NCBI GenBank assembly: GCA_036852015.1
Contig: JAANDG010000405.1
Span: 1 to 64,000, forward strand
Source of the DNA: Pelodera strongyloides
Lineage: Eukaryota > Nematoda > Chromadorea > Rhabditida > Rhabditidae
Length of the DNA stretch: 64,000 nucleotides
Direction of reading: 5' to 3'
Shown here: positions 1-64,000 of the stretch, in pieces
Numbering within the stretch: the stretch's first letter is position 1
How the letters are laid out: the number at the start of each line of letters is the position of its first letter
The notes under the pieces: model-generated
Databases searched by the model: none
Told to the model about the DNA's origin: nothing
Seen by the model: only the letters and a program-made list of their open reading frames with translations
Program-made: the position numbers and the translations under genes

Positions 1-364
1 AAGTAAGGCGTTGAGACTAATTTGAGTGGGCCTATATAGATACACCTTGTATTATGTATCTATGTTACGCAGTAATTTTACACTACGACATTAAATTCTA
101 CGGATGACGAGTTGTAGGATCTGGATCATGTACATTTTCGCATAAAGGAATAGGGAGGGATGCATTATTACACTATTAGCCTAGCATTAGTATCACGAGT
201 GACTATGATAGTACGCTGTATGCTCTCTGACTCTAACTCCTGACATAACACATCAATTGAACTATTGAACTATCACAATGCCTAAGCAAATTCTGGATTG
301 ACCACTGCACTGACAAAAAAACCTAAACCCGAGCGAACCTAAACCCGAATTGCTAATCATGGAC

Positions 365-3300
365 ATTGATCGTCAACTAAATCAAACCTCTGATTTGGAG
401 GTAGGCATTTCAACAAACAGTGCGCGTAGAACTGCCCAAGTTCCATTGGTAAAGTCGACTTTGCCAAGCGGAACTTCAAACCAGCGACGAAGCACCGACG
501 CAGCTGAAAGTACTGTTCAGTAAGTCGGTTGAGGTTGAGCTCTACTACATGTACATCAGAAAGCTAAAGCTATGGATGGAAACTTCCTCTTGTATCTGGC
601 TCCGGCACCACAGACCAACATGAAGCAAGACTGTGTTATTATAATCATACGAATAAATAAGAACCTAATACAGAATGATGTGAATGAAGCCAGGAAAGGA
701 AGTAGTGGTTCAAAAATAAGACTCGCTCGTGTGTAAATAGAAAAGACATATCCAAACGGTCCAATGTAGAGGCACATAAACTTTTCAACTTGTCGCTTTT
801 ACTATATTATGCAGTATGTATAGATTATAGATTCTCCAACTCAGATGTGGAAACTATAAACTACAAAACCACCACAAACCAAGCTATCAGCCGATTCACT
901 GGGTGTTGCATCTTCTGTTCCACTTTGTCCCTCCTCTCCTGTATCTGCCACGCCTTCGCTCAAGTCTTTGGACTTTGAACCACACTCAGTATTCTCTGAA
1001 AGCATAGTATCATCTAACTAAAAACGCATAAAACGAAAAAAGTTTAGGTAAAAAAAATCAGTGTTTCAGTGCCAACATTTATCTTTAAGAGACTCGCATA
1101 CAACATTTCCACTCATTCGACAAGGTTTTTCAACTAAATACGCACAATTGCTAATCGTATGAATTTTTCGATGAAAAGTGCAAACTACATTTCAAGAAAC
1201 TTAAAGAAAAACATGCTTGCTAACAACTTTAAAACGGCATAACAGCCGGCCGGTTACTTTAAAGAATACTGGACGATGTATACCCCCAGTAGTGTGCAAA
1301 TACTGCGCGTTGTTTATACTATGTTATGTATCAAGATATGACTTCTGTGATACAAACAGATCTGAGCGCCAAGAGTACGACTAGTAGAATAATAGTTTTA
1401 TTACGAAGTAGAAGAGTCGATATAATGAGCAATGAGTGTTAGGCCGTAGCCTTTATATACGGATGGCTACGTGCTGATCAAACACCAATAATATAAACAC
1501 TAATAACTTGCGGGTAGTCGCAATTAGATAATTTGCCAACGGCAAGACATAGTGTGTTCCACTGATCACTAAGGACGAAAAGATCAGTGAGCAAATGTGA
1601 GTGATTAACTAAACACATTATAGTAACAAACTACACATATAATAATTCTTAGGTATATACCGTAATACCTAACACCTCCAACCTTAGTATTTAAGTTATA
1701 CTTAAAACAAGAAAACGACAATTATACTAATGGCTTAGTAACGCTTATTTGACGGGTTGATATCCATCAATCCATCTTCGTCGTTGTCTTCCTTGCACGG
1801 CTGGATCGACGTAGTGGCGGGGTAGTTGTCACAGCTGGTTGCGGCGTAGAGGCAGCATCTTGGAATACCTCTTCATCATCCGGAACAACGTCTGGTACCG
1901 TCGGTGCGGTAGTACATTCAACTGTTTCAGCAGTGGTATCAGTTGACGGTTGAGTCCTTAGCATAGGCTTAGACTCTTTTCAGGTTCGACTGGGGCAGTG
2001 GGTTGATGTCGAATGCATCAAGCAAGATGTCATAGGCTCGACTTCGGGTGGTGGACAGTCCTTGGCCTCATCTGGTTAGCATGTCGGCGGATAAGGTTCT
2101 TCCGTCCTTCAATCCTCACATCGTACATCACAGTACCGTTCTTCTTCACTACCGTAGCTTCCATCCAAGTAGGCTTACTCGGAACTTTGTAGTCATAGAT
2201 ATAGACTAAGTCTCCGGGATTGAAGACTGTAGCCTTCGAACCATGTTTCTTGTTGAACTGCTTTTCCATACGTTCGTCCTTGACGAGCTTCCTCTCAGGC
2301 CTGGGTTTCAACAAATCCCATGACGTGCGCAGCTTTCGATTTAGAAATGCTTCAGCTGGCGACTTTTCTTCAGGAACTGTAGATGACGGCGTCATCCTGT
2401 ATGATAGCAGAAACGTCTGAAGATTCTCTGCCGGGCTTCCCTCCCCCTTCAACTTCAGCAGCGCCCGCTTAAAACTGTCGACGAACCTCTCCGCTTGTCC
2501 GTTCGATTGCGGGTGGAATGGTGACGATCTCATATGTCTGATTCCATTCTTTGCACAGAACAACGCGAATTCAGCACTGGTGAATTGTGTTCCGTTGTCT
2601 GTTACCAGCGTATCTGGCATACCGAATTGCGAGAAAATCTTCTTCAGGTTGGAGATCGTAGCAGACGTCGTGATGCGATCCATGGCAACGATTTCTGGCC
2701 ACTTACTATAAGCGTAAACGACAAGCAAATAGTACTTCCTTCAAGTGGTCCAGCAAATCAGCGTGTACTCGTCCATTGGTGCACTAGCCTTGCTCCCGAT
2801 TCCAAATTGGTCTTTGTCGGTGCTTTCTGAGCACGATTGCAGTTTGCACAGGACTTCACCATGTTCTCAATATCCTCGTCAATGAATGGCCAATAAACTA
2901 GCGATCTTGCGAGCGTCTTGGTTCGAACAATTCCTTGATGCCCCTGGTGCAACTGACGAAGAATCCGTCCCTTGAGTGCGGCAGGAATGACTATCCTTTC
3001 ACCAAACAAGAGGATTCCGTTAGATTCTGACAGCGATGTTTGTCTGTTGGCGAACTGACTGATGTCTCTCGAGCATTTTGTTGGCCAATTACCAGTTCTG
3101 TGAGCTTTCAGGACAGCTTGCAGCGTCTTGTCCTTCTCCGTAGCCTCACTCAGAACGTTCGCGGTAACTGGTAGGCGGCAATAGTACGGTAGTGTTCGTC
3201 TCTGAACAACTCCGTTTCGACTCTTGCAATCACTTTGTCCTCGACGGTTTCTTTCTGATCCGCGATCAACCTTGAAAGAACGTCGGCGCATCCCATTTCA

Positions 3301-6300
3301 GCGGTCGGCTTGAATACGATCTTGAAATCAAAGCCTTTGATGAACACAGCCCAACGTTGAAGTCGGTTGGCGCTTGTTACGGGGATACCCTTCTTCGATC
3401 CGAAAATCGACACGAGAGGTTTGTGATCGGTCACGAGAGTGAATTTGCGTCCCATCAGGTATTTGTAGAACTTCTTCATGGCCCAGAAGATCCCGAGACC
3501 TTCTTTCTCAATCTGACCATAGTTCTTTTCAGCTGGAAGTAGAGTTCGTGTGGCATGCTCCACTGCTTTCTGTGTGCCATCCTTCATTCGATGCAACAGC
3601 ACCGCGCCTAGACCATACTGAGATGCATCCGTGACGAGGACCAACTCCTTCTTTGGGTCGTAGTGGGTGAGCAGCATTGGCGAGGCGACGATCTTCTTGA
3701 CCTCGTCAAAGGCATTCTGACACTCCTTGTTCCAGTTCCATTTGACATCTTTCTTCAACAGTTCGTCGAATGGTGCACGCAACTTGTGCAATTCCTTTAT
3801 GAACCTGCCGTAGTAGTTGATCTTGCCGATGAAAGAGCGTAGCTGACTGACGTCTTTCGGTTCGGGCATCCTCAAGATTGGCTCTATCTTGGATGGATCA
3901 GACTTGCGACCTTCTGCCGAGATAATCATCCCAAGGTACCGTATCTCTCTTGCAGCAAAGGTGCACTTCTCGAAGTTGACGTGGAAACCATACTCCGAGA
4001 TGCGTTTCATACAGGCATTTAGGTTCCGGTTGTGTTCCTGTAGCGTTCTACCAGAAACGATGACATCATCAAGGTACGCGCAACAACCTTCGAGTCCCGA
4101 AATCATAGCGTCCATGATCTGCTGAAAGATCCCAGGAGCGGTCTTGACTCCGAAGCACAGTCTGTTGTATCGGTACAATCCTCGATGAGTATTGATGACG
4201 AGCAAGTTCTTGGAGTCGCCCTCTAGCTCAACTTGCAGGTAGGCATCCTTAAAATCGAGCGTACTGAAGACGGTTCCACCGTTCAGTGTTGTCATTATAT
4301 CTTCTGCTGTTGGAATCGGGTGTGCAAAGTCTTCCAGTGCATCGTTCAGTCCTGTACTGAAATCGGCGCAGACTCTCACACTGCCATTCGGTTTCTTAAC
4401 ACAGAGAATCGGAGCGGCCCACGGAGAATATGTGACGCGCTCAATGACTCCAAGTTGCTCTAGCCGGTCCAGCTCCTTTTCCACGTTTTCCTTGTAGTGA
4501 ATTGGTACCATTCTCTTTGGGCGAAAAACTGCGTTTGCCCCTTTCTTGAGCTGGAGGCTCGCTTTGGTCTTCTTGCAGAGACCAAGCTCGGTGGAGAATA
4601 CATCAGAGAACTGCGTCTTGAGCGTAGCAACGTACGTCGCAGCAGATTCCCTCGATGATGATGTAGTGATGGAAGGCTTTCCGGAGACCCGATTACAAAC
4701 AGCATCCAACATAGATCTGAATGACGGTAGACGCTCCAACCAGTCCAGGCCTAGGAGATTCATCCTAGCGGTGACGTGCACGACCTCGACGATCTGCTCA
4801 TCCTGGTAAGACGCGTTGCACTCGAAAGAACCAAACAAATCGAGCTGCTCTCCATTTGCTGCGGTCGCGACTATACTTGGGGATTTCAAGTTTGGTCGAC
4901 CCAGCATCTTCCATGTGGCCTCAGAAATCAGCGTTAAATCTGAGCCGGTGTCCAGTTGAAGTCGCACCTTCTTTCCGTTCATCAAAACGTTAACGAATCT
5001 GCGGCCGACAGATCGTGAAGACACTTCATGGACCTTTCTGTTGCTTTGTTTGTCCTTCTGTTGACAAACCACGGCGTAATGCCCTCTTCTTCCACACTTG
5101 TTACAAGTTACTTCCTTTGCGGGGCAAGACCGATGTCCGCTATCTCTCCCGCAGTACTTGCACTTTCCTTGTGTGGGCCTTCTGTCGTCTCTCTTGTGCT
5201 CTCGGTGGTTGGGTTTATTGACGCGGTTCACTGCAATAGGGTTCACGGGTAGATCAATGTCGTCCTTGTGCTCGTGGTACTTGTCGACTGCCTCAGCGAC
5301 ATCGTCGAGTGTCATCTCTGGAGTCCGATCCAGTGTCCTGATGAGCCATGCACGCATCTCCATATCCTCCGGATTGCGCAGGCTATTCAAGTAGTTGAGC
5401 ACGCGAAACTGTGAATAGATAGTTCTTTGAATGCAAAATCATCGCAGGCCTTGTTGACGACGCCGATGTGGGTCTTGTAGTCAACACCGTGCTGCTTGAT
5501 TACATGTAAGCATTCAATTCGTTTCCGGAATAACGACTTCTTGGTGACGAAGATAATCTTCATCTTCTCGATGACCTCATCCAGTCTCATATCCATTGGC
5601 TTCTTCGGTAGACAGCGCAATTTCAGTTGTTTCTCCTGGTGGGGCCCGAGACGAGACAACACGAATCGTATTCTGTTGCTCTCCGGAACACATTCAGCTT
5701 GAACTTCCAATAGATCTTGATGATCCTCATACCAGTCCGAAAAACTAGTTCCATCTTCAACATTGAACTCAAACATAGGGATGTTCTTATACAACACATC
5801 CAACATTCCCCTTGCTTCCGCAGTCAAAGGTTCACTTTCACGCGTTCTTTCGAAAGTTACATTTTCTTGTGATTCATCTTCCTTCCTCTCTTCCAAACGT
5901 TGCAGTCGCTCTGCTGTCAAAGATTGACTTTCTTGAAGTTGCTTCAGAGAAGCCAGGATAGCCTTAAGCGTGTCCTCGTTGTCCTGCGCACTCATGTTGC
6001 CGATGTCAATTAAAAAATTGGCGATAACTCCGTTCAGTCCGAGACTGTACAATGCCACCGTTTGAATATACTGTAACACTGGGTGTTGGTTTCAAGAATG
6101 AAAACCTCACCAGTGGGTTACAGATACCCAAAGGTAACCGCTGTTGATGGACCTGTGTGCCTATAGCACCTTTATCCAAACAACAGCCCCTCAAAAGTTC
6201 ACAAATGATCAACCGGGTTTATGGGCGCTCGTCCCTCACCGGTGGGTAGATGACCAAAGTGATACAGTTGAGTGGAGATGATTATTCGGATTTATGGGCG

Positions 6301-9300
6301 CTCGTCCCTTCACCGATATAATCAGCAGCAACAACGAAGTGTAGAATTACTCCGGGTTTATGGGCGCTCGTCCCGTCACCGTAAGTAATCAGCAGCAGCA
6401 AACGACGTGAAGAATTACTCCGGGTTTATGGGAACTCGTCCCGTCACCGTAAGTAATCAGAAGCGAAGATTCGAAATCCTGAACGCCAGTTGTTATGTAT
6501 CAAGATATGACTTCTGTGATACAAACAGATCTGAGCGCCAAGAGTACGACTAGTAGAATAATAGTTTTATTACGAAGTAGAAGAGTCGATATAATGAGCA
6601 ATGAGTGTTAGGCCGTAGCCTTTATATACGGATGGCTACGTGCTGATCAAACACCAATAATATAAACACTAATAACTTGCGGGTAGTCGCAATTAGATAA
6701 TTTGCCAACGGCAAGACATAGTGTGTTTCACTGATCACTAAGGACGAAAAGATCAGTGAGCAAATGTGAGTGATTAACTAAACACATTATAGTAACAAAC
6801 TACACATATAATAATTCTTAGGTATATACCGTAATACCTAACATACTAATTGGATTTATTTGCACACAACATATGAGAAGTCAGTCATCCAAGTTTCAAA
6901 AAGCGGCCGTTCTACCGCTTTAAGAGTGCATGATGAATGATGAGCATTACAAACATAACATACCAAGTTCAGCCGAGCCAACAGTATCCAGAGCAGATTC
7001 TCCCTCCGTCAAGCGTAGGTCTCCTACAGCGTCTGACACCTCTTCGGTTCCTTTAGCTTCAGAATCTGTTGATTCAGCTACTGCGTTTCTCATCAATTGA
7101 GCAAGATCAATAACAGGCGGAGCGCTACGATCTCCTAACTCCCTGCAAATAAACAAGATGGTACTCGTACTTCTCAATACATATACTGAGAGTTTATAAT
7201 AAACCCAACGTCTACACTGGGTTGGTGGTGTGGTGGCATATAGTCTCACGTCACCTATGAAGTATTCATCATCGAATTAACGTTAAACCAGTGATAATCA
7301 GTGACCGGTAAGTATATAACCGGAACAAGACATTTCTCCTCTCTTGTAGCCTAGCAATGTCACCTGAGATAACCTGTGCATTATTTAATCATCAACTTAT
7401 TGATCTATAAATACATGTACGTGATATTGTTTGTTAATAAACATTTACAATATAAAACAAACCACAGATGATCTCGGTAAACGTGAACAGTTTGAAGTCC
7501 TCGTCCTTGCATTCCACAATTGAGCATTGCTGCTGAAGATAGAAGGGAGACACCCACGGCCACCGGACCTTTGATCTGAAATTGGAATTTGAAAGCTCAT
7601 AATCCCATAATGACTGACAGAATAAGCCTCCTTTTAGTTATCAACAGGATTTCGGATGTGCAACTTAGTTAAACCTCCAATACCCTTAGTCTTAGTCTTA
7701 GTCTGTTTTTGTTGTCTGAAATATGTATGAAGTGTGCTCGATCAAAACCAAACATGAAAGCGAAAATGGGTATATTCAAAGCATCATGTTTCTGGCTTTC
7801 TAGAAATAAGACATGAGAAGAGCGATTTGCTGGACAACACACAAAATAACATTAATTTGTCACCATACGTTCAGGTCCAGCGCAGTCTACGTGAAGGCAT
7901 AAATAGTTAATAATAGCGAACAAACAGTTATGTATACCTTGTTTTCTATGATTAGGTAACCCTTGTTGCTTATTCTTCTCTAACAAAAAGAAGAAAAATG
8001 CACAGGCAAAACTACCTGTCCATTTCGATCAACAGTTCCCACACAAACAGGAACGCCTTGTTCGAATTCCGGCATTGGATACGCTTCGGAGCGTATGACA
8101 CCTGAACATAAGTAATAAAACATACATTGAGCTAAATCCTCTCACTAGAGGTGATATTTCAATTTCATACCATACTGTCACAGGTTTGCAAGATTGCTCA
8201 TCGTTCGGGAATGATTGCTTATAACTATGAGATATCTTCAGTACATTAGAAACCTTCGCAGTATGAAATAAGCGCATAAAAAAAGTTCTCACTGTGTATG
8301 TAACAATTTCATACCACAATTTGCCTTCATGAAAGAAAACAACTAAATGTCACAGGTTTGCAAGATTGCTCATCGTTCGGACATGCTTGCTTATAACTAT
8401 GAGATATCTTCAGTACATTAGAAACCTTCGCAGTAAGAAATAAGCGCATAAAAAAAGTTCTCACTGTGTATGTCACAATTTCATACCACAATTTGCCTTC
8501 ATGAAAGAAAACAACTAAATGTCACAGGTTTGCAAGATTGCTCATCGTTCGGACATGCTTGCTTATAACTATGAGATATCTTCAGTACATTAGAAACCTT
8601 CGCAGTATGAAATAAGCGCATAAAAAAAGTTCTCACTGTGTATGTCACAATTTCATACCACAATTTGCCTTCATGAAAGAAAACAACTATATCACAGAAT
8701 TTCAAGATTGCTCATCGTTCGGGAATGCTTGCTTATAACTGTGAGAAACCTTAAGTTCATTAGAACCCTTCACCAAGTATGAAAAAAGCGCATAATAAAA
8801 AGTTATCACTGTGTATATCGCACCTGCCCTGCCTGCTGTGACTTAGCATACGAAAAAAAGAACCAAGGTAAAAATACGAATTTCTGTGTGGACGAGTGAT
8901 CAGTGACGAAGGAAATTAAAATTCTAACCTGGAAGCATGAGATCGGCACCATTTTCCAAGAACTGTAAAACCTGTTCATGTACGAGAAGCATCGGACAGA
9001 AGAGAGGATCCGCCCACATTGCGTACACTGTAGGAAAGACGGCGGTGGACTGGTCAAAGTCGAACAGCATGGGAATCTAGACGTAGAAGTTCAATAATGG
9101 CGGCGTGGCGGCGTGAATATAAACCAACATGATGCTACCCAAGCTGATTGTCTGAATTAACAAATACTGACGTATTTACCCCTCTTAACCGTATACCGTA
9201 ACCCCTTTTCTAGAATCTGAATGTCTGCTATAAATTGTCACGTCGGGTTGACTGCAGGGGTTATCAGACGATATCACATATCTATCTTGGAACATACCAG

Positions 9301-10685
9301 ACAAGAAATTAGATTTTGACCTTACAAATAAGCACCAGATCGGAGATAGGAGACATATCACCGCGCGCACCAATCAACGAAAACTAGAGGCCCAAAGATA
9401 TGAAACATGAAACTAATGGATTATCAGAACTCAGAAATGTTCCGTTGATTGTATATTTGTATATAGTCGATCGTACCTTGTCAAAAATATAGAGATTAAC
9501 GGTAGTTTCCCCGGCTGTGACCAACTTCATATGATTCACTTGGGAGAACTTGCGCAAAGGCTCAGCAGTGAGTTCATGAAGCCTCAGCAACAGTTTCTTC
9601 CTAAACATCACCGATGAAAGTCAAACATGTGAATGTGTGTCCAATATTCTTAATTAATAAGATATGGGAATGCAACCTGTATTAATTATCGAACCGATAC
9701 GATAGATAAACGCCGGGTGCACTATACAGGAAGTGGTAGCTTGTTGAGACTTATTTTACTACCGCTTTATTATGTTTTATGGTACTATTGAACTTAAGGG
9801 GCCCCAAAAAATTTTTTTAACTTTCTTCGGGAAACTTCGTAGGAATAGGTAATCGACCCTCCTGATTACGATAAAGTAGGTCATTCAGGCCCTAGGAGCC
9901 TATAATGCCCATTAGGGCCCTACGACCTTAAGGACCCAAATTTTTAGATTTTGCTGAAACTTCATAGGAATAGGTTATCGATCATCCTGATTGCGGCAAA
10001 GTGGTTCACTCGGGTCATAGATGTCCAAACGGACGCTAGCTAGGGTCTATGACCATCTCACCCAACAAGGTGCCGCTGCTTGATTTTGCAAAACTGCACA
10101 TAACGATGTTAGCGAACATCCTTATTTCGAGAAGGAGATTGGAATTACTAACTTTGCAAAACATAGCTATGGTTGTACCAGTGACACATTAATTCTTGCA
10201 TGAGACAGTAGGTGAACGTCCCATTTGGAGATTAGGGCCCTTGGGCATTTTATCACAGGGTTATAGGCCTTAGCGGCCTTTTTGGACATCTATGGCACGA
10301 ATGAGCCACTTTGTCGCAATCAGGGTGACCGATAACCTATTCCTATGAAGTTTTAGCAAAATCTAAAAATTTGGTTTCTTAAGGTCTTAGGCCCCTAACG
10401 GGCTTCATGGGCTCCTAGGGCCTGAACGACCTACTTTGTCGTAATCAGGAGGGTCGATTACCTATTTCTACGAAGTTTCCCGAAAAATAAAAAATAAAAC
10501 TTTTTGGGGCCCCTTAAGTTCAATAGTACCTGTTTTATTTATCATATGTATCTTATAACACAAACTGCACGTTACATTGCTTTCTCTGATTGCCTTTGTG
10601 CGTAATAAATTATTAATTATTATACGCACTTGTCACTACTGCGCATTGCAGTGTTCTTTTTAGTTGTGAAAGGTTTCTTGAACAT
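365..10685 (-). CDS. eif-2D: eIF2D (ligatin family) translation factor, 3' part beyond the window
   Basis: Eight exons read on the minus strand: 10630-10685, 9477-9600, 8929-9076, 8016-8101, 7463-7575, 6964-7142, 880-1013 and about 365-539. All have GT/AG borders and matching phases. eIF2D binds initiator tRNA and 40S subunits in non-canonical initiation and recycling. The start MFKKPF follows a TTTCAG acceptor at about 10714, so the mRNA is probably trans-spliced. Family landmarks in order: FPTVYAMW, GADLMLPGV and GPVAVGV...GRGLQTVHVYRDHLW (pre-PUA and PUA domains); an acidic linker in exons 6-7; then a Cys/Leu-rich stretch in exon 8 (LKFRLAKSTLPM) matching the start of the SWIB-like region. 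The SUI1 end lies left of the window. The exon 8 donor is uncertain. Intron 6 (1014-6963) carries a sense-oriented LTR retrotransposon. Confidence 0.9.
1322..1674 (-). repeat. 3' LTR of the retrotransposon
   Basis: 353 bp, one substitution away from the other LTR. In element orientation it is preceded by a purine-rich tract (about 1675-1685, GGTTGGAGG) that fits the polypurine tract used for plus-strand priming. Confidence 0.95.
1767..1964 (-). pseudogene. Retrotransposon pol C-terminal tail fragment
   Basis: A short frame rich in Thr/Pro/Asp ends in RRSSRARKTTTKMD. Basic RRSxRxRK tails close many gypsy polyproteins. It is separated from the integrase frame by a stop at 2030 and another at about 1978, so it is either a detached tail or a frame lost by an indel. 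Confidence 0.55.
2030..5402 (-). pseudogene. Retrotransposon pol (NC-PR-RT-RNase H-IN) with frameshifts
   Basis: The frame 3150-5402 (750 codons) holds two zinc knuckles (residues 81-93, and CCHC at 100-113), protease DTGSD (151-155), RT with LDFKDAY (about 382-388) and YLDD (443-446), and RNase H TDAS (591-594). Near 3165-3180 the reading shifts to 2758-3291, which carries the integrase HHCC zinc finger. Near 2730-2800 at least two more shifts cut through the segment holding the first catalytic Asp. Frame 2030-2728 then resumes with YSKWPE, TDNGTQF and GQAER, the remaining DDE residues. As read, no intact polyprotein is encoded. Confidence 0.9.
5387..5995 (-). CDS. Retrotransposon gag, N-terminal and capsid-like part
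   Basis: Open frame from MSAQDNEDTLK at 5995 to a stop at 5387. An earlier in-frame Met at 6079 exists but lies in leader sequence. The first 60 residues are Glu/Gln-rich and coiled-coil-like; the rest includes MFEFNVEDGTSFSDWYEDH and a Leu-rich region typical of gypsy capsids. The zinc knuckles are not in this frame. They follow in the -1 frame, so gag is cut by a frameshift near 5400. No clear slippery heptamer is visible there, so damage or a base-calling indel is likelier than programmed shifting. Confidence 0.8.
   Translation of the reverse strand: MSAQDNEDTLKAILASLKQLQESQSLTAERLQRLEERKEDESQENVTFERTRESEPLTAEARGMLDVLYKNIPMFEFNVEDGTSFSDWYEDHQDLLEVQAECVPESNRIRFVLSRLGPHQEKQLKLRCLPKKPMDMRLDEVIEKMKIIFVTKKSLFRKRIECLHVIKQHGVDYKTHIGVVNKACDDFAFKELSIHSFACSTT
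6213..6450 (-). repeat. Four imperfect ~65-75 bp repeats in the retrotransposon leader
   Basis: A block GGGTTTATGGGCGCTCGTCC followed by a CACCG-type end recurs at about 6213, 6286, 6352 and 6420, between the primer-binding site and gag. The last two units are nearly identical and include AAGTAATCAG and GAATTACTCC spacers. Repeated leaders may serve packaging or translation, but nothing here proves a role. Confidence 0.85.
6471..6488 (-). promoter_or_regulatory. Retrotransposon primer-binding site
   Basis: Two bases inside the 5' LTR the element reads TGGCGTTCAGGATTTCG, i.e. the complement of a tRNA 3' end finishing in CCA and extending into a T-loop-like TTCGAA. The priming tRNA species was not determined. 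Confidence 0.75.
6491..6843 (-). repeat. 5' LTR of the retrotransposon
   Basis: 353 bp, TG...CA ends. In the element's orientation it contains a TATATAAAGG promoter-like box at about 6620-6630 and an AATAAA at about 6563-6568, as expected of an LTR that both starts and ends transcripts. Confidence 0.95.
8155..8815. repeat. ~172-bp tandem repeat, about 3.8 copies, in eIF2D intron 4
   Basis: CACAGGTTTGCAAGATTGC recurs at about 8179, 8351 and 8523, with a diverged copy at about 8693. The following GCTCATCGTTCGG...CTTATAACTATGAG...TTCTCACTGTGTATG is retained each time. Inner copies are almost identical; the last unit has diverged. Confidence 0.93.
9781..10530. mobile_element. Fold-back non-autonomous DNA transposon (750 bp)
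   Basis: Ends are perfect inverted repeats (GGTACTATTGAACTTAAGGG...CCCTTAAGTTCAATAGTACC), and the inversion continues imperfectly for about 250 bp inward on each side. It is flanked by an 8-bp duplication TGTTTTAT (9773-9780 and 10531-10538). No transposase frame is present. 8-bp duplications fit hAT or Merlin type elements; the GG ends favour Merlin over hAT, but this is not decided. It sits in intron 1 of eIF2D. Confidence 0.9.
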
Positions 10686-11757
10686 CTTCGCTTCACAGGC
10701 ATATATCAAGGACCTGAAATTAAGCTGGTAAAGCGAACAATAGAACCAAGTCAACACAAACACTCTGCCTGAATGAAATAAAGGCTTTGAAGCAGCACAC
10801 TGAAAAAAGGAAGATTACTAAACACACACACTCCCTTTTACGGTAGTTTATAAATGTGCTCAATAAAGAACTCAAAAAGTTAACAACGATTATTACATGC
10901 AATAAAAGATTAGATTGATTACTACTTCAAACAAAATAAAAACAAATTTCCGCGCCCCCAAAAAAATACGCTCGATGTCTGCGAATCTGCTCGTCTGCGC
11001 GCACAGACTACGGTATGGGCCCGGAAAATAATGTCCTTGTTATCTAACCAATAGTTTTCCATTTGGATGAAAAAATTATCACTTGTAATAAACTTGTTTT
11101 CATCTTAAGTGCATTTTTTCACGTTCCCAACACATAATATTTTAGGCATTTATCCGTCGAAATGTGGACTATCTTTGTCTTCCGCAAAATTCCTCGCAAA
11201 AAGTCCTAATTGAATGTAAGATGTTGAAATTTGGTTAGTTATTTTTCATCTTATGATGAATCCCTTGGTTAACATGTATTCACTCTTCCAGTGAATCACA
11301 AAACATAGATATCGGCATTTAAATAGAAAAAAGGAATTCGAAAATGAAACAGAACAAAATAGAGGTCTTTCTATCCTTTTCTATAGGCTCAATCCTATGC
11401 TACACAATATGTTTCCTTTCAAGCTTATCTAGAATCAATATTATATGATTTATCAGGAAAATTTAACGAATAATGAAACGCTTATAAATAGAGAGCTGAG
11501 AGCTTACTCAACAGTCAATGTAGTTGGTAGTTCTCCAGCCTATTTTCCGCATCATTTTTTCAGTCTATTTTATCCTGAAATTTTTTTCCAAAATAATGTC
11601 CGTGCCCTTTTTCAAGGGATTTCGGCTTTTTTTTAGAAAATTTACAGTATTTCATCCTCACAAGTTTGGAAACGGTTAATGAAAAACATCGACGAAATGT
11701 AAGCACCGTACGCAGTGCTTGTTTCGGAAATTGTAATGAGAGCTTTTCAGCACGCAT
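10686..11757. other. Divergent intergenic region between eIF2D and the proteoglycan-like gene
   Basis: About 1 kb, AT-rich. It holds the trans-splice-like acceptors of both flanking genes (about 10714 on minus, 11750 on plus). No convincing coding exon is seen. Confidence 0.6.
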
Positions 11758-13658
11758 ATGAAGTTTCTTGGTGGAGTAGCGCTTGTTTTATTGCTGGTTT
11801 GTTTTACTTGTATTGTTTCAAATTCACGATGTATTCAATGCGAAAAGTCGAGCAGTCGCCGCGGCGAAACGTCGATGGCGTAGTGGTGCAAAAAGCTGTA
11901 GATCCCAGTTGGCACACATGTAGCCCCACCGCGGCGCATCTCCAAACAATGCCCAACGCAGGCGTGTTTGCGGATGCTGAGCATAGAATACAACATAAGT
12001 TACGTTAAAACTTGCACTTCTACGCCAATCCCAGCAATATAGTTCACCCTAAAAAATCATTTTCCAGGGTCTGCTTCATTGCGAAGCAACAAGCGACACC
12101 AGATCCGACATTGCGATTAACCCTGACTTTGACGACGAGTTGTCCCTCCCTACCGAAGTTCCAATCCGTGCAAAGAGACATAATTATGGCTACGGATACC
12201 CTAGCACTGGTAGCTATGGTCCATGGGGTAGCAGCGACAGCTATGGCCCGTGGGGTAGCAGTGATGGCTATGGTCCATGGGGTAGCGGTGCTGCTAGCTA
12301 TGGTCCATGGGGTACGACCACCGGTTGGCCAGTGTATCCCACCACTACCGCCTGGCCGTGGTGGATAAGAGACACCACCGGCACCACCACCACGACCACC
12401 ACCCCCAAGGGACCTCGTCGTGCGTGCTCCCTTTGCAAGCGTGAAGTTGAATCGGAAGAAGAGGACGGCTCAGGCATGTTATCTTAATATTCAAAGCGGA
12501 ATAGCACCCGGTTTTTGAAATGTATTTTGAACGCTGTGTTCCTACGTAGTACATGCAAAAATCAGCGGGATAAAGCGCGAAGTTTTTGTCTAATTATATA
12601 AATTGAATACAACACATAGGAATAAGATTGTCCAAAACATGTTTCAATCGCAGCTATTATACCGCTCTACATGCATATGCAAATCTCTGTGTACTTAGGG
12701 TATTTTCCGCACATACTGAAGCACAACACATGGAAATGTCGTTGTCCCTCATATGTTTCAAAACCACGTGCCGTGCCGCTTTAATAAATGCTTATAGGAC
12801 ATGGATCTGGCGAATATGAGGAATCTTCCGAAGAATATGATGGTTCAGGTTGGTTTTCGATATTTTGCTTTGCAAAGGAGCCGCCTCTTTTACACACAAA
12901 GTGCAGAAACCTCGTGTTATGTCGCTTTAATAATGTTTTGTATAGGGCATGGATCTGGCGAATACGATGAATCATACGAAGAATATGATGGTTCAGGTTG
13001 GTTTTCGAAATTTTCATTTACTAGGTTCCACGTTAGACGCCTCTTCTATATACAAAGAGCAGGAACCACGTGTTATGTCGCTTTAATAATGTTTTGTATA
13101 GGGCATGGATCTGGCGAATACGATGAATCATACGAAGAATATGATGGTTCAGGTTGGTTTTCGAAATTTTCATTTACTAGGTTCCACGTCAGACGCCTCT
13201 TCTATATACAAAGAGCAGGAACCACGTGTTATGTCGCTTTAATAATGTTCTGTATAGGACATGGATCTGGCGAATACGAAGAATCATACGAAGATGACGG
13301 ATCAGGTGATCTTACTTCCTTTACACACACTAGTCTACCTGCGGTAGGAAACAGCTCATGGGATCATGCAGTAGATGTTTTGTCAAGCATAATATTGATT
13401 GTATTTGTTAAAAATAGTTCTGCAGGTTTGTTATAAAAATTTGCGTCGGACCCACGCATAATAGGCTATCACTACAATAGTAGATATCACTTATGATAAG
13501 GTATCTACTGTGTAATGCATAGTGCATATGCATATCATTGATTTATACTACCTTGTTTGTTACAAAAAATATATCTAGGACACGGCTCTGGCGAATCTGA
13601 GGAGTCTTATGAAGATGCTTCCGGACACGGTTCCGGTTACGATGAGGACGACGAGTAA
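11758..13658 (+). CDS. Secreted Gly/acidic repeat protein, probable chondroitin-proteoglycan core
   Basis: Seven exons: 11758-11796, 12068-12473, 12798-12848, 12946-12996, 13102-13152, 13258-13305 and 13579-13658, giving about 241 aa. A TTTTCAG acceptor lies 7 bases before the ATG. Exons 1-2 join into a signal peptide (MKFLGGVALVLLLGLLHCEA). Then follow a furin-like RAKR, four SYGPWG-type repeats, a Thr run and CSLCKR. Exons 3-7 are phase 1-1 mini-exons, each coding one GSGHGSGE-acidic unit. Acidic residues before SG pairs match glycosaminoglycan attachment sites, as in nematode CPG proteins. No sequence homologue was recognised, so the proteoglycan role is inferred. The exon 2 donor is GC rather than GT. 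Confidence 0.82.
12798..13257 (+). repeat. Tandemly duplicated exon-intron units
   Basis: Units start at 12798, 12946 and 13102, with a fourth exon at 13258. Two 156-bp units (12946-13101 and 13102-13257) differ at about two positions, including the introns, so the last duplication is very recent. The 148-bp first unit is more diverged. Confidence 0.93.
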
Positions 13659-15113
13659 AATAAAATAAATGTTATGTGCCAAGGATGGTTGGGACAATCA
13701 CCTAAACAATATCATCTTGTTTCTCAGCGTATGCAACCTAGTCCTCGCTTATGTCACTTCAAACATGCACTTCAATATATTATACAGCAGTATTATCTAC
13801 AGTTAATAAATATTTACTAACATATATTTGTGCCTTCACAGTTTCTGTCAAGGAATCAGCATTGTTAGCAAAGAATCTTATAAATCGTTAATCGGAAAAC
13901 AACATCGTGTACTTCTCTTTAGATAATGCATTGGTGCGAACAACCTAAAACCAAAAAAGAACTTCAGAAAATAATAATAAAGCTGTATGAGAATAGTACG
14001 AATGAGAAAACGAATGAATGAGGACAAAAACACCTTCCGCATCAAGAGGGTGAATCCATGATATTATAACTGAAACGTAAAATAGTTCAGATGGCACCTT
14101 AGGCTTATAATTCTAAGAAAACGTTATTGAATTAGAAAATCACTTTTCTACTTTTCTCAACAATGACTACTAGCTCTATTGCAATTGCTTTCTTCATGGT
14201 AATTATTACGTTTTTTCGACTTTCCATTTTTATTTTGTTTTGTCATTTGTCATTGCTAAATTGTTGCTCTAAGTAAGGAAACAATTTCCTTGAAAAACTA
14301 AGGAAGGTCGCGCACCGTGTTTCCGAAAGAAATGAACCAGATTACTGTATTTTTTAGATTTCGATAAACTTCTTAAACTCCAACGCGGTGAATGTTCACA
14401 AATTTATTAAGTGCACAGGCTCGATGGCTTGCGTAAACGAAACTACATGGTATGTACTAATTGCTATAATATAATTAAACCATATTTGTTTGTGCGTTGC
14501 GCGGCGCATGCCTGGCGCGATAATTTCGCGCGTCAAGAGTATGGAGAACGGCCGCGAGGCGCGCAAATATACGTAGTTTTTTTTTAAACGTAAAAATTCA
14601 AAAAGTTTTCATTAATAATTGTATACGAAGAAAAGTTCTGACTTTTAGGAATTGGTTTCTGGAAACGCAACGTAAAGCGCAATTAATTTTGGACCTTGCC
14701 TATATGGAGCTGAGTGGTCCGGTATTTGTCGACATGCATGTTTTTATATAATTATTTTCTTTTGCGTCTTTATGTAGTAATCATAGATCAGCTACTCTAA
14801 TCAAAACATTAGGTAATCACGACCGCATGGGACACGAAAGCGCTTTAAATAAAATGCGTATTAATTCACTTCCATATCACAGACTACTTTACTGATAGAG
14901 AAAATAGTAAAACTAAAATATTTTTTTTAAGAAATAAACAAGAAGTGCAAGACTTGACAAAGACCCGTGAACTTTTATGTACGGACGATACGTTTAGTGG
15001 TTTCATATTCGATAATGTCGACTCCAAATGGGACATGTTTTGCGCATGGAATGGCGAGTTTCTACTTTCTTGCAAGCTTTGCTCAAAATTTGGTTTTACC
15101 GGTGGCAATCCCC

Positions 15114-15235
15114 GAATTTGACATTTGACACGTCATTTGACACTTGACACTCGCGTGTCACTTGACACTTGACACTCGCGTGTCACTTGACACTTGACAC
15201 TTATCTACTGACTTTGTCACTTGACATACAAGAAG
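15114..15235. repeat. Short tandem repeat of TTGACAC/CGCGTGTC units
   Basis: CACTTGACACTCGCGTGTC repeats twice exactly, flanked by further CACTTGACA units. Each unit contains the short inverted pair GACAC...GTGTC. Confidence 0.8.
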
Positions 15236-16925
15236 ACACTGACACTGGTGTACAATCAATGGGAATGATGTTTTCCATCACACTTTCAAAAATGTCCACC
15301 TCTTCCCAACAGTTCCCAACATATCAATTTTACTCCCGTTTTAGGTGGAGGAGTTCAGTCTTCATGTATAATTGCACCGCCAATGAATCAACATAGAATA
15401 TTGAACTCAACTAGTGGCTCGTTTATCGTTGTCCAGAAACGATATTGGGCTGAAAAGGTGGACTAATAATTATTAGAATCTTCTATAACTTCCTGAGAGG
15501 TGGCTGAAGCCTCTCGAAGAACTTCAGATCGGCAGGTAGAGAGGGAGAAAGGGAGAGAGAGTATACAGACAAAGAAAGAGAATACAGGGAGAGAGAGAGA
15601 GAATTAGGAGAGAGCGTAATACTAATCCAACGTCGTCATTGGCTCACAATGAGTTTTGCTCCGAATCGCGCCTTGAAGCCCCAAGCTTGAAGCTTGAGAC
15701 TCCAAAACCATGATTCTTTCACTTCAGCTAAAAGAAGTTCGTTCGAAACTGGGTTGCGGCACGCTGGATCAACAATATACAGTAAGTCTAGATGATGAAA
15801 TAAGCTGAATATTGCTAATTTACTATTCAAAGAATACCTTTTGTTCATTCTTCTATTTTTTCAGTCTGGCGAACTGCTTCTATGTAGACGCGACTGTACC
15901 CAGGCTGGAATGGGAATCATACTGTATCTAATTAGCCTCGTTTCAATATTGTACTCGACATGTTTTCTATGCAATCGACAACCGCAGCATCAATAAAATT
16001 ATTGAATTCAATAAATTGCATTCAATTTTTAGTTCAACTATTTTTTCTCGATAACAGCCGGATTTTCACCATGCAGAGTATGCCAACTGTGCAACACTGC
16101 GCGATTTTTAGTCCAATTAAATTAATTTTCAAACAACATTGTTGTCACAACAAACGTTACTGAAACCGGCTGTTATATCGCTTTGGACTTGTAAACATAT
16201 TATCACTCTATCCGAGAGAGCATGTCTGGGTTTACCCCCTTCGTTAGGTAAATATTGACTTGTTTATTTATTTAGCTGAATTGTTCAATGCTTACATTTT
16301 GCATCTTATTTTGAGAAAAACAAAGCGATATGACCCGGCGTGGCTTGTGATTTTGCACGGTTTACGACCAATATTTTATTTCGTCAGATTTGAGTTGCGC
16401 AACGCAATGTGCAGGAAAGGGGGATGCCCACTTTTCAGACAATCTCAAACATTTATATTTGTGTAAACTTCACTCAATCTTTCATTGTCTACTTTTGTTT
16501 CTCTCGAAAAGGTCCTTTTCTTTTTCCTCGAAAGTTTATTTATTTATTTTCCTTTTGATTCAATTTCCCCTTTGTAAAATTAATATACATATTTTAAGTT
16601 TAGTTTTTTTTGCAGTTCAGTTTTGGTACTTTATTCCAGTTTGCAAGTATTTTTTAATATTGCTTACTTTATTTTCTATAATTTGAAAATCAATACATGA
16701 CCCCAGCTGATATTAGAAACGTTCTCTTCTCTTGTTCTTTTTCTCTGATAAGAGTATAAGAGGTTATATATAGGAAAAGCATCGCATATTTTTGGTTGCG
16801 CGTTAGCCAAGTTAGAGCAAGAAAAAAGGTTCTTACAAAATTGTTTAGAAAGAGGCTCGTAAAATAGTATACGTTTTCTGCAAAACCCACAGTTAAATTG
16901 AAAATAGCTTTGAAAAATATTTAAA

Positions 16926-17180
16926 AATCCGGGTGGTCCAATGGCAGAGCGTTCGACTCTACCGCAATCGACCCGCGTTTGATTCCGGGCAGTGACAACT
17001 TTGAAACCACCTCCCGGAGAGGGAATCATGGGCGATCCCTCCTGGCCCTAGCTCGAAGATGTCGAGCTATTTGTCATCTGTAACTTGTCACCTGCTGCTC
17101 AGGATCTATGCGGAACATGTCAGAAGCAGAACTTTGAATTTGAACTTGAACCCCCTTGAAAAAAGGTGCTTGTAGCGTAA
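16926..17180 (+). mobile_element. tRNA-derived SINE-like element
   Basis: The head has a box-A-like TGGTCCAATGG and a box-B-like GTTTGATTCCG spaced as in a tRNA, but no foldable acceptor stem. The body is non-tRNA sequence (CTCGAAGATGTCGAGCTA is itself a short hairpin) and ends near GAACTTGAACCCCCTTGAA. Only one copy is in this window. Confidence 0.5.
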
Positions 17181-17624
17181 ATTTTTTATTTAAATAGCGA
17201 TAGCACTTGCAGCAGAGGAAATTATCCGCCAAACAAGATCCACATATGTACATCTAGAATCACAATAATCTGACAATAGTAAAAAAGTCGTTTTTTTTTA
17301 TCGCAGAACTAAACTCTAAAGTTAGTGTTAGCAGCATGCGCTAACTGGGAAAGCCTAAATATTTATATTTAATTGACACAAGAAAAAAAGTTCTTACAAC
17401 TGATATGATAAACATTTTACATGCTGCATAATATCTTCTAAGTAAGTCTCCATTGATTTCTCTATCGAAATTTCTTTGTTTCTCAAGAAAATTCTCTCTT
17501 GCAATTAAATTTTTGAGGCCATGAGCCCAGAAGATAACACGTTTTTTCCACATGCATCTTTTAATTGCGGAACTGCTAATTCAGAATATTATCAATTTAC
17601 TAATTATCATAATTTTAGTACAAC

Positions 17625-20600
17625 ATGGAGGCTGATCAGCATATTGAAGGGCAGCATATTGAAGGAGTGAGTTCCGGTCGCTGTAATACATACACTTTGG
17701 TGCGATGTCCAAAAGAATCCACATTGTATTCTGTCAAGGAGGATATACCTAAAGAAATCTTTCGATTTAGGAAGGAGGTATGATCGCATGATCCTAAAAC
17801 CTGTCACCTGTGTACCAACTATGATGCAAAAATGCGCGGCGAATGCGCCAAACATTCGCCAAACATCGACTGTCCGTAGCTGTGCCATCTACTTATTGCA
17901 GCGAGCATTCTGTTAACTTATCGCTGCAACGCCGCGCTGTGGCGGCATGCACGCGTCAACATTTGCCTACGGAAATGACCTCATTCGAGGGTGAATTCCC
18001 ATGTAGTCGTAGTGTATGCAAACGAAAGTGAGCTACTGCGCGAACTTTATTCCATTTATATTCATTTGCATACGACATATAGGACCTCAGTTTTCCGACG
18101 TACATTTCAAACACCGTCTGTTGTATTGCTTTAAAAAAACCACTGATATAATTTCAGTTGATCATTTGCGAGCCCGTGGCAGGCACATCGACCCTATTAA
18201 CTGTTCAGAAGGATACACCACATCGTGTAGCAGTTCTGAACAGGCGATTGCCCAAAGTCATACTATTCATGAACTTCAGCACACCGTAAGTTACACATCT
18301 TATTATATAAAGGAGAAGAGTTTACTTTTTTGTTTGTGTGAACATAACGAAATCTGTTCATAAAGAAAATTTTCTATTGGCATAGAGCATACAAAATCTT
18401 TGCCGCTGGCGAGGTTCGAACCCACAGCAGCGCACAACCTCTCGATTCATAGTCCAACGCTCTACCTGTTAAACTATGCTAGCTTATCACAAGAATAATA
18501 ATCTGCCCAACATACAACACCTTCAATGGCAAATTTGCATGGTAGCATTAGTCGTGTGGAGATCCAAACTGATTATTATACGTTTCCACAATCAGAGACG
18601 CGTGAATGTGTGGGAGGAGAAAGAGACGAGAGTTAAATTTTTAATTGTAGCAATTCTTTTTTAAATAGGGAAACAATCGGCCGAAGGCCGATTCCTCCAG
18701 TCGGAGAAGAGCCCGTAGGGCTCTTCGAACGGCTGGTTCTTCAATAAATTCAAAAAGTAAAAACTTTACAAAAAAAAATCCAGCCAACCGGATTCGAACC
18801 AGTGACCTAAGGATAGCTGCGACTCTACAGTCCTCCGCTCTACCAACTGAGCTATGGCTGGAATGTGAATGGGGCTCTCGAGGGGAGTTGACGTCTATGA
18901 GTCTTCATTTTCAGGGTTGTTTCGATGAAGGTGAATCAGAGTCGCATAATTGTAACGGAAGATGAGAGGATTCACATATATGAAATGCAAAAGAACGGCA
19001 ATGTAAAGGTACGATATTTTTGCAACTACCTCTTGATATTACACTTTTTACCTATGTAAACATTACTTCATTAGTTGTAAATTGTGAAATCAATGCATTA
19101 AAAGTTCAAAAATCCGATAAAATCCGGTGGTGCGCAGCGAAAACCTTGGGGGCTATTGGATGAAAAATGCGGAACTCGATGTAGAATCAGAAAAAAATTT
19201 GCGGCGACTTCGCGTTGCCGCCCTAACTTCGCCTGATTTTCTGGAAAGGTGCGCTCGCGAGAATTTGGCGGCGGAGACATAGAAAGAGAAAGAGAGAGAG
19301 AGAGAGAGAGACGTAGACATATGGAGGAAAACTTCCTTTGCGCGGACCAGAGCCATTAAAAAGTATACTTTAAAGAGTATTTTAGAAACTACATTCTATC
19401 GAAGAGGTTCCTTCGGGTTGCACCAAACAAATGGATTTATGTCCGAACAAAACCAGCCCACTGATCGCATACCCGACTTCAACGATCACTGGCAAGGTAG
19501 GTTGAAAACAGCGCATACCACAGGAGAACTCCGCGTCTTCGCCACACAAAAAAGGAAGGCCCGCGCGGGGGTGCGCGAATTTTAATGGCGTACGTATGGC
19601 GGTCTCAGAGCGCAATTGGGGCGCGCATACGTGGTTCACCTGCCGCGGCTCCTAAAAAAGTGCCCCATACTTACGCATTCTGGAGTTGAATGTCCTTTCG
19701 CGCACCAGTAGCACACCTATGCGCATCCTATACGCGGCGCACCCGCCTAGGTGGGATGGGCGGCACCGCTGCGGCGAGCCCTCTTTTTTCGCGCGGCAAT
19801 GGCGCCAAGTTTAAGTTTGAACCTGCTGATTAGAAAGAGACTGCCGCACCAATAAAAAACAGGTCAGCTCACTGTAATAACGACTGCAGCAGCTGCAGCG
19901 AACAATGTGAGACCGCAAGCAAGTACTGCTAACCTTTTCAGGTTCAAATTTACGACACGTCAATCATGGACTCAGTTTCCGTGTTCAAAGCTCACGACAA
20001 TCCTATTGCATGCCTGAAGTTCAACTACGATGGGACGAAGCTTGCGTCTGTTTCTACCAAGGGCACCATTATCCGGGTGTTTAGCATTGATTTGGTAAGC
20101 TTTACTTAGCGTTGCTCTCCCTGAGCCTAAGCCTAAGCCTAAGCTGCACGATAACAAAATTTGCTGTCTTGTATGGCTGGCCGTCGTCGGGCTAGGGCTC
20201 GTTTCGCACAATAGGTTATATGCGTCACGTCGGGTAGACACCTATCTTCGACGTACCAAAACTTCTCATCGGAGTACAGTAACATGCGGTTGCCAATTTC
20301 GGTTGCAGGAGGAAATGTGCTTGACAGCTAAACTCGGCCAAAAGAAAACTTAACAATACCTGTACTGTGAATTTACATAGCTATAGTTTACTTGTTAGCT
20401 AATAAAGTCTTTTTTTTATTTCAGAATACCGAGAGCGTCACGAAAATCCACGAGTTTCGTCAGGGCCTCATGCCGAGCTCGGTGTCTAGCCTATCGTTCA
20501 GTGTCTGCTCATCTCTACTCTCGCTCACAAGCGCTTCATATGCTAATCTGAATACTGTACAAATATTCAAATTGCAAAGCAAAGAGGAGATAGCTGAAGA

Positions 20601-21311
20601 AGAAGTAAGTTCGTTCTAAGAAACCTCACGTCATGATTTTTTCGCGACCTAGGCATTTTTTACAGTGACTATTTTTTCGGTGTACCGAATGCCGGCACCG
20701 CAAAGAAACCACCTAGGCTGGCACTTGACAGCCGGGCCGTATCCCTCGTACCTTCATGGTATCCTACAAGCGTACAAGCCGTATCAACCCGTGAATGTAT
20801 AATCACTGTAATTTACATAGTAATTACAGGAATCGCGTGCCGCAGCAAGTTGGTATTGCTACATACGCAATGCTACTGTCGGTGTGCCGCTGCCCACCGT
20901 TTTCTATTCTGCGACACTGCCCAAGGAGGCCAGCAACTGCGTGGCATCCCTTCCGCACATTGGACGGGAGACGAAGCTCGTAGCCGTGTGTGATAATGGT
21001 ATGCTAATTTTCTTTGAATTTGCTTCTCATGAATTTATGAACAAATAGTTGTCGCGGCGGCCGCTCTCTGAAAAGACCGTACGCGAACATTTTACGCGGT
21101 CACAAAGCTTTTCTTGTATAATGGCGAATGAAGCTGCTAATCAGAGGAAGGCTTACGAAGGACGAGATAATTGAAAGAAACAGCCGCAGCCGCAAGGTTC
21201 AGCACGAAATTTATGTAACTTGCAAACTGTTTAGGCATGGTCTATCGCTACGGTATTCCGACTGAACGCGGAGAGTGCGTACTTGAGAATGAAAGTCGGG
21301 TGAATCTCTGA
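17625..21311 (+). CDS. PROPPIN (ATG18/WIPI) family phosphoinositide-binding WD-repeat protein
   Basis: Seven exons: 17625-17777, 18158-18285, 18915-19008, 19942-20094, 20425-20604, 20830-20998 and 21235-21311, about 317 aa, with consistent phases. PROPPINs are seven-bladed propellers that bind PI3P on autophagosome precursors. Family landmarks: PVVSMKVNQSRIIVTEDERIHIYEM (blade 2/3), FKAHDNPIACLKFNYDGTKLASVS, FRQG in blade 5-6, LNTVQIFKL, and GMVYRYGIPTERGEC near the end. The usual FRRG lipid-binding motif reads FRQG here. The protein is shorter than ATG-18 and begins inside the first blade, so an upstream exon may be missing. Which subfamily (ATG-18 or EPG-6) is unresolved. Introns hold a SINE, twin hairpins and a tRNA-Tyr. 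Confidence 0.85.
18303..18482 (-). mobile_element. tRNA-like SINE unit, copy 1
   Basis: Minus-strand tRNA-like head (TAGAGCGTTGGACT..., GGGTTCGAACC) followed by a body also present at 55.6-56.0 kb (ATGCTCT...GAAGAATTTTCTTTATGAA and CTTCTCCTTTATATAA). The head has A and B boxes and a T arm but a poorly paired acceptor stem, so it is a derived element rather than a functional tRNA. Confidence 0.65.
18666..18738 (-). repeat. Twin-hairpin repeat, copy 1
   Basis: AATCGGCC-GAA-GGCCGATT and GAAGAGCCC-GTA-GGGCTCTTC are adjacent perfect hairpins with 3-base loops. The second has an outer CCAGTCG/CGGCTGG stem. The same block occurs inverted at 55231-55298 and 55430-55497. Confidence 0.9.
18779..18862 (-). 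tRNA. tRNA-Tyr(GTA) with 10-base intron
   Basis: 84 bases. The TCCAGCC/GGCTGGA acceptor stem pairs fully; D arm AGCTC...GAGC; anticodon stem GAGGA/TCCTT around CT-GTA-GA; T arm CTGGTTCGAATCCGG. Ten extra bases (AGTCGCAGCT) lie one base 3' of the anticodon, where eukaryotic tRNA-Tyr introns sit. It lies antisense in intron 3 of the PROPPIN gene. Confidence 0.95.
19557..19805. repeat. GC-rich dispersed repeat block, copy 1
   Basis: Rich in GCGCAC/GTGCGC, with CTGCCGCGGCTCCTAAAAAAG and CCCTCTTTTTTCGCGCG signatures. Related blocks occur at about 31990-32345, 33596-33712, 34113-34336, 34536-34670, 37843-38170 and 54662-54915. All are in introns or intergenic DNA, so the long frames they create are not genes. 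Confidence 0.75.
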
Positions 21312-24172
21312 GAAGCAGGCTCACAAAGAGGAAGAAGATGAGAGATATAACAAATCCCTTTGAAGAGGTCTAACAATTTGTTATTATGAACGTATCTTGA
21401 ACCCGCATTCCCATGTTTTCCATGCAAATTTTTGAGCGGTTACTCAGGATTTTCTAAAGTCATTTGCAAAATCAACATACGTTTCACAGACCGCCTTAAT
21501 ACGGTCATATGGCAAAACTATCATGAAACCCTAGAGGACTGCGCAGTAGTTGCTGTAGCTCGAGAACGTTTTCGTGGCCAGCCCTCTTACAATTAATTGT
21601 ACATTCTACATTTAAACACTTACTTTTCCTATACAGTAAGACATTGTTATTTTTTCTATCAGAATAGTTTTGTACAGTAGCTTGTAACTAGTCCTTGCAA
21701 ATAGTTATTTTATTAACCATAAGTCATAAGTCATAAGCACTGCAGCGCTTATTTTGTAATATAGCAATGGTAGACGTTTCCTTGCTCTACTAGCCATACT
21801 TGATCACAGATTTTAGTGAATAGTTTTAGTGACATTCCGGTTAGGCTTACATTTTACGTGTTGTCTGCATCAATAAAGTTACTAATTACTATTGTAGTCA
21901 TTAGGAACTTTTATCTTCGTCCCGCTTAGCTCCATTTGCTTCACTCTTTTTTCTCCTACCTCCCGCGGGAGGGACTTGGGTTGGGAGATTACTCCCGCTT
22001 TCGTGCATACGGCAACTGGGATACGGTTACTACTGTGACGCTTTCCCCCGGTATCTAATGTTTCCTTTGAAATTCCCACTTGGGCTGGGAAGATGACTGT
22101 ATTACAGGTAAAATTCGCAATATCCCGAATGTTTTTCTTTGTCGATTATATGAAGCGTTTCTTATCATTTAAAGTGTTTCTATGAATAATTATGAATGTT
22201 TTGGTAATGTTTTGTGCCTCTCACATTTCCCACCTTGCCATGTTAATTCTACTTTCTGCTGAATTGCGATAATAGTTTGTTAATGTTAATTTATTCATGT
22301 TATCGATTAGCTTTTGTTAGTGTTCTCATAGTTATCAATTCACAAATTGTGCAAGTACGGTTGGATTTTCACGACAAGTAAAACAGTGCAATCTCAATGA
22401 ACTATCATGTTCTACTAACGCTTTATTTTGTTTTCGCGTTGTTTTTGATTAGTTCACGCTTGTAAATACTGCTGTATAAAGTTTTTGTTTTGTTTTCAAT
22501 GCAACGAATATAAAATACTTGGCTTTGGTGTTGTGACGTTTGAGCTGTAAGTTGTGACAGTCTAGACCTAGACATCTAGATACCAGAAGCTACAGTAATT
22601 AGTATACATACATAAAGGCCAATGCGTGCCTAAGATGCCCTGCACATATATTAAAGCGAAGTACTGGCCGGTTTTTGAAACGCATCGAGCACACCAGCAT
22701 TTTTAACTGGCTTATGCAAATGACCATAAATTAGAATAAAAAATCGAGCCCAATGTGTGCATGGCATGGTATGATCGTGTATGTATGAGTATAGTATGTG
22801 TATGTAGTACAATGTATGTCGTGTGAATATAAACTACAAAATATTAAATATAACCTATTCAGTTATCAGGAAACCTAACTTCTATCTATTCATTTGTTCT
22901 TTTTGAACTTTGAAAGTGATCGCTGATTTCTCTTTTATTTCCATTTGCATCAGCACTCTTATCTCTATAAAAAAATTACAATTCAGTCTTGTGAGAATTT
23001 TCAACAGTTTCATAGAACTGTGGTCTCTGCTGAAAAAAGAAAAACATTCCATTTCCTTTGTTCAATTAATAAGTTTATCTTTTTAATCCGATTTTCGAAG
23101 TTCCATGCAAACCGGATTCTCTCTAATAAAACTGACACCGTTACTAGTTCTTGGTTAGTACTTATGTATTGTTGATTTGGCATATGTACGTTAGCAATTA
23201 ATTTCACTTTCGCTTTCTTTACCCTTTGATAGAGGATTTATAAGCACGTTCTCCCATGGAAAGTGTCCCGTGGCCGTTCGTAAGCACTTTCACTTTCTAT
23301 AGGTCCCATGTATAATAATTATCCATCTGCCTGAAACGTAGAAACAGACCATACGCATACGGTACCTCTAATTCCTTAGAAAGTGAAAGTCCTCATGAAC
23401 GGCCATTGGGCGCTTTCCAAGGGGAAGAAAGTGCTCATAGATAATCTCTCAGATCCTTTCAACTTTTTGAGAAAATATGTGAATTTTGATGTACTAGGAC
23501 AAGGTGTCCCAGCCCAGCTGACATATTTGCTTCTAACTCATTTTGAGGAGTTGCTCTCTTCCTATGCATCCATAAGAAGTCTTAATTTGCACTTAAAATA
23601 GTAGATGAACTTTTTATTTGTCAGTTCCGCTAAAAACCTTCTATATTTATCATTTTTTGTAGTCAGTCACCTGTACTTGGTGTCTTATCTAATTAATTCC
23701 TTTCCTGCTAAAGGGATTATTGCAACGGTGCACAACGACCTTTGAAACCCTAATTGTGACATTCTAAAGTTAAATCATAAATCATAACTTTTAAACAGTT
23801 GAAATTCGCCTCATACCCAACTGGTCCTCCGACATTTCCCAGCATGTTGCCCGCCAGTTCTTGAAACATATCATCGAGTACACCTGCATCCTTAAGCAGC
23901 TTATGCAAATGAACATAAATTAGAATAAAAAAAATCGAGCTAAATTCGAGTAAATTAGCATAAATGTGTAAGAATTCAGTTGTCTACGATGCGTTTCAAA
24001 AACGGGGCGGTATTTCGCTTTAAGAAATTTTGCAAACGAACATTCCAGCTTATTTAGATTATGTTTAGAAACATACCCACGCACACGTACTACTACTATT
24101 AATTTCCTTTCAGAGTTTTGTGGGATTCATACAACCTAACCACAACGAATTATTACAGATATAAATATAAAT
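21312..24172. other. Intergenic region
   Basis: No exon chain could be built. It contains two copies of a MITE family with GCGAAATACCGGCC-type ends (about 22648-22755 partial; 23858-24022). The probable poly(A) region of the PROPPIN gene is near 21870 (CAATAAAG). Confidence 0.5.
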
Positions 24173-27100
24173 ATGAAATCCGATAGCGGACATAAAATTG
24201 GGCTAGCTGGGGCAATTGCCTACACAATTGGCGATATTATTGGATCGGGTAAGGGACTGTTTTAACGGAATACTAACTGTAAGTCCACTAAGCAAATTGT
24301 TACCGTTTTCAACCCGCGGCTTGTGTGCCGCACGCAGACACTACGAAATACCTTTCACTTTTGGCGTGCGCGGGAAAAAAAACCAAGTCTGTTCTTCGCC
24401 GCGACCCAATATTTGTCGCCTAGCCTTGCCTCCGCCAAGACAGCGCCAGATTATCTGCACAATTCAATATATGCAGTACTGTGAAGTAAGCTGCTGCGCG
24501 CGCATATCATATGGTTATAAATAAATTAGATGTGACATATAAATGTATATTTAGGCATCTTCGTTTCGCCCACTGTTATTTTGAAGCACTCCGGTTCCGT
24601 CGGACTATCCTTAATTGTATGGGGAGCCTCCGCCGTTATATCAACCTTTGGAGCATTTTGCTATATGGAACTGGGCACCAGTATACGGAAAAGTGGATGC
24701 GATTTTGCATACTTATCACATGCAGGATGGTTGGTCTTACTTTACAAATTGTAAGGCTTAGGCTTAGGCTTCGGCTTCGGCTTCGGCTTAGGCTACGGCT
24801 TCGGCTTCGGCTTCGGCTTCGGCTTAGGCTTAGGCTTAGGCTTAGGCTTAGGCTTAGGCTTAGGCTTAGGCTTCTCCCAGTCAAATTAGAATTTCGTGTT
24901 TCTAACAATAAAGGTCAGTATTTTAGCTACTGCTTAGATATGGAAGTTGGTAGATAGTACTAGTTTTATTTTCCTATTTCCAGGCACCCGTTTGCCGTCT
25001 CCTTCCTCTACGTCAGTTGTATACTAACGTACCCGTCGATTCTAGCCATACAAACGATGACGTTCGGAGAGTGAGTATATTCACCTTTTTCATTACTAAA
25101 GCGTAACGCAAAAAAATGAATACACTGAAACTATCTTAGAACGTGCCGCTGTATTTTTTTTCCTCGAACGACTAAGCCTAAGCCTAAGCCGATATTTCCA
25201 GATATATTGTAAATGGCTTCAAAAACTTTATCCACGTCGACGACGAATGGAAGCCGTACTTGGAAAAATGCATCGGATTTTCTGTACTACGTGAGTCCAA
25301 CTAAAATTGCTTATACTTCGGGTAAAAGGTAATAATACTTGAATACTCGGAGCTGTAAAAAATTGTCAGATGCAAATCCACCTAGTCAGAGCTAGTAATA
25401 ATCTCGGAAGGTTTATAGGAAACTGATGGGGCAAGGGGAAAGTGTACCAAATATGCAATTCCATGATTCACAACCAAAAGTTGGCGCAAAACTGTCGCGC
25501 GGACATGGCACACCCGGAAAAGTTTGCGCAAGCGCCGCGCAAAAAAAGGTTTGCCAATACGGGATGGCGAACGCCGCCTAGGAAAAACAGGGCGCGCTAG
25601 GGGTCCGTGAATGGCGTAAAACTCCAGTTAGCGAACTTGTGGCACATAACCCAACAATTTAATATTTCCCTAAATTTAGTCCCTTTGATGGCAGTCAATT
25701 TCTTTTCACTGAATAAGTCGGCTGCCCGATTTCAAATCGTGGCTACAATTGCAAAAATGACGGTCACTGTGATAATTATCGTCACCGGATTCTACTACCT
25801 AATCTTCAAAGGTTGGTCCTTTGTAATTTCTTATTTTGAGTCTCCATGGACACATGGAAGACTAGTGGAAGACACATGGAAGACATGGAAGACACATGGA
25901 AGACCACATAAATCCCATCAATTACTTTCCAATATCTCACAAAAATCGCTCGCAAGACTTTTTTCTGTTCTGTAGCATTTTGCATTAGTCATGATGCCAT
26001 GACAAGAGTGTCGGAATGTAAAGTATTCTTTCGGAAATATGATTAGTTGTACTTAAATGTTTTGGTTTAGGTCATTCATCTCAATTTGCATCTGATCAAG
26101 CATTCAAGGGCACTTCATCGGATCCAGGATCTATAGTACTCGGAGTTTACGCAGGCTTATTTGCATACAATGGCTGGGATATACTAAACTTTGGTACTGA
26201 GGAAGTGGATAACCCGAGAAGGTGAATTCCCGAAGTACCATTTTTCCTAATGAGAAACTAAACAGCAAGATGCGCAAAAGCAACTGTTTGTGAGTGGGCA
26301 CCTTTTATTTCCTAAAATAAGTTATTTGAAACAAGCATACTGTGACAATTGTTAATGAGAAAAGAGCCACTCATTGATACCATAAGTATGAAGGGTCTTA
26401 ATTTAGAAAGCGAAATCAGAGAAAATTGAAATCGAAAATTGAAATTAGAAAAACAAGAATAACTAATTTAGAACTCTGCCGATCGCCGCTCTGGTTGGAA
26501 TTCTGATTTCGGCCGTAACTTTCCTTGCTATGAATGTCGCCTATTTCTCAGTGCTCACCGTCGAGGAGTTTAAGTCGGCAGATACCGTAGCGGTAGTAAG
26601 TTTTCATGTAGTTTATAGTTATAGTCTTATGTCTTATAGTACTGTGTTTTGTTGTAAGAATTAGTTTTAGCGTAGTTATACTTTCGTGTGCAGTTAAAAA
26701 AATCGATAATTCGCTCTAATTTCTATCCAGACTTTTGCAGCGAAAACGCTCGGCAATTTCCAATACGCCGTACCATTTCTCATTGGAATATTGCTGCTCG
26801 GAAATCTGAATTCAACAATTTTCGGATCAAGTAGGTCAGCTGAGTTACTGATCTATTTTACGTATTAGTGGCAAATATTTATGGACGTACGCTTCCGGAT
26901 GATGTATTTGCTTGTATTTTAATTTGCTTTCTTACTGTAAATAAAAGGTACCTCAATATAAAGGTACCTCATTAAATATATAAGGAACCTTAGTAAGTAC
27001 CATTTATGTTTGTCTTATGATGATGTCGATAAACCTTTATATCTAAGGTACCTCTTTGCTGGTGGCTGTCGTGGCGTAACTCCATCTGCAGTCGGATGCG

Positions 27101-28400
27101 CTCATGAAGACTCCAGAAGTCCGCGAGTTGCCATTCTTATTGAGGTTGGCAGTTGGGCTAAAGTTACGCAATCATTACGTAAAATAAACCACATATGCTT
27201 ACGACACCAGTAGACCAGCCGGTCATTTAGCTCTACGCCAACCTCCTGTCTGGTTGCTCTAAAATGGTGGATACCAATAGGTACCAATCTCACGCAACTT
27301 CTCATGAGAATCTTCATCTCCAGCGCACATCGTGATCACAGTATGGCATGCTCCTGTATTCTAGGTGCTGATTTGCATAGGCGTTTCCTTCATTGGTGAC
27401 TTGGACAGTTTGATCAGCTATATGACATTCGCCATGTGGCTACAACGAACTATCACGCAGGTAAGAAAATCTTTCGTTTACATGCCTTATAACCTAATTA
27501 CCTAATATGCTTTCCATTGCGCTACCGCGTACCAAATGGTGAGCCTTAGGTCTAGGGACACTAGCAAAATAGGTGCAACCAATACGTAGCGGATTTTTTG
27601 AGTTTTGACTATATTAGGGTTCATAGGTCATTGTTCTGCAGCACGATGGTATTATTAAATAGTTATATCTACTCCGTGTTGATCCAAAATACAATTAATG
27701 CAGGTGGCCTTCATTTACATGAAGTTGAAGAATTTGAACGCGGACCCCAACGCCTTTCGAGTGCCCCTTATCGTGCCAATCATTTTTCTTGGATTGTGCT
27801 TGATGTTATTAGTGGTGCCTGTATGGCAGGTTAGTAAATTTTCTTAATCAGTTCCGACCAGCAAATACATTTATCATCACTCATCCATTGAAACTGACTC
27901 TCCAATCTCGTAATCATCGTGACTAATTTTCACAAGAAAATGTTTCAGCACTTTCTTTAGTTTGATAAAAATATTGTCATTACTCAATTATTCCCTTCAG
28001 CACTTCGAAGTCGGTATCTACGGCTTTTCTCTCATGTGCGGTGGACTCGTCGTCTACTTTATCTTTCTATATCCGAAGCACCTTCCGCCGATATTCCAAA
28101 AATTTGATGGTAGGTTTCTGATGCAGTGTCCTAATTTCGTTTTCCTTTCCGTTGCGAAATAGGCTGAGCCGCTACAACAGAGGTGTGCCGCCCTCGCGCC
28201 GCGCTCATCTATGAGAATAACAAACTTAGAATTTCCCAGATGCGACAACGAAATTCGCCCAAATCATTTTCAATGTGATGCCTGTGCCGGAATTATTAAC
28301 CAAAAATGAAGACAACCAACTGGAGAAGAAAGAAAAATCGATATGTTCATCACAAGAAACACTCTACTCATTAGAAAAACCAATATGCTCTAGATTATGA
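24173..28400 (+). CDS. SLC7-type (LAT/AAT light chain) amino acid transporter
   Basis: Thirteen exons in unbroken phase: 24173-24248, 24555-24729, 24984-25070, 25202-25290, 25680-25811, 26071-26221, 26472-26595, 26731-26834, 27048-27144, 27365-27460, 27704-27829, 28001-28109 and 28240-28400, about 508 aa. It is an APC-superfamily exchanger in the plasma membrane with 12 predicted helices. Landmarks: GAIAYTIGDIIGSGIFVSP (TM1, substrate-binding GSGI), CYMELGTSIRKSG, KSAARFQIVAT, AGLFAYNGWDILNFGTEE, NSTIFGSSRYLFAGG and FRVPLIVPI. The C-tail is charged and hydrophilic. A TTACAG acceptor precedes the start by 14 bases, suggesting trans-splicing. AATAAA follows the stop at once. The C. elegans aat genes are the likely relatives; the exact orthologue is not assigned. 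Confidence 0.94.
24752..24874 (+). repeat. Interstitial telomere-type TTAGGC array with TTCGGC variants
   Basis: About 20 hexamers, GGCTTA at both ends and GGCTTC in the middle, in intron 2 of the transporter gene. TTAGGC is the nematode telomere unit. Smaller tracts are at 20126-20145, 25170-25190 and 28818-28866. Confidence 0.95.
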
Positions 28401-28911
28401 AGAATAAATTGTATACAATTGGCGATTACGAAAAAAAAAATTGCATAGTACACAAAGCTGGCAGTTATAACGACAGCTGCGGTTTGGAGTTTGGCCCCGT
28501 GACGTTCAGGTTCTGTATTAACTCAACTCCTAGCAGATCCTCAGTTTTAGCATGAGTTTGTACCTAATTTAATCTTCATGTCCTGCTCTGGGTCTCTATT
28601 CTATAATCCATACTCATACATTTCCCTCTACGTTATTTCGTATATATGTTGTGTTGTGCTTTCATACTTCATATTTCATACTGCATACACACACATATGC
28701 ATCATTTACGACTCGTCTCCGCCGTTTATGAATAATAACGTCCATACGGGACAAGCAAAAACAAATGCATTCATACTACGTTCAACAGTATGCACATGCA
28801 TGTCTTCCTTGTTCATTCCCAAGCCTAAGCCTAAGCCTAAGCCCAAGCCTAAGCTAAAGCCTAATCAACTAACTATAGTCAACGTTAATCGACGGTTTAC
28901 TACGGCGATAC

Positions 28912-29084
28912 TTTAAAGCGAAATGCTAGCCCCTTTGGAAAATTTGCATATGATAAGCAAATCCTATGTATCCTATGCTAATTTTGTACGATCGTCCACG
29001 GCAATCGTACAAAATTAGCATAGGATACATAGGATTTGCTTATCGTATGCAAATTTTCCAAAGGAGCTAGCATTTCGCTTTAAA
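28912..29084. mobile_element. Palindromic MITE family B, complete copy
   Basis: 173 bp, almost perfectly self-complementary: TTTAAAGCGAAATGCTAGC...GCTAGCATTTCGCTTTAAA, with TTTGCATA, TAAGCAAATCCTATG and TACGATCG motifs mirrored about the centre. Further copies at 41533 (split) and 63700. Confidence 0.93.
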
Positions 29085-29109
29085 GTCATTTCTTTAAATG
29101 TAGACAGCA

Positions 29110-29172
29110 TATGATACATAGGATTTGCTTATCATATGCAAATTTTCCAAAGGGGCTAGCATTTCGCTTTAG
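29110..29172. mobile_element. Half copy of MITE family B
   Basis: Only the right arm is present (ATGATACATAGGATTTGC...GCTAGCATTTCGCTTT), 26 bp after the complete copy. Confidence 0.85.
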
Positions 29173-30160
29173 GCTAAAACAATTAGGGACATCTGAAGTG
29201 AAATTTGATCGTCATTGTACAACGCAGCAAAAGCTTTAAAAAATAGGGAAGCAAGTTTTCGTATATTTTGCTAGGATCATCTTACATTGTATAAGCACTG
29301 GCAAGGAGCAAGACTGCAAGAGACGAATTGCAACTAATCCTAAACATTAATACTCAACTAGTATATCACTGCTTCTTGAATTTTTAAGCCTAATTATAAG
29401 AACTTCATAAAGCTGAACCTAACACGTTTAAGTACATATCTGATATATATTCCACATATTTATTGATATCGCTAATATAATATTCCTTCATAACTGGTCT
29501 GTTTCTATTTTTTTTATTTTTTTTTACTAATCATGAGGTAACGGTGATCGATTGGCGAATTCGCGATATGTGCGCAAAACTTGCGCAGGGCTGCGCGAAC
29601 GTTTCGCCCCACAGGGGCACACGCGCTGCGCGCACGCTTTTGAGTTATCTGTCGCGATTTAGGTGTTTTTAAGCTTCAATTTCATCTGCGCATGCTTATG
29701 AGCTAATAAATACTGCAACATGCTTAACCTCCGCCGATAAACTTCATAATACATTGAATAGTTACACTGTCACACAATCGAAACTCGTGTAAGCTTATAG
29801 TTCGAGTATTTGAACGCAATCCAATCGGGATATTGAAAAAGTCTAGTTTTCGTTCTAATTCCGCACGCGCTGAATCATGGTATAGATTATCGGCAAAGCA
29901 TACACACCGTGAAACAAAACCGGGCCGCTAAATTACACACTATTGGGCATCACTTAGATTCGGCATAAAACACCAAACGTCATTTATCGAGCTTCATCGA
30001 TAACTAATCAACTTTCTAATTACAACTTGTTGCTATGCTTAATTGTTTTCTCGTTAACATGTTTGTCGCCCACTTATTCACTTATTCTCCCTTCTTTACA
30101 TGTGTGAATAAATTTTCCATCGACTATTCTGAATTTTCAGAACTCCGGCCGCTTTTTGAG

Positions 30161-30327
30161 CGTAATACCGGCCGGGTTTTGAAACGCATCGTGGACAACT
30201 GAATTTATGCTAATTTTCTCGAACTTGGCTCGATTTCTTATTCTAATTTATGTTAATTTGCATAAGCTGCATACGAATACTGATGTCCACGATACGTTTC
30301 AAAAACCGGTCTGCGTTTTGCTTTAAA
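30161..30327. mobile_element. MITE family A copy
   Basis: Inverted ends AGCGTAATACCGGCCGGG and CGGTCTGCGTTTTGCTTTAAA, each next to GAAACGCATCG or CGATACGTTTC. It shares TTTGCATAAGC and TAATTTATG internal words with the copies at 22648, 23858, 45657 and 59059. Confidence 0.8.
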
Positions 30328-30449
30328 TCTTTTCTGGTTGCTTTTTGGAGAAATGTATGTTGATTTCGGAAGCATGAACTATAATTTGGGAAATGTTTGT
30401 ATTTGGCGGCTTTTTAGATCAGGCTTTGGGCAATTACTTCAAAAGTCCG

Positions 30450-31848
30450 ATGAATGCATCACATTATCACTGGTTCATCTGCCTACTTATAACCCTTATG
30501 ATGAGCATTTGCATAGCCAATCCAATAATCCTCCCTACTTACGGTCCCGAGGTATGTTTTTATTTATGTACCAGACGGCTATCGCCGCCTGAGGCGACTT
30601 TCAGTCTAAAATGCAGGAAGATAAGTGAGCACACTTATGTGAAACGTTTGTAACGTATCTTGAAAAATCATGAAATAAAATTCGAATTTCGCTTGCTCAA
30701 TACGGGGCTAAGGCTCTCCTTTTATAGCCTTTAGATATTCAAATTTTCGTTGCGTTCACATGCGGCTTCAAACAAAAAAGTAAACTCTTCTCCTTTATAT
30801 AATAAGACCAGACGGCTGCGCCGCCTGAGGCGACCTTCTAGTACATTTTTATTTCATACATACGTGAAACGTGGATTCAAAAGTGATTCAAAAAATTAGC
30901 ATATGCTAAAATCCTCGCTTTATTGCTTCTTTTGTTGCTCTAGATTTGCATGTTCTTCGTATTTTAATCGAAGTACTTTGAGCGCCGCGGACGCGCCCGA
31001 ACGATATACCACACACATTCCGTATATGCAGCCTTTTTTGGACTTTTGTGAGAGGGGCGCTCGGGATGTGAGATGGCTCAGTGCATGGGAACATGAACTA
31101 CTGAACCAATCCTACTTCCTGAGCGTAACGCACATCATCCAAACACACAATCAATCAAACAAACAAACAAACAAACAAACAAAGCTCCCAACTTTATATA
31201 ATAGGATATCCTAAACATTTATTACTATTGTTCACATAAAGCAAGTAGCGCATATCAACGAATAATGGTGAAAAACTGTCCGATTATAGCCCACAAGCAG
31301 AAAAAATAGCTGTAAAATTAATTTCCAACAAAAATTCGTATATTTAGTAGGTGAATGAAAATTTTAAAACTTTGCAAAAAGAAATCCAGCCAACCGGATT
31401 CGAACCAGTGACCTAAGGATAGCTGCGACTCTACAGTCCTCCGCTCTACCAACTGAGCTATGGCTGGACAAGAGAGCAATCGAAAATATTCCCTTTGCCC
31501 AGCCGCCAGTTTGTGTGCGCGAATGATAATATTACCGTGCAACTTTCCAGTATTTTATTGCTTGTGTAGTTGCTTAGAAACAAAGATTATAACACAAAAA
31601 TTATTTTACAGATAAAAATATGTCAGTTGTAAGGTAGTATCCTTTACAAATGTCTCAGAAAATACTAAGTAAGGCAAATATACAGCAGGAAAATCCCAGC
31701 CAAGGATGCAGGTAGAAAAATATTAATTGTAAAAAAAATAACCAACCTTTTTTTGCAGTGTCATGTGAACAGTGATTGTCCAGCCGGACAACGTTGTGCT
31801 CATCTATCTGTCGGATTCTACTGTAACGGCCAGGAGTGGAGGAGTTGA
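30450..31848 (+). CDS. Small secreted Cys-rich peptide
   Basis: Two exons, 30450-30551 and 31759-31848 (63 aa), joining in phase 0. A TTTTTAG acceptor ends at 30417, which favours this Met over an in-frame Met at 30393. Residues 1-22 form a hydrophobic signal peptide (WFICLLITLMMSICIA). The mature part has four Cys in the order C-x5-C-x5-C-x8-C (CHVNSDCPAGQRC...FYC), resembling one half of an EB or EGF-type module. No homologue is recognised and the function is unknown. The 1.2-kb intron contains a tRNA-Tyr on the opposite strand. Confidence 0.68.
31385..31468 (-). tRNA. tRNA-Tyr(GTA) with 10-base intron, second copy
   Basis: 84 bases, identical to the gene at 18779-18862, including the AGTCGCAGCT intron. 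It lies antisense in the intron of the Cys-rich peptide gene. Confidence 0.95.
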
Positions 31849-33380
31849 AGACTGGATACTGATCTAGAAAAACATGGATCTTTTATCTAGTTACATAATA
31901 ACTCCTTTACTCTGAACTCAAAAGAAAAGCCTACATAAATGATGTTTAATGGGGAGAAGTACTCTCATAATGGGGAGTACCTCTCACCAGCACGTCTACT
32001 TGTAAGTAATGTTGATCTGTTGACCAAACGATGTGGTACGTGGTTTTGAAACTTTGAAAGTATCCTGCACCGATGAAACTCTGCGTCATTGCCGCGCACC
32101 GTAAGAAGGTCCACTACAGTAGGCGGCGCACCTCCAAGATTGCGAGGAAGTGCGCCACAGCTTTTCAATTATAGGTGGCGTACCTGCAGCGCACATTTTA
32201 CGGGAGGCGCGACCCGTGCGCCCCCAGGCGCACCATCTGGCGTTCGCACATCCCTTGCGAACCCGCAAGGCACCAATTGCAGGTACGTGCCGCCTCGCTG
32301 TGGCGGACCCTCTTTTCGTGCGCGCGGCGAAGACGCGGACTTTAATGATGCAGTCGAACTGCATTCCGATGTATTAGGTGCAAATTGTTGGGCCCCTTCA
32401 GCACTGAATAGCACAATTTTATAATACATAGGAGTGCAGTTGTCGAGCAAATGTTGCGTACCACATGCTATGATGATCCATGATCGATCCTAATTTAATT
32501 CTCCGTGTCAATCTTTCCTCGTCCAAAGTTTACTCTGTAAATCTAGTCAATCTAGTGAGCATCAGTTTACTCCCTACGTCTTTCGCTATCCCATTGCCTA
32601 ACCCAATTTTCAAAGCCGTTATCTTGCCATATCATTATTAATCAGAAGCATTATAATAATTAGACAGCATTATAGTAAAAAATCCGAATAATTGCAGATT
32701 GTAGCACTTTGTCATGCTAAAATTTTCTTCCCGCCGAATCATTATTTTATGGTGTAATAATAAATATACTTCAATTCGTATGTGAATAAAGTTTAAATCA
32801 TAAACGTGATCGTACAACTTTACAACGTTTATACTGATTGTAGGCTGCTGTTTCGATACTGTACACTAACACCATGAAAGACGCGCACAGAGAGAGTTTT
32901 CCGCCATATGTCATTGGCGCACTTCCGGCGCACCTCCTTGTGTGCATGCAGTAATTTTACTACCGCGCAGTACAAGCTACCGTATTTAAGCCGCAAATGT
33001 ATCGCTCGTTTACACACCATTGAATAATAAAATATAAATGAGAACAACAATCACATGTACTTTAGACCAAAAACACACACACGAGAATGCAAGTTTTTTT
33101 ATTTACTTTCCCGCAGGAATAAGCAACAAAACAATCAAATATTAACAATTAACAAAATAACAAGTAACAAAGAGATTTGAGACAAACTTTAAACGAAGCA
33201 TGTTTTCCACAAAATATCGCAGTAACAATTCTTTGCTATAAAAAAACTTCATTTCAAGAGTCATGCTGAGTAAATCAATATCCAATATGAAACCATTAAC
33301 GTCTACTCCTATGAGTACTCCAAAGAAATAAGGTAATATATAATTATCCCTGCTGCAGTTTGTACTTCATCCTAATTGCT
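31849..33380. other. Intergenic region between the peptide gene and the 3' end of DPH2
   Basis: Contains a GC-rich dispersed repeat block (about 31990-32345); the overlapping long frames there on both strands are composition artefacts. The rest is AT-rich with no exon signals. The genes on either side converge. Confidence 0.55.
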
Positions 33381-35160
33381 CTAATTGCCTGATTCTCCCT
33401 GATACCCCGCTGCAATTCCGGCCCGCCCCTCTTCTACCTTCGTGTCTTCACCAAGCCGTACAGAGTCGTCCAACCCCCTCCAACTTCTCTCCTTGAAGTA
33501 GTCCCCTGAAAACAAATAAATTTAAATCAATAATCAAATACAATGCATGTATACAACTGACGCATATGTACAAAAGACGGGTATTGATGTAGTACATGAC
33601 TGCGGCGCGCTCATCTTGACACAAGGCGCCAATTTCGCATGGTTCTGGCGCGCAACGGGCTCAAAAGTAACCCTTCTGTCGATATGTCTCTTGTAATTCC
33701 GCGCCACTTTGGTCATCCAACCAATTACATGTTCTGTACGTTTTCACGCAACGTTGTTCACGTAATCAAATTTCATCACGTCGGATAACGACACACGCAC
33801 CTGCCATATAAATGGTCCCCATTTTCAGTGAAAAAAACTATATTCAAATTCCATACCATATTATTATTCTACACATTATAAAGGAAACAATAAACACACA
33901 CCTGCCGTATAAACGGTGACTTGCTTATCCTTCAACTCGCTATCTTCAGTATCCAAATTGTGTCTCGCTCGCACTCTTCCAGTGATTAGACTCACGTCTC
34001 CAGCGTCATCATCACACATGGCGGGTTCGTCGCCCACTTTATCTGGAAATTAAGAAAATAAAATAAAATGCAATAATGAATACAGGTATTAGCATTGTCA
34101 CTCAGATAAAAACACCGCGATTGCTCCGCGCACCAATGGCCAACAAAGCGTGCGCGGATACGGCACATATATGGCACACTTTTTGGACTTACTGCAAAAG
34201 ATTAACCCCAGGAAAAAGACGCGCGCGAGGTGAGCTAAATGGAATCTGGAATTGTACACTACTCGCGCACCTCTCGCGCACCGTACACCCACCCCCCCCC
34301 CCTTCGCAACCAACTGGCGAACATTGTTGCGCGGCTCTGAAAATTCTTTTTAATTTCATCATGAACTCCCTCACCATTCAAAAATGAGCCAAAGTCCGGG
34401 TTCCAGCCCTTCTCCGCAGCCCATTGCTTATCTGGATTTAGCGCGATTTCCGCCTGAAATGACAATACATGAATACTAGTTCGCAATCACTTACAAATAA
34501 ACATATGAACGGCAAGTCAGTAACTGTCAGTTGCGATGCGCAGGCGGGCCCGTCACATCTATGATGCGAGGGAGGTGCCCTGTCTGGCATTCGCGCTCCT
34601 CCACAGCGCACCACGCCGATCTGCTATGGCAGACCCATTTTGGTGCGCAGCGCTGACGAGTTTCACATTTTAACACAATTCTTACCTCAAACATGGAGAG
34701 GACCGGCCGATAGAAATCAGAAGAATCTAGCATGACTCCGAACGGGCACGATAATAACACGAAGACGTCGATGTCAGACGAGAAGTTGGACAATTTCGGA
34801 ACATTCACCTGAAATACAAAATAATAATGGAAGAGCAAAAAGAAATCCAGCCAACCGGATTCGAACCAGTGACCTAAGGATAGCTGCGACACTACAGTCC
34901 TCCGCTCTACCAACTGAGCTATGGCTGGAATGATTGACGGGAGTTCAACAACGCAGACTCGAGGAGGAAACCGAGTGAGGATACTAGTTAATTTACTACT
35001 CATACGATCAACTCCGAAGAACTATTAATAGAAACCATACGTAAGACTGAAACCAGAATAATGAGTCATATCGGAAAATGTAATGACTAGCTTCTTAACC
35101 TCTGATCAAACGTCTCTGCTACCGGAAGCCATTGATTCTCTCTTTCTCTCTCCGTCTCCT

Positions 35161-35216
<56 letters not shown>

Positions 35217-38200
35217 ACTCCTTATCACCGTACTCCATCCATATACGAAGTGATACTGTGTTTTTGAGATGATAGTTGTGTTTTCGAGTCCAGCAACAAT
35301 AAATGCAGTGCGCGCTGCGCTGGTGAGAAATAAGAAGAGATTACACATACATAAAATGTATCTTTCACAACACATTTTCGGTTTCTCTCTATCATTCTTT
35401 CTCTCGCCTTCTTTCTTTACCTTCCCTCTTTTTCTCTCTTATCTTCTCTTCTCTATATCTTTTCTCTCCCTCTCTCTCCTCGCCAAACCCAGAGAATTCG
35501 CTACCGCCCTCTATTATAAACATCAACAAAGGGAAGAAGGTAGCAGTGTCGATTTGATAACAATTTCTCTCAACACGAGAAAAAACTTACACACTCAGTC
35601 GATCGACTCGCACTAAATCTATAACCAACTATTCAACATGGCTCTCCGACAAATCATTGCTCTTGTTGTACTTTTCGGATGCGCACAGGCTCTATTCGGA
35701 TTCGGATCCAAGCAGGTAAGTATCACTCGTCTAATTACTCGTCTATTTATCCTGACCATTACAAACTGCCCAATTAAAACTCAAGGCAAATGTCAACGGG
35801 GTTTTATCATACAATTCGAAAAATAGAAATGAACTTTTCACTCCGACATTTGGTGTATTTCACGATTTCAATTCTGCACAGCCATCCAATCTGTACTGTG
35901 CAGAGTGCCCACTACAGTAGCTGAGCAAGAACATGATCATGCCCTTTCAATGATACAGTACTCCTCGGTACTAAGCAAATACAGTAGAAACACGACCATG
36001 TCCTTCCAATGCTACAGTATCCAAGGCCCCATGCAAACTTTACACCCTCGAACATTCCCCATATTTAGGTGGTCGCCGTCAAGGGCAAGCTCGTCTGCAA
36101 TGGAAAGCCATCATCCGGCGTCACGATCAAGATGTACGATAACGATGTTTGTAAGTTCTTTTCCCATACATGAGAACAAATCAATTTGATACCCTCCAAT
36201 ACCAGAAGTACGACGACGTGTTTATTCATGCACGTTCTTATAAAAAAAATGATACGACCTTGTCCATCTTCGGTGCCAATGTGGCAAGGATGAGAATCAA
36301 TCTCACAATACCGGTCGCCAGAAGCTTACATCCTTACTTTGAACAAACGCATGTACAAAGTACAAACCGCCAGTGTTCCAAGATCCAAGTAACCAGTACT
36401 CTCACTTTAAAGTCAGGACCCAGTGTCAAACCCAAAGTCCAATCCCTAACAGTAACCGGTTCAACTCGTAAACGCCCTCAATATTCAGTGATGGACTCCA
36501 AGATGGGCGAGACGAAGACCGATTCCGATGGAAACTTTAACCTGGTCGGCACGGCTCGCGAAATCACTACCGCCGATCCCAAGGTCAACTTCTATCACAA
36601 CTGCGACAACAGTGCAATCAGAGTGAGTATTTATTTCCTTTTTCAAATGTCCGCTAACTTTTAAGATGATCGACCAAAGGGTAAAATCAGCCGAAGACAA
36701 TCAATATCACTTTCTCTATAAGATGTGATTTGCCCCACAACGATACGCCAATAAATAGCAGACAGCCTTAGTTTTCTATCTCTAACAAGTGAGATACAAT
36801 ATAGATTACCAGAATTCCTGAACAACTCCCACACTAAAAAAAAAAAGAGTGAAGGAGACTATAGTACAATACCCATCGATAAACAATACATTATCAACTA
36901 CTATTAACCAACAAACAATTCCAGTGCGCTCGCAAGTTCACCATCACCGTGCCCGACAGTTACGTAACCCGTGGTAGCACACCGAAGAACACGTACGACT
37001 TCCACACAATGGAGCTGGCCGGAAAGTTCCCCGGGGAGAGCAGGGACTGCATTCACCGAGCATAAATATACACATTTTATCCCATTCCCCAGAAATATCT
37101 ATCTTCGCTCAGAGATAAATAAATAAAGTGTAAATACAGAAATATAGACGTGGTATTATGAAAGGTTGCTCACAATAAATATTACAGTATAAATGGCGAC
37201 AACGAGAGAAAATGGAAAGAAAAAAATTGGCAAAATAGTTCAGGCATGATGAGTAACCTCCCACCCGTTCTAATATTATAATTGCTTTGCTATTTTCGAA
37301 TGAAAGCCGCAGAGTTCGCCAAATATGTGTGCACCGCTAACGAACAGTCACCGAACACAGCAAAAGCTAACAGACACCCAACATGCACCGATGTCCGAGT
37401 GGTTAAGGAGATTGACTAGAAATCAATTGGGCTCTGCCCGCGTAGGTTCGAATCCTGCTCGGTGCGAAAGTTTTTGCATTAAACAAAATTTTAAAATTTA
37501 ACTAGCATATCTTGTGAGTTAGCTATACATGAATTTGTGTTGTGTTCACTTATTAGATAAAGAGTACCTGCCTAGAGATCCTTTTCCGCGATAAAATACA
37601 AACTAACAAAGTCTAACACTAAGGACGCACCACACTGATATCATAAAAAAACGGATTAGTATTCGGTAAATAAACACAAATGTCTACCTTTCCAACGCTG
37701 ATCACATAAACCTTCTTCTGGGCCTTCTTGCACAGTTCGCGCACTCGTTGTACTGCATCTCGATGTCCCTTGATGCCCACTGTGCCCACCACAAGACCCA
37801 CCTGAAACAATATCACATATAATACTTGAAAAGTGGCGTGCAGACGGCACGTTGTCCGCGTCATCGCGGCGCACAAAACAAGGGTCCACCACAACGTGCG
37901 ACGTACCCAGTCTATGGTGCGCGGCTGGAGCGCCACTGGTGCGCCAATGCTAAGATGGCGGGCCCAGAGCGCACCTGCCGCGCCTCCTCCAAAAGGTGCG
38001 CAGCGAGCGCTCCAACTGCATTCAACACCATTCCGCGCAACTGAGGTGATCCCTCTTTTCTGCGCGGAGTGTCACCAGTGGCAGACACCATGTCATTTGC
38101 ACGCCGCTTGCGCGCCAACATTCCTCGGTGTCTGGCGCGCCCGTGGCGTTCCAGCCGCGCACCATCCTCAGCCACCTATTCTTGTATTTCAAACTAATGC

Positions 38201-41200
38201 CCACTGTGCCCAGAATTTTTACAAGCACAAAGACACATTTGTATATCATAAGTTACACGTTACTCTAGTACCGTATTTAAAAAACATACCGTATTTGCGT
38301 CACGTAACTTCTCGACGAGAAACAAACGCTTCCTCAATTGTCGCCACGACGAAGAACTGGAATTGGAATTATAAAAAAAAACTATAAGATTGTTTGAATC
38401 TTTATTTGTGGTTTATAATATATTGAATTGAGACTGGAGTGGGAGTTCTGTTTTCGAAAGCAAAATTGTTATTTAGGACCTAGTTGTAATATATCTAGCA
38501 ATCTAGCCCTTACTACGCACTCTAAGCTCTAATGGTAAGTACTAACTGGGGGCACTTGGAGAACTAGAACTACGGTAGCGGTACGGTACGGTGCAGACTA
38601 GGCCCTACATAACAATTGTGTGAGGTTTAAATTGACCTTACTATTGTCTTGTGAGTATGCAACCCCAAACCAAACCACATTACAACTTTGAATCCTAAGT
38701 CCTCATTTTGCTTATCACGAGCGTCTTCAGTAATATAGAAACTTTTTTGTGTGCATTCACCAGACAAGACCCACTACATCCTAGTTTAGCGAATCGATGA
38801 TCAATAGTTGTCTGATTGCGACATAAACACTGGATATTTTGTATCGTTATATGGATTCCAGATAATAGCTATATGCAATATGATTACAGACAGTTTTCTG
38901 CAAGTTGTGGTGCACAGTTATAAAAGGGACAACATTCGCTTTCTTTCACACGTACCAAATCACGAGCACAAACATAATCATAAGTCTAGACTTCGATCTC
39001 TATACACATTTCTACCTCATCTACTTTATTTTATAAAATGTTTATACTCACATAACTACAAAACAATGAAACTCTGGGACCTACCATTTCTTGTGCTCTC
39101 TGGCTTAACTCGCATATCGTTTAGAAATAAATTTGAACATACAGTAAACGTACATATTTATATACATAACCTAGCTCAGTAAGATCAGCACCAAAAACTT
39201 TGGTAATGTTCTCTACAAGCCCGTGTCTTCATGTTTGTATTCTACCAAACCACCTAACCTATATCTTCTCGTTTAAGAAAAACATGTATAATCAAATACA
39301 TTCAATTCAGATGAGCACCAAATCGTTGGTATTATTCTCGACCGTTACTTGCGGCTTTGCCGTTATCGGGGCCCTCGTCTCTATGGTCATAATCTTCAAC
39401 GACATTAACAACTTCTACAGTGAGTCGCTCGACGATCTCGCAGAGTTCAAGGTCGGTTAGCTGTGAATAGTTTCAGAACAGACAACCTGGTATAGATCAT
39501 GCAAGAGCAAATATTCGAGCAGTTTCGATAAAGATAAGAGCAACACGAGACGCCTTGATGAGATTATCTCTAAAGCATTTATGCACACCATAATGTGGCT
39601 GGAGCGTTATAAACTCCACTGACTAGCGGGGACACCGTACTTATTTTGGTACCTTCCACTTCAACACTCCGCCTGCACACTAGACACGTTTCGCTGCAAC
39701 TAGAAAAATCGTCCATACGAAACCAAAATTCAGAATTACGCCGACGATGCTTGGACCAACATGGTTGACTCTGGCAGCGCCACCCAGAGCCAGGTCTACA
39801 GATCTATTTTCGCTCGCGAAAAACGTCAAGCTGGACATTGCAATTGCGGAGAGCAGCCTAATAATTGCCCAGCAGGACCTCCCGGACCACCTGGAGCACC
39901 AGGTATCCAATCCTTTAAGTTTCCAACCATATTATGGCATAATTGCGTGATATGCATGGCGAGGTATCTAAATAGCTCAGGAGACCTAACCACTACACTA
40001 GATTTTTTGCCTTTCCGGAAAGACGGCAAACAGTTTGCCGGTAATTGGCGACTACAATACTACAAATACACTGTCTCCTGACCTATTCGCATCAAACAAA
40101 GTCATTTCCCAGTCCCTAAGCAATTAATATGCCCCTGTAAAATAAATTTTGACTGTGATGTAATTACATTAATTAGACAATCATTCACTTTCAGGAGCAC
40201 CCGGAGATGACGGAGCCCCTGGAGACGCTGGTGTACCCGGTGGCAAGGGAGTCGGCATGATGACTAACGAGCCACGTGGATGCATCAAATGTCCACCTGG
40301 ACTTGCAGGACCTCCTGGACCTGATGGATCTGCTGGTGAACCTGGAGCAGATGGAGGAGCTGGAGCTCCCGGTGCGCCTGGTGCTAACGGAAACTCTGGC
40401 CCAGATGGAGAGCCTGGTGATGCTGGAGAGGAAGGAGCACCTGGAACGCCCGGACTTCCTGGAGCTCCCGGAGAGAATGGTGAGCCTTCAGTGAAACCGA
40501 GAATCTTAAAAATAAAATTTAATAATTCATCTTCTGTTTGTCGAAAGGTAGGACACATTACCGAACCGCTATTTAGGAACCAAGGGAACTGGAGCTCCCG
40601 GACCTTCCGGAGGACCTGGAGAACCGGGACCTGCAGGTAACGCCGGTCCAGACGGACAATCCGGTCCCGACGGAAAACCTGGAGCCGAAGGCCCTGCAGG
40701 AGCCCCCGGAAAGGACGGAGAAAAGGGAAGCGACGGAAAGAGTGGAAAGGTTAGTGCAAAAAGCATTCATACGGCTCAAGTATCTCCAGTACGCTACGTA
40801 AACTATGCAGTACACTAAACTTACGGCCAGCATTGTGCCTTCGATTTACATTCAAAAAAAACTTCAAAATAAGATCCACGTCCGTTCAATCTTCCGGATA
40901 AAACAGTTTGGAAGATCTAATAATCAGGAGGCAGGGCCAATAAGAAGTTCCAGAAAAGAAATCGATTTCACATAATAAATCGTTTCATTTCAGACCGGAA
41001 CGGACGGAACCCCTGGACCCGATGCCGCATACTGCCCTTGCCCACCTCGCAGTAATGTTCTGGTTGCCGTCAATGCAAACAAGGCATAAATGTCGCCATT
41101 TCTAGATCATATGCTAATTGCTAATTATATATGATCGATTTGTTTTGCTAAAATCATTGTTATATCCAGGGATCCATTATCACAAATAGAGTCCACAGTA

Positions 41201-44200
41201 AAAACCATTCCGTAAAACATATTTGTAATTAATTATTTATTACTTCCAAGTCAACCCAGCTTAATTTATTTGATTATTATTATTATTGGTGCAATTCGAG
41301 TATAAATAAACTATGCAATCAATTAATTATTCATTGTTACATGGTAAATTGTGAGTATCGAAGTATCAGTATCACTGACAGTTACGAACACTACAGATCA
41401 ACTCATTTCTTGAATCGGCTGCCGAATATTTAATACTAATAGGTCAACACTAAAATTATTTTGTGACAATAAACATTACTAAATTCTATAGAAGGACACA
41501 CATTCGAATATTCGAATAATAAACTTTTGACGTTAAAGCGAAATGCCAGCTCCTTTGGAAAATTTGCATATGATAAGCAAATCCTATGTATCCTATGCTA
41601 ATTTTGCGCGATCGTCCACGGCTATCGCGCAAAATTAGCATAGGATATATAGGATTTGCTTATCATACAGTGCGTTTCATAAGTATAAGAACACCCAAAA
41701 AATTTCGTTTTCGGGCCAAAAATGACAGAAACGCTTCAAATGAGTCACACCATTGGATTCAGCGTGGAAAACTGGTCCTGTCCACGAAAATTCGGAATAA
41801 AATATTCAGAATCTCGCCAGAAGGAATTCTTGAACCAAAAGGGTCGTTTTTGCAACTGTTTCATAAGTAAAGGAACACCCGTGAAAATTATAATTTAATT
41901 TAAAATTAAATTGATAAAGAGCTTGAATGCATAAATTAATTATCGGTAGGTCCTTCTTATCCTGCGTCAAGGTCAAATTCTCGGTGGCGCTTCGAAGAGG
42001 CGCGATTCTGGAGAATTCTGACGTCGCCTGCTCTTCGAGACGTGAAGCTGATGTTCGACCGTCGAAAAAGTGTGCTTTTGTGCGCAGTTTCCACAAAAAT
42101 ACCGCCAAATGAGTTTCGAATGGATTCGCATCTGGAGAACATGCTGGAAAGCTCCATGCGTCCTCCAGAAGCTTTGTCTTCTAAACTTCTGAGGATGACT
42201 GACGTTCATTGACTGTTTTACATTCTGAAGCACAATTCCTGGCAGCGGAAAACCCAGTACAAACACTGTAGAGAACATTCTGGGTGATGCCAGTGTCCAT
42301 CCGTGTGCCTGGAAACTCCAGATGAGCGCAGCGTTAGCGTTCCCCCCTAGTGGCGCAGGTCATTCTTGGCAATAATGCCAGAATCCTCAAATCGGTGCCC
42401 CAGATGGTGTTTTCTGATGAAGGCAACTTCGAATTGAACGTGCCGGATAATAAGAAAAGTTCTGATGCGATCTCCGCAGGTTACTGCAGTTCTTCGACAG
42501 GCTCAGATGATGAAGAAGGATCGGCGATGGTTTGGGGACCTTCCACGCTAACGCCACGCTCATCTGGAGTTTCCAATGATGGATGGACACTGTCATCACC
42601 CAGAACGTTCTCGACAGTGTTTGTACTGGGTTTTCCGCTGCCAGGAATTGTGCTTCAGAATGTAAAACAGTCAATGAAGTCAGTCATCCTCAGAAGTTTA
42701 GAAGACAAAGCTTCTGGAGGACGCATGGAGCTTTCCAGCATGTTCTCCAGATGCGAATCCATTCGAAACTCATTTGGCGGTATTTTTGTGGAAACTGCGC
42801 ACAAAAGCACACTTTTTCGACGGTCGAACATCAGCTTCACGCCTCGAAGAACAGGCGACGTCAGAATTCTCCAGAATCGCGCCTCTTCGAAGCGCCACCG
42901 AGAATTTGACCTTGACGCAGGATAAGAAGGACCTACCGATAATTAATTTATGCATTCAAGCTCTTTATCACTTTAATGTTTAAATAAATTATAATTTTCA
43001 CGGGTGTTCCTTTACTTATGAAACAGTTGCAAAAACGACCCTTTTGGTTCAAGAATTCCTTCTGGCGAGATTCTGAATATTTTATTCCGAATTTTCCTGT
43101 ACTGGACCAGTTTTCCACGCTGAATCCAATGGTGTGACTCATTTGAAGCGTTTCTGTCATTTTTGGCCCGAAAACGAAATTTTTTGGGTGTTCTTATACT
43201 TATGAAACGCACTGTATGCAAATTTTCCAAAGGAGCTGGCATTTCGCTTTAATACGCTGATAGTTTTAAAATTACAGTGTTATTTTCAAAGTACATCAGT
43301 ACAGTGATTAAAATCCACAAATACAATATACACCAATAGGTAAGGTTCAGAAACCATGAACATATGCTTCTTTCCAGATCCAATAACTTCACCGTTCAAA
43401 TGTGCAAATAATCCCTACCGCTCATTTCACACAAACTCTTCCCCAAGGTCAAAATAAGAACAACGAACGTCCTTCAAATTAGTGTCTCAGCAATTGTTTG
43501 GAAAAAAAAAGCTAGAAAAAACGCCGATTAAAATCAACCATCTACAGTCAAAGGGCACAAAAACGCGTGAGTTTCGTCACGCGCGCGTGCCCGGGCGCCA
43601 GCATTTCTGCCGCGGGCGAGCGAAAGTCATCTCTGTGTCTCTGGAGAAAATACACCCGCGCGCGCACTCTCTCGTCAGGAATCACTGATCTTATCGAGAA
43701 ACTTCAAACAGCCCGCGCACTGCCAACACCAGAACAATAAACTGCCAAGCCGAGGAAGGACTTTAACTGTCGAGTCCATGAAATGGGTTTGATTGCTCAC
43801 GTTGAAGACGACGACGACCTTCATGTACGCATTCCAGTCTCGGAAAGTCGGATCGGTATAAAAGGGCAGCGAACCCCACAGTAGACAGCATCGGACACCA
43901 ACATGTCTAGAATTCTAATCACTTTTGCCAGCGCCACCAGCGGTGTGGTGATCCTGGGCGCTCTGCTCAGCGTCGCCTACTTGTTCAATGACATCAACAA
44001 CTTTTACACCGAGTCGCTCGAGGACATGCAAGAATTCAAGGTACTGTATATCATTATTCGAGAAATTGCATTGACCAATTATATAATGTAATAATGTAAC
44101 AATTTTAAGTTTTACGAACAACCCTTTGCAACGCGTACCTTATATTATGTCATAACTTGCCACACAAAATGGTAGCCAGATTACGATTTCACATATGAAA

Positions 44201-47200
44201 TGTGAGCGGGTATAGCTTCTCAACCTTTTTCCACGCTGATAATTATCCAATTTTCAATTACTTTCAATTACTTGATAATTGTTTTCAGGCGTACGCCAAC
44301 GACGCATGGACCTCAATGATCATCTCCAACTCTGCCGGCTCTTCAATTGCCAAGACTGTGTTCGGCCGTAACAAGCGTTCCGGAGATTCCTGCAACTGCG
44401 GTGAACAGCCAAACAACTGCCCTGCTGGACCACCTGGACCTCCCGGAGCTCCCGGAGATGCTGGAGAGGATGGTGCTCCTGGACAGCCCGGAAACCCCGG
44501 AACCCCTGGAATCAAGACCACCGTCGACAGCTACGATGTCAAGTCTTGCATCGTCTGCCCTGCTGGACCTCCCGGACCTGCTGGACCTGACGGACCCGCC
44601 GGAGAGGCTGGACCTAACGGAAACGACGGAACACCCGGACAGCCTGGACAGGACGGACAACCCGGACAAGAGGGACCTTCCGGAGACGCCGGACAAGACG
44701 CAACCCCTGGTGCCCCTGGACAGCCTGGAGCCCCTGGAGAGAACGGTAAGAACTAAGAACAGTAGTGGACAACATTATTGGTGGAGTTTTCGAATATTCG
44801 GGTACACAAACTCGAACCATGATCACAAAAAAAACCATATGATTTCAAATTATTCTTTCCAGGAACCCGTGGACATGGAGAGCCTGGACCTGCTGGTGCA
44901 CCTGGAGCCCCAGGACCTGCTGGAAACCCCGGACAAGACGGACAACCCGGTTCCGCTGGAAACGACGGAGCTCAAGGACCCGCTGGAGGACCAGGACAGG
45001 ATGGACAACCTGGATCCGACGGACAGGCCGGACAGCCCGGATCCGACGGAACTCCCGGACCCGATGCCGCCTATTGCCCTTGCCCTCCTCGCTCCTCCGC
45101 TATTGTTGGAGATCAGGCCACCGGAGGATACAGACGCCGTGCTTAAGTCAATCTCACATTTGCACGGAGATTCATTATTTAATCAAGAAAAACCGATTAT
45201 CCAACTCCAAAATCACAATAAATATTGTTTTCCACCAGTTATTGTCATTCATTAGTAAGACAAACTACAGAAGATTCTAGAAAAGAGTCACGTGTAAAGT
45301 GCTCTAATCGCTGGCCGTGTTACCGTAGCTCACAAATTATAGGCATAACATATTAGTTAAGCAGATGTGGCTGGTAGAAAACGCTACACGCAGATGGGTA
45401 GCGATTACTGATTCACTCGAGTAAACTGAAAGATAACAAAAACGAGGTTGTATTGAAACTTCAGGATTCACTCATTTAATTTTACGCTACAAATCAGAAA
45501 AACACTATTCGTCACGAAAATAATTCCCCTTTTGTTGCTCACAGGAAAATGTCCTCGACAGTGACATTGGATACTTACTGTACATATAGGTCGACAGAGC
45601 CATTGGATACATATGTTTGCAGCATTTGCAGAGACTGAGCACCGAATATGTGGAAATTAAAGCGAAATGCCGGCCGGTTTTTGAAAAATATCGTACCAGT
45701 ATTCTTATGTAGCTTATGCAAATCAGCATAATTTATAATAAAAACTTAGCATAAATACGTGAGAATTCAGTTGTCCACGATGCGTTTCAAAAATCGGCCA
45801 GTATTTCGCTTTAAAGCGCATACCCATGTAATACGTGTGTAAGTGTAAATACCTTCATTCACTTGGAATATCACTAATCCAAATCCTGATCACGATCTTG
45901 ACCCTCAACTTTCACTTTCCACATTTCTTGATAGGTATTTCCTTTTTCAATATTCTCTCTCCCAATATCACTCACATTCATCCTTTTACCCCTACCCAAG
46001 GACTTTCACTTTGGCTCGTTAAAGCGATATAACGGCCGGTTTTTCAAAGATATTATGGACAACTGCATTCCCATATGTTGAATGCAAATAAATATAACAA
46101 AAGTGAAAAATCGTGCAGTCATTTGCACACAACACACAGGAATAAAACATCCAACATACGTTTCAGTAGCTGCGTAAATGGCCGTAATATACCTTCGGAA
46201 CACTTAGATACGATCATTCCTTTTTAAAAATATAGTTTTGATGAATGGGAAAATAAGCGAATGCGATAATTCAATAGGGAATCGGGAATGCTGTGAAAAG
46301 TATGAAACAGACACGAGAACCAAAATAGGGACTTGGTGAAAAAATAGACTACATGTTTCACAATTTGTAGATAACTAATATCATCTACAGTACTGAAGCT
46401 ACGCAATATCACAAACCTCCAAGAAAACCCTAACTTTGTGGTGGAAATACGTCCAATACAAAACCCTGAAGCACGATTTTCGTATCTCAGGTCTCAGGGT
46501 AGTTACATTCTTGAAAATCCAAGTTGTAATTATTTTACTAACTATAATAATCATTTTCAACAAATCATACCCAAAGTTATGATGATGACGTCACTCGCTC
46601 CAGACACCCATTTCACCGAAAAACAGAAAAACTCTCTATTGGCACTGATAAAACTCCGATCACTAACTCCATTCTTCTCGATTATCGGTGGCTTATAGTT
46701 CAATCAACATCAATGCCAACCTTCCCATCCGTCCCACAAGCATAACTCAAAAACGTATCGAAAACAACGGCGAAAAACTTGGAAGAAAAGACTCTTATCG
46801 CCCAGGGGGTGTCAATATCATGGTCACTAGTCAACTGTTTGTGTGCAAAAAGCAAAGAAAAGAACTGAGACGCAAGTCTCGCAAAGGGCATCGCTTTCCA
46901 AAGGTGTAAACTTTGACCTTCACCCACCTACTCACCCAAGGCAGCACTCTCACTTTCACCCGAGTATATAAACAAAGCCTGCGGGTATGTCCAGCAGGCC
47001 TTCGACATGTCACGAACTCTGATTAGCATTGCAAGCGGCGCCAGTGGTGTCATCATTGTGGGCGCTGTGCTCAGCGTCGCATATTTGTTCAATGACATCA
47101 ACAACTTCTACGCCGAGTCGCTCGAGGAGATGACGGAATTCAAGGTACTGTAGTATATCACTAGTCCAGAAATTGCAACGAGTAAAAAAAAACTAAATTT

Positions 47201-48735
47201 ACACTTTTTAGTAGAACTTAGAACTTTACTAGGCCAGAGTCAACAGGCTTAATAACATTCGCTTCACGAGGTAGGAAATATTTTCTAGATTAACAAGACA
47301 TGTAAGTTACATGATGTAACAGAGTTCTGATTCCCTAACTTCAGGCGTACGCCAACGACGCATGGACCTCAATGATCATCTCCAACTCTGCCGGCTCTTC
47401 AATTGCCAAGACTGTGTTCGGCCGTAACAAGCGTTCCGGAGATTCCTGCAACTGCGGTGAACAGCCAAACAACTGCCCTGCTGGACCACCTGGACCTCCC
47501 GGAGCTCCCGGAGATGCTGGAGAGGATGGTGCTCCTGGACAGCCTGGAAACCCCGGAGAAGCTGGAATCAAGACCACCGTCGACAGCTACGATGTGAAGT
47601 CTTGCATTGTCTGCCCTGCCGGACCTCCCGGACCTGCTGGACCCGACGGACCCGCTGGAGAGGCTGGATCTAACGGAAACGATGGAACACCCGGACAGCC
47701 TGGACAGGACGGACAACCCGGACAAGAGGGACCTTCCGGAGACGCCGGACAGGACGGAACCCCTGGTGCCCCTGGACAGCCTGGAGCCCCTGGAGAGAAC
47801 GGTAAGGATTTAAGAGTAGCACTAGTTTCATTACGGTAGCCTTCAAACTGTTGGGTAGAGCTACCAGGACCAGAGACTCCCAAGAAACCCACCTGCTTTT
47901 CAAATTATTGTTTACTTTTGCAGGAACCCGTGGACATGGACAGCCTGGGCCTGCAGGAGCACCTGGAGGACCTGGACCCGCTGGAAACCCCGGACAAGAC
48001 GGACAACCCGGAGCCGCTGGAAACGATGGAGCACAGGGACCCGCTGGAGGACCAGGACAGGATGGACAACCTGGATCCGACGGACAGCCCGGACAGCCCG
48101 GATCCGACGGAACTCCCGGACCCGATGCCGCCTACTGCCCCTGCCCTCCTCGCTCCTCCGCTATTGTTGGAGATCAGGCCACCGGAGGATACAGACGCCG
48201 TGCTTAAGCATAGACACACACCTTCTCTTATTTGCACATATTGGAATAAATATTATAATTCCAATTTGCAGTATCCTTGACTGTATTCACTTCATAAGAA
48301 GTGAAAATGCGATAATCTACATAACATTATGAAACGTCGTATTGGACGAGCGAAGGCACAAACAGGCAACTAACAAGCTAACATATGGCTGGGAACCGTT
48401 CACTTAGTTCTAGAAAAACATGGAGTTCATATCCACTCACAAACCGCTCGCGCGACTCAATAAACCACTACGAAATCCACATTACATATGCAATTTGAGC
48501 CGACGTTTATGGTGATTTCGATCGCTGGCGACCAGCAAATAGCAATAAACGAATAAACAAACTATAGCGGATTCAAAGACTATATAAAGCGAGACGCGTC
48601 GTGATTACCCTACACCTTGCACATTTCGCCAGCATCGATTATTATTATAGGAGGAGGAGGATAGGATTGATTATAGGATTATATTATATATTATTAGGAT
48701 TATTATTATTATTATTATTATATTAGTTATTATTA

Positions 48736-48817
<82 letters not shown>

Positions 48818-48819
48818 TA

Positions 48820-48851
<32 letters not shown>

Positions 48852-51800
48852 TATTATTATTTATTATTATATTATTATTATTATATTATTATTATATTAT
48901 TATTTATTATTAATTATTATTATTATTATTATTACTTATTATTATTATTATTCTTATTATTATTCTTATTCTTCTTATTATTATTCTTCTTTTGTACAGA
49001 TGCACGCTCCATGAAGTTGGAATGGTGTAGATATTCAGTGTTGTGGTGAGCTTGTAATTCCAACCAAAGGAAACAAAGTGTGTTTAGCACATTTATTCCA
49101 TTTTGGAATAAATGTGCTAAACACACTTTGTTTCCTTTGGTTGGAATTACAAGCTCACCACAACACTGAATTATTATTATTATTATTATTATTATTTTCA
49201 GATGGGTGCTGCCAAAACCTTAGCGGCACTTGCCACATTTTCAAGTGGCTTGGTGCTCATAGTCGCTGTGCTCGGCGTATCCTACGTGTATCACGACATC
49301 AACAAGTTCTTCACTAACCAAATGCTAGATCTCCAGGCTTTCGACTATTACTCAAAAGACGCATGGAACACTTTAATGTCCGAAATCCCAAATGCCCGAC
49401 GGCCTCCAGCACTGGTAATGTGAACTATGCGCCTGATATTTAACATAATGTAAAATATGAAATATAAAAGGGTCATAACAGGAGAAAACTAGAACGGAAA
49501 CAATGACGCACTGCCATTTACTGAACTACCAAACATGCCCACGAAAACATCCGAAGTCGGCGACTTTGTCATAGGGTTCCGATTTTTGAAATTTCAAATT
49601 TCAAACCGATGACGTCAGTTTCAAATTTTGAAGATAACCCATTGCTGATCAGCAAACTTTGCAAATCAATGCTCAACCGTGAAACACCACAATTTTAGAA
49701 AATCCTCCTTGGACGTAACAAGCGATCCAACGACGTATGTGAATGTACCACAGCTGACCAGCACGAGTGCCCGCCTGGCCCACCAGGACCCCAGGGAGAG
49801 CCAGGTTACCCTGGTGAGGATGGTCAACCAGGAGCGCCGGGCCAGCAAGGGCCTCTGGCTACTTCGGACTTCCCAGATTTCAAGAGCATTGGCTGCATTC
49901 CATGCCCTGCTGGACCACCCGGTGCACCCGGAGAAGATGGAGAACCAGGTGAGAATATTTGAAATAGTTTTCGGGTACCAAGTAAACAATGAAATCCCCC
50001 GAAACAATACTATTCCATGTATTCCCGTGTGCATCAACACTCCCAAATCCACACCAATATTGACGCCTTCTGTAAAACCGTACAACTATATCAAGGACCC
50101 ACAAGCATGAGTGCCTTTTTCAAAGTATAGTGTACACCTAGTTTCAATTGCCACCTACTACAAGCTAAGCCAAACCGAACTCCAAATCATATTTTAGGTG
50201 GAGCTGGACCCCAGGGGCGTGGCGGCCCACCAGGACCTGCGGGAGCAAACGGACAACCAGGAATGGACGGCGAAGAGGGAGAAGGCGGACCTGACGGACT
50301 TCCTGGACCACCGGGACCAGCCGGACCTGCAGGAGCGTCAGGTAATGGGTTGATAAAAATATTTAAAACGATAAGTACTAGTTGAGAGAAATACTTGGCA
50401 GCACAAACACCCTAGTACTGCTGACCTGACTACCATGAAAATTATTGGTAATAAACATCGGTAGGATCACGCTCAGCCCCGCACAAACAAATTTTAGTCA
50501 AGCCGCCCTGGTGACTCATTCTCCGTTGTCTCATAACTATAACACAGATCAACACATCTTAACATTTTTTAACGAAAACCACCTTATTTTGTTCAGTTAG
50601 ACAAGAGGTGTCCGCACCGGGTGCTCCCGGACAGCCCGGAGAGCCAGGACCTGCCGGCAATCCCGGTCCCGATGGCCAACCAGGAACAGCCGGACAACCA
50701 GGTGACATTGGGCTACCAGGTGTGTGGTTTCTACCTTGCTTTTCTCTCCAGATTGTATCAAATGCATTCCTTTCATTCCTTTCACCACAACAGTAGCGCG
50801 AGGTGTATAGTATAACCGCAAAACAAAACAAGCTAGCTCCCTGTGAAGTGAACATTTTGGCCTTGAAAAGAGTACTGAAAAAACGCACACTATTTTAAAG
50901 GAAACCTCAGTAATTCCACAATTTAAGGATTCCCTGGCGAAAACGGACCTTCGGGAGAAGACGGCGAGCAAGGAGCGCCTGGATCTCAAGGCGAACCTGG
51001 AAGAGACGGTGCCTATTGCCCCTGTCCCGCACGCTCAATCTACCTCTACCGACAGAAACCAGCAGAACCTTCGCCAGTCGTGCCACCGCAACAAACCTTC
51101 GATACCGAAACTCAGACAGCTTCCAACCTGAAACAAATAACAATGCACGAGTCCGCTACTCCAGTAAACGCTCCAGCACCAGCTGAATCGCAACCCTTCA
51201 CAGCGCCAGCTTCCGAAGCTACGACAAAAATACCAATCATCATTCTCGAAACTGTCGCGCCATCACACGCTCCAGAAATACCCCAACCCTCTGCTACCGA
51301 GCAACCGCAAACTCCCGAACAGTCTTACGATTTTCCAGCTCAGCTACCACCCTCAAACCCCGACGTGTCATTCACAAGTGAGCCGGATACCATTCCCACC
51401 CAAGACTCGCCCGCGCCACAGACTATCAACACCGTTCCATCCGCTGAAAACTCTTACGACGCCGTCGTACCGGAGGTTCCACACAGTGCAACGTCTGAAG
51501 TTGAAACAGCCACTACCGCACCAATTGGCCAGAAACTACTAGCACAATTGACCTCAGCGACAGGACAACAACACGAACCATCCAGCAGCAATGTTGCTTC
51601 GCCAATTGCTGCCCCACAACAACAACAACAAGACGCCTCCCTTGCTCAAAACCTGCAGTATAAGCACCGCGTATAATTTTACTGAAATATCTGACAAAAC
51701 CTTATTATAGGTGCAGTTAATTAATGGTTATTTGGTGTGGTTCAATACTGTTATTTTTATTTATCCGCATATATTTGTTACTTTAATTTATAAACTATTT

Positions 51801-54800
51801 TTAAATAGTGTCTGAAACTTCCCTGTGAGAACGTCTCTGTAAAAAACAGCATGTCTGAAAAAAAATCGAAAACTAGACGTATATAAGTGCAGCGGCTATC
51901 AGCACGGATATTACCTTCAAATAGGAGCAAACGTACAGAAGTTAGTCGTAATCACACATATTTTACACCTCATTTCAAGTCAAAACAGAAAGGAGCTCGT
52001 AAGGACAAGAATACTCAGTTTACATTGCTCCATTACATTCAAAAAAGAACACTTGTTTCTACTCATAATGATATGGTTTTTTTATACATCCAAAACAAGT
52101 CTCCCTCCACATGGTATCAATTCTCTTAGCAAGTACAGTTGCAGTTGTATACCAGTTAACCAGTTAAAACTGTATAAACGAGCAACCAAAAATTTCGCTT
52201 TGTTCATGTTTTTGTTTCAAGTTCTGGTTACTCATCTGCCTGCCAGACCAGCTTTCTCTCTCTATCTCTCTCTCTATCTCTGTCTCTCTCTCTTTCTATC
52301 TCTCCTTACTTACCCTCTCTATTTATTTATCTCACTTCACTCCCTCCCCATCTATATCTCTTTTCCATGGAACGAGCCTTAATGCCTAGGGAACGTTGCG
52401 TAACCTTGACAAGAACCCGGTTCAGATCGCGCCTAGGTTCGAGCGCTAAGCACCCGCTGGCAAAAACCGAATTTGATTGTAGCAAGATACAGACGAAAAA
52501 CGCGATACAGCAGACATAACAGGGTAATTAAAGAGACGGGAGCGGCACTGGGATGGCACGCCCCGGGCGGGGAAAGGAACAACCCCGCCAAGTCGCGACT
52601 ATAAAAGCAAGATCCTGCGTTGGCACCACTATCCGTCCAACGTTCTACCCACTAGAACCTAGATCGGAATAATGAGTGCCAAACTCCTCGCCACCCTAGC
52701 CTCCGTTGCCAGCGCCGGTGTTCTACTCACCGCACTAGTCACCGTTGGATATCTATTCAACGACATTAACAACTTTTACGATGAGTCGATGAGCGACATG
52801 TCCGAGTTCAAGGTAGCTTCTCATTAATTTTGAGCATAATTTTACTTTACTGAATATTCCTTTACTTCACTTTCATTGGGTAGTTACAAGAAATGACTAT
52901 TTACTTTTTCCATTTTTTTTCCAAATATTTCCAAATACTTTTTTTTCCAAATTTCAAATTTCCAAAAGACTATTTCCAAATACTTGTGAACCTTTCATCA
53001 ACGATAAATGTTGTCAAAAACCGACTAACGTTGCTCTCAAAGAACTAGAAATTTCAACATATAACAATAAGCAATACCATATATTTAAAGTTATACAATT
53101 TCAGGTCTACTCCAACGATGCATGGACTAACATGATCAGCTCAATGACATCTGGCAACACTCACATCGATGTTAACACCGTTTTCGGCAGACATAAGCGT
53201 TCCGGTGACCAGTGCGGATGCGGAGCTCAGCCCAACAATTGCCCTCCCGGACCCGCAGGACCACCTGGAGAGCCCGGACACCCTGGAGAGGACGGAGCCC
53301 CAGGAGAGACTGGACAGTCCGGAATCAAGGGAATCTCGATGGTTGGAGAAGCAGCCGATATGGGATGCATCAAGTGCCCAGCCGGACCTCCCGGACCTGC
53401 TGGACCCGACGGACCCGCCGGAGAAGCTGGACCCAATGGCAACGATGGAACCCCTGGCGCACCTGGAGCCAACGGAAACCCCGGAGCTGACGGAGAACCC
53501 GGAGACGCTGGACAGGATGGCACCCCTGGAGAGCCTGGCCAGCCTGGAGCCCCCGGAGAGAATGGTAAGCTTTTGACAAAACATAGAATTTCAGCACAAA
53601 TTGGACTGAATATTTGTGAATAAGGAACGATACGTTAAAATCTCAACCACGATGTTGCTTCAGTCTTCAAATATATTTTCTTTCAGGAACCAAGGGTGTT
53701 GGAGCCCCTGGAGCCCCTGGAGGCCCTGGACAGTCTGGACCCGCCGGAAACCCTGGACCTGACGGACAACCCGGAACCGACGGTCAGCCTGGAGCCGAAG
53801 GCCCTGCTGGAGGACCCGGAAACGACGGACAAGCTGGACCCGACGGACAGCCCGGACAGCCCGGATCTGACGGAACCCCCGGACCTGATGCCGCCTACTG
53901 CCCCTGCCCACCTCGCACTGCTGCCGTCGTTGCCGAAGAGCATTCCCAGCAGTACCTCCGAGCCGCCGCTCGAGCATAAGCACATACATTCAAGATGTGC
54001 GTTTTACTGTGCGATCGTTTCCAATACCAATAAACATTTTGATCGCATACTTTGTTTCCCCACAAAAATGCAATAATCTTCCGAATCACACAAAGAAATA
54101 AACCACCAGTCTCACAGTTCACAGCTCAAAAGTTAGGATACACACTCTAACATTTAAAATTTAGGATACATATTCTAAAAAATTTTTGGAACATCAAAAC
54201 CATCATCCTTCGATAAAAGGACACAAATAGAGGGTGTATTTTTCGTGATTTCAATGCATATTCTCCTATTTATAAAGACTATCAGAGGTTCTACGAACTG
54301 ACGTATACTTCGTCATGAAGGGTTTTCTCCCACGTTACCTCAAATAGTGACCAGTTCCACTTGACACATAATACACGCCGTAACCACTAACAATAAGAAT
54401 AAGTACTATTGTTTTGATACGATTTGTAGCCACGCACTCACGGACACAGCGCCCAGAACAAACCAAATAGCTGAGGCGATAAAATATACAAACAAACACG
54501 TATAGAAAAACACGGGATGCTAGTTAAGTTTAAAAAAAAGCTGCATTGAGATGTGGTATATTACCTTACTTTGTATCAGTCAGACTTAATCCCAACTCCA
54601 AGTACGGGAGCGCAACTCATTATTCATTATGCAAGGCAAACGCGTAATGATGAATAGCACACAGATGAAATTCAGCGACGGGTCGAGGGTCCGCCACATA
54701 GGGGCGGCGAGTCGGCACGCAAGTGGCACGCCTGCCGCGGCCTCCCCTAAAAGGTGCGCAGTAGGCGCGCCAACTGGAAGTGAACACCTGTGGCGCACCC

Positions 54801-57800
54801 CCGAGCAATATCTCGAGAGTATGGCTTTCGCGCACCGCGCACCTTTGGCGCCCCGGCCGCGTACCATATGGGGTGCCCCGCGCCGCTGTGACGGATGTAC
54901 CCGGCGAGAGGTAGAGTTTCACGTTGCATGCATATATAAGGTAATTGGGCTGATAAGAATCAAAGTGGAAGAACCAGAATTACTGATGCATCCCACGCTA
55001 GCTGTGACACTTCACATCGTCATACAAAACAACACCAAGTATTTTTTAAGATAAAATGTTTAAAAATTATATGCATAATTTTAAACATTATGTATTTGCT
55101 CAAACACTATTACTTATACATACATATATTATTCACGCAACATGTGCTACCAATTTCCTCAATAGACGCTCATGTTACTGATGCCAGTTAGGATATCATA
55201 GACGCTAACAACATTTTAGCATATGTTGTTACCAGCCGTTCGAAGAGCCCTACGGGCTCTTCTCCGACTGGAGGAATCGGCCTTCGGCCGATTGTTACCC
55301 TAATTAAAAAAAAGGAATTTCTTCAAACGTAAAAAAGATGTTCATTTACGTTTATGTGGGAACGTATAATATGATTCTGGACTTCATGCAAATTTGCAAA
55401 TTTGCTATTGCAATTGCTCTTCTATCTCCTACCAGCCGTTCGAAGAGCCCTACGGGCTCTTCTCCGACTGGAGGAATCGGCCTTCGGCCGATTGTTATCC
55501 TATTTGAAACATTCACACGTCTACAAAGTCATTTATGGTTGGGGGGAAACGTATAATATGATTCTGGACCTCCATTAGACTACCATGCAAATTTGCCATT
55601 GAATGTGCTTATGTAGAGCAGATTGTTACCCTTATGATAAGCTAGCATAGCTCAATCGGTAGAGCGTTGGACTGTGAATCGAGAGGTTGTGTGCTGCTGT
55701 GGGTTCGAATCTCGCCAGAGGCAAAGATTTTGTATGCTCTTTCGATGGAAGAATTTTCTTTATGAACAGCTTTCGTTGTGCACATAAAAACAAACCCGTG
55801 ACAAACTCTTCTCCTTTATATTCTCCTATAAGATCCTCCTCCTATAAGCTAGCATAGCTCAACAGGTAGAGCGTTGGACTGTGAATCGAGAGATTGTGGG
55901 CTGCTGTGGGTTCGAATCCCGCCAGCGGCAATGATTTTGAATGCTCTTTCGATGGAAGAATTTTCTTTATGAAGGGATTTCGTTGTGCACATAAAAACAA
56001 ACCCGTGACAAACTCTTCTCCTTTATATAATAAGATTACCAATTTTAGTAGATTTACCCAGTTGGCATGTCAGAAACCAGTTGATTTCGTTTCGTTTCCC
56101 CACTCTTCCTTGAGATAATTTACGAATGAACATCTAAGTTTAGATAATTAAAGCTTAAAGCGCTTACCAACAAGACATTAAAGAGTTAGCAAGTTACTTG
56201 TTCATGGATCGCATTCACCACTAATTAGAGGGAAATGCCAACTCATACATACCACAAATCCAAGTCTAGTCTAAAAACGTGCCGTACTACGACATGACCT
56301 TCAAGGACGGGGCAACCAGGTGAATGTGAATCGAAACTACTAAAGGCAAGCGCGAAAGAACACACCAACCCGAGAGACTCACGACTTGTTGGAACTTGCC
56401 CTGCTTGCCCACAACAAGGACGTACATGGCTGGAACACTATCACACCACCCGTATATAAGGCGACAGAAACGCAACAATAGCAAGATCGAGTTGTTTTCA
56501 CTAGTGAAAGCAACTGCAGACCTACAAAAAACATGAGTGCCAAACTTCTCGCCACCCTAGCCTCCATTGCCAGTGCCGCTGTGGCTCTCACTGCCGTGAT
56601 CACCGTTGGATATCTATTCAACGATATCAACAACTTCTACGATGAGTCGATGAACGACATGTCCGAGTTCAAGGTGGTGGTGGTTTCTTCGCTTTTAATT
56701 ATGCTTCTTGCTAGAATGTTGACTTTAAAGCGATATAACAGCCCGGTTTTTTTATGTATGCGGAATACAGTTTGCCGATGTAGAGAATGCAAACCACCGC
56801 GCGATTTTCATAGTCTACTTATATTCATTTGCATAACCAGATGTTAAACCGCTTTAAACGTAGACAGAAATTACTGCAACTATCATACATGATGTCACTT
56901 TGAAGCCGATCGTAAAAAAAGTGTTGTTCATCTACATCATTATCTACTTTTACAATGCCGGCGATAATCCAGCATTAACCATTGAACTGCAAAGAATGAT
57001 CATTTTCAAAAACATTTTTCAGGTCTACTCCAACGATGCATGGACCAACATCATCAGCTCAATGTCATCTGGCAACACTCAGCACATGGACGTCAACACC
57101 GTTTTCGGCAGACACAAGCGTTCCGGTGACCAGTGCGGATGCGGAGCTCAGCCCAACAATTGCCCTGTCGGACCTGCAGGACCACCTGGAGAGCCCGGAC
57201 ACCCTGGAGAAGACGGAGCTCCCGGAGAGCCTGGGCAGTCCGGAATCAAGGGAATTTCCATGGTTGGAGAAGCAGCCGATATGGGATGCATCAAGTGCCC
57301 AGCCGGACCTCCCGGACCTGCTGGACCCGACGGACCCGCAGGAGAAGCTGGACCCAATGGAAACGATGGAAATGTTGGAGCTCCTGGAGCCGACGGAAAC
57401 CCCGGAGCTGACGGAGAGCCAGGAGACGCGGGACAGGATGGAACTCCCGGAGAGCCTGGACAACCTGGAGCCCCTGGAGAGAATGGTAAGCTTTTGATAA
57501 AAAGAATAGAAGCTAAGAAATACACATTGATTGGGATGATACTAGATATGCTTCACCGTTTCATGTTACAAATGTAAATACAATTTTCTTGCAGGAACCA
57601 AGGGTATTGGAGCGCCTGGAGGCCCCGGAGGCCCTGGAGAGCCAGGTCCCGCCGGAAACCCTGGAGCTGACGGACAACCCGGTGCCGACGGCCAGCCCGG
57701 AGCTGAGGGACCTGCTGGAGGACCCGGAAACGATGGACAGGCTGGATCCGACGGACAGCCTGGACAGCCCGGATCTGATGGAACCCCTGGACCTGACGCC

Positions 57801-60800
57801 GCCTACTGCCCCTGCCCACCTCGCACTGCTGCCGTCGTTGCCGACGAGCATTCCCAGCAGTACCTCCGAGCTGCCGCTCGAGCATAAACATATGCACTCA
57901 AGCTTCACAAGTAAACTAAAGAAAGGAATAAAATTTCATCTTCTAGCGTTGTTTCGGAAGTTCAGTTCAGAGTCGTTTCCCATGTGTTCACTATTTGCCA
58001 CCTGTTTATGTTTCTACATTTCTGTGGTTGGAATAGTACCAAGCGGTGTCAGCTTTTACAAAGCAACACCATATTTGATCCGAACATATTGGACCACAAA
58101 ACTTTTAAACTCGACTACTATTCATTGTGGTATTGCCTCGACAAAACTTGTGCGACATTTTATGTTCGTAACAAATGTTACTACAAATCACGCATTTCCC
58201 CGCGATTCGGCTGTAAAAAAGAAAACCCGATTTGTCAAGGATGAGAAGTGACTATTTATGTAACAGAGAGAATCAGTGAAAGTACATACGATACACTCAC
58301 AAAATGCAAACACTACCACACTAACGGGTCCCGCTCACGCAACACAACTCGCTTTTTCTATGTGTGCAACCCACCCAGGGAAACAATTCGGGAAAATATA
58401 TTTGATATTACCCACAAATGTACCGTATTCGAAACCCAAAAATACGTTTCGGACAGTTGTTTTGCAAAACTTCGTGCACCTACGCCTTTAATCTTCTTTT
58501 AAAACACGTGATTATACAGCACAAATATTGTTTGCACAGTTAAACGCATCACAACCGCGACTCCTTTAATTATTAATGAAACAATTGATTAATACACCAC
58601 ACCGCTACCGTACTTTAAATTTAAATATACGGGTATCTTTCCACTAAATACGGCATTCAGTTTCTCTAACTCCAACCCTCCCCACGATCCCGCTCCTTTA
58701 TCTCTACCGCTAGCGTTTTTGCTCGATTCGATCAAACTTCTTTCCTTCTAGCAGATATCGCCGCGGACTGCCATTACATGTTTTTGCTCCTCTGTTTTCT
58801 GCTCCTTCTTCTTTAATCCAATGCCTGGATTGGCTGTATATAAAGCATAAACACAGCCAAACTGACATCGGCGGTTCTTCACAGTCCTCAGAACAACAGA
58901 AGAATGACGAATACGGTTGCCTACGTGGCCTCAGTCGCCTCCTCGGTGACGATTGTCTTCGCCCTTCTCTCACTGGGATTCATCTTTCAAGATATGAACT
59001 CATTCTTTAACAACTCACTCGATGAGTTTGGAGAGTTTAAGGTGAGCGATTTGATCATTTAAAGCGAAATACCGGCCAGTTTCTGAAACGCATCGAGTAC
59101 TCCCTGATTTACTATGCTTCATATGCAAATGAGCATAAATTTGAATAAAAAATAGACCCCAGTAGACCCCTTTTAGCATAACCTCATAAGAATGCTGATA
59201 TTTGAGATGCGTTTCAAAAACCGGCTGGTATTTCGCTTTAAAGAACCGGTTGAGTAATTCGGCGGCAACTCACGGATACCTCGGGAACTATCCTCATGAT
59301 CTATTAACGTCCCGGTAACCAGTGAACGATGAAACAATTCGAGTTTTCGACAAGTTCTCTAAGGACTACATGATAAATAAATAAGACTGAACCTCAAAGA
59401 CTATTCATATTTTTATTTTAGACATTCGCCGATTCCGCTTGGACTGAGCTCCGCGTCATCGAAGCCTCCGAAGTTGGAGCCTCCTCCGTTCTCGGCATCC
59501 GTGGCAAGCGTTCCGCCGACAAGTGCAACTGTGGACCTCAGCCAAACAACTGCCCACGAGGACCTCCAGGACCCAAGGGACGTCGTGGTCAGACGGGTCC
59601 CGATGGTTCTAACGGAGCTCCTGGAGCCCCTGGAGCCAGTGGAGAGTACAAGGACGAGAGCAAGGACAAGGAGTGCATTAAGTGCCCTGCTGGACCTGCA
59701 GGACCAAAAGGATCTGCTGGTCCCCCTGGACCTCCCGGACACGAGGGTCGCGATGGCCGCCCTGGAAGACCTGGACGTAATGGCCGCCCCGGACCCCGTG
59801 GAGAAAAGGGAGACGAAGGCGAGGCTGGAAATCCTGGATCCGACGGAAAGCCCGGTATGCCTGGACGTGATGGAAAGAAGTACACTCCCGTCCCCGGAAC
59901 CCCCGGAAAGGTTGGACGTCTAGGACCTCGTGGAGCCCCCGGAACCAATGGAAACAAGGGAGAAGATGGAAAGCCAGGATCCGATGGACCTCAAGGAGAT
60001 GCCGGATCTGACGGACAACCTGGTGAGGATGGACAAGACGGAGAAACCGGAAGCGATGGAATGCCCGGATCCGATGCCGCTTACTGTCCATGCCCTGAGC
60101 GCGGCTCTGCTGCCGGATATGAGGACTCTGCTGCTCATGGAGGAAACAGCAAGGGAGGCTATGATGCTCCTGCTGCAGCCCCTGCTCCAGCTGAAAATGC
60201 CGCTCCCGCTGCCGCTCCTGACTACGCGGCTGCCCCAGCACCAGCACCAGCACCTGCAGCAGAGGCTTCTCAATATGATGCTGCTCCAGCTCACGTACAG
60301 GCTCATGATGAAGCCGCTGCTGCACCAGAGGCCAAGCCCATGGCCTCAGGATACCGCGTCCGCAAAAACGCTGAAAATCAACGCCGCTTCGTTGCTCATA
60401 GAGCTGTCGTCGCCAATTAAGACACTGATGGATTAATACAACTCTTGCATTTCACTTTTGTCAAGGAATAAAGTTTTGATTCTCTCATTTTGGCTATATG
60501 TAGTTTGCTTGATCATTACATACATATTACCGTACAAAAAGCAGGGCAGTCCATGATATAAAGTGTTAAAATAGTGAAATGTGGAAACATAATGAGTTTG
60601 AAAAGATTCTGAGTTGAGAGAATACAAATAAATAATGAGGTAACTCAGGGCGCAATCAGTGTACGCATGTGTGTACATACGCATCTTGCATTGCTGACTA
60701 TGGTTTGTTAAAATGTGGTGATCAACAACTTCACATTCTTCACAAACAAGAAGCGCAGTTGCAAAAAAAAAAGAAGGCGGCTCTACTCATTGCGACTTCC

Positions 60801-63289
60801 CGAACAGATGCTTTATAATAAAAATGATGTATGCATTGCTTATTGGCTACGCTAAGGAGGTGCAGGCGAGTTAGGGTTGTCAATGTTGCCCAGTACCAGT
60901 AGAAAGCTCACAGAAAAGACCAAGGGCTGGCATAGGATTAGGAAAGAAACTGCTGGCGAATTCAGTGGAATTAAGCCCTATATATAGAAGAAAGGAACGT
61001 GATGAGCAACACAGAAAGGTATAGAACATGGAATGATGTTGAAAGAGATGACGAGACAATCACACAAGAATGAATGTACATAACATAGACGCTGAAGATA
61101 ATATGCAAATTCGAAATTCGACTCAAACCCACTAACCTCTGAACTGAAGTCGTTCCACTGAGAGGGTCAAAGTTGATTACTTTCTGACATTGGGGATGTG
61201 TCATCAGCCACAAGGGTAGAAGCGGGCTTTCCTGGTCACCAATGAAGATAACGGACGCCGATTCACTGTCCACGAAGGATTTCGGGATCACTCGACCGAC
61301 TGACAGAATCTGTAAGACGACTACGGTATACCATGAAATACCGTATCTAAGGTATCTCACGGTTAAATATTACATATAGTTCAAGTTCAATAGTTCGATA
61401 ATAGTTTACATGACACGACACATGTATTTATAATATGTACACATTCAATTGGTATTGCACTGGACCCACTTTCGCATCGTGCTCTCATATACGGTAATTT
61501 AAACATGGATGTTTACGGACGGAACAGAAAAAAGTATCCGCACCCAGATTCGGCATCGGCATTACAAATACGAACGTTCAGTGTAAGAACCAGCAAAACC
61601 ATTTCGTATTATGTCAGTAATTACAGAAGTCAACCAAAACCATACCTTGTCTTCTGGGACATGACCGTCCATATCCGGAACATCACACACGATGACACCG
61701 CGTTGGGTTTTGGAGGTCAGATTTGATGAGAGAGCACCTTAAAGCACTTGTTCCTTCTTGCTCATTTCCCATCTTACGCACTTCCTTACTTTATCGGAGA
61801 ATCCTTCTCCTTCTCAATAACAAGAGTTATGCGTTATGACTAATTTCTGCAAATTTCTCCAAACGGGCTAATTAAGGATACCTCCACAGCTCAACTAAAG
61901 TAGACATTTACGTACAACCACGCGCACTGCAGCAGAAAACAGCTACGTGCTAAAGGTTTGACAAAAAAACAGTACATAAAATACTGAAATCGCGACAAGT
62001 GTGGCATATACCAATAAGCAGCAAAAAGCAGTCTTTTTTTACTCATAGAAAGTATCAGCATAGTAGCCTCCCAAAATTGTAAAAATTTTAAATGATAGAA
62101 CTCACCTAACACGTGTGAATATGGGGAATCGCTAAGCAGGATAATATCATCTTCCATCGTAGAAAGATGTGCAGATATCGATTTTTCGAATGCTACCGTA
62201 TCCACAGGCAGCTTTCCAAGAATATACCTAAAGGATAATTGCATTTAGAGCAGTAATGGCACATGATTCGAGCTTAACCTCAGTGTTTTGCACATATTTT
62301 ACGGTTATTTAAGCTTACTACACCTACGATCAATTGACATATTCACAGTAGCAGAGATCAATATTTAATGTGATGATAAATACACGTATGTATGTACGTA
62401 AAGACGCCTTCAAACCCTAAAACAGACCAACCAACCTGACTGGGATATTCTGTGTCGGTGCACTCAAACACGCATCACCATAATGGACTAAAGCATCACA
62501 GTCAGCGTGAGCAGCGGCAACCTCGTCCACACAACAACTAAACAAAACTTAGATTAGCAATTTATTATCATACTTATTATCATACCACATAATGTGCTAT
62601 GTTTTCTGAACGAATGTACCTGTGTTTTCTTAATAAAGCACTTGATCCATGGTACACATAACACATAAAAAACGGAATTATTGGTTGACGAGCTACTGTG
62701 CCATGTAAAATAGCATTCGCAACAGGTAAAGTTTAGGGACATCAAATAGAAATATTTAATTACCTTCTATAAGATGTGTCCGCGAGTATGAACGTCTTGG
62801 CTCCGGTCGACTTTTCAATTTGATTCGATACAGTTTGAGAGTACTGAAAGTTCTGCATAAGGCTACGCGGCGAAGGAGCGAAGCCACAGTAATTCAAATC
62901 ATAATGCGAAACGTAAATCTTACAGCAATATAAACAGGATATGGCAAACCTTTAGGTATCCATCTGGAAACTGAAGAGCGATACGTTTGTAATTCCCATC
63001 TGTGATCCATCTTATTGTTTCATCTACTTCGAAGAATGACGCGAGAGATGATTCGCTCATCGCCTGAAATAACACGAACGCATGCCAAATGTAAAATACA
63101 ATATCATAACAAATCTAGTATGATTAGAAATAAGTTAGTTTAAAGAGTAGACATTTCCAAAGCGTCTACAACAATTCAATATAAAACTACCTCGATAACT
63201 CCCGAAAGTTGTTGGTCCTGGACAGAGGAAATGTGTTCCGAAGGAACATCATTTGAAAACAACTGATTGACAGAGAAATTCGCTTCCAT
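33381..63289 (-). CDS. dph-2: DPH2, diphthamide synthesis 3-amino-3-carboxypropyl transferase subunit, with a 22.8-kb gene-bearing intron
   Basis: Thirteen exons: 63191-63289, 62950-63063, 62764-62843, 62436-62537, 62106-62227, 61646-61737, 61137-61309, 38290-38356, 37688-37801, 34686-34808, 34375-34453, 33902-34042 and 33381-33505. Lengths sum to 1431 nt (476 aa), every junction in phase. With DPH1, DPH2 starts diphthamide formation on eEF2 using [4Fe-4S] chemistry. Landmarks: [30 protein letters not shown] and [11 protein letters not shown] in domain 1; [38 protein letters not shown] (exons 8-9); [10 protein letters not shown] with the domain 3 Cys; [12 protein letters not shown] at the end. 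Exon 7 ends with two bases that exon 8 completes, and the two meet exactly where the family sequence is continuous. TTTGCAG directly precedes the ATG. Length matches the roughly 490-aa family norm. Confidence 0.92.
34846..34929 (-). tRNA. tRNA-Tyr(GTA) with intron, third copy
   Basis: 84 bases, same as the other two copies except for one A-to-T change at the first intron base, so the mature tRNA would be identical. It lies in DPH2 intron 9, same strand as DPH2. Confidence 0.94.
35159..35213. repeat. (CT)n microsatellite
   Basis: About 50 bases of CT, followed by a broader pyrimidine-rich stretch to about 35490 upstream of the TTR-like gene. Confidence 0.95.
35638..37065 (+). CDS. Transthyretin-like (TTR-52 type) secreted protein
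   Basis: Four exons: 35638-35715, 36069-36150, 36489-36622 and 36925-37065 (144 aa), phases consistent. Signal peptide [18 protein letters not shown]. The mature protein has [50 protein letters not shown] and [14 protein letters not shown], the hallmarks of the nematode transthyretin-like family, including the conserved Cys residues. These are small extracellular beta-sandwich proteins of mostly unknown ligand; some bridge phosphatidylserine on dying cells. AATAAATAAA follows at about 37117. The whole gene lies antisense within DPH2 intron 9 (34809-37687). Confidence 0.95.
37385..37466 (+). tRNA. tRNA-Ser(AGA)
   Basis: 82 bases. GCACCGA/TCGGTGC acceptor pairing, D arm with GTTAAGG, anticodon loop CT-AGA-AA, long variable arm GGGCTCTGCCC, T arm GTAGGTTCGAATCCTGC. 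It lies in DPH2 intron 9, downstream of the TTR-like gene. Confidence 0.95.
37843..38170. repeat. GC-rich dispersed repeat block in DPH2 intron 8
   Basis: Contains CTGCCGCGCCTCCTCCAAAAG and GGTGCGCAGCGAGCGCTCCAA. Close matches to both lie in the same order at about 54735-54775. Overlapping frames on all strands reflect GC content, not coding. Confidence 0.75.
38919..38926 (+). promoter_or_regulatory. TATA box candidate of collagen gene 1
   Basis: TATAAAAG in GTTATAAAAGGGAC, about 390 bp before the start codon. A long outron would separate the two; TTCAATTCAG abuts the ATG. Confidence 0.5.
39311..41089 (+). CDS. Cuticle collagen 1
   Basis: Five exons: 39311-39451, 39734-39902, 40195-40479, 40577-40749 and 40994-41089 (287 aa). 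The N-terminal anchor is hydrophobic residues 5-28, then [19 protein letters not shown], the conserved homology box of nematode cuticle collagens. A subtilisin-type site REKR is at 75-78, then [10 protein letters not shown], Gly-X-Y blocks separated by GCIKC, and a C-terminal [10 protein letters not shown]. Such proteins are cleaved, trimerised and cross-linked into the cuticle. It has more introns than its neighbours and is the most diverged of the A/B/C-type genes. It lies antisense within DPH2 intron 7, and TTCAATTCAG abuts the ATG. Confidence 0.95.
41533..43252. mobile_element. MITE family B copy split by a Tc1/mariner element
   Basis: The left half (41533-41667, TTAAAGCGAAATGCCAGC...) and the right half (43215-43252, ...GCTGGCATTTCGCTTTAA) are the ends of one palindromic MITE. 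The two halves join at a TA dinucleotide where the mariner element entered. Confidence 0.92.
41668..43214 (+). mobile_element. Tc1/mariner element with ~600-bp inverted arms
   Basis: Ends are CAGTGCGTTTCATAAGTATA and its inverse, flanked by TA (41666-41667 and 43215-43216), the mariner target duplication. The left arm (to about 42290) is an inverted copy of the right arm (from about 42600), leaving a unique centre of about 300 bp. The centre has a VFSDEGNF motif near 42410 and VWGPST near 42530, DDE-transposase signatures. The right arm has SPDANPFE near 42745, the third catalytic site. Frames are interrupted, so it is non-autonomous as read. The transposase 3' part is therefore present twice, in opposite orientations. 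Confidence 0.88.
43857..43864 (+). promoter_or_regulatory. TATA box of collagen gene 2
   Basis: TATAAAAG 39 bp before the start codon. Confidence 0.8.
43903..45146 (+). CDS. Cuticle collagen 2
   Basis: Three exons: 43903-44040, 44289-44745 and 44863-45146 (292 aa). Anchor helix about residues 9-29, then [20 protein letters not shown]. Cleavage site RNKR at 73-76, [10 protein letters not shown], Gly-X-Y domains split by [10 protein letters not shown], and the end [27 protein letters not shown] in two segments. It is a close paralogue of the gene at 47007. One Gly-X-Y position reads Ala (codon 44700-44702), where the paralogue has Gly. AATAAA at about 45219. It lies antisense in DPH2 intron 7. 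Confidence 0.96.
45657..45814. mobile_element. MITE family A copy
   Basis: TTAAAGCGAAATGCCGGCCGG at the left and CGGCCAGTATTTCGCTTTAA at the right. The inner part has TTATGCAAATCAGCATAA. Confidence 0.88.
46019..46205. mobile_element. MITE family C copy (degenerate)
   Basis: Starts GTTAAAGCGATATAACGGCCGG. The right end is poorly conserved (GGCCGTAATATACC). TTTGCACACAACACACAGGAAT resembles sequence near 12605 and 12720. Confidence 0.6.
46965..46972 (+). promoter_or_regulatory. TATA box of collagen gene 3
   Basis: TATATAAA 35 bp before the start codon, preceded by CACTTTCACC. Confidence 0.8.
47007..48207 (+). CDS. Cuticle collagen 3 (near-copy of collagen 2)
   Basis: Three exons: 47007-47144, 47345-47801 and 47924-48207 (292 aa). 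Same architecture as collagen 2, with RNKR at 73-76. The first ~200 nt of exon 2 are identical to collagen 2, with about 14 differences over the whole 457-nt exon. The introns are unrelated in length and sequence. That pattern fits recent gene conversion or purifying selection on exons. AATAAA follows the stop at about 48245. Confidence 0.96.
48581..48588 (+). promoter_or_regulatory. TATA box candidate of collagen gene 4
   Basis: TATATAAA about 615 bp before the start codon. The space between is an (ATT)n-rich presumptive outron ending in TTTTCAG at 49201. Confidence 0.6.
48645..49000. repeat. (ATT)n microsatellite
   Basis: About 350 bp of ATT/TAT triplets with occasional breaks. The array resumes for about 27 bp (49169-49196) after the hairpin. 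Confidence 0.97.
49034..49170. repeat. Perfect inverted repeat, 67-bp arms, 3-base loop
   Basis: TTCAGTGTTGTGGTGAGC...GCTCACCACAACACTGAA, mirrored exactly about position 49102. It lies between two parts of an (ATT)n array, 32 bp before the collagen 4 start codon. Confidence 0.95.
49202..51676 (+). CDS. Cuticle collagen 4 with long Pro/Thr/Ala/Gln-rich C-terminal extension
   Basis: Five exons: 49202-49414, 49699-49948, 50198-50341, 50597-50719 and 50928-51676 (492 aa). TTTTCAG abuts the ATG. Anchor helix about residues 10-30; [25 protein letters not shown] continues in exon 1 without the intron all other cluster members have at this point. Cleavage site RNKR is at 77-80. The first Cys motif is diverged ([11 protein letters not shown]), there are short Gly-X-Y blocks, and [10 protein letters not shown]. 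About 205 further residues rich in P/T/A/S/Q follow, ending [22 protein letters not shown]-type collagens also carry long tails, but orthology is not shown. Confidence 0.93.
52600..52607 (+). promoter_or_regulatory. TATA box of collagen gene 5
   Basis: TATAAAAG 65 bp before the start codon, downstream of a GC-rich stretch. Confidence 0.75.
52672..53979 (+). CDS. Cuticle collagen 5
   Basis: Three exons: 52672-52812, 53105-53564 and 53687-53979 (297 aa). [16 protein letters not shown] anchor, [20 protein letters not shown], cleavage site RHKR at 76-79, [15 protein letters not shown] interruption, [15 protein letters not shown], end YLRAAARA. It is a paralogue of the gene at 56533. AATAAA at about 54029. 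Confidence 0.96.
54662..54915. repeat. GC-rich dispersed repeat block
   Basis: CTGCCGCGGCCTCCCCTAAAA and GGTGCGCAGTAGGCGCGCCAA match the block in DPH2 intron 8. Confidence 0.75.
55231..55298 (+). repeat. Twin-hairpin repeat, copy 2
   Basis: GAAGAGCCC-TAC-GGGCTCTTC and AATCGGCC-TTC-GGCCGATT in tandem, opposite orientation to the copy at 18666. Confidence 0.92.
55430..55497 (+). repeat. Twin-hairpin repeat, copy 3
   Basis: Essentially identical to copy 2 through the whole ~65-bp block. The intervening ~130 bp are not duplicated between the two. Confidence 0.92.
55638..55818 (+). mobile_element. tRNA-like SINE unit, copy 2
   Basis: Head GCTAGCATAGCTCAATCGGTAG...GGTTCGAATCTC with a GTG at the anticodon position, then the shared body (ATGCTCTTTCGATGGAAGAA...CTTCTCCTTTATA). 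Acceptor and anticodon stems pair poorly. Confidence 0.7.
55849..56030 (+). mobile_element. tRNA-like SINE unit, copy 3
   Basis: Same head and body as copy 2, 30 bp downstream in the same orientation. Both end in CTTCTCCTTTATA followed by AT-rich sequence. Confidence 0.7.
56453..56460 (+). promoter_or_regulatory. TATA box of collagen gene 6
   Basis: TATATAAG 73 bp before the start codon. Confidence 0.75.
56533..57887 (+). CDS. Cuticle collagen 6 (paralogue of collagen 5)
   Basis: Three exons: 56533-56673, 57023-57485 and 57595-57887 (298 aa). Same plan as collagen 5, with RHKR at 77-80 and one extra residue (QHMDVN for HIDVN) before it. Differences in the Gly-X-Y region are mostly at X/Y positions (for example NVGAPGADG for TPGAPGANG). 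Intron 1 contains a family C MITE (56724-56858). AATAAA at about 57927. Confidence 0.96.
56724..56858. mobile_element. MITE family C copy in collagen 6 intron 1
   Basis: TTTAAAGCGATATAACAGCC at the left and TTAAACCGCTTTAAA at the right, with ATTCATTTGCATA inside. Collagen 5 lacks it at the same site. Confidence 0.8.
57888..58836. other. Gap between collagens 6 and 7
   Basis: AT-rich. Open frames at 57.6-58.5 kb lack start context, splice signals or family features. Nothing else seen. Confidence 0.5.
58837..58844 (+). promoter_or_regulatory. TATA box of collagen gene 7
   Basis: TATATAAA 60 bp before the start codon. Confidence 0.8.
58904..60420 (+). CDS. Cuticle collagen 7 with Ala/Pro-rich tail
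   Basis: Two exons, 58904-59041 and 59422-60420 (378 aa). Anchor about residues 8-28, [21 protein letters not shown] at 73-76, [14 protein letters not shown] interruption, then a basic Gly-X-Y stretch ([16 protein letters not shown]) unlike the acidic repeats of its neighbours. [12 protein letters not shown] is followed by about 110 residues rich in Ala/Pro with Tyr, ending [19 protein letters not shown] plus VVAN. AATAAA at about 60466. It is the outermost collagen, closest to DPH2 exon 7. Intron 1 contains a family A MITE. Confidence 0.95.
59059..59241. mobile_element. MITE family A copy in collagen 7 intron 1
   Basis: TTAAAGCGAAATACCGGCC at the left and GGCTGGTATTTCGCTTTAA at the right; CATATGCAAATGAGCATAA inside. 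Confidence 0.88.
60421..61136. other. Distal part of DPH2 intron 7
   Basis: Downstream of collagen 7, AT-rich, no exon signals seen on either strand. Confidence 0.5.
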
Positions 63290-63508
63290 CTGCAAAGAAT
63301 AATAAAGTACACAGTTTCAAGTCATCGAAGCAAGTAAATACATTAAAAACGCATTAATAAGTAAGTAAAAGTTTGTTACTTCTTAAACAAATTCCGAGGT
63401 TCGAAAAAGTACCGTTAAGAAACTTATAAGTTTGTAATTACATTTTAAACTATATATAAAAGGGAAATTATAATTTTCCTATAAAAATCGAGTATAAAAC
63501 TATTAATT

Positions 63509-63610
63509 TCACTGCATGTTCTGATACGCTGGAGAAAAGAACAACACTAAATGGCCGTAGTCAGACGCAATGTACGGTAGTTTGTCCTGCACGTAATAAA
63601 CAACTGGAAC
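63509..63610 (-). CDS. Candidate terminal exon of an unidentified upstream gene
   Basis: After a TTGATTCAG acceptor the only open frame reads VPVVYYVQDKLPYIASDYGH then LVLFFSPAYQNMQ and a stop. Its amino acid composition looks coding, and the other two frames stop early. It ends about 220 bp before the DPH2 start codon on the same strand, so the two could form an operon with DPH2 trans-spliced. The preceding exon was not found in the window. No family recognised. Confidence 0.4.
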   Translation of the reverse strand, partial: VPVVYYVQDKLPYIASDYGHLVLFFSPAYQNMQ

Positions 63611-63699
63611 CTGAATCAAAAAATGGTGATATGCTTGCTAAAGTTAGTTTACGTACTGTATGAACATACCGATAGTTTTCTTAACTTTCTTTCTTTTTT

Positions 63700-63870
63700 T
63701 TAAAGCGAAATGCCAGCCTCTTTGGAAAATTTGCATATGATAAGCAAATCCTATGTATCCTATGCTAATTTTGCGCGATTGCCGTTGACGATCGTACAAA
63801 ATTAGCATAGGATACATAGGATTTGCTTATCATATGCAAATTTTCCAAAGGGGCTAGCATTTCGCTTTAA
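63700..63870. mobile_element. Palindromic MITE family B, complete copy
   Basis: TTTAAAGCGAAATGCCAGC...GCTAGCATTTCGCTTTAA, nearly perfect palindrome with slightly diverged centre (GCGCGATTGCC versus GACGATCGTAC). Confidence 0.93.
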
Positions 63871-64000
63871 TGAAAAATGTTGAACTTATCACAGACGGCT
63901 CTTCAACCATAAACCTTGTGATATTACATGTAGTGTCCTCATTTTATCATCTGGTGATAACTTTTCTACAGTAGACTCCACTGATTTTATCGCATATATT

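Follow-up and report, generated by a model that had tools for sequence, protein, structure and literature searches.

In Caenorhabditis elegans, the cuticle collagen genes col-79, col-39, col-80 and bli-1 form a cluster within an intron of dph-2 and run in the opposite direction to their host, and the dph-2 collagen nest also occurs in C. briggsae and C. brenneri (PMC10657453, 2023). From a deletion described in the same paper, we infer that exon 5 of C. elegans dph-2 adjoins bli-1, whose transcription is confined to late L4 and the early adult in this species (PMC10657453). The host gene is C09G5.2 (PMC8789292), and col-79 and bli-1 are C09G5.3 and C09G5.6 (PMC3597506), bearing out a statement in our first-pass annotation, made from the DNA letters alone, that the C09G5 region holds a DPH2 homologue with collagen genes nearby; its suggestion that the linkage is old is likewise supported. 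Another collagen gene, bli-2, sits in intron 4 of zyg-1 (PMC10657453). More generally, a protein-coding gene lying in an intron of a host that is read in the other direction constitutes an opposite nested configuration, of which C. elegans has 567 pairs, including ceh-10 in polq-1, a nesting present in six of six nematodes examined (PMC12274878). Literature searches on nested genes and collagen, Gart and cuticle protein, and bli-1 and Pristionchus found no paper. In Drosophila, a pupal cuticle protein gene is nested inside Gart.

Here we describe a dph-2 nest in Pelodera strongyloides, in a window comprising the whole 64,000 nt analysed (contig JAANDG010000405.1, positions 1 to 64,000). Like the C. 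elegans dph-2/bli-1 nest, and in keeping with its definition, the locus consists of antisense cuticle collagen genes clustered in an intron of a dph-2 orthologue. The two are likened by host, gene family and orientation; the P. strongyloides nest differs in holding seven collagens rather than four, in containing the near-identical pairs colB/colC and colE/colF, and in being accompanied by a transthyretin-like gene in intron 9. The bli-2/zyg-1 nest has a different host and a single collagen, compared with seven in DPH2. Opposite nested pairs such as polq-1/ceh-10 share with DPH2 the antisense placement of protein-coding genes within a host intron, but not the presence of seven members of one structural family in one intron. 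Gart, a housekeeping gene as DPH2 is, resembles it in carrying a cuticle protein gene antisense in one of its introns, but it is an insect locus with one nested gene, and its protein families are unrelated to DPH2 and collagens. Having been published for three Caenorhabditis species (PMC10657453), the DPH2 collagen nest is not new in kind, and the novelty that the first-pass annotation implied for a collagen cluster inside a housekeeping gene falls away; what is new is its occurrence in a further clade V nematode, with seven genes where C. elegans has four, and an indication that Pristionchus may share the linkage. Judging from sequence comparison, we consider it most likely, with a probability of roughly 0.8, that DPH2 is a single-copy gene whose intron 7 holds seven independent antisense collagen genes, and that this is the C. 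elegans dph-2 nest, enlarged locally.

The host gene and its long intron

The host gene and the exons that flank the nest are as follows.

33381..63289, minus strand: DPH2 host gene, 13 exons, 476 aa, 2-(3-amino-3-carboxypropyl)histidine synthase subunit 2
61137..61309, minus strand: DPH2 exon 7, 173 nt, upstream flank of intron 7; donor ...TCAGAG/gttagt
38357..61136, minus strand: DPH2 intron 7, 22,780 nt, GT-AG, containing the collagen cluster
38290..38356, minus strand: DPH2 exon 8, 67 nt, downstream flank of intron 7; acceptor ttccag/TTCTTC

The DPH2 model starts with an ATG at 63289, ends with a stop at 33381 and contains no internal stop; all 12 of its introns are GT-AG. Its product carries a Diphthamide_syn domain (PF01866, 9.4e-81, residues 65-374 in a Pfam search) and is similar over its full length, with about half of its residues identical, to nematode DPH2 proteins, one of which is its best database match (52% identity, 99% of the query covered); together these features identify it as DPH2. 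Three solved Dph2-type sequences matched it more weakly than the nematode proteins did. A splice acceptor lies directly 5' of the ATG, a position compatible with trans-splicing. Trees of 34 and 18 rows placed the window protein in an identical 12-row Rhabditina group (support 99/98 and 89/96, respectively), which we take to be clade V; branching inside the group was unsettled in both trees. A clade uniting the window DPH2 with Caenorhabditis was not rejected (AU p = 0.32), and Caenorhabditis without the window protein was supported at 91/92.

As the first-pass annotation had stated, exons 7 and 8 lie 22.8 kb apart. None of the remaining eleven introns, at 106-2,879 nt, comes near this length, and the distance could be taken to mean that DPH2 is in fact two separate or decayed fragments. 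Several observations count against such a reading, which we regard as improbable in the extreme. Splice sites are present on both sides and homology is full-length; the 2-nt overhang AG of exon 7 is completed by the T of exon 8 to give one Ser codon, and the reading frame stays open. An eight-row alignment of DPH2 with seven other nematode DPH2s is colinear at the join, with one two-column gap, so that the continuity of the protein across the intron, also part of that annotation, holds. Finally, a PF01866 profile search of the 160-Mb assembly returned six exon matches, two in DPH2 and four on contig C32, where the sole other PF01866 gene found contains GDVTYGACCVDD, presumably a DPH1-like motif. 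Neither this search nor DNA searches around exons 7 and 8 found a second DPH2, full-length or otherwise, and the DNA of exon 7 and of exon 8, with surroundings, is present in one copy each in the assembly. At the level of sequence, DPH2 is thus confirmed as one intact gene.

Three features of intron 7 could confuse assembly, namely a microsatellite, a palindrome present in many copies and a hairpin without mismatches, and the collagen cluster might conceivably have been misinserted between DPH2 exons. We consider a chimaera of this sort very improbable: the window contains no N, the contig runs on to 136,576 bp, and a dph-2 nest of like kind has been published elsewhere (PMC10657453). The palindrome lies between the first two collagen genes.

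41664..43218, no strand assigned: palindromic multicopy element, 1,555 nt, in intron 7; outer arms of 540 nt, 98% complementary

At least 28 near-full-length genome copies of this element, the intron 7 copy included, were counted among the 40 of 126 candidates scored; 21 have 88-100% identity and seven 76-79%, with copies elsewhere reaching 97%. Its ORFs (two frames tried) had no Pfam match at E 0.1, and its identification as a Tc1/mariner relic was dropped on that account. The presence of the element contributes to the greater length of the intron. The microsatellite lies around 48638-48950; microsatellite family D1 is low-complexity sequence. The hairpin at 49033-49171 consists of inverted 68-bp arms that pair perfectly around a 3-nt loop; it ends 30 nt 5' of the colD ATG and has weak matches to the mir-5886 family on both strands, under the gathering score. 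Elsewhere in the intron, a 185-nt repeat occurs twice within 55637-56028 at a spacing of 207 nt, with a weak plus-strand tRNA match in each copy.

Seven antisense collagen genes and their signals

The nested collagens are listed in window order, with the positions of TATA boxes given relative to the ATG and those of AATAAA relative to the stop.

39311..41089, plus strand: colA, cuticle collagen, 5 exons, 287 aa; acceptor TTCAG at ATG; AATAAA at +216
43903..45146, plus strand: colB, cuticle collagen, 3 exons, 292 aa; TATA at -46, AATAAA at +71
47007..48207, plus strand: colC, cuticle collagen, 3 exons, 292 aa; TATA at -42, AATAAA at +38
49202..51676, plus strand: colD, cuticle collagen, 5 exons, 492 aa, long non-collagen C-terminal tail; acceptor TTTCAG at ATG
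52672..53979, plus strand: colE, cuticle collagen, 3 exons, 297 aa; TATA at -72, AATAAA at +50
56533..57887, plus strand: colF, cuticle collagen, 3 exons, 298 aa; TATA at -80, AATAAA at +40
58904..60420, plus strand: colG, cuticle collagen, 2 exons, 378 aa, Ala/Pro-rich tail; TATA at -67, AATAAA at +47

All seven models are complete, with a start, a stop and GT-AG introns, and all seven lie on the plus strand within 38357-61136 while the host is on the minus strand, so the locus is an opposite nested configuration and the count of seven plus-strand collagens in one DPH2 intron, first made in that annotation, is upheld. Col_cuticle_N was matched in every one of them, as were Gly-X-Y repeats, and both collagen Pfam domains were found in all five full-length models submitted (colA, colB, colD, colE and colG). 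On both strands of the window, runs of at least seven Gly-X-Y triplets fall exclusively inside colA-colG. By eye, an RXXR subtilisin site precedes the Gly-X-Y part of each protein (REKR, RNKR, RNKR, RNKR, RHKR, RHKR and RGKR in colA to colG, respectively), corresponding to Homology Box A of cuticle collagens (PMC10657453). A BLI-1-like member would be expected to have extensions at both termini; colD has its long tail at the C terminus and lacks a long N-terminal extension, and colG is the nested collagen closest to DPH2 exon 7. A minus-strand ORF at 59678-60325, antisense to colG, was not accepted as a gene.

The first-pass annotation had credited all seven genes with their own TATA boxes and poly(A) signals, a claim that stands for colB, colC, colE, colF and colG and fails for colA and colD. 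In those five, a TATA box lies 42-80 nt 5' of the ATG and AATAAA no more than 75 nt 3' of the stop. The background in the rest of the intron was taken from overlapping windows, the collagens' own 3' flanks included: of 160 windows 120 nt long, 22 contained TATA, and of 128 windows 150 nt long, 25 contained AATAAA. Measured against it, binomial P values for enrichment were 0.0008 for TATA and 0.004 for AATAAA. No AATAAA was found within 300 nt past the colD stop. A splice acceptor, TTCAG, abuts the ATG of colA and likewise that of colD, suggesting that their transcripts are trans-spliced or have a further exon upstream.

Under the preferred reading, the collagens would be transcribed from their own promoters, presumably in the hypodermis around moults, and DPH2 would be transcribed through them, the whole 22.8 kb then being spliced out. 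The first-pass annotation raised the possibility that long antisense co-transcription couples or conflicts with moult-timed collagen expression, and the arrangement could indeed have functional consequences. Moult-active bidirectional collagen promoters might give rise to short DPH2 transcripts truncated at the 5' end; alternatively, read-through from DPH2 might damp the collagens between moults. The TATA elements of five of the seven collagens are consistent with such coupling, and there is a precedent in C. elegans, where the nested gene ceh-10 brings about a short transcript from polq-1, its host, and where, across the 567 opposite pairs, the mean probability of host expression where the nested gene is expressed is about 0.5 (PMC12274878). 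However, nested pairs are on average less co-expressed than neighbouring non-nested pairs, and for polq-1/ceh-10 the authors favour a by-product reading (PMC12274878). On balance we find coupling doubtful, and it would be unnecessary to account for the nest.

A second nested locus, additional to those in the first-pass annotation, occupies another intron of the host.

34809..37687, minus strand: DPH2 intron 9, 2,879 nt, second host intron
35638..37065, plus strand: transthyretin-like gene (PF01060), antisense in intron 9; rough four-exon model
37384..37467, plus strand: tRNA-Ser(AGA), in intron 9 beside the transthyretin-like gene
34845..34929, minus strand: tRNA-Tyr(GTA), in intron 9 on DPH2's own strand, 36 nt upstream of exon 10

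The transthyretin-like gene, matched by PF01060 at 8.4e-22 on the rough model, is the eighth nested antisense protein gene of DPH2. tRNA-Tyr occurs three times in the window with equal Rfam score, at 34845-34929 (minus strand), 18778-18862 and 31384-31468. To the left of DPH2, minus-strand frames of an LTR-type retrotransposon span 2030-6079, the domains for protease, reverse transcriptase, RNase H and integrase being spread over distinct frames that overlap or adjoin one another.

Local duplication and the origin of the nest

At least 120 Col_cuticle_N matches were found in the genome (150 of 173 candidates scored), seven of them in DPH2 intron 7. No other collagen cluster found in the genome is as dense: equally long stretches on contigs C65 and C473 come next, with four matches each. 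Two more collagen N-domains lie on the nest's own contig, at 124.9 and 135.1 kb, beyond DPH2. Apart from itself, colE is matched best in the genome by colF, colB and colC, all in intron 7, and colA by colE, colF, colB and colC. Because these best matches fall within the nest, at least five of the seven collagens (colA, colB, colC, colE and colF) look like local duplicates. The two closest pairs are each 93% identical, with dS of 0.17 for colB/colC and 0.27 for colE/colF; in both, exons are 81-97% identical and introns just 49-62%, a pattern of alike exons and diverged introns that points to gene conversion limited to exons or to strong constraint on codons. Local duplication is not supported for colG. 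Its closest genome relative seems to lie on contig C552 (C552:71516-72562, minus strand), with 72% identity over about 100 residues and, summed over three exon matches, 225 bits compared with 138 for colB, so that the C552 gene looks closer to it than the nest members do.

The affinity of colG for a collagen elsewhere in the genome is among the observations that would fit separate entry of collagens into the DPH2 intron here and in Caenorhabditis. COL-79, COL-39, COL-80 and BLI-1 were not recognised among the collagen matches listed (for colE, 120 of 184). Within the same 120 of 184 matches, the Caenorhabditis proteins nearest colE are presumably encoded on C. elegans chromosome I and C. remanei chromosome IV, and not on chromosome II, so that the best listed matches would lie off C. 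elegans chromosome II and orthology between the two nests would be weak. Collagen nesting is, moreover, not unique to dph-2, given bli-2 in zyg-1 (PMC10657453). Independent colonisation would nonetheless have had to produce the same host, the same gene family, the same opposite orientation and a cluster in P. strongyloides and Caenorhabditis alike, and the proximity of DPH2 and collagen tags in Pristionchus mayeri also speaks against it; we judge it unlikely.

The P. mayeri DPH2 is PMAYCL1PPCAC_09186 and a collagen matching colE is PMAYCL1PPCAC_09188, both on a contig of 44,588,995 bases. Assuming that tag numbering follows the contig, two tags so close together hint at DPH2-collagen linkage in this species too. 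The _09188 collagen is one of five listed for P. mayeri, the others being _09848, _09849, _19717 and _31313. The listed collagens of P. entomophagus (9280, 9328 and 25677) do not adjoin its DPH2 (8908), nor do those of Steinernema carpocapsae and Diploscapter pachys adjoin their respective DPH2 genes, and P. fissidentatus has no collagen among the matches listed (120 of 184). In an unspliced genome search, the best match of the _09188 collagen was on contig C473 and not in the nest. When it was compared with the spliced nest models and 21 other collagen ORFs of this genome, trimmed, colE/F led by 231 to 221 bits, a narrow margin in a comparison biased by the choice of this collagen through the colE search.

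On the preferred reading of an inherited nest, local duplications inside the intron would have enlarged what was already there. Such a nest may persist because relocating the cluster would break DPH2, while duplication within the intron would cost the host length only. Intron 7 would in this way act as a synteny lock, within which the collagens multiply.

A possible positional anchor for collagen orthology

These elements can be joined, speculatively, into a wider picture. The intron may have been a synteny-locked collagen nursery since early clade V, whose members diverge past the reach of sequence-based orthology. Position in the nest might then mark counterparts of strut collagens outside Caenorhabditis, candidates being colG, which would adjoin the upstream exon as bli-1 does, or the long-tailed colD; moult-timed bidirectional firing might add short hypodermal DPH2 transcripts. 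We regard this combined picture as rather unlikely.

In the literature searched, the dph-2 nest is barely covered, by a few lines of methods in PMC10657453, and it is now extended to another nematode. If the nest is ancient, it would provide a positional anchor for collagen orthology where sequence alone fails. It would thereby bear on the evolution of strut collagens like BLI-1 beyond Caenorhabditis, a matter that the text of PMC10657453 leaves open.
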